Source: Scenedesmus sp. ARA3 (lineage: Eukaryota; Chlorophyta; Chlorophyceae; Sphaeropleales; Scenedesmaceae). Taken from it: a stretch of 64,000 nt of DNA. The notes beneath the pieces were generated by a model, which ran no database searches, was not told where the DNA came from, and saw only the letters and a list, made by a program, of their open reading frames with translations. Numbering within the stretch: position 1 is the first letter of the stretch; each line of letters opens with the position of its first letter. Made by a program: the position numbers and the translations under genes. The stretch spans positions 57,832 to 121,831 of the forward strand of contig RWJK01001447.1 in the NCBI GenBank assembly GCA_004335835.1. The letters are read 5' to 3'. Positions 1-64,000 of this stretch are shown here, one piece after another.

Positions 1-863
1 CATCAGCACTGAGCATGAGGCCTGCAGGTCACGTACGTGCATAGTATGTGACATCCAGCGTGCAATAGCAGGCGTTGCTGGCATCATCCAGCCGAAATTG
101 ACTGATGTCAGCTGCTGCTGTGGGGTCAGCTCCATGCACCCAGCCCACCTTCTACGTAACCATGGGGGCAGTTATCAACATCAGCAGGCAGAAGCTCCTC
201 GTAATCAAACGATGCATATCCTGCTGACGTAGCGCGTGCTACTAGCAGCGACTGCGTGTACTGTGCCTGCTTCAGCTCCTCTGGCCGCGGCACTGTCGCT
301 AGCTTGCGCACTGCACTACGCTGCACCCGCTGCACCGCAACTATGCTGCGGTTACTATTGCTTATCCTATTGCAGGCAACACGTTGCTGTTGCGACAGCA
401 GCATCTTTGCGTTGATGAGCAATGTGCAAAGATCAGTGGACCGGACAGCGAAATTGTGAACGTTGTCAACCAATTGATGGTGTCATAGGCGTAGCCATCA
501 TACGTGCATGGCATGGTAGCGCCCGGGCCGGGCATGTTAGCCGTCGGTCAAGCTGCACAGCAAGGTGGTGATCATGCCGTTGGGTGATGACCCTGGATGC
601 GACCGGCATTGACCAATGCGTAAGCTGCTTTGGCAGTGAATAGACCGTAGTGGACGCATATGTAGAGTTGTTGCACGTGCTATGCCCGGTCACCTGCAAG
701 CTAGCAGAATTGGCACACTCTGGGCTTGGGCACATGTGTTGCAGGCACACAATAATTGCGCCTGGGCCGGGCCACATTGAGCACAGAGTGACACATACAC
801 ATCATGCTGTCCTTGCATGCCATGGTGCACGCTCAACTGCAACCTTCTGCGTTGCTCACTGAT
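1..863. other. Left edge, mostly unassigned
   Basis: Apart from the small open frame at 126-473 on the minus strand, I see no recognisable gene, RNA or repeat here. The region lies downstream of the minus-strand oxygenase gene that ends at 864, so part of it is probably that gene's 3' UTR. Confidence 0.4.
126..473 (-). CDS. Possible small hypothetical protein (115 aa)
   Basis: An uninterrupted 115-codon minus-strand frame starts with ATG and ends in TGA. The composition looks protein-like: basic and Ser/Arg-rich in the middle, then a segment with several acidic residues and a Pro-Glu-Glu-Leu stretch. I recognise no domain, signal peptide or membrane helix. It could be a single-exon gene or the last exon of a longer gene. 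It lies in the same orientation as the oxygenase gene whose end is 390 bp upstream. A chance frame is also possible. Confidence 0.3.
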   Translation of the reverse strand: MVDNVHNFAVRSTDLCTLLINAKMLLSQQQRVACNRISNSNRSIVAVQRVQRSAVRKLATVPRPEELKQAQYTQSLLVARATSAGYASFDYEELLPADVDNCPHGYVEGGLGAWS

Positions 864-1401
864 TCAAAAACCCTGGTAACAAACGTCGTACGAAGCTGCT
901 GCTGCCGCCGTCTTGCCCCTGACGGGCTGCCACACGCTAGAAACGGGCACTACGCACTGCACTGGCACAGGATGGCAGCTGCCCCAGCCATCTGCTCTGG
1001 CTGCCAGCGCCTTGGGCCACTCCAGGCTGCTGCTGCTGTCTGCACCAACAGGTGGCATGTGCATGCAAGCGCCAACGCCTGTGCCTGGCGGCGTCCTGCG
1101 TGAATGTAGTTCAGGAACAGGCAACACTTGCGACACACGGCTTCCAGAGCGGACCATAGGCAGCAGCTACAGCGTGTAGTTTATCACTGCACAGGGCTGC
1201 CAAGCACACCAGCGTCACATGCAGCTCCTGCTGCAACGTCTGTGCGGGCACAGGCCCCACAAGACAGTGCTGAGCTCAGCGGCTCGCCTGACCTGCTGGT
1301 GCCTGCAGGGAAGCTACAGCTGTAAAAGGACGAATTTATACGGCTCCAGCATCCCGAAGGACCTTGGTAAATGCATAGCTGCGCACAGCTATAGCTGTCC
1401 T

Positions 1402-1497
<96 letters not shown>

Positions 1498-4400
1498 GCA
1501 GCAGCGCCCCACCTGCACTTGAGCTCCTTCCAGAAGGCCATCATGAGCGTGGTGCGCCGCCCATCAGCTGCAGGAGCCGGGCCCCTGCCAGGGATGACCC
1601 CTGCACAGCAGCCAGGCCAGCACAGCAGCTGCATGCTTAGCAATATCTCAGCAGGGCTGCATCTCAGCAGCGGCCAAAAACACAACAGTGCTATCTAGCA
1701 GCGCACCCCAGTGCAGCTCAATGGCAAGACGGTTGACTGCAATGCTTCCATTGCATTGCAGATGAAAGTTCTCAAAAGACACAGCTGCAGTTGCTGGGTG
1801 GTGCAAGGTCTCACCGTGCAAGTACTTGCCATCAAACATTACAAAGCGGTTGGTGGCAGGATATGCCAGCCAGCCTTTTGTCGCCAGTGGGCCACCCAGC
1901 AGCTGGTCAGTCACCAGTGTCGGGCCTCCAACAAAGGGCTGCTGTGCTTGCTGCTGCTCTGCTGGGATGCTGTTCAATGCTGCTGCATCTGGTGCATCTG
2001 GTGCATCCTTATTGATGCTGCTGCTGGTGCTGCTGGCGCTGGCTGTGTTGCGTGCCAGGTACAGCACGCTAGTGAAGATAGGGTTGCGCACGCCGCCCTG
2101 CCCTTCATCGTCGCTGTCATAATGCAGCTGGTGACCTGCACATGTGCAACGGCGCAACAGTCATTGGTGCCATCTCGGTACATAGGGCTAACACAACTTG
2201 AAGCAGACTTCACAGAGCCGCAGCAGCCTGCAGAGCTCAGTTACAGTGCAGTAACAGCATGTTGTGCATTGTGTGGCATCAACTCCAATGTGTTGTTGGT
2301 GTCTTTACATACAGCCTGCAGGACATCTTGCTTGTCAATCTACTAGATACCAACACGCTGCTGCTGCTGCTGACTCACCTGAGCTGTGGCGTCTGCAGTG
2401 AGCCCAGAACTCAGCGTACTGCGCACCAGCCGCTGCTGGGCAGTACTCCAGCGCAAGCTGCCGCAGGTGGTGCGCCAGCTGGTGCATGCTGCTGCTCTGC
2501 GGCTCATCCTGCAGGGCGTATGTGTATGTGTATGTGAACAGTATGTCATGAACACAGCGTGGTGAGGCCAGTGGTGGGGTCAGTGCAGGCTGGCTGACAC
2601 AAGGTTCTGCGCAGTGGCATACAGTCGCACACTACAGATGTGTGAGTGCTGCGATTGATTGGCGGTGCCTGAAGAAAAAGATGAGACTCAGACCATGCAT
2701 GAGCAATTCAGTGTAATAATGCGCCGCAGAGCTGTCCCTAAAGGCAGCTAAGGCTTCAGTAACGAGAATGGCAGCTGGCAAAGCAATCATAGCTGCCCCA
2801 AACACACTCACAAGCCTGAAGAAGTAGCTGAAGTAGCCGACACGGCCGTAGCTGTGCTCGCGCCAGAAAGGCGCAGCAGGCGCAAACACCTGCTGCAGGT
2901 GCAGCAGCAGCTGCTGCGGCAGCGCAGCGTCAAGCACCTGCAGCAGGAAGTCGCTGGCGCCGCCCTGACTGCTCTGTTCTGCTGCTGCTGTTGGTGTGCT
3001 GCTGGGCAGTGCATACTGCAGCACCTGCGTGCATGGCACAGGAGGTCTGCTTGTCACATATTTATTGTCCAAACTCAGATATTACAAGCCCTGTGGCCTG
3101 CAGCAAGCCACGGGTCATACAAGCATCAGGATACGGCTTGCCTTATGCTGCGTTGCTTCTTCATTCAACTTTGCCTCACCTCACTCGACAGCCTGAATTT
3201 GAACCCTAACGCCGCCAGATGCACTGCAGCCTGCGCTTCCCGCCCAGACTGGCACAGCAGCATGGCCAGCGCTGAGCGTGCGGCATCAGCAGCCTCTGCC
3301 TCTGCTGCACACGCCTTGTTGCTTTCAAGCAGCAGGCCGTCTTGCTGTCCTGCAAGCTGCTCTGCTGCTGCTATTGCCCGCTGCAGGTGTGCCTCAGCCT
3401 GCTGCAGCTCATCCTGTGATGCTGCACTGGCCTTGAGCACCTGCAGGGCAAGTACAAGTGTGCCATTTGGCAGGCACACACCATGGTGATGCCAGCAGTG
3501 CCACAACTCAAGCCTGCAGCTAAAGACATCACCAAATGCGCCCATACAGCTGCCTGCTTTGTGACGAAGATCTTCAGTTTGTCACGGTTTGATTGCACAA
3601 ACTGGGCTGGCGCCAGTGCTGCATCCCCCACAGCCACTGATTCTGCATGCAAGCATGAAAGTCGCAGGAGCGGTGGTACCTGACCGCACCTGCCCCAGAG
3701 CACTATGGGCTGCCACGAAGCGTGGGAAGTACTTCAGGCTGTGCTGCAGCTGTTGCACTGCCTCCTGCAGCCTGTCCTGCCGCCTGCAGGTAAACACCCA
3801 GGCCAGCCGCAGGGCAGAGGGCACACAGTGCCATGTAGGTTTGGATTCAGGTTGCACTTGCACATGAGCCGTGCAGTTCAGTGACAGGCGCAGGCACAGC
3901 GGCCGGCTTCCACATGCTGCCACCCCAACACCTTGCAGGAACGAGTTGCAAAGCATGCCAGCAGCGCAGTGCAGCTGCCAGCTATGCTGCATGTTCAACG
4001 CTGTGCCTAGGTGGCAATGCCAGCATATGAGTGCTAGGTGTTGTCGTCCGTACTTGCCACCTTGTGCACAGCTGCGCCAGCAGGCACATGGGGCACGAGC
4101 CTGCAGTTCACCTGTACAGCAGCCCCAGCTGCAGGTGGGTTGAGGCCAGCAGGAAAGCCGGCTCATCTAGGCACAGCTCCAGGTCCAGCGAGTGTGCAGC
4201 TGCAGGGAAGCGCACGAAGTAGACAGCGAGCAAAGACATGCAGGAGCAGAGCACACGCTGAGGTGAGGCAGACGTCTGCTGATGGCTGTATGGTGCATCA
4301 TAGGGGTGAGACATCAGCTGCATCAGTGCCAGCCAGGCCGAGCAGGGCAGCTGGCAGGTGCAGCTGGCTGCTGCCTGACGATAGCCTGAGCATGGTCGCA

Positions 4401-4873
4401 CGCGTGGCATGCTGCAACTGGTGTTGAATGCTGGCTGCTGACTGCAGCTGCAGCTTGCCGTAAAGCAGCGTCTAGCAGCACTGAGTGCGCTGAGCATGGC
4501 AATTCCACTACTCAGTGTTCCAGGCCATGGCCTGAGATGGCCATCTGCGAAGGAAACAGCTGTACCAAGCTGGTGATGATGGCCAGCACACCTGTGTCGC
4601 TGTCCTTTACACTGTTGCCAAGCGCCCGTATTGACTTCTGCAGCTTCTGCTCAATGAGACTGTCTGCGCTTACATCAGCACAGAGTGGCTGCTGCTGCTT
4701 GACCAGCTTTACAGCCTGCCTGAACAGACTGAGAGGCGACGGTGTCCTGCAAGAAGCATGCGGATTCGTGTGAGTTGACATGCCAGGTGCCATGATGCTC
4801 AATGATGAAGCACTTCTGCAACAGCTTCCATCTCACTTGTTTCCTGTGTTGGCTCGACTTGCTGCTGGCTCCA

Positions 4874-4874
<1 letters not shown>
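864..4874 (-). CDS. 2OG-Fe(II) oxygenase with N-terminal TPR-like region
   Basis: A multi-exon gene. Exon 1 (4837-4874) encodes a short MEPAAS start and splices in phase onto the exon below 4765. The middle exons (about 4100-4200, 3720-3790, 3180-3450) encode Ala/Leu-rich helical repeats resembling TPRs (HSLKYFPRFVAAHSALGQ). The C-terminal exons carry a dioxygenase core: a HxD iron motif in LHYDSDDEG (exon from about 2139), the distal histidine in DGKYLHG near 1815, and a 2-oxoglutarate-binding basic motif GRRTTLMMAFW near 1540-1600. This order (HxD...H...R) is that of Fe(II)/2-oxoglutarate-dependent hydroxylases of the prolyl-4-hydroxylase type, which hydroxylate substrates using O2 and 2OG. 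The final exon (864 to about 1090) ends in VWQPV-type sequence. Some internal exon joins, especially 4100-4700, are not settled. The substrate is unknown. No signal peptide is evident. Confidence 0.72.
1403..1496. repeat. (CAG)n microsatellite, about 31 units
   Basis: This is an almost pure CAG run on the plus strand, hence CUG in the transcript of the minus-strand oxygenase gene. It starts right after the donor that follows the GRRTTLMMAFW exon, so it is intronic and lies at the 5' end of that intron. Confidence 0.9.
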
Positions 4875-4910
<36 letters not shown>

Positions 4911-5338
4911 AATTTTATCCCAGCTTGAACTGCTGCTGTGTTACCCTAAAGCAGCCAGCTCAACTGCCTGCAAGCAACTGAAGGTTCCAGACATCTGAGG
5001 AACCTCTAGACACTGCCAGCAGAACGAAAGCAACCACCATTCAAAGCCTGCTGATCATGACAGTCAGCTGCTGCAGGTTTAGCAGCAGGTCTCCGACACT
5101 GCTCCGGCCCATCCTAGCTTGCGGTGGGGCCAGCCGCAGCATACACTAGACATTACAGCATCAAAGGCTACATCACATCGCTGCTCTGTCGTTCGTTTGG
5201 GTTTGGACAGCAACCACCACCTCTTTGTTGTACACTCCCTTGCTGCAACCTGCAGTTCATTGTTTCCTGCAACAAAAAACGGTGTTTTATATTTCCTTTG
5301 TATCAGGCTTCCGTTTGCTGGTAGGCTGCTGAGCAGGC
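4875..5338. promoter_or_regulatory. Divergent promoter region (oxygenase / YTH gene)
   Basis: These 464 bp separate two head-to-head genes. A (CTG)n run sits at about 4880-4910, next to the oxygenase start codon. A T-rich stretch with TTTATATTTCC at about 5286-5296, roughly 45 bp before the YTH start codon, is a candidate TATA-like element. No other motif stands out. Confidence 0.45.
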
Positions 5339-8300
5339 ATGGACGGAGATTATGGAGAGCAGGGTCAGGACGAGAACCTGCTGGATTTTGAAGAGGATGA
5401 GCAAGAGGATAACGGGATTTACGAAGGTTACGATCAGGGGGCTGAGGGATATGAAGGCGAGGAGTATGAGGGAGCTGAGGCAGAAGGGGAAGACCTCATG
5501 GAGCAAGATGAGGAGCAGCAAGGCGATGATGGCGCAGATGAGCTTTTGGAAGGGTTAGAAGGTACGTGATGCTTCTATTGTGGCAGGTGGCAGCTTGCTT
5601 GCCGCTGCGGACCACCTCATCAGCTTGCCTGCCCTTCTGCTGTTGCTGTTCCCTGCTGCTGCAGATGAGGACGATCATGAGGAGCAGCAGCAGCAGCAGC
5701 AGCAAGCTCAGCCGCAGGCACGCGATGGTGAAGAGGCACAACAACAGGAAAGCATGCAGCAGGACAAAGGCGGCAAGAAGATCATAGATCTGACCAAGTC
5801 ATCAAACAGGGTGAGCTGCTACTCCAGTTGTTGCAGATGCTGCCACCTGTCGTACCTGCACGACAGATACGGCTGTATGCTTTTGCTCTACTGCTCAGCA
5901 TCTGCTACTTCTCAGCAGCTACCATGAGCTTTGGCTGCCTGTTCGCAGCATTGAAAACCTTGAACTTTGTGCATGGGCACGTGAACGAAGCTGCTGACCA
6001 TGCATACTACACTTGCTGCACTAGCTTTCTTCATTTGCCCGCATCCAGCCCTGCTTGTGGCGTCAAGTGCATCCAGCAGCGGCAACTGACCATTACACCT
6101 ATCTGCCTCTGCTTGCGTCTTGCAGCTCCAGAGCATACAGCAGCGCATCGGTGCGCCACAGCAGCAGCAACAGCCCGGCAAACCCGGCCCGCAGCAGCAG
6201 CAGCAACGCATCCCGCCGCCCCAGCAGCAGCAGCAGCAGCGCGGCCCTGTCGCCGGCCCTAAGGCCCCGCCCGGCCAGCCGCAGCGCCTGGGCCCAAAGC
6301 GTTATTTCATGCTCAAGTCGGTCAACGCAGTCAACTGGGACACTGCGCGGCAGCACAGCTGCTGGGCCACGCAGCCGCAGAACGAGGCTGTGTTTGACGC
6401 TGCGCTGCGCAAGGGCTGCGCTGTCGTGCTGTTCCTATCCATCAACGGCTCTGGCTGCATCCAGGGCTATGGCCTCATGCGTAGCGCCTCCGGCAACGGC
6501 CCGCGTGACGTGCCCTGGCAGGACATCACCGAGAGCGTTTCAAATTTTGATGTGTCCTGGGACTGCACCGCGCCCATCAAGTTTGACGCCGTGCGCGGCA
6601 TCACCAACCCCTGGGGTGAGCTGCGTGGCGGCCGCAGGGTTCAGGGCGAGCCCGTGCCGCTAAACCGCCACAGGGACGGCCAGGAGCTGGCCCCACTCAC
6701 TGGCGAGGCGCTGCTGGCTGCAATGAACCAGAATGCAGCGGCGCTGGGGCAGCCGGCGAAGGGCCCGCTGGCTGCAGCAGGCATGGCCGCACCTGGTGGC
6801 GGGCGCGGCATGCAGCAGCAGGGGGTGCAGGGCGTGCCGCCCCACCTGCAGCAGCGCATGATGATGCAGCAGGGTGGGGTGGGTGTTGGCGGCAGGATGG
6901 GCATGATGGGCCCGGGCGGCATGATGCCAGGTGGCAGGGGAGGCATGCCGGGGCCACCTGGCATGCAGGGGCCTGGCGGGCGCATGGGGATGATGGGGCC
7001 GGGTGGCATGATGGCTGGCGGCAGAGGAGGCATGCCACCTGGCATGGCAGCAGCAGGGCCTGGCGTGCGGCAGCCGCCACCGCCGCCAATGCGGCCAGGG
7101 GTCCGGGGCGGCCCCGGTATGCAGCAGCAGCAGCAGCAGCCGCCGTCTAAGGGGCTGGCGCGGTTTGCAGGGCGGCTGGAGGGGCTGCCAGGCCCGGGGC
7201 AGCAGCAGCACCACCCACAAGGCTGGCAGCAGCAGCTGCAGCAGCAGCGGCAGCGTGGCGCCAGCCCGCCGCCGCACCACAGCCGCAGCAGTGAGGGCCA
7301 CAGGCGCAGCCGTAGCAGGAGCCGCAGCCGCAGCAGGAGCCGCAGCAGGAGTCCCGGGCACCACCGCGGCAGGTCACACTCGGATCAGCGTGCGGGGCAC
7401 TCTGGCAGCAGGGGTGGTGGGGGTGGCGGCGGGCATGGGGGAATCACATCGCAGCACAATGCTGCTGCTGCTGGCGGCGCTGCGGCCAGGCAGGGCGAGG
7501 GCCTAGATGAGACCAGCTCAGAGAACATCACATATGAGATGTACCTGGCTGCATATGATAAGGTGCAGCAGCGGCTGAAGACGGTCAGCAACTACGTGCA
7601 GAAGGATGCGCCACAGCAGCAGCAGCAGCAGCAGCCGGCGCAGCAAGTGCAGCAGCGCTCGCAGCAGCAGTGGGCGCAGCAGCAGCAGCAGCAGCAGCAG
7701 GCTGCTGCGGGTGCTGGCAGCGGTATGGCGCCGCAGCAACCACGGCAGCAGCAGCAGCCTCAGATGCAGATGGTGCCGTATGGCGGCGCTGGCGATGGCA
7801 TGAATGGAGGCGGCGGCATGCAGCAGCAGCAGCAGGGCGCACCTGGTGTGGCTGGTGGTGCTGTGCGCGGTGCTGGCGGTGGCATGATGCGTGGCGTGGC
7901 TGGTGGTGGCAACCCTGCTGCAGCTGGCAGGGTAGCGGCAGCTAATATCCCTACGCTGGAAGAGTAAGTGGGCCTTGCTGGGCAGATCGTGGTGTGTGGC
8001 GTGTGCTGTCCTATTTGAGTTGATTTGTACAAGAAATCGAGTTACACGTGACCTCAAGTGCCGAGGCAGCACCGTGTTGTTTATGCAAGGGGTCGTTGGT
8101 AAGCGCATGGGTTGCGTCAAGGCAAAACCACAACACGCACCCACCGCAGGTTCGAGTACATCCAGCACGTGCCCTTGATTGAATCAGCATGCTGGCCCCT
8201 GGGTGCCAGTTGTGCGGCAATGCGATGTTCAGCTTTTCTCGCCCGCCTGCCATGCCTTGAACAGCTGCTGCGCCGTGTGTACAACACCTGCATTCATGTG

Positions 8301-10862
8301 CTCTTCTTGCCAGAAGATTGTCAGATATCTGATCTGTAGCTGCTTCTGCATGATGCTATCGCTGCCCGACAGGAGTCACAAGCAAAGAGAGTGCGTGTAT
8401 GTTGTTGGACAGAGAGATTTCAGTCAGTTGCGTAGCTGTTGTTGTTCCTAGTGTGTGGGTGTGTCAGGTTGTTGCAGTGGTTCATGGTGTGCAAGTACCG
8501 GTGGCCGTGTGAACAGTGTTGTCATGGAGTGTGCGAGGGATCAAAAAGAGTGTTTGAGCGGTCATCAGCACTATAGCACTAGCATTTCTTTCCAGTGCAG
8601 CAGGATGATAGTTGACAGCTAGAGTACTTCAGCAAAGCCAGTTTATTGGAGTTCAGGATAGCACAGCTGGCTTCATAGAGTTTGATGTGCAATGCACAGC
8701 ATGTTGCTGGCGTTTTGCTCTCCCTCACAGTCCTGATTGAATGTGCTTGCTTCCACTGCTATCAGTGTCTTCTCACCAGCATTTCAAACGTACACTGTCA
8801 AGCAGTGCTAATTCTTGCAGATTTTTTTGCGACAAAAACAAGCTTGGCAGCTACTGAGCATTTGGCATTCAGAATGCACTGTCATGTCTGCGAGTTACGG
8901 ATGCAAGGAACGCCGGAGCAGGATGGACGCAGTTTCAATGCCCAGCTGTGCTGCCACTGTTGGTTGCGAGGGGTGTGCTGTCAGGGGGCTTGTGGTCGCC
9001 AGGCTGGCGGCTAGGATTGACTGGGCTAGGCTTGGCTTGGAGTTTAGGGTAGCTGAGGTCCTAAGCCAGCATGGAAAAAGGGGTTGCGGCATCGTCACAA
9101 AACGTTAGAGCGAGGATCGGGGGGCTGGCGTGTTGCGCGTGTCTGCTGTAGCACGTGCTACTCTGAACATAGTGATAGTCTGTCATGTTCCTCCTCTCTT
9201 TGCCATGCAAGACCTACATCCCAGCTGCGGGTCTGGACTGGTTGTGGCCAAGGTAATGCGTTGTTGGAGCACGGCTGCCCTGGTTGCGCTGCCAAGCACC
9301 GCAACGCAGCTTCTACAGCTGCTGTCAAGCATATGGGCTGCCTGTGTCCCTGATGTGCAGCACCGTGTGGTGCCTGCAAGTGTTCAGGGATGCTTGCGAT
9401 GTGCCATGGCGGCATGTATGTGGCTGCATACATGTAGATGCCCACATGATGTGCACTGTCCAGCTGCAATATGCTGGCAGAGCTTTGGTGGGCAAGTGAC
9501 GGGGCAATATGTGTACAATCGCTCGCGGGCGCCGGGTCGCCATGTTCTGTTTGTGCATGTTTTCTTGTTCTGCTGCTGCTGCTGCTGCTGCTCCTGCCCT
9601 GCCATGGTAGCTCTTGTCACCATGTCTCTGTGCCAGACACCTGCTGCTTGGCTTATGGTTCGCTGTTGTATTGGTTTCCTACCATGCATGTAGTGCTACC
9701 AAGCACTTGTTTATCTCCATTTCACCTGTGCATCCTTGTGCTGATCAGAGGTAGGTCAGTGTCCAAAAACTCGGCCACCATGTGGGCATGTTCAGCTGCC
9801 CTTCTCAGCTGTGTTGCTGCCAGTGCCTTTACACGACTGCAGGTACAGCGCGGCAGGTAAACATTGCAGGACAGGTGCCTGCCATGGTATGTTATCAGGT
9901 AAGCCCAAGGTAAGTGTCAGCGCGCAGCAACAGCACACAGCGGCAGCAGTGACAGCACCAGGCAGCCTCCTCGCAGCACACTCCAGTCAGCCCTTATAAC
10001 CGCCCCTCATGTTCACCGCTCTCATGCCGTCTGCTTCCCTGCTGCCTCCTGCGCCCGTGTGTTGCGTGCTGTTGCGCTGCATCCTGCGTACCGTCACCCT
10101 CACTGCAGGTACATGCAGCGCATCAAGAGCAAGTGGCTGGAGCGCGGCCAGCAGTGCCCCTACAGCGATGACGTCATTCGTGCCAAGTACTTTGAGAAGC
10201 TGCCTAAGCACATGGGAGGCAGCGGCGGCGGCAGCAGCAGCAGGCCTGCTGGGCCCGGCGGTGCTGCAGGGCCAGGCGCTGCAGGTGGTGCAGGTTCTGG
10301 TACTGGTGGGCCTGTGCGTCGCGCGGCAGCAGCAGCAGGACAGCAGCAGCAGCAGCAGGCTGGCGGTGGCGGGCGCAGCCAGCAGAAGCTTGCTGCTGCG
10401 AGTGGCGGCATGAAGGCTGCCGGCGGCCCACCGGGCACAGCAGCAGCAGCAGGCGGTGGCGGCGGGGCAGGCGCTATGGGTCCCGGTGGTGCCATGGGCC
10501 CTGGTGGTGCGGGCATGATGAACCCCGCTGCTGCTGCTGCCATGATGGGCATGAACCCTGCTGCTGCGATGATGGGCATGAACATGATGAACCCCATGGC
10601 AGCGATGATGGCTGCTGGAGGTATGGGCATGATGGGTCAGGGAGGCATGGGGATGGGCATGAACCCCATGAATGCCATGAACCCTATGAACACCATGAAC
10701 CCCATGATGATGGGTGGTGGGGGTGCTGCTGGCATGCAAGGGGGTGGGGGTATGGGTGGGGAGATGATGCAGGGGGGTGGCGGCAGGCAGGGAATGGGCA
10801 GGGGCGGCGGCAGGGGTGGCAAGGGGCGGCCTCGGCAGAAGCAGCAGCAGGGCGGCTACTGA
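5339..10862 (+). CDS. YTH-domain m6A RNA reader (YTHDC1-type) with RS region
   Basis: Four exons join in phase (5339-5561, 5665-5810, 6126-7963, 10109-10862) to give 986 aa. The N-terminus is strongly acidic (Asp/Glu/Gly/Tyr). The YTH fold spans roughly residues 180-325: it opens with KRYFMLKS, has the cage tryptophan in SCWATQP, the core strand LFLSINGSG, a second cage-position tryptophan in DVPWQ, then TNPWGEL and NRHRDGQEL. These match YTHDC1-type readers, which bind N6-methyladenosine in RNA. After it come Met/Gly/Pro-rich repeats, an Arg-Ser block at about 7300-7370 and poly-Gln tracts. The last exon adds a basic helix-like stretch (YMQRIKSKWLERG) and a long Gly/Met/Asn-rich tail. The RS dipeptides suggest a nuclear, splicing-linked role (inference). 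The 2.1-kb last intron contains a possible alternative exon. Confidence 0.9.
7964..10108 (+). other. Long last intron of the YTH gene with possible alternative terminal exon
   Basis: The 2145-bp interval begins with GTAAGT and ends in CTGCAG, and joins the flanking exons in phase. At 8149 a second acceptor (CACCGCAG) is followed by an in-phase frame, FEYIQHVPL..., running to a stop at 8339. This could be an alternative 3' end giving a shorter protein without the Gly/Met tail. The rest of the intron shows no convincing gene. Confidence 0.45.
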
Positions 10863-11989
10863 GCGCAGTTAGGGCAGCGCAGCATGCGGCTGCAATGTTC
10901 GTGTGTCGTGTGTATGATGTGCTGCTAACTGGGTGCAGCTGGCTAGTGTCGCCACACAAATGGTTTGCCTGCTGAGGCAGCCAGCGGAGTATCGCTTGTG
11001 GGTGTTGAGGTGCTAGATGCTGGCGCCAGCACCTAGCACTTTGACTGCAGGCCGGCTAGCATGTGGTGACAGCAGCTGTCAGCATGTGGTGACGGCACTG
11101 CCGTCACCTGTGTAACAACTTATGTGTACGCCAGACTTGCGCTGTGTCAAAGGGTAGCGTGGTGTAAAGAAATAAAGAAAGTCGCTGATTGCATTCTCAA
11201 GCTCGAGTGTTCTGTATCTAGGTGACACGTCGCTGCAATCAGTTGCAACCAGTTGGATGGCCTGCTGTGCTATAACACCTCAGTACGGTACTGATGCCAC
11301 GTCGTGGTCAGATTTTGTTGCCCGTTATGTTGCTTGCAGCGTTCCATTGCAGCATTGCAGCCCACCAGTCACAGCAACACCGTTGTGTCAGTCTGGCAAG
11401 GGCAGGATAAGTCCAGTTCTGAGCTGTCCGACAATGGTAGGCTACCAATCTGCACATGCATTTGCTACCTCATCTACTGTCTGCTTAAGGAGACGAACAC
11501 CGCGCCAGTCAATCACTTTGAACTGTTACACTGACTGACATTGCCGTGATGAGCGGTCAACGACAGCAACAGCGGCGTACTCAGCAAGTCCGCACAGCCC
11601 ATGCCAAGTTGGCAGGGCTACAATCAACATCTGTACACACCAACTATAGCAAACAAGTAACACAATGATTGTGCCAGGACTTGACAAAGTGCCCCATATG
11701 TATATCACGTCCGCCATGCCCCGCTCCTCGGCGTTACACACTGGGAGCCCAGCATGCAGACTACCGTATAATGAAAGGTCGTCAGCAGTGCGCGGCGCTG
11801 CATGCAGCAGTTCCTGGTGCAGCAGCAGCACATCTGCTCCAATCTCAACCCCACGCACACGCGCGCACACACAACACCACACACCTCTGCACACACCCCT
11901 GCAGACACAGCACGGGCTGCCGTCTATCATCACCAACAACCAGCAACCATCGATATGTACACTCAATACATCATGTACGCATAATCGGT
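10863..11989. other. Convergent 3' intergenic region (YTH / APS reductase)
   Basis: This region separates two genes that end towards each other. TGTAA at 11111-11115 and at about 11163-11167 are candidate polyadenylation signals for the YTH gene. TTACA (TGTAA on the minus strand) at 11734-11738 is a candidate for the reductase gene. An AC-rich stretch lies at about 11865-11905. I see no coding gene. Confidence 0.5.
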
Positions 11990-14937
11990 TCAAGCGGTGC
12001 CAGCCAGCGTCTTGACCCACATGCCGAGGCTCTCAGGGTCCCTGCGCTCGCTGGGGTACTTGACAAAGCCCGACTTAGCCTTGGGCAGCATCACGATGCT
12101 GGGGAAGGTGGTCAGCCCCAGGTTGGCCTTGGCCCAGTCCTTGGCGTCACCATCAGCGTTGAACTTGGCCACGGTCACGTGGCTGCCGGCCAGGTCCTTT
12201 GCAAGCGCCTCAAAGTTGGGCTCCAGCGCCTGCAGCAAACAGCAGCAACAGCAACCCCAGGTTGCACTAAGCCCTGTTTGTTTTGGTGGAATGAGTTCAA
12301 TAAATCAATTGAGTTATTAATGTAAGAATTGCAGAAGATATTATGCTGACGCAAGTGCAAGCATGGCTGAAGCTGCACGTCTAGTGTGTGATGCAAAGGC
12401 AAAAATAGCCCACCACCCACCTGGCAGAACGGGCACCAGGGCGCGTACAGCACCAGCAGTGTGTCCCGCTCCCTGTCGCCACCCGCCAGCTTCTCCGCTG
12501 CTGCCTTGTCGATGCCCTGCACCGCGCTGCCGTTGATCCACAGGTCCCGCTCAGCCTTCTTCTGCTCGGTGCTGCCGTCAGCCTTCTTCACGTTGCCAGA
12601 GTGCAGGCCGCACTCCTTGGCTGTCGTGGTGCAGCAGCAAGTGCGGAACAAGGCACGGCGCGCACAGTCAGGGTACTGTTCATACAAGGGTTTGGCAGAT
12701 CAAGGGCTTGCATGCACAAGCCAGCTACATCAACATGGCACTGGGGAAGCATGGCATCGCTGCTCCTGCTGCTTCTTCCAGCAGAACCGTCCTGTCTGTA
12801 TAGATTGCAATGCCAACTCGCATGCCCACATAACATGTCACGAAGCGCAGTTTGTAACAAAGTCAACATAACAAGCGCGCTCGGGCCCTCACCTGTGGCG
12901 TCCTCCCACCACCAGCGGCCCTCGCGCTCGTGCTGGTTGGGCAGCACGGGCCGCGTGCACGGCTCGCAGCCGATGCTCACGTAGCCGCACTCGTGCAGCT
13001 TGTTGGTGGGCACGCCCATCACGCGCAGGAAGTTCCACACCTCCGCGCTGCTCACGTTGCTCAGCGGGTTGTACTTGATGAGGCTGCCCGGGCCGCCAGT
13101 GACACCCTCAAACACGGGGTCAACCTCCACAACGGGCACGGCCATGCGTGTGCCCGGGGACTGGTCCTTGCGCTGGCCGGTAATCCAGGCCTTCAGTGTG
13201 CCCAGCTGGCGGCGCAGCGGGCGCACCTGTGGCGTGAAAAGTAAGGATATGTGCAGGCAGGTGGCAGCGTCAACGTGGGCGAAAGGATAATACACAGTGC
13301 TGCCTAGTGTGCGTCCAGCGATCGCATGTCTGTATGCAAGACAAGTTGGCAGACTTGCATCTGACGCCAAGCTGAGCAACCTCAGCACCACACGCGCACG
13401 CCACCCAGCCAAGCAAACATGGTACCTGCCAGCCGCTGCAGAGCAATTGCAGTACTGCTAAGTGTGTAACCTATGGCCTGCGACACACTGCAACCCATCA
13501 CACAACTACAGGCCTATTTCCCGCTGCTGGCCGCACCTTGCGGACCCTGCAGCACTCCTGGTGGCCGTCCTCGTAGAAGGAGAACATGCCCTTGGCGCGC
13601 ACCAGCTCCATGCACTCCTGCGCGTCAGGGAAGGTGTACTCGATGCGGATGCCGTAGTGCTTCTCCACGGCCTCAAACAGCTGGTAGGTCTCGGGGTTGA
13701 GGCGGCCAGTGTCCAGGCTGCAGCAGATAGGTGAAAAGAATGCAGAAGCAGCAGCAGCAGCAGCAGTAGCAGCACAGGTGAGACAGCATCACGTCAGAGG
13801 CAAGGGAGGTGTCGGGGTTGAGACGCCCTGTGTCAGGCTGCAGAGAGGTGATAAAATTAGTGCAAAAGCAACAGCAGCAGAGGTCAGAAGATGGCCTGCT
13901 GCTGGGGTTGCCAGTTGTCCAAGTGCTTGCAGCAGTCAGCTGACACGCCCGCTAGCGGTGTGCTGCAGCCAACACAATAGTGAACAACTGCAGCTGTTTC
14001 CTAAGCCAGCACACCGTCAACCTGCTGCTGCTGCTGCTGCTGCTGCGTGTGTGTGCTGCTGCGCACCTGAACACGCGGTACTTCCTGCCAGTGAGGTGTG
14101 CATACTCAATCAGTGCCACATCCTCAGCGCCTGAAAAGGCAATGGCAATGTCCTCGCCAAAGTGCTCCAGGGCCTGCACCGCAACAACACATGCACAGCA
14201 GGCCCTATATTTGTAAACGCATGGCACCAGGATACTCTGTGCAGCTACAACTGGCGCTGCTGAAGGTTAGCGGGCGTCAGCGCCATTTGCAGCAGGTGTG
14301 ACTGGAGTTGCAGAAAGTTGCTGTGCATGTGAAGTGCACGGCAAGTAGTAGCACTGCCTGCGCTTGCTCACTAATGACAAGCACAGAGCCGTTGCATTAC
14401 AGCCCTTTCGGATGTTCAATTGCTGATAATGCCCTCCACCGCTGTTGCATGACAGCTGGTGCATGGGTGCAACTGCTGTGTCCGCTAATGCTTAGTAATC
14501 CTGCGCTGTAACCGAGAATTGCAGCATGCACAACTTGGCACGCAGGAACAGCTGCTACCAATTGTTTGTGCTTGTTTTACTCTGTTGCCTGCCCAAGAAA
14601 CATACCTTGTCCATGATCTCCAGAGGAGACTTGGAGTCCAGCTCCTTAGCCAGACCAGCCCAATCCACCTTGGCCTCCACAGCAGCGGCATTGGCCTGCA
14701 AAAGCAACCTGTGAGAAACGATACCATTTACCACGTGCATGAGCATTCTCAAGACCACTCACCACTGGCGCAGCCCTCACGACAGGCCTCAGGTGGATAC
14801 GAGAGGCATGGGGAGCCTGCACGCGGCTGGCGCGCATAGAACGGCTAGCCTGCGTAATTGCAAACGATCATGTCAGCGTACGTCGCGCTATATCGGGTGT
14901 TGAATGTCAGGGCCTAATTCCACACCTGCAGCTGCAT
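11990..14937 (-). CDS. APR: Plastid adenylyl-sulfate (APS) reductase
   Basis: APS reductase reduces adenylyl sulfate to sulfite with glutathione in the plastid, the committed step of sulfate assimilation. Exon 1 (14926-14937, only 12 bp) encodes MQLQ and joins exon 2 (14763-14849), an Arg/Ser/Ala-rich transit-peptide-like stretch. Next come [10 protein letters not shown] (about 14140), a Leu-Asp-Thr-Gly-Arg-Leu exon beginning at 13717, [18 protein letters not shown] with GHQECC, then [13 protein letters not shown], the [11 protein letters not shown] and REGRWWWED block, and KECGLHSGN. The four cysteines (ECC, CEPC and ECGLH region) match the [4Fe-4S] ligands and redox cysteine of plant-type APR. 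The C-terminus is a thioredoxin/glutaredoxin-like domain with WCPFC and [10 protein letters not shown]. Both halves look intact. It is divergent from the gamma-CA-like gene across 321 bp. Confidence 0.95.
13811..13840 (-). repeat. Intronic copy of an APS reductase exon head
   Basis: This matches the true exon start at 13688-13717 at most positions, including the CTGCAG acceptor. The two acceptor boundaries (13717 and 13837 on the minus strand) are exactly 120 bp apart. The copy is upstream of the real acceptor in transcript orientation. Confidence 0.8.
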
Positions 14938-15258
14938 GTTTGCCGAGTTGTGGAATCTGCGCCAAGAAGTGATGGCAGGCCTGCAGCGCTGCCTCTGATA
15001 ATTATCAAAAGGTGATGCACCCGGGATTACGCTTGCCTTAGAGCTTCAGGTACGTCAGCCCACCAAAAAGAGAACCCTGACAGGAGAGGTTTTGCTGGGA
15101 CTCATCGATCTGGCTCATCGCCTTCGAAGGTTTGCCAGGGCACACCGTTAACAGCGTAAGCATGTGCATAGGGCTGGCAGGGCTAATGTGCGTAGGAGTG
15201 ATCTGACCCTGCTCTGCTGCTAGTGCACCACAATAGGGGCCACGTAGGGCAGAGCAAT
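14938..15258. promoter_or_regulatory. Divergent promoter region (APS reductase / gamma-CA-like)
   Basis: These 321 bp lie between two start codons facing away from each other, so they should hold both promoters and 5' UTRs. I see no clear TATA box or known regulatory motif. Confidence 0.4.
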
Positions 15259-15693
15259 ATGAATGTGCTACGCAACAGGCTAGGATTTGCGCTCCGGGAA
15301 AGCGGGCAGGCTTTGGAGCGCCTAGGCTGTGCGTGGCAAGGCATCAACTCGCACGCTGAAGAAAGTAGGTCTCCTGAGCACTCTAGTTGGCTTGCAACGC
15401 CGTTCAGCACGTCGCAGATTACTGACAAAAGCCGTTTATGTGCGCAGTCACACGGTTGCAGCCAGTTGTGAATGCTGGCTACAAGCTGCCTCAGGTAGCC
15501 AGCACCAGCTGGATTGCACCCTCAGCCCAGGTGTCTGGTGACGTGAAAGTAGGCGACAACTGCTCCATCTGGTACAACTGTGCAGTCAGAGGTGCGCAGT
15601 GGCCAAGCAGCAGCTTGAGACCAGCACTGATCGCTGCCCAACAGCGCCAGCAGCTGCGGTTGGCAGGACTCCAGCGGCTGACTAGCTGCAGTT

Positions 15694-15728
<35 letters not shown>

Positions 15729-17293
15729 GCAGACAGAGTGTCGTCTAGAGGACGGCTGTCGTCTCAGAAGGTGCACTATCCACCTCGTGCTGCAGTTTCA
15801 CTGTTGTTGAGAAAGGCTCAACTCGTCAGCATTAATGAACGCACCACGACACCAGCAGTGCTGCTTCTGGTCTCGTGCCTGCCATCGCAACATCAAATAT
15901 CACCCTTTCTAGCACCACCAACAAGTGCTGTACCTCCTGTACCTCCTGCACGCAGGCGACAACCACCATGTTGAGATCGGGCACAACACCAACCTGCAGG
16001 ATGGCGTGTCAGTCGGCTCCTTGAGCCCCAGCAGCAGCAGCACCAAGATCGGCAGCGGCGTGTCGGTGGGCCACGGAGCAGTGCTGCAGGGCTGCACCGT
16101 TGAGGATAATGTGCTGATCGGCATGAACGCAGTGCTGCAGGATGGCGTACGGGTGAGCAGCAGCAGCAGCAGTAGCTGCAGGCAGGGCTTGGGGATCATG
16201 CGGTGGCGTTGGTCTTGTTGTTGCAGCGGCGTTGGCACTGGGGCAGTAGCATTGGTTGTGGCAGCCGCAGCAGCAGCGGGACACATCTGGCACGCAAGCA
16301 GTTGTGAGGAATTGTTGTGCGGCTGAGCAGCTGCAGTGGCATGCATTAAATGTGTTGAAACAGTCTCCGTCATGGATTGGATGGCGTGCAGTAGGCAAAG
16401 CGCCTGTGTGTGGCAAGGGCAACTTGTGCAGCAGGCGCGACGCCTAAGGAACATCTGAGGCGCTGTGGACCAAGCTGATTGCTGCAGCTGGTTCGTAGCC
16501 CACACGTGTACTCATCAAGCTGCCAGGCAGTGCAGTCGTCGGAGCACTACACACCTCAGCCTGCTGGTGCATTGTCGGAGCACTACAGACCTAGGCCTGC
16601 TGTGCCAGCAGCTGCTGGGAGGCTGCAGTGCATCAGCCGGCCATTTCGTGCTGCTGCCCGCCTAATCTGTGCTTTTGGGGGCACTTGCCTGTGCAGGTTG
16701 CCAGCGGGGCCATGGTTGCAGCAGGCGCAGTGCTGGAGCCTGGTGCTGCTGTGGCGTCTGGCGAGCTGTGGGCGGGCAACCCTGCGCGCAAGCTGCGTGA
16801 GCTGAAGCAGGAGGAGCTGGACTACCTGCAGTCGCTGCCAGGCAGGTGAGAGTGGTAGTAATTTGGGGGGATATGATACATCCACTGACCACTGCGATGA
16901 CACTGCCGGTTTGGCCTGGTGCTGTGTGCATGGGAGCTGGACTACCTGCAGTCGCTGCCTGGCAGGCGTGAGGATTTGCATGTGTTCTCAAGGCAGAGAG
17001 ATGCTAGCAACATTCTGAATGCACCTGAATGTTGATGGCTCTGTTTGGTGTCGAAACATTGGCGTGCACAAGATGGTGTCGTGGGAGGGGAAGTGTGGTG
17101 CTTGGCGGCGCAATTTGTGCTCGCTTTGTAGCAGTTCAGTAGTTTATACTCAGCTCATCGACCAACTAACTGCTTGTTGCTCCATCTGTTGCTTGCGTAA
17201 CACAGGTACCAGGAGCTTGCGGGACAGCACCAGAAGATCCTGCAGCACTTGAACCACAGAATCGAGAAGATTACCGGCGTGTACGACCACTGA
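15259..17293 (+). CDS. Gamma-carbonic-anhydrase-like (GCAL-type) hexapeptide protein
   Basis: The start MNVLRNRLGFALRESGQAL is the amphipathic N-terminus typical of mitochondrial gamma-CA subunits of plant/algal complex I. The following exons give a left-handed beta-helix: WIAPSAQVSGDVKVGDN, WYNCAVRG, DNHHVEIGHNTNLQDGVSVG, IGSGVSVGHGAVLQGCTVEDN, GMNAVLQDG, VASGAMVAAGAVLEPG and GELWAGNPARKLREL, ending in a helical tail (QHQKILQHLNHRIEKITGVYDH). The Zn site of active gamma-CAs uses three His. Here VGHGAVL keeps one, but the QDxxxVH histidine is Gly and the second His of GHxAVLHGC is Gln. It therefore resembles the catalytically silent GCAL subunits that are structural in complex I. Exon 1 is clear; its junction to the WIAPSAQ exon near 15370-15460 is uncertain. 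Confidence 0.88.
15692..15726. repeat. (CAG)n microsatellite in intron
   Basis: An uninterrupted CAG run lies in the intron after WYNCAVRG of the gamma-CA-like gene. Confidence 0.85.
16538..16606 (+). repeat. 36-bp-period tandem duplication in gamma-CA intron
   Basis: GTCGGAGCACTACA is followed by closely related sequence twice, starting at 16538 and 16574. It lies in the intron before the VASGAMVAAG exon and spans no exon. Confidence 0.8.
16934..16968 (+). repeat. Intronic copy of a gamma-CA exon tail
   Basis: The 35-bp tail of the exon encoding ELDYLQSLPGR (16814-16848) recurs exactly 120 bp downstream with one or two changes. The copy's donor has become GGCAGGCGTGAGG through an extra C, which should weaken it. 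Confidence 0.85.
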
Positions 17294-18275
17294 GCGCAGC
17301 AGCAGCAGCAGCGAGCAGTGCAGCCGGCAGCTGCAGCAGTTGCCAGGTGCTGGTGGCGGCTGGCGGCGTGCTGCATGCTGTGCGAGGCGCGCAGCTGCTG
17401 GCAGCTGCTGCTTGTGGAGTGCACGCAGCTTGACAACATGGTGCGAATGCACTTTAGTACGATATAAATCATCCAGCAGCACATGACCCTGTGTGACGTA
17501 TTGTCTTGTTGTGTGTGGGATTCGCGGTGTCTGCCGTGCTCCAGCTGGGGTCTGGTGGCTATGGTGGGTGTTGCCAGCCACACCGCCTGGTGGCCAGGTG
17601 AAAAGTGTGCAGCAGCTGCAGAGCTGTTCAAGGTAGTGGCATGAGCTTGGCTAGTAGGCGGGCACGGTGCAAGGGAGTGCATCGTGTTTGTCGGACAGTT
17701 GATTGCGGCAGCGTGTGAGCTCCGTGCACAGTAGTTTTAGGTGTAACAATCGTTCTTCAGTTGCTCTCAATGGCCTTGCCCACGGTCCTATGCTCTGTAC
17801 ACCCTGCTTCCGGCAACTCTTTAAACACAAATCTGCCCACCAGCAGCGGCCAGCAGCGGTAGCCGAGCGTCAGCAGCAGCAGCAGCAGCATGTGATACCA
17901 CGCATGGTGTGGCATGGTACCGTACCAGCAGTGACCGCTACCAAAGTGAGGGCGGCCAGCAGGGTGAAGAGTATCTTAGGCACATGCCAGCCTCGCCCAT
18001 ATCGCTGTTGAAACCGTTTCACTGCGTCCCCTTGCTTGCGAGTGAAACCAGTCAGAACACCTGTTGGAGCGAAATCAATCAGCACACCTGTTGGAGTCGC
18101 ACCACATATGCGCGAGTCAAGAATTGCGCTGGTTAATGACGCATGCGTCACTGTGTTGTTGTTACACACAACGCGTCAAGACTGCATCAACAGCGTTTGT
18201 GCACCATCAGGGCTAGACGAGTGTGCGCGCCGAAAAGCCCGCCAAGCACAGCGACACAGCAGAAGTCATGACAAA
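17294..18275. other. Intergenic region gamma-CA-like / phosphatase-like
   Basis: It probably holds the 3' UTR of the upstream gene (candidate TGTAA at 17742-17746) and the promoter of the next. It also holds a short CAG run near 17870 and a pair of similar segments around 18040-18100 containing CACCTGTTGGAG twice. I see no coding gene. Confidence 0.45.
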
Positions 18276-21200
18276 ATGCACGCCGCGTCAGCCCTGCGCG
18301 TGTTCTTAGCTCTTTTGTCTGTGTTTGGAGCTGTATCGCTGGCTGTGCACCAGGCTCTTCCCGGCAGCATCGATGTATGGTACACGGTTCCTGTGGACGC
18401 GCAACCAGGAGACAGAATAGCTTTGATTGCCAACAAAACAAACGATCGCAATGACACTAGTTTGCTCAAGTATGTTTTCGCGGAGACATCGCCCTGGACA
18501 CCCAACAGGAGAGCAGCTGCACAGTGAGTGCTGTGGCATGTACTGCTGCAGGTCTCAATGTGATGCCTGCAGCTTGCACCAACAATAGGTGTGGCGCCCA
18601 GTACGTCTCATTTTACAGGTCGTGTTTATGTTGCGCTTGTAGGTTTGCAGTGCCTGAAGCTGCTGTGGGCTTGCAAGTTGCATACCTGCGTGGCCCACCA
18701 TCAGATGCACCAGCAGTGCTGCAGTCCGCAGCCTTACTGCAAAGTGTTACAAAAGGGCCGTCACAGGGCCGCCTGGTCGTCAGCCGCCGCACAGGGTAAG
18801 CTGGCACTTAAGCTTTGTCATCGTGACAGACAAAAATGCTTGCACAGCCAATAAACATGTCGATAGGCAGGCGCCATTCTTTGCACTTCAGCAGACACAA
18901 GGTTTAGCTAGCCAGCCATGGCACCAATCCTGGCCCACAAGCCACCAGTTGCTGTTGAACTGCGTTCTGACAAGTCACCTACACGTACATATGTCAAACA
19001 CTGGTGCTGCTGGCTGCATTGGCTACACCTGCAGGGAGGTGCGCATAATCTGGCGGTCGCATTCCCCCGGAAGTTCAGCCGTGAAGTTTGGCACAGCACC
19101 AGGCAACCACAGCCAACAGCAGTACGCATCGTATGACACGTACACAGCGTACGACATGTGCAGGCAGCCAGCTAGCAGCGAAGGCTTCTATTCTCCTGGC
19201 ACCATCAGCACTGCAGTGCTGCGGGGGCTGCGGCCCAACACAACATACTACTATGTGTTTGGGGAGGAGGTGCGGCCTTGCTGATTGTGGCGTGTCAGTC
19301 ACACCGGCTGGCTATGGAAAACAAGCATGTGCTGGGGTTGTGTTGCGCTGCTGTTTACTTGGATCAGCTGCTTGGTGTGGCAGCTGTGACGCCGGACATA
19401 GCATGCCCAAAGAGCTGGCTTCAGCATGGCATGGTTCCATCTCCTCTGCCAACACACTTTTCACTGCTGTTGCACTTCTGCTTTCACAGGGAAAAGGCTT
19501 CAGCAGTGAGCGCAACTTCACCACAGCTCCTGCGGCAGGTTCAGCAAGCAGCAGCACTCCCTTGCGCCTGCTTGCAGCAGCAGAGCTTGGCACCTTCTCT
19601 GCAGACGGAGCAGAAGTCGCATCTGCTGCGCACACACAGCTGCAATACTCAACATTCGGCCACCTAGCAGTGCCGGGCAGCCATGAGTTTACTTTATTGA
19701 AGGCTGCACTGCTGGCAACCGGCCAGTATGGGCCATCGCCCGCCAGCAAAACAACGCAGCAGCAGATGCTCCGTACAGTGCAAGTGCAGCAGCACCATGC
19801 GCTGCTTGTGCCAGGAGGCCTCAGCATGGCAGCTGGCCAATCCCTGCTGTGGGACGACTTCCTAGATCAAACGGAGCCACTGCTGAGTCAGGTGCCGCTG
19901 GCAGCTGCACCGAGTGAGACAGAGTCAGCAGACCCCCTGCTAAGGTCTCAGGCTTTCAACAGCAGCGCGTCTGGCGGGGAGTGTGGCGTGCCGTATGAGT
20001 CGCTGCTGCGCATGCCGCACGCAGCCAAGTTTGACCAGTGGTATGCGACGCAGCTGGGGCCGGTGCATCTAGTGATGCTGAGCACCGAGCAGAACCTGGC
20101 ACCCGGCAGTGCACAGCACAAGTGAGTGAGATTATTCTGAATGCCAGCCAATGCAGATGTCTGTTGCATCCACCCTCAACTACCAATGCTGTGCCATCTG
20201 CAGCCAGTTGTGCCTGTGCTATCGCGCAAACCAACGCTCGGTTCAATGTTGTTGTCCTTACACTTTTGTATGTGGCAAGGCAGCTGATGTCTGCAACTAC
20301 AACTTTTGTTCCACAAGTGCAGACTGGACTGGATTCAAGTACATGACATTACTAAGCAACAATCGAGCAGATATCGGCCGCCCAGAACAGCTCTTTCATG
20401 GCCCTCACACTATACGGCTGTTCATTGTATGCCTGCGCAGCTTTTTGGCGGCTGACCTGGCGGCAGTCAACCGCAGCGCCACGCCCTGGGTCATCGTAGG
20501 CATGCACAGGGGCATGTACGCCGACGACCCCTCGCAGCAAGCACCTGATGGAGCAGCACACGTGGCCCAGCAGCTGCGGACCCAGCTCGAAGACCTGCTA
20601 GTCCAGCATCAAGTTGATCTAGTTCTAAATGGCCATGGCAGGGTGTACCACCACTCATGCCCTGTAATGAAGGGTAGCTGTGTAGGATATGGCAGTGATG
20701 GTGCAGCAAGGGGGCCGGTGCATGTGATGCTGGGCAATAGTGGGGCTGCGATGCCGCTGCTGGCGTGGGCGGCTGCGCCGGCGTGGCTGGCGGCTGAGTC
20801 GTTTGAGCACTGCTTTGCGCAGCTCAACGTGACGCAGACCAGCCTGCAGCTGCAGGTGAGGGGTGAAACTGCTTTACATCTCTCATCAAGCGTGACTTGT
20901 TCTGCAGGTTTTGGGCCTTGTTATTATTGTTGTTTGTGCTGTATGCTGGCAGCATCTTTGTATGCAGGCCGCGGCCACATGTGCTCAAATCCTCTTCCGC
21001 TGTTGCTCACTGCATGGTGCAGATGCTGTCTAGCCGCACTGGCCAGCCCCTTGCCCAGCTCAACCTCACCAAGCCAGCTGCCTGGCAGCCAGACCCAGCA
21101 GCAGCAGCACAGCTGTTCAACCAAACTGCAGCTACCCCGGACCCCAACGGCATTGACTCCAGTGCACTGCAGCAGCTGCTGCAGCAGGACTTGCTGGCTG

Positions 21201-21745
21201 CTGCTGCTGCAGCAGATCCAGCCATGCTGGCTGACAGCCTTGGGCCTGGCAGTAAGCTGGCGGAGATCATGTCATTGCTGCCTGTTGAAGGCGCACCAAC
21301 ACCGGTAAGGACATGGGTCACGCAGCACAGTACAGCTAATGATTGCAGTGTCTGTGACGACCTGCACTGCTCATACTGTACATGTTGTAGCTTGCTTGTG
21401 CTGCAGCTGGCTGGTGTGCTGATAGTGTTCTTGTAATTACAAACGACACGTGGCATTGGGTGGATGTTGCCTGCAGGAGGTGCGTTGGCAGGTCAGCACC
21501 CACCTGGCACAGATGGTGCTGAGCTTGATGGTGAACACCAGCAAAACAACGAAAGGAACAGCAGCAGCAGCTGCTGCTGCCAGCCACAACACTAGCAGCC
21601 GATCTGCTGCAGCACGCCTGACAGCAGAAGCACATGACAACACGCGTGTGGCTGGCATGACAAAGACAGCTGTTGCTGCACCAGAGCAGCTGCAAGCATC
21701 AGCTGGGTCTGCACTCAGAGCCGCAGCCGTACCTGCAGCAACCTT

Positions 21746-21780
<35 letters not shown>

Positions 21781-22748
21781 CTGCAGCTCAGGCTATGCCA
21801 CTGCCACCTGCATCCACAGCAACAGCACCTGCATCAGGTGCACTGGCAGGAGCTGCGGCAGTGACCCAACCACCGGAAGGCCCACCGGCACAAATGGAGT
21901 CAATGCATGCAGTGCCACCAGTGCAGCAGCTGTCACCTGAGGAAGATGTTGCGTCATCATGGGCAACCCTAGGTGGTAGTAAAGCACCTGTCCCAGCAGC
22001 AGCAGCAGCAGCCCCGGTTTCTCCAACAGCACAAGCAGCACAAGGCACAGCATCATTTCAACAGCGTGGCACAGCTTACCAAGTGCCGTCACTACAAGCG
22101 GCAACCAATGGGCAAGGGACACATACCAGTACTACAGCAGTGTACATGGACAGTATGCAAGCAGCTATGCCAGATCCATATGCCGCAGCAGCCGCATACC
22201 CGGCTGCCGCAGGTGGCTACATGACAGCAGGAGCAGCGGAAGCCTTCCAAGCAGCAGCCGGAACTGGTGTGTATGCTGCTGTCCCAGCAGCAGCATTGCC
22301 TGGTGTGTATGCTTCAGCAGCGGCACCTGCTGCATATGTGTACCCTGCAGCACCTACTGCAGCATATCCTGCTGCTGGGGCGGTTGTCTACCAGGTACAG
22401 GCACAGCCTGTTGACCAGACAACCTCACACTCTGTGGCAGCAGACAACGTGTTTACAGCAGCACCTCCAGCAGCAGCAGCAGCAGCAGCAGATCCTGCAG
22501 CTGATAATGCACCATGGGTGATGTGGGGGAGGCGGCTTTCAGGTCTGCAAGCATCTGGCGAGTCTGCTGGCACGGCTGGCAGCGGAGGCAGCAGCTTGCT
22601 GTCTGGCCCAACATTGGACATGTATGTGCGCATGTCACAGGGCCTGCAGCTTGTGAGGGCAGACGGATCACACGTGCCACGCAAGACAGTTGAGGCGTTT
22701 GTGTACTTTATGATCTTGCTGCAGGGGCGCCTGGCATTCAGGGGTTGA
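18276..22748 (+). CDS. Purple-acid-phosphatase-like protein with degenerate metal site
   Basis: The start at 18276 gives a signal peptide (ALRVFLALLSVFGAVSLAV). An N-terminal region (exon 18643-18795) leads to a fibronectin-like domain (EVRIIWRSHSPGSSAVKFG ... LRPNTTYYYVFGEE). The metallophosphoesterase part from 19491 keeps the PAP scaffold (WDDFLDQTEPLLSQVP, ASGGECGVPYE, GPVHLVMLSTE, PWVIVGMHRGMY, NGHGRVYHHSCPV). Five usual metal ligands appear changed: GDxG reads ELG, GDLSYA reads GGLSMA (Asp and Tyr both lost), GNHE is absent, and GHVHxYxR reads GHGRVY. I infer a non-catalytic or altered enzyme. Exons continue in phase (TGQPLAQLNLTKP) into a long Ala/Tyr/Pro/Gln-rich tail (21477-22748) that could alternatively be a separate gene. 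The join between 18795 and 19035 is only partly resolved. Confidence 0.75.
21746..21780 (+). repeat. (CAG)n coding repeat (poly-Gln)
   Basis: A run of about 11 CAG codons lies within the low-complexity tail of the phosphatase-like gene. Confidence 0.8.
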
Positions 22749-23166
22749 CGCGGTGTCAGCGCTGTGACATGCACTTTTATCCACTGGTTTGTGGCCGGTG
22801 TTCATGGCTAACTTCAAGCGGCAGACGCCAATGCACAATACCACGAGTAAACAAGATACCTATTGTGCCATGTTACTATTTAGCGTAGCTCAGAGGGGTG
22901 TGATTAAAGCAGAGCAGGCTCGTCCGGTGCCACCTGTCGGGTGGTCATGTAACACGTCTGTGCCCTGTGCCCTGCGCGAAATGCGTCATTACCTTTTTGA
23001 CCGTGTGAATAGACAAGCACGTTTGATGTTCACCCTGGCTCGTATTTGAGACGTGTGCAGGCAATGCACACCTAGATCACTCGTTCACCTGTCGCAACCG
23101 TTGGAACCGCAGCACTACCACCGTACCGAGCCAGGGAGGCGTGTGAACTGCACAACAAACGCAGAA
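22749..23166. other. Intergenic region phosphatase-like / epimerase
   Basis: TGTAA at 22948-22952 is a candidate polyadenylation signal for the upstream gene. The remainder should hold the epimerase promoter; no clear element is visible. Confidence 0.4.
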
Positions 23167-25619
23167 ATGCCGGTGGTAGTAGACGAGAGTAATGGCATGG
23201 AGAAGCTCGTGCTCAAGAGCGAGCAGGTGGGGGCATCAGCAATATGCTTGCACCTGCTGCTGCAGTGCAGCAGCTGCTGGTGCTGCCTGTGACCAGGCCC
23301 TCATGCGTCTGTATCACTTGTAGGGAGCAATAGCAGAGGTGTACCTGCACGGAGCGCACGTAGTGTCATGGCAGGACGCTACTGGCAAGGTAAACGAAAG
23401 TATTGCAGCAGTTTCCACTGCCCATCCAAGCGCCAGCGGCGCAACATGCATTGGCAGTGTAGAACGTGCTTGATGCAGCGACTTCTGTTGTTACTGCAGG
23501 ACTTGATGTTCACCAGCAAGCAGGCCATCTTCAAGCCACCCAAGGCCATCAGGTACCCACAGCTCCTGCAACCAGCCATGCAGTTGCATGGCACGCCACC
23601 CCCCGCTGGGCACCCCTTCCTTGCTGCTGCTGTGTCGCCTGCTTGCATGCTGCAAAGACAAAATGCACACTACCAAGCCATTTTGCAGCACCCCGTGTCA
23701 GGCAGGCCTGTCTTGCCAGAGCATGCTCTCAGCTATGCACGCGTACATGTGCAAGCTACTACTGCGACTTCAAATACTTCAATGCATGTTGCTGCAGGGG
23801 TGGCGTGCCTGTGTGCTTCCCCCAGTTTGGCCAGCTGGGGCCGCTAGGGCAGCACGGGTTCGCGCGCAACACAAAGTTTGACCTGCTGCAGGAGACAGCC
23901 GACAGCGCAACACTGGTAGGGCGCCAGCATTGGCGGGGCATGCAGCGGCAGTGGAAGTGTGTGTGGCTAGCAGCGGCAGAAGCTAAGGCCTAATGCCAAA
24001 GCAACTTCATCTGTGCTTGCTGCATGGCATGCTAGTCACTGTTGCAGTCAGTGCTCTTTAGAAACTGCTGCAGCAACCGCACATAGGTGCGGTAGGGCTG
24101 TCCTGCTCATTGTATCAGCAGACAGCCGCCACATTTGCCACATCCCCTGGCGTGTCCTTTCAGTACTTGCCAATCGTGCACTCCAGAACTGGTTTGCTTG
24201 TACAGTTGCCCACTCCCTACCCACGCTGTGGTGTGTTCTCTTGCTTTACCTCCTAAGCATCTTCTGCTGCTGCTGACTTGTGTGCTGCTGCCAGGTGTTG
24301 AAGGCGGTTGGTGATGAGGATGAAAAGTACCCCTACCCCTTTGAGCTGACTGTGCGCGTGCAGCTGGGCCAGCAGGGCCACGCACCCACCTTCACTCAGG
24401 AGGTGGCAGCAAACAACACAGGTCAGCAGGATTGTCCTGTGCGCTTTTGGCAGTCAAATGGCCGGCAGCCACAGCTGCTTGGCATGTGTGTTGTTAGCAT
24501 ATGGGGCAGAGGCTGCAGCCTGTGAGCTGCTGCAACCAAGCCCACATGGCGCGTACTTTGTTGGGTTTGGTTTCCTGTATCAGTGGTGTACCTCGAGCAT
24601 GCCTGCAGCTGCAGCAACTTTGGCGGCTCTTCGCATGTGGCACCCCAGTAATCACAAGTACACCATCGTTTCAACTGTCACTGGCTTTGCATGACATATC
24701 GTTGTGTTTTGGCCAAACTACTGTGGCACGCTGCCATTGCAGGCAGCGAGGAGATGTCCTTCACAGCAGCGCTGCACACCTACTTCAAGATCAGCGCCAT
24801 CGGCAATGTAGCTGTGTCAGGGCTGGACGGGGTGACGTACACGGACAGCCTGCAGGGCGGTCAACGCATGCAGCAGTCTGGTGATGTTATCTTTGACCAG
24901 GAGGTTGACCGCATCTACCTGGCAGTGCCGGACTCTGGGGTGCAGGTGGGGTGGAAGCTTGAGCTGAGAAGGTGCGTGATGTGTTGGCATGCTACAGGGC
25001 GTCCATAGCCATGCATTACTGCCACTGCTGCTGGGTGCAGCTGTATAGCCTGATCACATTCTCACAGGCTTTTGTATCCACCTAGGTATCCACGTGCAGT
25101 AGCTGCCTGCCTGTCTGCCTGCATGGCTGCGGACTGTCTGCCCGCCTGCCTGCCTGCAGATCAGCGACAGCGGCAGTGGTGCTGTGTTTGAGGTGCACAA
25201 GGCTGGGTTCCCTGACGCTGTGGTGTGGAACCCCTGGGTGGCCAAGGCGCAGGCCATGGCCGACTTTGGGGACGAGGAGTACAAGGTGAGACACAGGGGC
25301 TTGCACGACGGACATTATGCATGTCCAGTGTTGCAGGAAACAATGCGTTGGTGGATGTTGGCAGCAGTTTCATAGAGAGAAGCGGTGCCTGCCTGTTTTT
25401 GCGCAGCTGACAAGCATGAACTGAATTTCAAAGCGCGTGCTCTCCGCACTTAGTCTATCATCCGTCAGCAAAAATGAGTGCAAGCTGCTGCTGCTGCTGC
25501 TGCTGCTGCTGCAGGAGATGCTGTGCATTGAGCCCGCAGTCGCTGGCTCTGGTCCTTACAAGCTGGCCCCTGGCGAGACATGGAGCGGCAGCCAGACGCT
25601 GGTGTACAAGGCTGCATAG
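23167..25619 (+). CDS. Glucose-6-phosphate 1-epimerase-like (aldose 1-epimerase family)
   Basis: Members interconvert alpha- and beta-hexose 6-phosphates (EC 5.1.3.15 for the YeaD-type group). Exon 1 (23167-23226) encodes MPVVVDESNGMEKLVLKSEQ. Exon 2 (23324-23389) encodes GAIAEVYLHGAHVVSWQ. Later exons give FTSKQAIFKPPKAIR, RGGVPVCFPQFG with QHGFAR, YPFELTVRVQL, FTAALHTYFKI, VVWNPWVAKAQAM and MLCIEPAVAG, ending LVYKAA. The two histidines (QHGFAR, ALHTYF) and the glutamate in CIEPA are at the family's catalytic positions, so the enzyme appears intact. No transit peptide is visible, which suggests a cytosolic protein. The last intron ends in a (CTG)n tract running into the acceptor. A candidate polyadenylation TGTAA lies at 25706-25710. 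Confidence 0.9.
25485..25513 (+). repeat. (CTG)n tract at a 3' splice site
   Basis: About nine CTG units end directly in the CAG acceptor of the last epimerase exon and replace an ordinary pyrimidine tract. Confidence 0.85.
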
Positions 25620-25849
25620 GCTGCAGGAGAGTTGACTGGGAGGTTGACCGGCACTGCTGCTGACACGGACCAAAGCAGGCAGGGTTCGTGAGGAGTTGAA
25701 AGACTTGTAATGCGCGCTGGGTGGTGAATCTTGTCGTGAACTTGAGCGTACGATTGCTGGTTCTCAGCCACAAGTCGGTGGGCTGATCGCATTGAAGAGC
25801 GCTCCTTTCAAAACCTGCATTTGTTGAGTTGTAATCAAATCCGTTCAAT

Positions 25850-28725
25850 ATGCAAACGCGAGTGCAAACATCGGGAACACGGCTGGCACGGCAACACAAT
25901 GCTACAACGGCAGCAGCAGTAGTCAGGCTACACAGCAGCAGCAGCAGCAGCAGCAGCAGGCTCAGGGCAGTGCCAGTAGAGGACGAGCAGCAGATACCAG
26001 CAGGAGCAGCGAACGTAAGTAGCAGCACAATGAGGTTAATAGGACGCTCAGCAGCACGCCTTTCAACGACAGTAGACGTCTGCCTGACGTGCACATGTGC
26101 AGCCAGCTGAGGGGCTGCCCGTGGGGGCTGCAAGCATATGTCAAGAATTACTTGTCATGCTCCCAGGACTCTGAGCTCCTGCTGATTCTGTGCAGGTGTT
26201 GGAGCAAGTGCGGGTGGTGCTGGTAGCACCCAAGACGCCTGCAAACATTGGGGCTGTGGCACGTGCCTGTGCCAACTTTGAGGTGCGCCTGCCAGCCGGA
26301 CCAGGCACTCCACAGCAGCAGGCAATACCTAACATGCAGCTGTTCGAGCTCACTACCTTCAAGCCTTACAGCAATGTCACATGTCATGCAGACCACCAGC
26401 CTGTGGGTGGTGGCTCCCCGGTGCGATCCTTATGATGGCGAAGTTGAAAAGGTGGGTGGCCATCCGCAGCAGTTGCGGAGTGTCTATTCAGCTGTCACAG
26501 CTATGCTAGAGTGCAAACAAAGCAGCTGCAGCATGCTGCCATCAGACCTATCAATAGGTGCATGCAAGACAGGAACGATGCACGGCTGCTCTGATTCGCT
26601 GGGCAGCAACTGCTTCAGGCACTGCCGGTGCAGCAGATGTGCCACCAACGCACACACTGTCTGTCTTTCTGTAGCGATTTGAGCACTTGCTGCCATGCTT
26701 TTTGCTGCGACGGTGCTGATTAACCAACTATGACTGGGACGCTGGTGCTGCAGCTATCAAACGTGTTGTGGTGCTGCTCTGTGTCGTCAGGTTGCCTGTG
26801 GCCCAGAGGTATTGAAGCGCATGACTGTGGTTGACGACTTGCAGCAGGCGCTGAGTGACACCATAGGTGGGGGAGCACAACAGGTCCTAGCACCCCGCTG
26901 CATCCCATCATGCAGCCTTCTGTGCTTAACCCAAGCTTGACAGTATTATGCACACCGCTCTGCTTCCTTCGCTCGCTTCCAGCATCTTGCCGGCTGTTGT
27001 TTCAGTGCGTGCGTGCATGGTGATTGCTTGTCACGTGCAGCTCAAACACAGCTGCTGACTGTGCTGCTGCAGGCAGCGTGGGGTTCACCAGGCGGGCAGG
27101 TGCCACCAGGTACACACATGGCAGCATGGCAGAGCTGCTGCAGAAGTACCCAGCAGCCATTGCAGCCCTGGACCCAGCACTACACGCCAGCCAGCAGCAG
27201 CAGCAGCAGCAGCAGCAACAAGGGCAGCAGGATAGTGTACTAGGTGAGCCACGGCTGACGCCGACAGAGGGACGTTAGCTTTGAGAGAGACGAGCCGCTT
27301 TCACATACAAATACTCATCTGCATGTCAGAGAACCATACACTTTTTGCGGTGCCTCACCCTAATCCATGTCACAAAGTACAGGAGGGTGCAGATCGTTGT
27401 AAGCTGCCCCTTGCACTATCAGCCACCAGCAACTCATCTTGCCCCACAGCCCAGCCTGCAACACATCACCGTATTCTTCCACAGGCAACACACCCTGCCG
27501 TAACCGTTTCACCACCTTCTTTGTCACCGCCAGGTCAAACCGCGCTGGTGTTTGGGCGTGAGGAGTCAGGCCTAACCGAGGCCGAGCTGCGGCTATGCCG
27601 CCACTCCTGCGCCATCCCCACCGGCCGCATCCAGGGCAGCATGAACCTGAGCCACGCAGTGGCGGTGGTGCTGGCCGGCCTGTTTGAGCGGCGGCTGGCG
27701 CTGCTGGGGCTGGCTGACCTGGGCATAGAGGTGTCAGGTGGGTAGCTGTGCAGCAGCAGCAGCAGTAGTAGCAGCAGCAGCAGCAGCAGCAGGGTGGTTT
27801 ACGGTAGCTGATTGGTGGGTTCTTGGAGGCTGGTGGTTGGCAGCAAAAGCACACATGCGATGCGCGCACCTTACAGTGCAAACAATCGTGTTTGGTTGTG
27901 CGCTGGTGTTGCGGATGTGATCTGCTGGGGCTGGCTGACCTGGTCATAGAGGTGTCAGGTGGGCTGTGGCATGGTGGCTGCTTTGTGGGAGCTTGGAGGC
28001 TGCTGATTGGCAGCAGGAAATTCGCATGTGATGTACGCACCTTGCAGTGCGAACTGTACGTGTTTAGGCGTGCGCTGATGTTGGGCATGTGGGCTGGCGA
28101 CACGCTGACATGTACTGCAAAGGCATGAAGGTGTAGCCAGCATCGATCTTTCAGTGATGACGGTCATCACGCCTGCTCCTCCTGCATGCACAAAGCTTGG
28201 CTAGACAGCAAAATTATGTCCGTGTGCACCTGACTGCTGTGCTGCAGGCAAGCAAGAGTCCTGGGAGGGCCTGCAGCCTGCAGCTGCCTCAGAGCTGTCA
28301 GCACTCCTGGCCAAGGTTTCTGCCATTGCTAAGAGCGTTGGGATGAGCGGGAACGACAGCAGGGGCGGCGGCGCGCAGGGCAGCCACGGCAGGCGGCGGC
28401 TGCCGCTGGGCCACATCCGGGCCATCCTGTCACGTGCACAGGCCAACACCTGGGTGGGCACCATGCTGCTGCTGCTGCTGCTGCGGATGCCTCTGGTTGC
28501 TTTGCTGCTGCTGCTGCTGCACGTAGCGTTCGACTTGCTGGCATGCTTGTAAATTATGCTCAGCAAGCACCTGGTGCATCAGGCGATGGGTATTCTGACT
28601 CGTGTATGCTTGCTTTGTGCTGCTTGCAGGAGGTGCGCTCCCTGCATGGCCTGGCATCTGCAGTGCTGAAGCACGTGAAGGAAGACACGACAGCAGATAG
28701 TGGAGACGGCACGAGCAGCAGCTAG
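25850..28725 (+). CDS. SpoU-family RNA 2'-O-methyltransferase (TrmJ/TrmH group 1-like)
   Basis: Exon 1 (25850-26014) encodes a Ser/Arg/Thr-rich organelle-targeting-like leader. The next exon opens in phase with VLEQVRVVLVAPKTPANIGAVARACANFE, the substrate loop with the conserved Asn and Arg of SpoU enzymes. Later exons include a helical segment, a Gln-rich insert (CAG run near 27192-27215), then the SAM-binding knot: TALVFGREESGLTEAEL, CAIPTGRIQGSMNLSHAVAVVLAGLFERR. The knot motifs (GRExxGLT, SxNLSxAV) are intact. TrmJ-type proteins methylate ribose 2'-OH in tRNA; the exact substrate is not deducible. The C-terminus ends DSGDGTSSS. The exon tail ending near 27736 is tandemly duplicated in the following intron. 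A candidate TGTAA lies at 28804-28808. Confidence 0.9.
27700..28092 (+). repeat. Tandem duplication of exon tail plus intron in the SpoU gene
   Basis: The exon end CTGCTGGGGCTGGCTGACCT at 27701 recurs at 27922, with the same downstream GAGGTGTCAGGTGGG. The following intron sequence is also paired: TTGGAGGCTG at 27823 and 27993, and a GCGCACCTTACAGTGC-like segment near 27865 and 28035. Copy one is longer, mainly because of a (CAG)n expansion at about 27752-27792. Confidence 0.85.
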
Positions 28726-29152
28726 TGTCTAACGTGTTGAGGCATTGAGGCAGGGATTCAGGCACTTGTCAGAGCCCTCCGTGACTTGATGATGCTGGAT
28801 CACTGTAAGTTTGGATGGCTGGTACAACTGTACTGCTCCGGCAACATGAGCCACTTCCAGCCTACAACTCCGCACCCGGCTCTGTCTGCGGTTCGTTCGC
28901 CGTTCACAAGTACAACCAGGATCAGGGGTTGGTGTTTTTGGGCTGCACCCGAGCTGTACAGCACCTTGATTTGACTGTCTGACACTAACAGGGTTTGTCG
29001 ACAGCAGCAGACAGTCCTGAGCATCGACAGTTCTATTGCAACCGCTTAGATTAAGTTTTCGGGGTGGCCTGCGTTGAGTTGGGGAGGCATGTTGTGATCC
29101 AGCACAGCTCTCTGTCTTCATCGCGTTCACTGGCTTGCGCCTCTGACTTACG
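28726..29152. other. Intergenic region SpoU / beta-adaptin
   Basis: This holds the 3' UTR of the methyltransferase and the promoter of the beta-adaptin gene. No TATA box or other clear element is seen. Confidence 0.4.
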
Positions 29153-32100
29153 ATGGCCGATTCAAAGTATTTTTCCACCACTAAGAAGGGTGCGTAGCTG
29201 CGTCATAGCTGCTGAGCAGCCGTAAATTTGGCGGGTGCTGACAGTTGCCTGTGGGGGGTCCTGCTTCTGTGCTCCTGCAGGCGAGATCCATGAGCTCAAG
29301 GAGGAGCTCGCGAGCTTGGACCGCCCCAAGAAGAAGGAAGCAGTGAAGAAAGTCATTGCAGCGATGACAGTGGGCAAGGACGTGTCCATGCTGTTCCCCC
29401 ATGTTGTCAACTGCATGCAGACAGAGGACCTGGAGCTCAAGAAGCTGGTGTACCTGTACCTCATCAACTACGCCAAAACACAGCCTGATCTGGCTATCAT
29501 GGCAGTCAACACGTTTGTCAAGGTAAACAGCACTCCACAGCAATGCTGCACCTACAGGATGTGCTAACGAAGAACAGTAGCAGTACAGCACCTGCACTTG
29601 CGCTGCAGCAAGCACTTCACAGTTGTGCTGTTTTGTTCTTTCTTGCAGGACTCGCAAGAGCCTAACCCGCTGATCAGGGCTCTTGCAGTGCGCACCATGG
29701 GCTGCATCCGTGTGGACAAGATAACAGAGTATCTGTGCGACCCGCTGCAGCGCTGCCTCAAGGCAAGTGGCAGCAGCTGCTGCTGCAGTGGCAGTGGCAG
29801 TGACTGCTCACCCAGTAACAGCTGCAGCGGCATTGGCAGCGCTAAGCAGCTGTCGACATGGACGGGTGGCATGCTTTGCGTGCTTGTGCTGCTGTAGGTT
29901 TGTGGACACATGCAACAGGCAGGACAAATTGAGCATGCTTGTGCCAGCCTCCTGCAGTGTGCACAGCAAGCTGAGGAGTGCACAACCACATGCGTACAGC
30001 AGCTGACATGCGTAGCACTGCTTGCAGGACGATGACCCATACGTGCGCAAGACAGCAGCGGTGTGCGTTGCCAAGCTGTTTGACATCAACCCGGAGCTGG
30101 TGGAGGACAGGGGCTTCCTGGACATGCTGCGGGTGCGCAGCAGCGGCAGCAGCATAGCAAGCAGCAGGGGGGCACAGCAAGCGGCAACGGCGCAGCAAGC
30201 AGCAGCAGCAGCACGTCGACCAGCAGTGGCACAGCGAACGGCAGCAGCACAGCGAGTGGTAGCTGCACTGGCAAAGCAACTCGGCAGCAACAGCAGCAGC
30301 GGCGACAGGAGGAGCACAGGAGGCAGCAGACGGAGGCATTGTAGGCAGCAACGCCAAAGCAAATGACGACAGCAGTTGCTCTTGGAGGAGTGCACGCGCC
30401 CTCCGCAGCAGGAGCAGATAGCTGTGCGCTGCGGTGCATGGTGTAATAGCAGCAACTGCAGCAGTCGCCTGCCAGGCAGCCTTTGCCTACCACACAGGGC
30501 AGCCGTGCTTTTGTTGTCCAGCTAGACACCACCCGCAGCAGCAAAATTGAGCATGCAAGCTGAGTGTATGGCTGCTTCGTCTGCTTGCTGCTACTTGCTG
30601 CTGCTGCTGCTGCTGCTGCTGCCGCAGGACATGCTGTCTGACGCCAACCCCATGGTGGTGGCGAATGCGCTGGCAGCGCTGCAGGAGATCCAGGAGATCA
30701 GCGGCAAGGAGGTGCTGCAGATCACCAGCCACATGCTGTTCAAGCTGCTGGCAGCGCTCAATGAGTGCACAGAGTGGGGCCAGGTGCGCGGCAGCGCGGG
30801 CGGGGGTTGCAGCGGCGGCAGCAAGTGGTTGCAGGGGTGTGGCGGGGTGTATATGATTGCATCGTAGATGCATGGTGCAGCATGCAAACATGGCTTTTGG
30901 TTGCAGACGTATCATCTGTACCAAGAGACAACTGAGCATGCATGTCTGTGACAGCAAGCAAGAAGTGGCTGCCTGCTTGCTTGGCTGCTCATAGTGCGTC
31001 TTGTATCCCCTTGCTGCTGCTGCTGCTGCTGAATCTGCCAGGTGTTCATCCTGGATGCGCTGGTGAGCTACCAGGTGCAGGACTCCAAGGACGCGGAAAA
31101 GATCGTGGAGAGGGTGCTGCCGCGCCTGCAGCACGTGAACTCAGCTGTGGTGCTGTCAGCTGCCAAGGTGCGGCCTTCGCTGCCAGCGAGCGTGTTGCTG
31201 CTGCTGCGGCGCGTACTCCTGTATGCGTCCTCACTGTGCCATGTCATCCTGCATCTGCAAGGTTCGATTGCATCGTCTCTCAGGCTGATAGGAGACGCAT
31301 TCGAACCGTGCAGATGCCGGATCACATGACAAGTGTGAGGGCGTGTGAGAGGGTGTGTGCGCAAAAGCTGTGCAGCTTGTCCCTATTTGCATGGCACAAG
31401 CTGCTGCCAACAGCTGCTGCATCTTCAGCATCATGCAATACGAACCCAACTGTCCAATCCATCACGCGTGCACCACCCCGCAGCTGCTGCGAGCGTTTGG
31501 CAACATCCATGGCTGCACCTACCGCAGGTGGTGCTGCATGATGAAGGGGGTTCTGCGTTTTTGTTGTGTCACTGCCGCTGCTGCTGGCGCAAGCCTATCC
31601 ACCAGCCCAACACATCAAACGTGCACCATCACCCACCTCACGCTTCTGCCTCTGCCTTCACACAGCTGCATCAGCTCAGCACACAACGCTGCATTCAAAC
31701 TCTTTTGTCTCATGCTGATACACGCACCGCAGGTGGTGCTGCGCATGATGTAGGAGGTGCTGCATCGTCGTCGCCACACATCACTGCTGCTGGCGCAAGC
31801 ATATAGCACACCTAAACATCGCTGCATATGTACCGCAGGTGGTGCTGCGCATGATGGAGGAGGCGCTGCATCTTCATCGCCACACATCACCTGCTGCTGC
31901 CGCAAGCATACAGCACACCTAAACATGGCTGCATATGTACCGCAGGTGGTGCTGCGCATGATGAAGGAAGTTCTGCATCTTTGTCACAGAATACTGCTAC
32001 TAAACTCTGCCGCCTCATGCTGCTGCACGCAATACAGGTGGTGCTGCGCATGATGGAGGAGGTGCGCAGCGAGGAGCTGGTCAAGGCGTGGAGCAAGAAG

Positions 32101-35100
32101 ATGGGCCCGCCGCTGGTCACGCTGCTGAGCGCGGAGCCGGAGGTGCAGTACGTGGCGCTGCGCAACATCAGCCTCATCGTGCAGCGCTGGCCCTCCATCC
32201 TGGCGAATGAGGTCAAGGTGGGGATGCTGCTGCTGCTGCTGCATGCGCGGGGATAGGAGCAGCGGAGGTGCTTATGCTTCTGTGCATGTGTTGTATGTTT
32301 GGCCGCAGGTGTGGTGGTGGAAGAGGTGACTTGGGTTGCTGAGGCTTGCTAGTGAAGGCAGGATGTGATGCTGGCAGCAGTATGTTGCAATTGGAGTGGG
32401 TTGTGCGGCTGCACGTCAGGCACGCTACTTGTGTGCTTGTGCTGCGGTGCAAGCCCTTTCAGTACGTTACAATGAGTGACATGTTCCACGTGTTTTTTTG
32501 GCTTGGCCGCTGACTGTTATGCCACGCAGGTCTTCTTCTGCAAGTACAACGACCCCATCTACGTGAAGATGGAGAAGCTGGAGATCATGATCGCGCTGGC
32601 CAGCGAGCGCAACATCGACCAGGTGCTGCTGGAGTTCAAGGAGTACGCGCAGGAGGTGGACGTGGACTTCGTGCGCAAGGTGAGGGGTAGGTTTTTGGCA
32701 TGTGTTTTAGATGCAGTGTTGAGTTCAAGTGCAGCAGGAGGTGGACGTGGACTTTGTGCGCAAGGTGAGTTGACGGCGGCAGCAGCAGGTGGGCAGTGGC
32801 TGCATGCAAAGACAGGGCAAGGGCAGGGCAAGGCAGCCATGCAGTCAGGCCAGGCGCACCCAGCACCAATACATGCTGGCAGGGCAGCCAGGCCAGACCT
32901 GCGTCAGCGCCGTCACAAGCATCCAGGGTAGCTAGGCTAGACGACTGAAGCATGAATATCGTTTCAAGCATGGATTTGCCGCGCGCAGTTAGCGTCCAGC
33001 CAGTGTCCAGCTGCGGCTAGTTTGAACTGCAATGAAAGGCTATCGCAGCGTTCTCCAGCCTTACCCAGCTTGTTGAGCTGCTGACACCCGTGTGCTTGTG
33101 TCCTGCTGTGCCAGGCTGTGCGCGCGATCGGGCGCTGCGCGGTGAGCCTTGAGAAGGCTGCGCAGCGCTGCATCAGCGTGCTGCTGGAGCTCATCCAGAC
33201 CAAGGTCAACTACGTGGTGCAGGAGGCGGTCATCGTCATCAAGGTGGGGCAAGCGCAGGCCACGCTGGCGGCTGTTGCGGCCGCAGGTTGGAAGGTGTGC
33301 CTGCACGTGCAGGTGCAGGCGCAGCTTGCGGCTGCTGTTTCCATTGCATGAGCAGTTGATGCTGCCACATGCTGCCGCGAAGGCAGCAGATTCTTTATAT
33401 ATTTCCTTGCTGCGCGCTGCAGCATGCCGCCGTTGGCTGGGATCAATGTGATTATGTGTCTTTTCTGGTGTTGCACCTCCTGCTTGCAGGACATCTTCCG
33501 CCGCTACCCCAACCAGTACGAGTCCATCATCGGGCAGCTGTGCGACAACCTGGAGTCGCTGGACGAGCCCGAGGCCAAGGCCAGCATGGTGTGGATCATC
33601 GGCGAGTACGCAGACCGCATCGACAATGCAGACGAGCTGCTGGAGACATTCCTGGAGACCTTCCCAGAGGAGACTGCCATGGTGCGCTGTGTTTTGTGTT
33701 ATGTTACGTTATGCTATGTTATGTATGTGGCAGATGAGGTGCTGCTGCTGCATGCATGTCTGCTCAGGGCTGCGCATGCGCAGGCTGCGTGCTGGCGTGC
33801 TTGCCATTGTGATTGCAGCTGCAGCTTTCTGCACTGGAGCCTCGCGTAGCGCTAGCTTTCTTATGCACAGCCTCTTCTGCATCAACCCTGCTGTGCCCAA
33901 CCACTCATCGCGCTGGCTCATTTCCTTGCTTATCGCTGCTGCCCGAGCAGGTCCAGCTTCAGCTGCTGACTGCCACGGTGAAGCTGTTCCTCAAGAAGCC
34001 CACAGACAGCGTGCAGCGCATGATCCAGCTGGTGCTGTCGGCAGCCACCAACGAGACAGACAACCCCGACCTGCGCGACAGGGCCTACGTGTACTGGCGC
34101 CTGCTCAGCACCGACCCTGAGGTGCGCAGGCGGCTGTGGCCCTTCGCTTAATGTTTTTTTGGGGAGCAGCACTGCAAGTGTCTGGAATTTCCAATGCGCA
34201 GATGCACCAGAGGACCTTGCTTATGTTTCCTCGTTCTGCGCATGCTGTGATATGCAACCCCTACTCTCATACCCTTTCTCTCTTGCCTGCCTTTGTTGCT
34301 ACTGTTACTGCCGCCAGGCTGCCAAGGACGTGGTGCTGGCCAACAAGCCGGTCATCACCGACGACTCCTCGCAGCTGGAGCCCGCGCTGCTCAAGGCGCT
34401 CATGGAGCAGATCAGCAGCCTGGCCAGCGTGTACCACAAGCCAGCAGACACCTTTGTCAGCAGGCAGCGGCTGGCAGTGCAGACCGTGGACACGCTGGCG
34501 GCAGCACGAAGCTTCGCAGAGGAGGATGTGGCAGCAGCAGCAGCTGCTCCACAGGTAGGTAGATAGAGGAGTTACATCTGTGAGTTCATGCGGCTGCGCC
34601 GCGACAGACACCTGGTCAAATAGGTAGCTGCCCCGCAGGTAGGCGTGCTGTCGAAGGCAGGTGGCAACAGACGTGCTGGCCGCAGACATACTCTGTTACG
34701 GTTGCTTAGAGGGTCTTACTGGGTGTCAGCTCTACATGATGCATGCTAGCTCCACTCACAAGTCAATGTAAGAACCTAGAGTAACCACCGGCATCCTGCT
34801 GTGTTGTGTGTTGTCTGCAGGCCACTGGCAATGGCGCCCCAGCAGCTGCTGCTGCTGCTGTCAGCTCAGCGCCTGTTGTTGACCTGCTGGGTGAAGACCT
34901 ACTAGGGGACAGCACGCCAGCAGCAGCACCAGCAGCGCCAGCAGCGACTCCAGGTGAGCTTGGGCAGATTAACAAGCAGTCTGCTGTATGCTTGTCTGTG
35001 TTTCGTGCGGTGACAGGCCTTCAACAACGCCTTTTCGAAACCGTCGGAGGCGGCACAAGTACGTGCATGCACACCACGCGTGGCAAGCGGGACGTTGTGG

Positions 35101-37128
35101 ATGTTGCCTGCTGCATCTGCTGTGCCCCTTTTTCAATCGGCTGCTGTTATGTTGCTGCTTTTGCTCAACGTTCTGTGCATCAGGCGGCCTGGATGACCTG
35201 CTAGGAGGCCTAGATGTGGCTCCAGCAGCAGCAGCAGCCCCACCAGCAGCAGCACCCACAGCAGCAGCAGCAGCAGCAGCAGACCCCTTCGACTTGCTAG
35301 GGGGCATGGCAGCAGCAGCGCCAGCAGCAGCAGCAGCAGCGCCGAGCCTGCCGCAGCTGCTGGGCGGGGAGAAGGGCAAGGGGCTGACTGTGTATGGCCA
35401 GCTGCAGCGAGTGGGAGGGCGCGTGGTGTACCAGCTGCATGTCAACAATGGCTCAGCAACCAGCGTGGATGGGCTGATGCTGCAGGTGAGAGGGCTGGCT
35501 GCTGTGCTTGTGCGATGCAGCTGCAGGCAGTTGCTGTGTGCGGGCGGCAATGTTGTTTGTCTATGCAGTGACAGTGAGGGCGCCGGCAGGCTGCGGTTAC
35601 AGAGATACAATGACTGCGGTTACAGAGATACAATGACGGGCTGTGTCACCGCTCGCAGTGTTGTGTCTGTTGGGTGTGCAGCAGCAGTAGTAGCCAGCAG
35701 CATCGCGCACAGACCAGCAGCTGTGTCTCTATATTGTAGCTTAGCAATCAAAATGTGCGTGTGGCTGCTGCAGGTGAACAACAACAGCTTTGGGCTGGCG
35801 CCTGCAGATCAGAACGTGGCTGTGGGGACGCTGGCCCCGGGCGCCCGCGGCAGCGCGGCAGTGCCTATGGCCTACAACCCTGCCAAGCTGGCGCAGGGCC
35901 CCGCAAACATGAAGCTGCAGGTGCGTTGTTACATTGCAGCAACCCCTGCATAGCGCATGGCATGTGGGCAGCTGTGCGCATGTGTGGCTCTGATGACAAG
36001 TTCACCTCTTTTCACCTGGGTAGGCGATGTGCTTGCATTGCTGCTGCTAATTGCTGCCTCCGCGTAGCACTGCTCCCCGCCACCAACTCTCCGACCTCAT
36101 GCCTCTGCTTTGCCCCCACATCTTAATTGCAGGTGGCCATGCGCAGCAACCAGCTGGGTGTGTTTTACTGGGACGACAACATCCCACTGGCTCCGCTGCT
36201 GGAAGAGGGCGGCACAATTGATGGCCAGGCCTTTTTAGCGGCTTGGCGTGGCCTGCCTCAGGAGGCAGTGCAGAAGCTGGATGTTACCATTGCAGATGTT
36301 GAGGCAGCCAAGGCGCGGCTGGGGGCAGTGAACCTGTTCGTGCTGGCGCACCGGCCGGTGAGTGTGCGGTGGTGGTTCGTGGGGGTACCGCAGTGCGTGT
36401 CAAAGCCTGCTTAATGGCGCTTGGCATGTGTTGGTGGCGTGGGGCAGTTAACCTGTTTGTGCTGGCGCATCGGCCGGTGAGTGTGCCACTGATGTGGTGG
36501 TGGAGTGTAGTGGGGTGTGAGAGTGCAGCAGTTGCATGCGCTGTCTGTGGTTGCGGCTGCTTTGCTTGTGGCGCCTTGTGTTTGTGTGGGTTACCCTAGC
36601 GTGTGCGCTGGGCAGGCTGTGGTGTACAATGTGGTGTTGTTGGTATTTGAAGGCACTGATGTTTTCATGCAAGTGTTTTGTGCTCAACGTCAGCAGTAGG
36701 CAGGCCATGGTGTTTGTGGTTTCAGGTGGTCTGAACACAAGCTACCTGTAACTACAACCAGCAAAGCCTGCTCAATGTGCTGCTAGAGTGTTGCTGCTGC
36801 TGCGCCTGTGCCCTGCTGTATGTAGTGTTTAACACGCTCAGATCAGCACACGCGCTGTTGTGTGATCTTCTTCCCCTCACTTGTCTCAATAATCATTGTT
36901 TGATGTTGACGCTGCGTGTCGCCGCTGCTGCTGCTGATGTTTTACGTGCAGGTGCCTGGCACGGGCCAGGATGCGCTGTACGTCACTGGGCGCGTGTTTG
37001 GGTCCACGCAGGTGCTGCTGGAGCTGCGGCTGATGCGCGGCACACCAGGCGTTGATGTGTCATTCAAGAGTGAGCGGCAGGAGCTGGCGGCTGCGGTGTT
37101 TGCTGTGGTGCGCAGCAGCCTTACGTGA
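29153..37128 (+). CDS. AP-1/AP-2 complex beta-adaptin
   Basis: This is the large beta subunit of a clathrin adaptor complex, acting at the trans-Golgi or plasma membrane. Exon 1 (29153-29189) encodes [13 protein letters not shown] and joins the exon from 29281 ([23 protein letters not shown]). The trunk is highly conserved: [96 protein letters not shown]. An Ala/Pro-rich hinge has repeated Asp-Leu-Leu-Gly motifs ([22 protein letters not shown]), which resemble clathrin-binding sites. The C-terminal ear ([22 protein letters not shown]) ends near 37125. Estimated length is near 900 aa, normal for the family. AP-1 and AP-2 beta cannot be separated by eye, and algae and plants often share one beta. 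Several introns carry exon-edge duplications. Confidence 0.95.
31231..31338 (+). repeat. Long imperfect inverted repeat (foldback) in beta-adaptin intron
   Basis: Arms at about 31231-31278 and 31291-31338 are near-complementary. CATCTGCAAGGTTCGATTGC pairs with GCATTCGAACCGTGCAGATG, and the outer parts also pair. The loop is about 12 bp. It could be a MITE-like foldback element or an RNA hairpin. Confidence 0.75.
31521..32060 (+). repeat. Array of decoy 3' splice sites copied from the next exon head
   Basis: The true exon starts at 32038 (GTGGTGCTGCGCATGATGGA). Copies with their CAG acceptor lie at 31525, 31730, 31836 and 31943. Copies two to four repeat with a 106-107 bp period and share the intron spacer (TCGCCACACATCAC, AGCACACCTAAACAT). 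The second copy has an in-frame TAG and the first has lost three bases. Confidence 0.9.
32721..32770 (+). repeat. Intronic copy of a beta-adaptin exon tail
   Basis: The exon tail at 32632-32686 (GAGTTCAAG ... GTGCGCAAG plus GTGAG donor) recurs with a 6-bp internal deletion and a few changes. The copied donor is intact. Confidence 0.9.
35592..35637 (+). repeat. Perfect 23-bp tandem repeat in beta-adaptin intron
   Basis: Two identical adjacent copies start TGCGGTTACAGAGATACAAT. They lie between the SVDGLMLQ and VNNNSFGL exons and span no exon edge. Confidence 0.9.
36441..36485 (+). repeat. Intronic copy of a beta-adaptin exon tail
   Basis: The exon tail and donor at 36322-36366 (encoding [11 protein letters not shown], then GTGAGTGTG) recur 119 bp downstream with three substitutions. 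All are synonymous if the copy is read in the same frame. Confidence 0.9.
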
Positions 37129-38369
37129 GGGATGTGATGCGTACACATTTTGTGAGTTGTGCGTGCTCTGCACCCGTGCAATGAGGCATTGTATTGCATG
37201 TGCAATCATGTGTGGCTGCTGCAGCTGCTGTGCATGTGCAGCAAGAGCTGTTGGGGCGGATGCACAGGGTTTTTTCCGAGTTGCGCATGTGCATCACACG
37301 TTCTGTTTATGTCAGCTCCGTACACTATGCATGTAACCTACGTCCACAAATGGATGGTTTGGCGTGTTATGTTGTGACTACACGTCACACTTCAAGTGTG
37401 ACACTTATGTACTTTTGACCGAGGTGGCCACAGAGGCTGCTTGTCGAAAACTCAATCCAAAATTAAATCAACAGCCACTGTTAATCATGTGCCTGCGCAC
37501 AACATGGGCAACCCAAACTGATGGTGTCACACGATGATACGGTATCACAAGGCGCGGCACATGCTGTCACAGCCAAACCTGCATTGATGGCTGCATAAAC
37601 ACTGCTCATTTGCTGCATTCTTGAAAGCGAACCCAATGTGTTTCAGCCAGCAGTAGCTTTAAGGGTAAGGCCATAGTATTGATACTACTGCAAGATATTC
37701 TGCACACCTCGAAGCATTGCAAACTCAACTGCACAAGAACATCTCAACTGCAGCAGCTGCGGCTGCCGCAGCCAGTGAGCTGTCATGCATTGCTGCGACT
37801 CCAACACAAATCATGGGCAAGACTTTGTACAAATGCATGCACAGCATACGCATATGCACCTTACTTCGTGCGCGCCTCAGGCAGGGCCATCATGGCAAGC
37901 TTGATGGCAAGCATCATCATGCATCTTAGCCGCCACATACGTAAGCAAACACAAATCGCAATCAGTTCCATCAGCTTAGCAACATCTTGTAAGAAATGCA
38001 GCAAAACTTGTTGTTTGCAACACACACCAAGCATTGCTGACAGACTTCCATACGCATTTGCGACAGAGTGTAGACAAGATCTTGCCACAAAGGGTCACAT
38101 GTGTTGCCATCACTCGACAAGGAAGCAAGCTAGATGCTGAGACCTTTATTGGACGATCTGCAGCAGAAAACACCGCACTGCCAGTGCAACCAGCATCAGA
38201 CATCTGCGCCAGTTGCCATTGGCGCGCAAAGAGCTTTGCACCCTCCCACGACCGCACATCACCCTTGTCACGGCATGGGCCACCGACTGCATCAAGCTCG
38301 TGATGTTGCAATACAAGCAGTAATGCCATGTGGCTGCGTACAGCCGTTAGTCGGCCTTCATACTCTTGC
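37129..38369. other. Convergent 3' intergenic region (beta-adaptin / HHE protein)
   Basis: About 1.2 kb lie between two gene ends. TGTAA at 37332-37336 is a candidate polyadenylation site for beta-adaptin. No coding gene is evident. Confidence 0.5.
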
Positions 38370-41323
38370 CTAGGCGGCCCCCAGGCCCTCCCCGGGCACC
38401 CTCAGTGGCTCATCAGGCGCCCCAGCAGGCGCCAGCGCCGCAATGCTTGCAGGAACCGGCCTGAACTTCACATCGCCGCTATCTGCTGCCGCTGCAAAGC
38501 CCCCACCCGCACTGTCAGCGGCGCTGCTGTCACCGCCCACACCAGTTAGATCACCTGGCATGCCTCCTGCTGCTCCTAGCGCATCATCTTCTGCTGCTAC
38601 ATCATTATCCTGCTCCAGCTCTCCACTCATCCCTATGTCCATCCCCACATCCATCCCTGATAAGCCATCATCAACCATGCCAGCTCCTGCATCTGCAGGT
38701 GTAAGGCGGCCCATATCTGCATCTGCTGCTGCTTCCATATCGCCAGTAGCAGCAGCAGAAGGAGCTCCGCTGACTGTGTTCACAGGCGTGCCCTGCACAA
38801 TGCCAGCTGCAGCATCTGATGCCTGCTGCAGGGACTCCAGCGATGGGCTGGCTGGTGCTGCTGCAGGCGGTGGCGGGCCAGCGGCTGCTGTTGCTGCTGC
38901 TGCCACGCCTGCTGCGGTGCCTTGCATTGCTGCTGTGACGAGGGGGCTCAGGCCAACTGAAAGCAGCAGCAGCAGCAAGCAGCACCAGCAGCAGCAAGGA
39001 TTGTCAGCAGTGGAGCAATATATGTACAAGAAACAAGGACCGTTACAGAATGCATCACCCGAGAGTCATGCACAGAAAAGCCATCCATGTGGGCACTGGT
39101 GATAGCTGTGCCTGACAGCCCGCCTTTCAGCAGACCCTGCTGCTAAGGAGCCCCGCGCTGCGACAGCTGCTGCCGGCTGCCGCCAGTTGCTGCTGCCAGC
39201 TGTCACCTGATGTGGGCACCAGTGAGGGCATGCGCGCCTGGTCCAGCGCCACGTCCACCTGCTTGGCTGCAGCAAAGGTGGTCTCGCAGAAGGGCGGCAG
39301 GTTGGCGGCCTCGGGGTGGGGCCGCGTGGGGGCGCGCACCTGTTAGGAAAGCACCCCGGGAGCGTTGCAGGGGCCGGCAGCGCAGGGGCAAAGCAGGCGA
39401 CACGTGTCAAGTGTGTGTGATGCCTGTTGTGTGCGGTACAAGGGCGCTGCAAGCGGCTCAGATATGGATCATGTTGTATCATGTGCAAGTGAGTGCTGTG
39501 AGATGGTTATCGTGATTTGATTGTCTGCTGCTCACCTTGGCCGCCTCAAACTGTATGCCCAGTTGCAGCTGCGTCTCTGCGTTCAGCACGGCGGCCAGCT
39601 GCGGCAGCAGCCCCGCCTCCTCCTCCTGGCAGCAGGACGGGAGGGGCAGCAGAAAACAGTTGCTCAGCCCATGCAGTATGCGGCAAGCAGCTGTGCAACC
39701 GAAGTCTGGGCTTCAGCACTGCCGGACTTGTTCTGCACGGAGGATTCACGCAGGATCGTGCGTGACAGCTGCTGTCAAGAAAGCAGCAGGAGATGCAATG
39801 CAGATGTCAACAGGCGACATGCAGTTGCCTAATGCTTAACAGCAGCCCCCACACACGTGCACACTGCACACACTCAACACGCCTGCGCACCTGCATGTGT
39901 GCCATTGTGGCGTCCATGGTGCCGCGCAGCTGCATGTCGAAGCTTGGGTCTGAGACAGCCATGGTGTCAAGTGTGGCCAGCATGGACTTCATGCCGGCGT
40001 GCTCGCCCAGCAGCTGGTCGGCAGCAGCTGCACCCAGCGTGGAGCGCACCACTGCAGCAGAGCAGCACATGTATGCGGCACAGCAGCAGGTGGTTGGCGG
40101 CAGCAGCAGTGCAGCAGGTGCCGTCGAGGCTGCAGATGTGAGGCTACATGTGTGAGAAGGCAGGTGGAGCATAAGTAGTGGCATGTGGTTAAAGAGGACA
40201 TGTGCGAGATTGTGTGTGTTATGTCCAAGGCATGCATCACAATGCAGAACTGCTGGTGGACAGTAGGGCAAGGCTGTGCTGTTGACCTGGGCAGCATGCA
40301 TTGCTGTAGCAGCTGCTGCTGAGCATCACCTGGGTACACCACCATCTCTTCTTTTGCTGCATGCGATGACAGCGCCTGCAGCACAGCGCACAGCACGCAG
40401 ACCAGAAACAGAGCATACATATTGTGTGACCACTTGCTGCAGTGCAGCGAGTCTGGTGCAGCAGTTCATGCCCTCTGTGGCGCGAATGAACTGTGAGGCA
40501 CCAGCACCCGTGTGCACACCAAGCCAGCCACAGTTATGACCACTGCACACCTGCACAGCTGTCCTTTTACCTGCACTGTCTGCAGCAAAGGCATATGCCA
40601 TGCATGGCTGCTGCGGGTGCGTGATGACATCATCATTGCAGCAGCAGGCAGCCTCACCATGATCATGTCCCAGGCCAGCAGCTGCTTGGCATCCAGAGAC
40701 ACTGCTGGCGACTTGTAGGCATCGTACATGGCACGCACCTGCAGCAGCAGCAGCATGGTGGTGCATGGTGCATGGTGGTGCATGGTGCATGGTGCATGGT
40801 GGTGCATGGTGCATGGTGCATGGTGCATGGTGGTGCAGCCAATTGTCAAGACAATGTGCCACACTTCCGGTGAGCAGCGGTGTGGCCAGCTCAGCGCTGC
40901 TGCAGTGCATTGCCTGCATGAATTGCAGCAGCCAGCATGGCACCTTCCTAGTTGCAACTGGAGGTGATACAGCACCGTGCTCTGTGGCACAGTTTGCTTT
41001 GGGAATGCCAGCAACCTGATTCCTGTCATGCGTGTCCAGTGTTTGCACTGCTGCAGCGGTGGATGATTTGCAGCTGCAGCACTACAGTGATGTGCAGCTG
41101 CTTGCATGCTGGATCCTGCTTGCTTGCTTGCATGTGTGTATACAGTCTACTTGCTGGTCAAACTTACGCAGTTGTGGTCCAGCACAATGAGGTGCAGCAG
41201 GTTCATGCTGACAGGTGTTGCTATGCTGGCCAATCCTGCAGCCTCGCTCATGTTCTGAGCCATGATTGCTGCTGGCACTTGCTCAGCCTGCATGTGCGCA
41301 GTGGTCATGGCCACGTCTGCCAT
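38370..41323 (-). CDS. Hemerythrin-like (HHE) domain protein with acidic low-complexity tail
   Basis: At least seven exons join in phase where checked (41168-41323, 40658-40738, then about 40332-40376 and onward). The HHE helices read LLHLIVLDHNCVRAMYDAY, LSSHAAKEEMVVYP, LLGEHAGMKSMLATLD and TMAHMQEEEAGLLPQL. They supply the His/Glu pattern of a non-heme di-iron hemerythrin site. Such domains bind O2, iron or reactive species; a role in redox or metal sensing is inferred only. After the four-helix unit comes a Pro-rich stretch (VRAPTRPHPEAANLPPF). The last exon (38370 to about 38964) is an Ala/Gly/Asp/Met-rich disordered tail with many acidic residues. The start at 41323 (MADVAMTTAHMQ) was chosen for its fit to the domain; the frame extends upstream to 41566, so a longer N-terminus is possible. 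Confidence 0.85.
40754..40836. repeat. CATGGTG minisatellite in HHE-gene intron
   Basis: About ten copies of GCATGGT, with GTG insertions every two to three units, lie immediately upstream (in transcript sense) of the acceptor of the VRAMYDAY exon. Confidence 0.9.
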
Positions 41324-41636
41324 GGTGACCGTAAGTCGTGGAGACTTGCGCACGATCAAGAGCCGAAATGAGATCAGCACCCAGCTGTTCTGGAGGTAAA
41401 GCTGGGTATGAAAGACACGTGTGTTCTGCGAATGCCTTTTGTATTTGTGAATTGATGTTCTATGTTTGTTCACAAATCGATGGTTGTGGTATGCAATACC
41501 GTTTGCTGCGTGTGCAGTTGGTGTCATTGACGACATCGAGTCACACCGGCGAATAATCTTGGACATGAGCGTTTGTCAGCTCGTTATGATACGTGTACCT
41601 AGCAACCGCCTTTTCAGTGCTTCATCTCACTAGTTC
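41324..41636. promoter_or_regulatory. Divergent promoter region (HHE protein / P450)
   Basis: About 310 bp separate the proposed starts of two head-to-head genes. I see no clear TATA box. If the longer HHE N-terminus is real, the shared region shrinks to about 70 bp. Confidence 0.4.
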
Positions 41637-44600
41637 ATGTTTGTTTTTGGACTTGTCGATCTTGTCGATCCTGAGACGTCGTTCCTGCGTGCGTACATAA
41701 CGCCAGCAGTACAGCTGCGAGAAGCAAGCAAACTCGGCAGGACTGGAGCAAAGATCGCGGCGTCTGCAGCGGTGAACGTCCGACAAGGTACGTCGAGCGC
41801 GGTAGCAGCAGCAGCGGCAGCAGTAGGTGCAGCAGCTCTGCATGCACAGAGCCTGCCTGCTGCACATGCTCAGGCCTGAGACATGTCTCTCAGCCAAGCA
41901 CAAGCAGCAGCACAAACAGGGTTCTAATACGCACGGTCAAGTCACGAATGTGCCGACATGTATCCATATCAAGCACAAACGTGTCTTCGTGCTTGTTGCG
42001 CGTAGTGCCGCACTGTATTTGGGGCCGGCCCCGCCTCCTTGCACCTCTCCTTCAGTCCACCAGCATGGGCTAGCGCCTTGCTCAACGCAGCTGCGTGCTG
42101 CAGGCCTGCACCAACATTCACAGCAACACTATTCGTGTTCTGCGCTGATTGTGTAAAGATATGGTCCAGCTGCCTCTCGCTTGCACTCTTCTCTGGCTCC
42201 CTGCCTCATGTGATGTGCACCTGTGCCGCCTGTTGTTACACGTGCTGCCACCTGCCACATCACCAACCAGATGTCGCTGGGTGCGGGCGAGGAGGTGCGC
42301 TTCTACCTCAACCTGCTGCGCAACAACTGGCTGGGGCCCAAGTTTGACCTGCTCAAGATCCCAGGGCCACCGGGCTACTGGGGCGCAGGTGAGGCAGCGG
42401 CAGACATATCTGCGCCAGCTGGCGCAAAGCCACAGACTGTGGGTCCATGGTTGAAAATGCTCCTAGCAGCAGACAGTCAGCTGCTCAGCTGCTGAGCACG
42501 CATCGCCAGCCAACATGCGTCCAACGAAAGAAAATGCCATTGCTCAGCTGGCTACACAACACTAGATGCCTACACATGTGTCAAATACAGCTGTTTCCAC
42601 TGCCATGCATGCAACCGCCTGCTGCGCACAATGCATCCCCTTGGACAATGTTTCACCAAACACTGAACCCCACCACGCCTGCCGTTATGCCCTGCTATGC
42701 CCCACCCCCCAGGCCACATCCCCTACCTGATGCGCCCCGACTTCCACGGCAGCTAATGTCACTGACAATGCGTTGCAGCGACAGGTCGCCAGTTTCCCCT
42801 ATAGCATATCATCAACACCCAACCACACTCAGGTGCCGCTTCCTTACAAAGGCTGTGTTTGCGCTCACTGTCGCCTCCTTTTGCACCAACCTGCAGGCCA
42901 CATCCCCTACCTGATGCGCCCAGACTACCACGTGCAGGCGCTGGAGTGGGCCAACAAGTATGGAGGCATCTGCAGGTTCAGCCTGGGAGGGCAGCACATC
43001 GTGCTGGTGTCAGACCCGGCGCTGGTGCAGACGCTGCTGGGGCGGGGGCCCGGCAGCCTGCCGCGCAAGTGAGTGCAGGCGAGGGTCCAAGAGCAGCCTG
43101 AGTGCAGCCATGACACAGGGTAGACAGTATAGTCTGATGAGGTGCAGTCCAGCAGCTGGTTGAGATGCTGCGTGGGCAAGCTTACCAAGGCTGTGGAGCA
43201 CTAGTAATTGGCAGAAACAGAGCAGCATCGCCATGCCGATGCGGCATCTGGCAGCTTGCTGCAGCCTGTCAGCCATGTCTTTGCAGCTCCAGCCTACTGC
43301 TGACACTCGCTGCATTTGCCACCTGCAGTCCGCACACCTGCCGCTGCTGCATTGCCTTCCCTGGTGCATTGGCCGCCAGTTCTTCGACCTGGCCACCAAT
43401 CACCACTGAGATGGCTACTGCAGCAGCTTTGATGGTTGCTGCAGCCGCCATCTGCATGCCACCTGCCCCTGCTGCTGCACTGGCCGCCAGGTGCAATGGC
43501 CACCAGTCCTTGCATTTGTTGCTGACATCTGCTGCCTGTGCACTCGTCTGCGTGTGGCTGCACTTGCCTCCAGGTGCATCGGCTACCAGTTCTTTGACCT
43601 GGCCACCAACCACCTGGGCAGGCGCAGCTTCTTCACCACCACCGATGAGGAGCAGTGGCTGCTCATACGCAAGGGCACAGCACAGGCCTTCTCACAGGCC
43701 AACATCAGGTGGGCACAGAATCGGTTGCAGCCATGAACAGCGGGTGCAGCTTCAACGAAGTTAGACAAGCAAGCTTGCAGCGCTTCTGATGCTGGCCACT
43801 GCAAGTCAGCAGGCTTTGGCTGCAGCCTGGTGGATGGCTGGCTTGCTGCAAAGCCCAAGGCACTGCTGCATGCATGCACAGCCTCAATCAGGCCTGACTG
43901 TGTGTGTTAACACAGCATGATGCTCTGCTGCCTCGCGCTTCCACGTGCGTTGCTGCAGGCGCTACTTCACGTGTGCGCTGAAGCACGCGCAGGAGCTGGC
44001 TGATCAGGTCAAGATCACAGCAGCCACCAGCAGGGCGGGCTGCGTGGAAATGCAGGAGCAGGTGCGCTTTTATGCCAAGTTCATCCGTAATAACAAAAAT
44101 TAGCTGTGCCAGAATGCAACTGTAGGGCACCAGGAGCAGGTGCGCTGCCCACAACACAGTTACTCGGTCCTAGGGCTCGCCTGTCTTGGCTCACCGGTCG
44201 TCCATGCAGCGCCTGCAGCACTAACTGGCAATTCCTGGCAGCTATTCATATTGATGCTCATGGCCCTGTGCTGTATCCACTCAAACACTACAACTGCTGC
44301 CCACTCACCCACACACACTCACCGCAGGTGGAGATGATGCTGCTTGATGTGTTCCTTGAGGGCCTGTTTGAGGTTGATCTGCGTCGCGTGAACAGCGAGG
44401 ACATCAGCCACGCCATGAACACGGTGCTGCTGGAGGCCAACGAGCGCATCAAGTTCCCGCTGCGCAAGATGTTCGTCAACCTGGTCAGCCCACGGGTGAG
44501 AAGACTTTGCTACTTGAGCATTGTTTCTATGTGCTGGCATGTTGTGCATTGCATCAAGTTCCCGCTGCGCAAGATGTTCGTCAACCTGGTCAGCCCGCGG

Positions 44601-47600
44601 GTGAGCGAGTTATGGATACTTTTAGAATGTGCGAGTGTTTTAGGTTTTGGTGCCAGAGGTTTGTCAGTGTTGCAGCCCATGCAAAGGAATTGTCCGGCAG
44701 CCGGTTATTCCTTTGGCATAGGCTGCAGCGCTGGTGTTTACATGCGCCATTTTGCCCGTAAGCAGGCAGTGGTGGCCATGCGCTGTCTGCCCTGCAACTG
44801 TGTGCGTGTTCGACTGCTGCACATGTTAAAGCTACATTGTTCCACATCCCATGCTTTGAAGTCAGGCCGGTCTGTGTGATAAGCGCACGGGTGAGCGAGA
44901 TGGCTGCACAACTCAATTGTAATTGTGCTGCATTGCTGGGACTTGGGAGTATCTGGCTTCACAAGGGATTTGCCCACTATGTCTCTCATAGCGCCAGCAG
45001 CACCGCGGTTTAGTTAGTGCACTGCTGTAGCTTGAAGGACCGTTGTCAACTGAGGGTGCCATAACATAGCACCTCAACTTGACAACGGTCCTGCAAGCAA
45101 CGGCAGCAAAGGTGCTCAGAGAGGCCCTTTGGGGTGGGTGTTTTTATTGCTTCACATCTTCTCAACAGCAAATGCGTTGGCTTGCTGGACTGAGAACAAT
45201 AGGCTGCAGGCTTCCAGAGCCATGATGTCTTAAACAGGCCTATCATTTGTATCAGAATCATTGCCGTTGTGCGGACGAGCCGCAACAAATGCACTTGAGC
45301 TGGTGCTGCAGTGGGAAGTACTATGCATTGTGGGTTCTACTGTCGACCCACAACATCAGCACTATCACCTGCCTGCGCACACAACAGCACTCAATACCAC
45401 CGCCAGCACCCTGCAACCCTTTCTGCTGCACCTGCCTCTGCAGTACTCTCAATTCAACCTGCCGCACTTTCTAATCGCTGCACTTTTATATCTGCCCCGC
45501 AGTGGTCGTACAAGGTGTGGTCGGCGCAGCACGTGCTGGGTGGCCTGTACGAGCGCATCTTCAACACCATGCGGGCACGCGGCGTGCCGCCTGAGGATGA
45601 GACGGTGCTGTGGGCCTGCCTGGCGCGGCTCAAGGACCCGGCAACAGGTGCGGATGTGTGTTGGGCTTGCAAGCAATGTATGTATGTTACAAGAGAGCAG
45701 GGATACACACACATTTGCACGCATGAATAGGTTACTGTGGGCCTGCCTGGCACGGCCCACAGACCCGGCCACAGGTGTGGTTGTGTGGCTGACGCGAAAG
45801 AGATGGACACAATGCACAACTGCCCGCGTGATGCTGCAAATCTTCTGTCAAGATGTGCTTGCTTGTGGTGTGTTATAGCAAGGATGATTACGCAGGTGTA
45901 GGGGCTCCCGCCCGTTTGTATGCCTCTAAGGCAGGTGTGCACACGTGGGTTCGTTGGTGAATGAACCTGCTTGAGCATACCTACCTTAGAGGCATACAAC
46001 AAACGCATCTGAAGGCATGCATGCATGTATGTGTTGTTGGTTGTGGCTCTGCTATAGAGTATATACCTGCACACACATGATGCGTGTTCATGTGACAGAC
46101 AAGCAATAGGCATATGCCTGCTGTGTGAGTCACAAGCATACCTGTGCATGAAGAGTGCTTGCGCGGCTCGTGCCAAGGGCTAGCCGGCAGGTGCAGCCCC
46201 CTTTCTATGTTTTCTTGCACTCCTGTGCCACGAGTTTGATGTGTGGTGGCTGGGCGCTCTAAGCCTAACTTTCACAGCAGTTTTCAGGCTGTTTAGGAGG
46301 GTGCGTTGTCCTCGGATGAACCAAGCGCCGCCAGGTCTGCAGCAGAACCGAATCTCTCACTGGTGTGTCTGTGGTCCTTGCTGTCACATGGCGCATGCTG
46401 CTCGTGCCCTGCCCCGCGCTGCACTCAGCTGACCTTTTTGCCCTGCGCTGCCTCACCTTGTGCCTGCAGGCAAGCCGCTGACACAGGTGTATATTTGTCG
46501 ACAGACATAGCTGTAGATGTGCATGCACCTGATCGCCCTGCAGTTCCTGATGCTCCCGCTCTGCCCTGCGCTGCCTCACCTGTTGCCTGCAGGCCAGCCG
46601 CTGACCAAGCAGCAGCTGCTGCCAGAGATCGGTGCCTTCATCCTGGCAGGCTTCGACACATCAAGCCACACCATCGCCTGGTGCCTGTGAGTGGCGCTGC
46701 TGCTGCTGCTGCCAGTGGGTAGAACACGAGAGAATGCTGTACTCGAATGATGGTAGCAGCTGCGCTGCCCGCACATTTGGCAAGTGCCACACCATCGCCT
46801 GGTGCCCGTGAGTGCTGCAGGATGCAGCAGCACGCTCTGCATGCGGTTGCAGTGCGCTGAAAGGTAGACACTGTCGCTGCGCTGATTATGTGCTGCCAGT
46901 ACAGTTGGTTCACCACAAAGACACAGGCCAAATCAGCAACGTGTACAAGCATTCAGAAGCTGAAGTGCTGCTGCTGCTGCTGCTGCTGCTGCCACATGGC
47001 CTTGCTGCTGCTGCTCCTCCTGCTGCAGCTTCAACATTGCGGCGCATCCTGAGGTGCAGCGGCGCATCAAGAGTGAGCTCAGCGCATCAGGGCTGCTGCA
47101 CGCGGGGCAGGTGCGCTGCATGCATGCGGCTGCTTGGCACGGGTTTCAGCACATGCCGTTGGTTGTGCACGCAGCGAGTCTGTTGGTGCAATGTATGAGG
47201 TTCGCTGCTGAGATTCCAGCAACATCTTACAGACCATGCACAAGGTCATGATTATCAGGGGCATTATACTCAGTTGCCTTCTTGCTGGCACCAGTCCGTC
47301 ACATTTGCCGCGCTTTGGAGTTTCAAAGCTGTATGCTCTTTGCACAATGATTCAACTCCAGCTTGCTTCATGCGCTGCACCACACACCACAACATGCAGG
47401 GCAACTGCGTGACACCGCGCCAGCTGTCCTATGAGGACCTGCCGCGCCTGCCCTACCTCAACGCAGTCATCGATGAGACCATGCGCATGTACCCAGTGGC
47501 AGCAACAGGCAGCGTGAGGTGGGTGTTGCTCTATGCATGTGGTACAAGGCCAATGTGACTGGATGCGGCATCACAGTAAATGCTGCCATGCATGGCCAAA

Positions 47601-49122
47601 CAATGCAGCACGCATTGTGTTGCGGCTTGCTGCAGCCAGTACGGTCATGGCATGGTAACCATAGCTGCACCATGCACTGCGCTTCTAGCTTGCAGACGTG
47701 CTGCTTTTGCAGCTTGTGCACAGCCCTGTGGTAGCCTACCAGGTTGGGACCTTGCACATGTGCGCCACATTTGATGAGCAGTGTCTGGCTCCCAGTGTGT
47801 AGCTGACGCACTGCACGGCAGCAGGAAGTGCATACAAATGTTGGCTCAGACCAGTACAACATTGCACGCTGCTGCTGCGCCGTGTTGCTGCTGCAGGGAG
47901 ACGACTGCGCCCACGCAGATCGGCCCCTACAAGGTGCCTGAGGGCATCGTGGTGTGGCCCATGATCTACGCGCTGCAGAACAGCACACACAACTGGGAGG
48001 AGCCGGAGAAGTTCAAGCCGGTGAGAGACGGCTGGAAATTGCCGCAGCTTGCGATGTTGTCTTTGTCGTTGTATTGCCGATGAACAGTTGGGCAATGCTT
48101 TGTATATCCAGTGGGCTTCAGGAGGTCAGGATGATGTTGCCAGATGCGCATGGAATGCAAGCACCTGTGTGTACTTCAGCACTGCCGCTGCAGTCTGCAG
48201 ATCACTCCTCACACTTTGTTTTGCACTTTTCACTTGCAGGAGCGCTGGCTGGACAACAGGGACTGCGCGTACGCCACCACCAGCAGCAGCAATGGCAGCA
48301 GCAGTCCCTCTGGCAGCAGCAGCAGCAGCAGCAACAGCCCCTTTGGCAGCGAGGCAGGCAGCCCTAGGGCTGGCGCTGCTGATGCTGCTGCTGGGCCTGC
48401 TGCTGGCGCTGGCTCTGCTGCTGATGCGCGGCGGGCGCGGCGCTTTGCGCCTTTCTCAGACGGCCTCAAGAACTGCCTGGGCCAGGTGAGGGGATGTGGA
48501 ATTGGTGCCTCTTCAAATTGCCCCAGGGCAGCCTGAGCAGCTTGCAGCCGGGGCACAGCAGATGCAACAGTGTTGTCAGGCTGTGCAAAATGTGGGAGGC
48601 TAGCACTGCTAACAGGCTGTAGGGCCAGGGCCGCCTTGCAATCGCTCGCCACCAGCACGCCTGCACAACACAGTTGCTGATGCATAATGCACCGCCTGCC
48701 GCCTCTGCTGAGCTTGCCTGCATCCCTCTTGCCCATATCGCCTTGACAATAAGTGTGGCCTGTCGCCTTGCATACGATGCACTCCCATTCACTCACACCT
48801 GCTGCTGTTGCTGCTGCTGCTGCCGTCATTACTGCAGGCGCTTGGCATCATGGAGGTGCGCACCGTGCTGGCAGTGCTGCTGGGCCGATTCTGGTTTGAC
48901 CTCGCACCCTCAATGGGCAAGCCCGAGACAGTGCGGCGCAACCAGCAGATCGCACTCACCCTCAAGATGAAAGAAGGCCTCAGCCTGGTGGCAAAGCCAC
49001 ACAGCAGCGGTAAAGAGGCGCAGCAGGGTGAAGGTGCTGTGGCAAAGGCGACGAGGGCTGCGAGTGGGGTGTGGGGCAGGGCAGCAGCGCTGGCAGCGGC
49101 ACCCTCTGGGCCCCTGAACTAG
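41637..49122 (+). CDS. Cytochrome P450
   Basis: Twelve exons from 42271 to 49122 join with consistent phases to 596 aa. A candidate first exon (41637-41771, in phase) would add 45 aa. Exons: 42271-42388, 42897-43068, 43574-43708, 43959-44061, 44328-44495, 45503-45647, 46593-46686, 47029-47110, 47400-47518, 47897-48020, 48240-48485, 48838-49122. Hallmarks: KIPGPPGYWG, the I-helix AGFDTSSHTIAW, ExxR in DETMRMYP, the PEKFKPERW meander, and the heme loop FSDGLKNCLG with the cysteine ligand. The usual Arg of FxxGxRxCxG is Lys. A Ser/Gly/Ala-rich insert of about 50 aa sits between the meander and the heme loop. P450s are heme-thiolate monooxygenases; family and substrate cannot be assigned by eye. 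It has the greatest number of exon-edge duplications in the window. Confidence 0.9.
42711..42752 (+). repeat. Decoy exon head in P450 intron (HIPYLMRPD)
   Basis: CAGGCCACATCCCCTACCTG and following bases precede the true exon head at 42897 by 184 bp. The acceptor CCCCCCAG is intact and the match continues about 30 bp. Confidence 0.9.
43364..43510 (+). repeat. Two decoy exon heads in P450 intron (CIGYQFFDLATNH)
   Basis: Copy one (43364-43405) matches the true head at 43574 over about 40 bp, but its acceptor CCAG has changed to CCTG. Copy two (43490-43510) keeps CCAG but matches only about 20 bp. Confidence 0.85.
44551..44606 (+). repeat. Intronic copy of a P450 exon tail (IKFPLRKMFVNLVSPR)
   Basis: A 55-bp copy of 44446-44500 including the GTGAG donor lies 105 bp downstream, with a single mismatch before the donor. 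A shorter remnant with GCACGGGTGAGCGAG occurs near 44884. Confidence 0.95.
45030..45098 (+). repeat. Hairpin with 20-bp arms in P450 intron
   Basis: GCTTGAAGGACCGTTGTCAA at 45030-45049 pairs with 45079-45098 at 19 of 20 positions. Inner bases (TGAGGGTGC and GCACCTCA) also pair partly. Confidence 0.85.
45735..45786 (+). repeat. Intronic copy of a P450 exon tail (LWACLARLKDPATG)
   Basis: The tail at 45608-45660 recurs 127 bp downstream with several substitutions and an intact ACAG/GTG donor. Confidence 0.85.
45914..46004 (+). repeat. Inverted repeat in P450 intron
   Basis: GTTTGTATGCCTCTAAGGCA (45914 on) is complementary to 45979-46004 apart from a CAA insertion and one mismatch. A smaller palindrome (GGTTCGTTGGTGAATGAACC) sits near 45947. 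Confidence 0.8.
46441..46486 (+). repeat. Decoy exon head in P450 intron (KPLT)
   Basis: CCCTGCGCTGCCTCACCT, a CTGCAG acceptor and AAGCCGCTGAC match the true acceptor region at 46564-46608 with an offset of 123 bp. A weaker third copy lies near 46405. Confidence 0.85.
46786..46814 (+). repeat. Intronic copy of a P450 exon tail (SHTIAWCL)
   Basis: GCCACACCATCGCCTGGTGC and the donor recur 121 bp after the true tail (46665-46693) with one substitution. The duplicated part encodes the I-helix end. Confidence 0.9.
46967..46992 (+). repeat. (CTG)n tract upstream of a P450 acceptor
   Basis: About eight CTG units, a short break and a second CTG/CTC stretch end in the CTGCAG acceptor at 47028. Confidence 0.8.
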
Positions 49123-51048
49123 GCAGGGTAAGGTGCAATGACATTTCTAGGCCTGGTAACTGCACAATTGAGCACCTGCAAGCAATGCTGTGTAGGAGGC
49201 TCCTGCAGGTGCTGTCGCCAGCTGGCAGTGGAGCAGGAAAAGACGGGTGCAGCGGCACTGTGGCACAAAGGTTCCCTGCTCTTGGGGTCTGTGGAGTGAT
49301 TTAACGACCAGCTTGTGTGTATGCAGCATGGTATGGTGGCCTGGCAGGAGGGGCATACAGGATAGTGTCACTGCCAGTGGTTGGTTGACTGGGAGTGCTG
49401 CAGATGGTGTTGTTGGTGTGAAGCAGTTGGAATCCGTGTGCAGGCAGGGATCAGCGTTGTACGGGCTGCCAACAGCCCTAATACTCTTAGCTGGCAGAGT
49501 TGCCGACTAGCAGTTGAAGCAATGTCTGCATGTTGGCATCAAGCTCTGCTGTTGCTTGTTGCTGAGAGTGTGGAGGGTTGAAGTTGCGTGACAGAGTGCT
49601 GCAAAGACTGCAGCCGAGCTGTGCAAGGCCACAGCTATTGGTGTGCTAACAAGGCACAGTGTGCAGGAGCTGGCTGCATGCAGCAGGGCTGTGGCTGATG
49701 CCTGATTTGTGAAGGCCAATCCGCCAGCACTGGCTGCATCGTGTTGCACAGATTAAGGAGTTGCAGTGTATGGGACCAGCAAAGTGTCCGTGTGCAGACG
49801 GCAGTTCTGCGTTGAGCAAAGGGCGGCTGCAGCAGTGGTGATTGTGTGGGCGTGGATCTGCCGCCGCCGCAGCAGGTTGAACACCTGCAGCTGCTGCGTG
49901 GCCATCAGTGTGTGATCAGTGCTTATGAAGTGTGCACAAACGATTCAAGTACAGCAAGCTGGTGTGCGTTGCCACTGGCGGAAATAGATATCTAACAGCA
50001 GGCTTGACAGCTGCTGTGTGTACTAGTAGTTGGACCTGCCTGCTGCCTGGTGATGTCACTTGCTAGCAGTTTCTATACTCACGTTTGCACGTTTGCTCTG
50101 CACCAACTGTGCGCTGGTCAGTGGAGCACCTCAACTGCTGCTGCACGATGAGTCGAGGACTGCTGTTGATTGTGTGGCCGCCGTTGACGCATGGGAGGTA
50201 TGTTACGTACGTTCGCTACTTTGTCCTGCAAGCAGCAATGCTTGTCTGCCTAGCAACGTCGCCGTGCAATGCATGCACAGGTATCACAACTGCTCTGTAT
50301 TGCACCAGCTGGGCATGGTGGCCCTGAGGCCAGTGCCAGTACCTGCGAGGATAGCTGGCTGGGGCATCCTGCGCCCTGCTGGCTGCATCAAGTGTGCCTC
50401 AAGTGCAGCATGCCACAGCGTGACACCACCAGTGTTATTGTTTTTGTTACGCTGTGCACCATGTTGTTATTGGTTTGCTGGTCCAGGGCTGAACAGGCGT
50501 CAAGCTGATTGCACAATAGTTTGTTTTTATGTTTCTGGCTTGTATAAGTGCTGCGCGTCAAGATGGCAAGATGTGCTATCAAGCCAACACCCGCTGATGG
50601 ATCGCAACTCGTTGACACCAGGTGCATTCATGGTCTGGAGCTTACTGCGTAGCATGCCTTCAATGTATTAGTATGCCGTAAATCAGCCCGCATGCTTGGA
50701 TGTTGCCTTTGCACAATTTTAGCTGCACTTGGTGGCATCATCACCATTGGTACCGGATTGGCGAGTGCAGCTGCAGCGACTGGCTGATTCAGATGCAGCC
50801 GAAACAGCAGCCGGCATACATTTAATAAAGACAATAATAGTGTGTTGTTCATCTGTTCCCGTCTCAGGTTACCCGACCTTGGCTCTTCTGCGGTGCATCA
50901 GCTAGAATAATTGGATGCAGGTCAACAGGACTGCCCTCTGGGGTGCATCGATGGCTGCACGCAGTGTTCCGCATTGAAGGTCGCCGCAGCCTACATAGCC
51001 AATGATAACCAGAAAATGTTGTTTTAAGGGCCGAACTGCCGCAGAGCG
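49123..51048. other. Intergenic region P450 / unknown small protein
   Basis: About 1.9 kb without a gene I can support. An open frame at 50060-50671 (plus) is Cys/Leu/Ser-rich without domain character, and I treat it as chance. AATAAAG near 50823 is isolated. The P450 3' UTR and the next promoter should lie here. Confidence 0.4.
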
Positions 51049-51959
51049 ATGCAGGACTCACTTTCTCGAAATGCCGGGTGGTTTAACAAGGACGAGGACG
51101 GCGGGGTCAGATCGGAGCATGCTGCATGACGCAAGAGTAATTGCAGTGAACAGCCGATAACAAACACACGCTTTCGATTGATCCATTGGCAATGCGCCAG
51201 ACCTGAGAAGACTTCGCTGCTGATAGCGTTTACGCAGCAGGGTAGCCAGGATGGTGTGTATAACAAGTAGAACTAGCCTTTTTACATGCATGTGGCGACC
51301 CGGCACGCGCACGGTATGACTAAAGGACTGCTGCTGCACTGCAGGATGAGGAGCCCCCCGTCTTCCTGGCGTATCAGCCGTACAAGGGGCCAGCATCTAT
51401 TCCTCACGTTCCCGGAGACTTCTTTGGGGCGTTCTTCCTAGCCACAAACGTAAGGGACCCGCAGTGCTCGACTTTGCTGCTGCTGCTACTACTGTAGTGC
51501 TGGGGAAGACGGCATTAGCACATACTGACCCTGCTTTCATGCTGCTGGTGCTGCAGACGGCGCTGCTGTGCCACATGTTTCCTGGCAAGGTGTGGGGCAG
51601 CGAGCTCAGGGCGCGCAAGTACGAGTGAGTGCCACAGCAGCCAAGGCAGCGCAGCAGCGGCCGCGTTTATTGCCAAGTGGACAATGGCACTCTCACCTTT
51701 GCCTTGCTGCGGTTCAATGCTATGCTATTCCTTTGGCTTTTGCAGCAAGGCAGCAATGTCAAGCTGCGTGAGCTAAGCTACGCTGTGCTTTTGTCGCAGC
51801 AAGTGCAGCAGTTGTAACTTGCGTAGCTGTACTCACCTGCTGCCTTGTGGATATCATGTTATGCTGCTGCAGCCCTGACTACATTGCCAGCTGCGTGAAC
51901 GAGGCAGCACAGCGCAGGGACGCGCTGAGGGGGCAGCAGCCACGCACCTGGCTGGTGAG

Positions 51960-51990
<31 letters not shown>

Positions 51991-52686
51991 AGCGCTGCGC
52001 AGTTCAGTATCAGCAGTGTCACCTGTCAGGCAGTTGCTGTGCTGGTGCTGTGTTGTTGTCATGGGACGCTGTGCAGTGGAGCAGCTGCATAGCCTGTCGC
52101 CAGTCGGCGTGTTGGTCTGTGCAGATAATGCAACACAACAGCCAAGTGCCAGCTTGCGGATAGCCGAAGGGCGTCAGCGACATGCTTGAGAACGCGGCAT
52201 TGATGCACTTGCTTTGTCGGTATTGCTTGCTGCGCTGCTGCAGGTTGGTGGCGGCCCCCGCAATGTGACAGACAGCTGGGAGCACATGTGGTGGGACCAC
52301 CTGCACTGGAAGAGGTGCGAGGATGACGCAGAGAGCAGCAGAGCGCAGCAGCCCGCTGTCTGTGTCAGCGGTGGTAGTCATAGCTGTAGATGCAATGCAG
52401 CAGCAGCAGCACTGCGTTGGGCTTCGTGCCTGATCATCTCAGACGGATGCTGCACCGGAGAGCGGTGCAAGGAAGGGCCGCACAGGAGCAGCGCATGCCT
52501 GCTGCTGCTGCTGCTTCGTTGCAGTGCATCAACAACAGGTTCAATGCAGTGCATTGTCAAAACTATACAGCCGCATCATTCAGTTGAGGCATGCCCGTGT
52601 GTGCTGTGTGTGTGCTGTGCTGCTGCTGCAGGTGGAAGATTCCCCGCACTGGCCCTGCCTTCCCGCAGGACATGTACTGGCAGTAA
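51049..52686 (+). CDS. Protein of unknown function, 145 aa, Trp-rich C-terminus
   Basis: Six small exons join in consistent phase (51049-51105, 51345-51449, 51557-51624, 51873-51954, 52244-52314, 52632-52686) to exactly 145 codons plus stop. That is strong evidence for a real gene despite no recognised domain. The protein starts MQDSLSRNAGWFNKDEDGG. It has a Pro/Phe-rich middle with one mildly hydrophobic stretch (DFFGAFFLATNTALLCHMFPG), a basic segment (WGSELRARKYD), and ends WEHMWWDHLHWKRWKIPR...DMYWQ. Size and composition resemble accessory subunits of organelle membrane complexes, but that is only a guess. The first exon is the least certain. Confidence 0.7.
51963..51992 (+). repeat. (CAG)n microsatellite in intron
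   Basis: A CAG run begins shortly after the donor following QQPRTWL in the small unknown gene. Confidence 0.8.
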
Positions 52687-52785
52687 CCTGCTGCTCACCC
52701 TGGCAGCAGCAGCAGCAGCTGCAGCTGCAGCGACCACGGCAGCAGCTGCAGCAGGCAGCCTTTTGTTTGGAGTGCTGGCGGCCCC

Positions 52786-52827
<42 letters not shown>

Positions 52828-53967
52828 CTCGCTTGGCCTGCACTGCAGCGAACTGCTATCGCGCTGTACAGCACTCTGCCTTTCCTATATGTTAGCTTTG
52901 GCTCAGCTGTTCTGACAGCATGGAGGATGTGTTGATGGACAACGGACACCTGCTCAGCAGTAGCTGAGGGGAGCCTGGTTGCTGGCAATGGCTGCACCTT
53001 GCTCCCCCAAAGCTGGTGGGCTGTGCAGCAAGCAGCATCCCGTCATCTCTTTTCTGTTTGAGCAGGCTGTGCTGGTTTGCAGATGTTAGTTGGTGGTGGC
53101 CGCGGTACCAGCAGCAGCTGCCAGTTAGATGGCCATCTCCATGGGTGATGCTGTTGTCAGCACAGCAATGCCGTGAGGAGGTGTGCTTCAACCATAAACA
53201 GCTTTGGATGTTATGCACAGGTGGGTGCGCGGAGCGTTCCTGGCCATAATCAGTCTTGTTGTGAGGACTGAGGGCACACGGTGGCGCCTACAGCAGCAGG
53301 GGCGCCACTCGCTTTCCATTCTTATGTTATGTTGCGTGTTTGCTTCAGGCTTGATGCTTTGCATGGTCGAACGGCCCGGGACGGCAGAATCTGTTGCTGC
53401 AGAAGGATGAGTCGTGTGCACAGGTGTGCCTGTCCAAATGGCTCATTTGGAGTCGGTGTGGTTTGAGCTGCTGGCGCTGGTGCCCTGCTCGGCGCGTTTG
53501 GGCTTTTGATCCACCAAGTTGCAAGTGCGTTTGGCACACCCAGCGGCTTGCCGAATCTAGTAGATATGGTAACAGTCACTCAGTCTGTAACTCTTTATAC
53601 TCAGGTTGGATCACAAGTCAGTGCTGGTCTGCTTTGTTACAAGGCTGGCTTCTAACCACAATGCAGGTCCATCACCATCGCATGTATGCTTGCACGAGCA
53701 ACCTTGGCTATGGGGTTCTGGCCCCTGGTAACACGAGCTTCAGCATTGCTTGAAGGTGCGCAGCTGTGCATGACCAGCGTGCTTCGGCATCCTGGCTTTG
53801 TCTAGAATTCATCATTTTACACGAAACGGCTAGCGCTGGAAAATCCATGCACCACACCCTGCGCCATATGGCGCCATATGCCGGCCAGCATGCATCCATC
53901 CAGAGCACAGAGGCGTGCACAACAGCGCGCCTACATGATCAGCGCAGATCAAAGTGCAGCAGCGCGC
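52687..53967. other. Convergent 3' intergenic region with CAG repeats
   Basis: A (CAG)12-like run at about 52788-52824 lies just past the stop codon of the upstream gene. TTACA at 53817-53821 (TGTAA on the minus strand) is a candidate polyadenylation signal for the FHA gene. A short direct repeat GCGCCATATGGCGCCATATG sits near 53862. I see no gene. Confidence 0.5.
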
Positions 53968-55783
53968 CTACATCACCAATGCAGATGAGCGTGCGACAGC
54001 GCGCTGCAGTGCCAGCCCGTTGACCATGAACAGCAGCGGCTCCCCACCCACCTCCAGCAGGCTCAGGTGGGGCAGCGGGGCAGCAGACCCGCGCGACACC
54101 TGCAAGAAGTGAGGCGGCCGGCAGCAGCAGCAGCAGTGAGGGGGCTGACCGGGCCACTACTGAAGGAAGCCTCACACAGCTGGCGAATGTAGTGCACACA
54201 GCAGCAGGGCTACTCAGCCAGCAGCACACAAGCGCGCTGCGCGCAACGGCTTCTGTTCGCTTCTCAGCTGCAATGCAGCTACAATCTACCGCTGCTCACC
54301 TTCCTGCCGTTCACAGCCAGCGGCGCCCTGCCGGTGTTGCGGATGCTCCACACGCCGTCCAGCCCCAAGCTCAGCTGCGCCTGCAGCCGCGACACACTGC
54401 GCACACCACCACCACCTGCTGCTGCCGCACCCAGTGCAGCTGCTGCTGCACTGCCAGCTCCTGCTGCTGCTGCGGGTGCTGGTGCTTTTGCAAGGTCCAC
54501 ATCCACGTCTCCTTTGCTGTCGCTGGATCGGCCCAGGCTGACTGCGCTGCGGCGGATCACCCAGCGGCCGCCAGCACCACACAGGCAGGCCAGGCCGCCT
54601 GCAGCAGCAGCAGCAGCGGCAGTAGGCAGCAGCAGCAGTACGCAATGGAGGGGTGATACAGTGCAGGCGCAGGCTTTACCTACAACAACAGCAACACACA
54701 GGAGCTGCTGCATACATGCGCAATCAGCTCTGCTTTGGGAATGCGCATTGCGGAGGTATCAAGGCGGCGAAGCAGCAGGAGGTGCCAGGCGTACACAGCA
54801 ATGCACCGGCTCGTTGTTATACGCCGCACCTTGCGCATCCATGTACTGCGTTGTGGCTGCTGACGCGAGCTGCTCCAGCCCAGCTGCTGCTTCTGCCACC
54901 CCCTTGAAGCGCTCATGCCACGCCTGCAGCTGCTGCTTGCTGGCAGCACCCTTGTCAGCGCCCGGCGGCAGCTGCAGCAGCGCTGCTTCTACTTCTGCTG
55001 GCGACGGCAGCGCTAAGGGGTCGTCTCTGCTGCCGTAGCCGCAGCGTTCATCGCCGTACTGCTGCTGCTGTAATGCTGCTGCTGCAGCCTCGTCGGAAGT
55101 GCCTGCACCAAAACAGGCAAGCAGCAATTAGCGCATGTTTACCTGTTTGGGGGGAAAGCGGCAGCAGCAGGTTGCTGCAACATGCCAGCATGCATCCACT
55201 CGGCAAATTGCATAAGGCACTGTGCGCAATCACCTGGTTGACGAAACGTTTTTAATCAGGCCAAAGGGATGCACAACTCAGTTGATGGGGCTGACCCAGC
55301 AGAGATATGTGAAATTAAATCAGGCATGTGAACCTACCTGCAGTGTTCCTCTCCTGCTGTTGTTGCTGCTGGTTGGCCTGCAACAGGAAGGCGCAGTGCA
55401 GGGGTCAGTCTGTGCCTGATGATGTGCTGCGGCTCTGATGCAACGCTACCAGCTGGCTTGCCTGCTGCTGCTTTAGTTACATGTGCGACCTGACCTTGCA
55501 GTTCCTGCAATGCAATGTTGCTGTGCCGGCTGACCCCATGCTGGCATGCTGCCGCACGCACCACCGTACGAACCAACACAGCTGGAGAAGCTCTTCAACA
55601 CCAGGTGTTCAACACCAGGTGTTCAATGTTACATTCCAGACGCACCTGTCTGTGCTCTGCAACAAACACCACATCACCAGAGCCAGCTGCTGGCCCCCGC
55701 ACAGGCAGCAGCGACTGCAGCAGCTGCCTGAGGCTGCCTTCCGCGGCTGCTGCAGCCGCTGCATCGCTGCCGGCCTGTTCTTG

Positions 55784-55822
<39 letters not shown>

Positions 55823-56412
55823 AGCTGCATTACTTTGTGCGCTGCTGTGCCTGCCTGCCTCGCAGTAAGCCTGGCGCTTTGCTCGCATCTCCTCCAACAG
55901 AGCCCAGTACTCAACCTGCAGAGGCAGTGAGCCGCATCACAGCTGATGGACCTGCTGAAACCACGCCAACCATGTGTAATAATGATGGGACCATCCACGC
56001 GTATCTGGGCGCCACCAGATGATGGTATGGGCCATGATTGGACGCTCAGTGGCTGCCGCGACGAGCAGTGATGAAAAGGCAAGGTACTGCAGCTGACTCT
56101 GGTGCCTTCATGACGACACTGCCTGCGACAATGTGCAGCTGCTTGCTGGATATGCAACCGTGGATGAGGCTAGCTCGACCGTACCTTGTACACTGAGAGC
56201 AGCTGCTGTAGAGCAGGCAGCAGCCTGCTGGCCTCTATGTGGTCTGCAACGGCTGGCACAGGCACGGGGAGCTGCTGCTGCTGCTGTTGATGCTGCTGCT
56301 GCTCAGCAGGCTCCTGTTCAGCAGCCTTCGCACGTTTTTGATCGCTCTGATCGTCCACGGCAGCAGTGTTTTCGTCTCGTGGCCGCTTTGAATCCTGAAC
56401 TAAAGTAGCCAT
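53968..56412 (-). CDS. FHA-domain protein resembling microspherule protein (MCRS1-like)
   Basis: The start at 56412 gives MATLVQDSKRPRDENTAAV with a basic nuclear-localisation-like patch (DQKRAKAAE) and a poly-Gln stretch. Later exons encode EYWALLEEMRAKRQAY, a poly-Ala block (CTG/CAG run at 55784-55820), a phosphosite-rich segment (RDDPLALPSPAEVEAALLQLPPG) and a helical region. The FHA fold follows: RWVIRRSAVSLGRSSDSKGDVDVDL, QAQLSLGLDGVWSIRNTG and LAVNGRK, then LPHLSLLEVGGEPLLFMVNG near the end. The GRSSDxxxDVDVDL pattern is that of microspherule-type FHA domains found in INO80/NSL chromatin complexes, which bind phosphothreonine peptides. A chromatin role is inferred from the family. An Ala/Gly insert splits the FHA between its second and third strands. 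Confidence 0.8.
55594..55625. repeat. Duplicated AACACCAGGTGTT palindrome
   Basis: Two adjacent copies of the 16-bp unit TTCAACACCAGGTG(TT) are each palindromic. They lie just after a donor in an FHA-gene intron. Confidence 0.85.
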
Positions 56413-57265
56413 GCGAGCTTAAAGGCTTGTTGCCCAGACAGAGCACACAGCTGCTTGTTTTGTGACCCACACCAATACGCCGATATGTAATATTGCACGA
56501 ATCAGCAGGCGAAATTGATATCTGAGGAGGTCGTTGTAGGAGCAGCTCGACATGCACAAGTGCACTTGCTGGACAAGCAAGTTTCCGGACAGAAACGTTG
56601 TACGCATAAATAGTATTACCAGCAGTGTCGGAGGCGTTGAAGGTCAAAGGGTGACCAGGTGGCATTGCCAGCACCCTTAAGACCAACAGGGTGCAGGGCT
56701 CACAGCTGTAACACGATGATGCCAAAACAAGTTCCCAGCAGTGCTGCATAGTCTCCAGCACTTGGAGACACCACAAAACGTTCCCTGCAAAGACTTTGCC
56801 ATACAGCGGTACTGCTCCCTCCTATTACGAGCCTGACAACAACATGACCACCTCCACAGCACAGTGCCTGCGGATGCCCGCAGTGCACAAGGCACCCCAG
56901 AGGTCCCCTTGAAGATATCGTGCTAAGCCAGAAACGCAGCCTTGCATAACTGACCACACGAAAACTGTAAACTCTCACTTCATGATTGGCAACCACCGCC
57001 ACAGCTGCACACATGCTCAGCCAGGTGAACTTCACGACATCATGTCATGATGGCACACCAATGGTATGTCACTGCAAGTGCCAAACCTCTAGTGCACTTC
57101 CGCTAAAGCAAAAGCAACTGCACATGCCGCTGAACGGGCCTCTTGCAGCTGCTACAAGCTGGATTGCTGCGCCGCCATACACAGCAGCGCGAGCGCGTCG
57201 CTTTGGCAACCGCCACCACGCTGCGCAGCAGCCCCTGCCTGCCTGTCGCTGGCTTCAAACACCTC
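56413..57265. other. Intergenic region FHA gene promoter / downstream gene 3' end
   Basis: About 850 bp include the FHA-gene promoter and the 3' UTR of the next minus-strand gene. No clear motif or gene is seen. Confidence 0.4.
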
Positions 57266-57452
57266 CTAGCTCTCTCCGCCGCCCTCCTCTTTGTCCTCCG
57301 CATCATCATCATCGTCCTCGTCCTCTTCCTCGTCGAGGTCTGCCCGCATCTGTGTGTGATCCGCAAAGCCCTGCGGGCTGAGCGCCTCCTGCAGCTCCTC
57401 CTGCACATCGGGCGAGTCCATGCCATCCTCCAGCCAGTCGCCCCACCTGGCC

Positions 57453-57487
<35 letters not shown>

Positions 57488-58502
57488 GGTGTAAGATGCG
57501 TGTGGGCGCTGAACGACACAACGGGCAAGACACACCGCAAAGTGCATCCATTCATTGGTGCATCTGCTGGCAACCAGCCGCCTGTCGCTACAGCGGCTCT
57601 TCACCACCCCAGGCACTCCTCGCGCTTAACCCTTACTCCTCACCCTCACCCCAAACTACCCAACTTCCTCCCACGGCCTCCCCACCTGTTCATGAGGTGG
57701 CAGTTGTACTCGTGCAGCTGCCACAGCTCCGTCACAGTGTAGTCCTTGCCTGCAGGGGCGCAGCAAGTTGCAAGAGGGAGAGAGATTGTGAAGAGGCGAT
57801 GACGCCAACACCGCGTGATGCCGCTGCTGTGGAGAGGTGCTGCAGGCTCAGCATAGGGTGCTGGGAGTGCTTATGTGGTGGGTTTGAACTCAGCTGAGCA
57901 AGCAGCATTGGCAGCTGGAAGCACACTGAGCAGCATGCTGCCTGCAGTTTTGTGCTGGGTGCAGTGCTGGTGACATGACCGCCATGAAGACACTGCTGTT
58001 GATGTTATGTAACCACACAAGCAGTTTTGCATGTCTGTTTGCTGTGGCGCAGCAATCGTTGCATGTTTGCATGCCTGTTCGCTCACAGCAGGCTCTACGC
58101 TAGATCTGTTTTCAACGCAGAGTATGATGCCGCAAGCTGAAACCTGCTGCCTGTACAACTGCAAATGAGTGTGTATGGCTGATGCTGCGCTGTGCGCTCA
58201 CCATCTGTGCGTGCCAGCAGCACCTCCCCCAGCCCATTCTGCTGCACATCCGGGGGAGCAAAGCCGCTCCTGGGATCCATGAGCAGAAACACTGCTGGCT
58301 GCTCGAACGTCGGCCTGGTTGCTGCTGTTGTGGGTGCCAGTTGCTTCATTGCTAGGGGGACCCCCAGTAGTGCTGGCACTTGGCATTTGCGCCAACCGCT
58401 GCTGCTGTTGGTGAGCTCCTGCACCTGTTCTGCTGTCAGATCCACGGCCTCTGCTGTTACTCCGTTTAGTTTGACGCCACGCTGTGGGGCTGCACTGGCC
58501 AT
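57266..58502 (-). CDS. Protein of unknown function with acidic C-terminal tail
   Basis: Three exons. The first begins at 58502 (MASAAPQRGVKLNGVTAEAV) and ends LLARTDG before a GTGAGC donor at about 58202. The second (about 57687-57749) encodes KDYTVTELWQLHEYNCHLMNR. The last starts WGDWLEDGMDSPDVQEELQEAL and ends in a run of Asp/Glu (57270-57340) before the stop. The total is near 185 aa. Recognisable features are a hydrophobic core segment (AVFLLMDPRSGFAPPDVQ) and the acidic tail. I do not recognise the family. The gene follows the MT-A70-family gene in the same orientation, separated by about 360 bp. The intron before the last exon has a (CTG)n tract running into its acceptor. Confidence 0.65.
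57460..57486. repeat. (CAG)n run (CTG in transcript) at a 3' splice site
   Basis: On the minus strand this is a CTG tract ending a few bases before the CCAG acceptor of the last exon of the acidic-tailed gene. Confidence 0.85.
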
Positions 58503-58865
58503 CGCGCTTGTTCACGACTGTCGAAGGCTACTGCTCCGTAAGGACGGTCAGCAGATGACGTACAGCCACAGCACCAACGACGGGTTCGTGAATGTGTGTA
58601 CAGGTAATATTCGTACAGCATAGGAGGTCAGCGATCGAATTGTAAGGCCCTTGTCACCAGGCAACTTACCACCTGGGGTTGTGCAGCAGAGTTGCTTTGC
58701 TTTCAAGGGGAGCAACAGACAGCTCGCTGAAGCAAAGCAGATCGGACATTCCAAAACACCTGACCACTCACCGTAAGCTGGCTGCAGGTGCAGCCGTCTG
58801 CTGCTCACTACAGCATTGGCGGTACCAGTGGTGCTGCCGATGCAGTGTCACCACAGTGTACATCA
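58503..58865. other. Short intergenic region between two minus-strand genes
   Basis: These 363 bp hold the 3' UTR of the MT-A70-family gene and the promoter of the acidic-tailed gene. No clear element is seen. Confidence 0.4.
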
Positions 58866-59124
58866 TCACTGCTGCTGCTGTTGCTCCTGCTGCTGCTCCA
58901 CGATGTGTGTCCAGCCTGCCCTGCCTGCCTCTGCTGCTGCCCACAGCTCCAGGAACAGGCCCTTGCCGGTTGGCAGCATCGTCTCGATGGTGCTGAACAC
59001 CTGCGCAGGCACGTCCCACTCACGCCCTGCAGCAATGGTAGATAGGCAAAGTGACAGAAAATGCCCCATGGGCAGCACGGCACACCATTGAGCAGCAGCA
59101 GGAAGAAGAAGAAGCATCAGTAAT

Positions 59125-59160
<36 letters not shown>

Positions 59161-61518
59161 CAGGCAGGCAGGCAGCAGGCGTCACACTCGCCCACCTGCA
59201 ACGGCCCTCACGCAGTCGAAGATTACATCAGGGTTGCGCTGGTGGCGCAGCTCAATGTCGCGCCCCTCACCTGGCAGCAGCAGCAGCAGGGAAAGCAGCG
59301 CCATCCGCGGCAGCAGCAGCAACAGTGGGGCCAGCAGCAGGAGCAGCAGTGGTGGCGGCCCACATGGTGTTCATTGCCGTGCGCCAAGAGCACCACATAG
59401 ATAGCCCGGCACAGACATGGCACAGGGTGTCCTGCTTTGCAAGCTGCACTGTACTGATTCCTAAACTAAGCAGGGTAGCACACAGCAAGTGCTAACCAGG
59501 GTGGCGCACCGTCTCTCCTGAAAATGTACAGCGTGATGTGTGAGCGCTGCAGGCAGGGGTAGGGCAGGCGCAGAATGGCGTGGTTGGGCTGCAGCAGCAC
59601 CCAGCTCAGGTTCTCCACGTAGCTGAAGCCCCAGCTGGACAGCAGCCGCACCACCGCTGTGGTTACGAGCATGTTGAGGCCATGAGAATGACGAGGCAGG
59701 GGCAGGGACGAGCACAGAAGGCAGCAGGGGCAGCAGAAGCATCAGGGAGCAGCAGTGAGAAGCAGGGTTGGGGCGAGCCAAGGCCGGCGGGCGTGGCAGG
59801 TGCTGCGTGTACTCAGCCAGACACACAACGCGTGCAGACAGGGAAAGTGTTGACAACAACTTGCACATGTGCGGGGTACGGCGCTGTCAGCTGTGTCCCC
59901 GCTATGCAAGCCCCTGCGTCCACCACACTATGGAGGCAGTGGACGGGTGTGCTGCTGCAAACCCCTGAATTATGCAATGGCCGCCGCAGGCTGCTGCTGC
60001 TGCTGCCATTCATTGTACGTCCCCCACAGCCACCAGTTAACCGCCACACCTGCCTGGTGAACATCACATTACCAATAAAGACACAGCAGTAACCCCACCT
60101 GCCAGGTGCTCCTTGTTGGCCCAGATCATGACAAAGCCGCGGGGGCACAGCTGACGCACAGGCAGCGCCGCCAGCCGCTGCACCACAGCCGGCACGCTGC
60201 TACTGCTGCTGCTGCTGCCATGAGCGTCGCCAGGCATGTCCGTTCCGCTGCACTGCTCCCAGCTGGGCACTCCCCTGCCTGTCGCTGCTGCTGCTGTTGT
60301 CTGTCCAGCACAAGCCCCCTGCTGTTGCTGCTGCTGCTGCTGCTGCTGTGGCAACAACAACAAGCTTTGCTGCTGCTGCTGCTGCTGCGTGCCGGCCACC
60401 TCCCAGCCTGTGTTGATGAGCAGCGCCTGGTAGGCGGGCACCCGCAGGCTGCTGAACGCAAAGCGCTCCAGGCGGTGCGTGACGTGCACCTCACACGCAT
60501 CAGGCGGCAGCGGCTGGCCTGCAGCAGCAGCGCAGGAGGCAGCAGTGCAAGCAGCAGCAGCGCAGGAGGCAGCAGTGCAAGCAGCAGCAACGCACAGCGG
60601 AGAGGAGGCTGTCAATGGTTGCCATGATGCAGCAGCATAAGGGATTGACAATCTGCATGCTGCAGCGGCACGTGCACAACACCAGCCACAGTCATGAACA
60701 TAAAACCCGCATGATACGAAGAGCGACCACGGCCATTCGTGCCCTGGTGTCATCAAACGCATCTCAGACGCTGGCACATTGGCTGTCCGGTCCTGCAGTA
60801 GCAGTAGCCTCACCAGGTGCCAGGCTGCTGCTGCTGGCTGGGTCGCAGTTGCGCGAGGCAGGCAGCGCGTGACGCTGCTGCAGTAAGCCCCACGGCGCTG
60901 CTGCTGTTATTGATTGTGCAGCTGCTGCCTCCGCCCCAGCCACTGCTGCTGCTGCGCCAGCTGCTGGTGCGCTGCCGCTGCTGCCGCCACCTGCAGCAGC
61001 AGCTGCACCTGCCATGCGCTGCCGGTACGGCTGGATGGCTCTGCCCCAAGACAGCGGCAGCGGCGGCGGCGGCAGCCGCACCTGATGGATGGCCGCTGGA
61101 TCTGCCACACGCACACGGCGCCGGATGAATGCGCTGCTGTCCCTGTTGTACTGTGTGACGACTGTGGTGGTGCGCTGCGCGCGCTGCAGCGAGCGGCCTT
61201 GTCGCTTGCTGGGGTCGCCTCTGCTGCTGCTGGCAGCGGCGGCTGCGGCTCTGCTGACAGAGCTGCCGCCCTTGAGCCTGCAAGTGTGCCAAGTGTGAGG
61301 CGCCTTAGGATGTTGGTTACAAGGATGTTTGGATGATAAGATGCGTTATGATACATAGCTGCACATGGCAGCACTGCTGGGTCGGACTATGCTTGACCAG
61401 CACTGCTGGGCACTTCCAGCTGCACAGCGGCTGTGCTCGTGCACTAGTGTGAATGATTTTATGGTGTTACTCCAGCAGCAGGCTTTTTCTGGGCTTGCAA
61501 GCCAAGTTCCATCTACCT

Positions 61519-61564
<46 letters not shown>

Positions 61565-61888
61565 GATCACTGCCAGGCTAGGCTAGGGGCTCACCGCGGC
61601 CGCTTTGCTGCGCCCCAGTCCTCATCAGACCAGAAGCCTCGCAGCTCAGCCATCATGTCATCATCCGAGCCTGAAGCAACAGCAGCAGCAGCAGCAGCAG
61701 AGAATGATGCCAGGCAACGGGCACAGCTTGCAAATTGCAACAAAATGCCTGGCAGGCGTGGGCTGCACGCATTGTGCACTGTTGCACACGGGGCACTACA
61801 CTGCACTTGTTCACCCCAGCATTGCACGAGTATTGCAGTCAACACAACCCCAGCCAACTTTGGGCTGGCTGTTGACGTTGCAGCTTCA

Positions 61889-61928
<40 letters not shown>

Positions 61929-62134
61929 CGGCTACATCTCCTGCTGCATCTGCTAGTCAGTGGGCACCTGAGTTGAAGCCCATGCTGCCAATGTCAGACG
62001 TGTATCCCGCCCTGTCCTGGGGCCTTGCACCAGCCATCAGCGCCTCATTGTTGCTAAGGATCGACTTCACGTTGAACATGCTGGTGGCTTTGAACACAGC
62101 ATGCAGCTGCTCCTGATCAAGCGTGCCTTCCTCC

Positions 62135-62184
<50 letters not shown>

Positions 62185-62424
62185 ATCTGGTGCTGCTGCT
62201 GCTGCTGCTGCTGCTGCCTCTGCTGCTGTACTGCTGCCTGGCTCCTCGTCTGCTGCAACGCTGCCAGATCGCTTGCCAGCAGCAGCCTTGATTCGCTCCA
62301 TCTCTTCGAACTTCCGCATGATCATTTCGGGCGTTTCCTCGTCCTCCACGTAGCCCACATAGTGAACAGCATCAGGAAGTGCGTTTTTCCGCAGCACTGA
62401 GCGGCGCTTCGGCCTTTGCGACAT
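58866..62424 (-). CDS. MT-A70-family methyltransferase-like protein with altered catalytic motif
   Basis: The start at 62424 gives MSQRPKRRSVLRKNALPD, then VEDEETPEMIMRKFEEMERI, a poly-Ala block (CTG/CAG runs at 62137-62215), FKATSMFNVKSILSNNEAL and an acidic DDDMMAELRGFWSDEDWG exon. Next come YNRDSSAFIRRRVRVADPAAIHQ and PLSWGRAIQPYRQRM. The catalytic half joins in phase: LERFAFSSLRVPAYQALLINTGWEVAG, a Gln/Leu/Ser-rich insert, LAALPVRQLCPRGFVMIWANK, LLSSWGFSYVENLSWVL, LPYPCLQRSHITLYIFRRDG, GRDIELRHQRNPDVIFDCVRA, ETMLPTGKGLFLELW and GRAGW. This order is that of MT-A70 adenine N6-methyltransferases (METTL3/METTL14/METTL4/MTA groups). The expected DPPW (or EPPL) motif reads NTGW, so a non-catalytic partner subunit is plausible. 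The stop is at 58866. Exact subfamily is unresolved. Confidence 0.82.
59123..59159. repeat. (CAG)n microsatellite in MT-A70-gene intron
   Basis: A CAG run of about 12 units is followed by a CAGG repeat (GCAGGCAGGCAGGCAGG). It lies between the last two exons of the MT-A70-family gene. Confidence 0.85.
60521..60590. repeat. Perfect 30-bp tandem repeat in MT-A70-gene intron
   Basis: Units at 60521-60550 and 60551-60580 are identical, and a partial third follows. They sit just upstream (in transcript sense) of the acceptor of the QPLPPDACEVHV exon. Confidence 0.85.
61520..61562. repeat. (CTG)n microsatellite
   Basis: A CTG run of about 14 units on the plus strand lies within an intron of the MT-A70-family gene, where it reads CAG in the transcript. 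Confidence 0.85.
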
Positions 62425-63207
62425 CAAGAAAATAGAAAAACGAGTTGATCGTTTCTTTGTAACTGGATATCTGACTTGTGTGCAACAATGACCACAAGCC
62501 TGATGGTCCTGCAAGACTTCGGACTCGTGGTGCTGAATGTCATGCACCCGTGTGTCTCCGTCAGATCTTTATGATAGTTTCAATGTCACCTTTCAATACA
62601 CGGTTGTCCTTTACAACCAGCACAGCATATAAAGCAAAGACTCAGAGAGTCCGGTTTGTTTGACAGACACCCAGACCTGAACCCTGACCATGAACCTGTC
62701 ACAGAAACACAAGCTGTTGACGGCATCATCAATGCATTTACATACTATGGCATGGTACTCACGGTGAGATGTTTGAACCTGAAGGCTTCGGGCGCTCATG
62801 GGCTCATGATTGATCACTGCATGTAAACTGCAGCTTGTATCAACATGCTGGTGACGTTTATTGCTGATTTTGAACCCATCAAACGCCAAATTTGATGAAA
62901 ACAATGCGACTAGCGCGATCGTGCTGCAAACGGATTAAATCGCGCAGCCAGCGGAAGTGTGAACCCGAAAAATGAGCGGCAACCGTGACGTGACATCAAC
63001 GGAACGCTCCACGTGGTGTGCACACCGGCACTTTTTGGACGGCATCATGTCGCTCCGTGACTACCTAGTATCTAACGTCCATTTCATGCGTTTCATCTGC
63101 TATATAAGTTGCTTGTCGAAGCAGTTTATTGTCAGTACACATCCCGTTCAGCAGCTGCTGCAGGCAATAGCGTTCAGGAGACGACCGCATCAAGTAGCGG
63201 CCGCAAA
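62425..63207. promoter_or_regulatory. Divergent promoter region with TATA box at 63101
   Basis: This lies between the MT-A70-family start (minus) and the start of a plus-strand gene. TATATAAG at 63101-63108 is 107 bp before the plus-strand ATG and is a good TATA-box candidate. A second TATAAAG at about 62628 points in the plus direction with no gene attached. Confidence 0.55.
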
Positions 63208-63253
63208 ATGCCGAGCAATAGCCGATGGCTGCTGTGCCTGCTGGCGTTGGCAG
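63208..63253 (+). CDS. First exon of a secreted or membrane protein (partial gene)
   Basis: ATG at 63208 follows an A-rich context and the TATA box at 63101. It encodes MPSNSRWLLCLLALAG, a short signal-peptide-like leader (basic Arg, then a hydrophobic core), and is cut by a strong donor (CAG/GTAAGC) at 63254 in phase 1. No following exon can be recognised before the window ends, so the gene would have to continue beyond 64000 across an intron of more than 700 bp. The function is unknown. Confidence 0.5.
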
Positions 63254-64000
63254 GTAAGCGTGAACGAGCCCCCGAAGGCACAGCTCGCATTGCATGCCAG
63301 CAAAAGCAGCCTGGCGCTGGGCAGCAATTGCTGTTACAACAGCAAGACGTGTTGTGGGCTGTACAAGCAGCCATAAGAACATGTCGTTCTCTGGTCTTAC
63401 AGCCAATATTGATTGCCTAGCGACAGCATTGCCCATGCTGCTGGCAAAAAAGCTACACACAAGCACAGCTGGTACAGCACCACTATGGTCACCGAGATGT
63501 CCAGTTGCATGTCCAGGCATGTCCAGTTGCACCAAATCGTGTCCAGGTGGTGTGTGTGCACGTCCAGTCGCATGTCCAGCCTGATAGCAACTGGACATAT
63601 GCTGCTGCTGAGACGATACATGCTCATATACGACACGCTACCAGCATGAGATACCCCAAGTAGATGGTCATGCATGTATACCGCAAATATTGTGGGATTT
63701 GGCAGCCAGCACGGCAGCTGAACTTGCTGTAGGGTTTGCCGTGGTCAGGTCAGCACCACCTCGACAATGCACAGCAATAAAAGACTGCAAACAATTGAAA
63801 CATACACTAGAATACTTGGTAAATGTGTATAATGGGCACGATAGTGCCTCACAGCGAAGATCAGCATGTCACCACAGTGTTGCACAGTTTCCCCGCACTG
63901 CTGAAACATCAGCCTCAACACTAGATCGTTTCAATAAACAACTTTTTCGTTCACTTGTTGAGATAGTCCCATTGTGCGGTGCTGCCAGGCGTGTCATTTG
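63254..64000. other. Right edge, no further exon recognised
   Basis: Presumed intron of the signal-peptide gene, or intergenic. Apart from the GTCCAG repeat cluster I see nothing definable; AATAAA near 63775 and 63933 may be chance. Confidence 0.3.
63497..63599. repeat. GTCCAG repeat cluster with inverted end
   Basis: Six copies of GTCCAG, several as (C)ATGTCCAG, occur irregularly spaced. The first unit ATGTCCAGTTGC is matched by the inverted GCAACTGGACAT at the end, so the ends form a 12-bp inverted repeat around the cluster. Confidence 0.8.

Follow-up and report, generated by a model that had tools for sequence, protein, structure and literature searches.

The window, a stretch of 64,000 nucleotides of Scenedesmus sp. 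ARA3 DNA, is part of a contig labelled C1072 in an assembly of 87 Mb and 1567 contigs. Its GC content per 2 kb ranges from 0.51 to 0.68 and the median predicted intron measures 372 bp; the excerpted account of the T. obliquus genome gives a GC content of 57%, 7.8 introns per gene and a mean intron of 462 bp (PMC5966456). CAG/CTG repeats are very abundant window-wide, for example at 1402-1505 and 62136-62237. Five genes concern us here: Pfam domains mark a PAPS reductase (PF01507, minus strand), a SpoU methylase (PF00588), a beta-adaptin and a P450, and in a gamma-CA-like gene a hexapeptide repeat (Hexapep) match falls below the Pfam cut-off. The beta-adaptin model was built by hand (17 exons, 29153–37128, 938 residues, open frame). 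Six algal beta-adaptins were compared with it one exon at a time, and the closest are from Tetradesmus obliquus and Scenedesmus sp.; several exon matches to T. obliquus show 95–99% identity and others are lower. A protein search with the raw stretch returned two animal proteins of low coverage as its top hits by E-value. One beta-adaptin intron begins with GC at 29763-29768 (AAG/GCAAGT), as needed for the open frame, and another contains a perfect 23-bp tandem duplication (35591-35637) distant from exon edges.

A small gene finder trained on this one hand-built gene was used to predict exons elsewhere, and gene models outside beta-adaptin are thus computed predictions. It was run on the window and on 20 10-kb stretches from 20 other contigs; the sampled DNA, whose loci bear the prefix L, amounts to 264 kb plus ten short loci out of 87 Mb. 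In the window the gene finder placed one donor 6 nt off (46681 for 46687) and miscalled intronic copies as exons at 32738–32764 and 44559–44600. Gene finders elsewhere may likewise mistake such intronic copies for exons.

Across the five genes, twelve exon edges are found again as a copy in the adjoining intron on the expected side (Table 1). A scan of the window for gap-free local direct repeats (offset 20-1500, low-complexity words removed) yielded 22 repeat pairs, compared with none in each of five block-wise Markov shuffles; this list, like the repeats from the P450-family loci and the list of 76 events discussed below, under-counts whole-unit repeats, as the filter dropped long ones. In a later window scan, 12 rows had an offset of 80-310. 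All but one of them meet a predicted exon edge; the exception, 31784-31981, forms the central part of the array on the acceptor side in beta-adaptin. A gapped search anchored at predicted exon edges recovers 11 of the 12 edges, adding the APS reductase case; the acceptor-side pair 46439/46562 was found by the gap-free scan alone. Two matches outside the five genes, at 6228 (offset 537) and at 10432 (offset 94, without splice site), were left uncounted. The splice dinucleotide, GT or AG, is intact in 10 of the 12 copies, the copy at 16933 having GC and that at 43363 lacking AG. The first-pass annotation, which had described exon edges copied with their splice sites into neighbouring introns of five genes, is borne out by these counts, as is its statement on orientation: every tail copy lies downstream of a donor and every head copy upstream of an acceptor. 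In Table 1 order, the offsets are 120, 120 and 221 bp, an array of about 107-bp steps, and 85, 119, 184, 210, 105, 127, 123 and 121 bp; the value of about 120 bp that it had put forward thus has exceptions.

Table 1. Duplicated exon edges and their intronic copies in the window
Feature	Position	Strand	Remarks
APS/PAPS reductase exon, acceptor-side head copied	13537..13717	-	offset 120, 35 exon nt, 88%; PF01507
Intronic head copy with AG, APS/PAPS reductase	13803..13843 (approximate ends)	-	linker 13718-13802
Donor-side exon tail, gamma-CA-like (hexapeptide) gene	16813..16846	+	offset 120, 97%, gap-free
Intronic tail copy, gamma-CA-like gene	16933..16966	+	donor GT changed to GC
Donor-side exon tail, SpoU methylase gene	27701..27742	+	offset 221, 98%; PF00588
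Intronic tail copy, SpoU methylase	27922..27963	+	intron sequence after it, 27973-28083, 77% like linker
Acceptor-side head, beta-adaptin exon 32038-32217	32035..32065	+
Four upstream head copies with acceptors, beta-adaptin	31516..31981	+	starts 31516, 31721, 31827, 31934; core period 107 bp
Donor-side tail, beta-adaptin exon 32530-32679	32649..32684	+	offset 85, 97%
Intronic tail copy of beta-adaptin exon 32530-32679	32734..32769	+
Donor-side tail, beta-adaptin exon 36133-36357	36322..36367	+	offset 119, 93%
Intronic tail copy of beta-adaptin exon 36133-36357	36441..36486	+
Acceptor-side head, P450 exon	42894..42932	+	offset 184, 95%
Intronic copy of P450 head 42894..42932	42710..42748	+
Acceptor-side head, P450 exon	43573..43614	+	offset 210, 88%
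Intronic copy of P450 head 43573..43614	43363..43404	+	AG lost; weaker middle copy 83 bp before real head
Donor-side tail, P450 exon 44328-44495	44446..44500	+	offset 105, 98%
Intronic tail copy of P450 exon 44328-44495	44551..44605	+	flanking introns without detected homology
Donor-side tail, P450 exon 45503-45647	45608..45660	+	offset 127, 87%
Intronic tail copy of P450 exon 45503-45647	45735..45787	+
Acceptor region and head, P450 exon starting 46593	46562..46605	+	offset 123, 93%
Intronic copy of acceptor region and head (P450 exon 46593)	46439..46482	+
Donor-side tail, P450 exon starting 46593	46665..46693	+	offset 121, 97%; GTGAGTG from 46687 (gene finder: 46681)
Intronic tail copy of P450 exon starting 46593	46786..46814	+

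The pattern extends beyond the window. A gapped search with the edges of 204 predicted exons found correct-side copies at 30 of 178 donor edges and 20 of 181 acceptor edges, after 16 donor and 15 acceptor edges had been dropped for low complexity and further ones for short introns. About one in seven sampled exon edges (50/359) thus has a recognisable self-copy in the adjoining intron; 6 of the 50 matches stop short of the splice site. The controls are low, yet above zero: searches on the wrong side matched at 4/171 donor and 5/174 acceptor edges, exon centres at 2/71 and 1/72 (3/143 together), and reverse complements at 2 donor edges and no acceptor edge. Ten P450-family loci beyond the sample, two of which overlap (contig C346), gave 11/64 on the correct side, 3/61 on the wrong side and 2/40 for exon centres. 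In the sampled DNA, copies are commoner at exon edges and on the expected side than in the controls.

The offsets are far from evenly spread. Among 76 merged events scoring at least 20, a few of them counted twice because L029 and L030 repeat parts of the window, 38 have an offset of 80–140 bp, 6 of 140–200 and 11 of 200–240, followed by a thin tail with none above 680. Three shuffles, searched at a looser score of 16, gave 8, 7 and 4 events, none of them at 80–140 bp. Compared with shuffled DNA the clustering at 80–140 bp is real, and a second mode lies at 200–240; chance was rejected on the window and sample shuffles alike. Within 80–145 bp the mean offset is 117 bp (28 matches). Outside the L018 array, 7 of 13 second-mode pairs contain a middle copy (p<0.01), located 83–110 bp before the second copy; two of these 7 belong to one window array. 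For offsets of 80–145 bp, the exon part of the unit measures 16–83 nt (mean 44; 16–63 nt in 28/29) and is far from uniform in length (KS p=2e-6), and the intron part measures 37–106 nt (mean 72); 4 of the 29 exon-part values equal the predicted exon length and are capped by it, which makes the L024 7203 value too small. The standard deviation is 14 for the offset, 15 for the exon part and 18 for the intron part, and the two parts correlate at -0.66. With an offset tighter than its parts and parts that are anticorrelated, what is controlled appears to be the length of the unit.

Repeats of this class are concentrated at exon–intron junctions. In a test limited to annotated loci, with positions randomised, 24 of 39 loci with offsets of 80–145 bp are in contact with an exon edge, where 8.2 ± 2.5 were expected and no more than 16 occurred in any of 500 random placements; for 80–245 bp the figures are 31/47 and 10.8. 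The concentration asserted in the first-pass annotation is thus real. In simulations, duplications lying wholly within introns are detected about as well as those across junctions up to d=0.05, at 0.74–0.93 of the junction rate at d=0.08, and at a lower rate in older events. Fifteen loci at 80–145 bp lie off junctions; two of them resemble unannotated exon edges by eye (L009 3785 and L024 2260; no Pfam family), and a further one, L010 971, codes for WD40. Tandem Repeats Finder (TRF) rows, grouped by hand, gave twelve arrays with a period of at least 90 bp; 8 overlap a predicted exon or lie at most 60 bp from one, L009 3785, L017 541 and L024 2158 are of ambiguous placement, and L024 3985 contains no exon sequence. 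The last of these, a 45/133-bp array at L024:3985-4313 with no predicted exon near, is the clearest exception to junction placement. The repeat at L017:541-1172, with a 243-bp period and 2.6 copies, looks coding by eye and falls outside the class of about 116 bp.

That the underlying event is a tandem duplication spanning the exon–intron junction, as first proposed for the window, is well supported by whole-unit repeats. Repeats at least as long as their offset, as in a small direct tandem duplication, occur at 109 bp in L009, at 112 bp in L018 and at 116 and 140 bp in L027, and the TRF arrays hold 2.0-6.4 copies. At L018:8938-9657, seven 112-bp units lie in an intron, each consisting of exon tail, donor and linker; by eye the exon part is less variable than the linker, and the intron after the last unit is unrelated. 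For two window stretches we searched for an allelic or second copy showing the unduplicated state and found none.

Homology extends through the linker and the intron after it in 13 of 42 junction pairs, and the other 29 can be aligned in the exon half only (an earlier anchored test of linker homology gave 15/44). The young pairs, 13 in number, differ at 27 sites without regard to codon position (6/12/9 at positions 1/2/3), and across all pairs 11 of 15 gaps are of ±1 nt; the copies therefore look like neutral relics, free to drift. The 29 pairs without alignable intron halves show 21/34/75 mismatches, a third-position excess expected once synonymous changes have had time to accumulate in the real exon; at about 2.7-fold it exceeds the value of at most about 2 that a neutral copy should give. 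In a decay simulation with an indel ratio of 0.3, 24-48% of intron halves stay detectable at exon identities of 0.89-0.92, in line with the observed 13/42, whereas a ratio of 0.15 leaves 72-90%, above the observed value; the decay account thus hinges on the assumed indel rate. Two pairs do not fit it. At L024 7186-7267/7314-7395, 82 nt of an identical head copy adjoin an unrelated intron, and the window pair 44446/44551 is 98% identical with linkers that show no homology, while at such high exon-half identity the simulation predicts detectable flanks in at least 83% of cases. Exon–copy conversion, a linker exchanged at a later time or filler insertion may each account for these odd near-identical pairs. 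Probes from intron edges match deeper in the intron in 25/352 cases, compared with 12/877 in the control; in 7 of the 25 a clear copy of the exon edge accompanies the match, and the rest are chance, low-complexity or intron-only repeats.

On the basis of these results, we consider it probable that segments of about 116 bp across junctions are recurrently duplicated in tandem, that the outer splice site restores the transcript, and that the copies then fade neutrally. Segments of roughly 85-145 bp would be duplicated repeatedly; on the donor side, tail/GT-intron would become tail/GT-linker-tail′/GT-intron, and an acceptor-side event would be the mirror image. Judging from open frames and homology, the outer site would still yield the normal mRNA, which lets the gene survive, and the inner copy would become intron. 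This inner copy would drift neutrally. Its exon half would have one constrained partner and its intron half two unconstrained partners; the intron half would fade faster for that reason, so that of older events just the exon edge and its splice site would still be recognisable. Repeated rounds may give rise to arrays of 3-7 copies and to about half of the spacings of about 215 bp. Filtering by splicing would presumably favour units with little exon and much intron, and may set the position of the unit relative to the junction. By analogy, the duplications may originate in fill-in at staggered breaks. CTG runs are found directly upstream of several duplicated acceptors and might promote breakage there. 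The tandem-duplication account leaves the junction excess and the step of about 116 bp without explanation, and the rarity of duplications confined to introns cannot be put down to selection. Junctions might be the target of a mutational process, connected perhaps with transcription, with chromatin or with splicing, that works with a fixed ruler of about 116 bp. Such a process would steadily lengthen introns and stack splice sites, and duplications confined to introns would be rare because it is inactive there; we regard this as conceivable, if rather unlikely.

Several other routes to the same pattern can be envisaged. A staggered break spanning the splice site might have received new filler sequence, which would duplicate the edges but not the linkers. 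The 29 of 42 pairs without linker homology would then need no decay, and both the 82 identical nucleotides between unrelated flanks in L024 and the unrelated intron after the last unit in L018 would be expected. However, whole-unit repeats exist, the offset is tighter than its two anticorrelated parts, and decay explains most of the lost linkers if indels are common. Moreover, four linkers searched in the 87-Mb genome match only themselves, and we judge filler insertion improbable. The unique linkers weigh equally on an introner-like or other mobile element with long target-site duplications. Such an element would agree with direct repeats flanking an inserted stretch of fairly constant size, but linkers of the sampled loci share no sequence beyond CTG/CAG-type runs and the duplicated exon length varies from 16 to 83 nt, which renders this origin scarcely credible. 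Gene conversion from the exon, refreshing intronic edge copies after their linkers had diverged, would suit the minority of near-identical exon copies beside unrelated flanks; it is unnecessary for most pairs and should have converted the linkers too while these were still alike, and we give it a very low probability.

The greater similarity of exon halves, compared with intron halves, raised the question of selection on the copies. They might act as alternative or decoy splice sites with exon-derived enhancers, for instance in unproductive splicing. GT or AG is kept in 38 of 42 copies, a retention that is partly by construction since 8 of 50 matches, which extended into the intron by under 2 nt or lay more than 400 bp away, had been dropped before the count; it is close to the level expected after drift of roughly 7% per site. 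The scores of donor copies are comparable to those of real donors (8 better, 8 equal and 8 worse; n=24), while acceptor copies tend to score below real acceptors (12 lower, 6 higher; n=19, p=0.085). Considered as sequence features, intact splice sites and their scores would prove neither use nor disuse of the copies. The third-position excess of the older class speaks for constraint; against it stand the codon-blind mismatches of the young pairs, the prevalence of ±1-nt gaps and the offsets of 19 donor copies bearing a splice site (85-142 bp; sample and P450-family loci), which spread 6/7/6 modulo 3 and show no bias to multiples of three. For most pairs selection is made less likely by codon-position counts, gaps and the decay simulation, and functional copies are accordingly quite improbable as a general explanation. 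At window positions 44446-44605, tail, linker and tail copy form one stop-free frame by eye, and owing to the 105 nt without a stop the inner donor, if used, would add 35 residues. The suggestion that the duplications had moved exon boundaries found no support in beta-adaptin, whose hand-built model is collinear with the Tetradesmus obliquus protein.

With about one sampled exon edge in seven recognisably copied, this genome is a dense natural record of small tandem duplications at splice sites, the youngest still arrays of several copies and the oldest nearly effaced. Such a record would allow measuring the tolerance of genes for additional splice sites, the lengthening of introns, and whether junction DNA is especially prone to duplication.

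The first-pass annotation had related the pattern to intron gain by tandem duplication of an AGGT-containing segment (Hellsten 2011, as presented in sections of PMC3443670 and PMC4974935). According to these sections that process is, like ours, a short genic duplication tolerated since splicing removes one copy. Here, in contrast, an existing intron is lengthened and no new intron is seen, and about one in seven sampled exon edges is affected, with a preferred unit. Nor is AGGT enriched: duplicated donor edges end in AG in 13/23 cases versus 98/180 (p=1), and duplicated acceptor edges start with GT in 4/19 versus 45/184 (p=1). The AGGT model was rejected on this ground and the proposed link falls with it; a GTGAG donor (10/23 versus 42/180, p=0.045) is the sole nominal difference among four tests. 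Among the sample matches, no tail copy runs up to the acceptor preceding the next predicted exon, as would be expected of a gained intron equal in length to the unit duplicated. In potato RdRp, as an extract of PMC4974935 relates, a tandem duplication took in upstream intron–exon structure, and an 83-bp duplication lies within another intron. Introners and break-repair intron gain, in the portions of PMC3443670 and PMC4974935 that treat them, resemble our cases in that introns change with flanking direct repeats; unlike them, the loci studied here have no common element sequence, with no inserted sequence common to many loci, and no gained intron. Fill-in at staggered breaks by CST–Pol alpha-primase is a known route to small tandem duplications and, like the events here, leaves direct tandem copies; in PMC8355091 its unit length depends on the spacing of opposite-strand nicks, with overhangs of 43–49 bp, as against about 116 bp and a concentration at exon–intron junctions here. 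Titles and abstract openings in the open-licence PMC literature, among the matches listed, contain no description of junction-straddling duplications genome-wide; as far as these listings reach, the frequency at exon edges, the junction preference and the step of about 116 bp are new.
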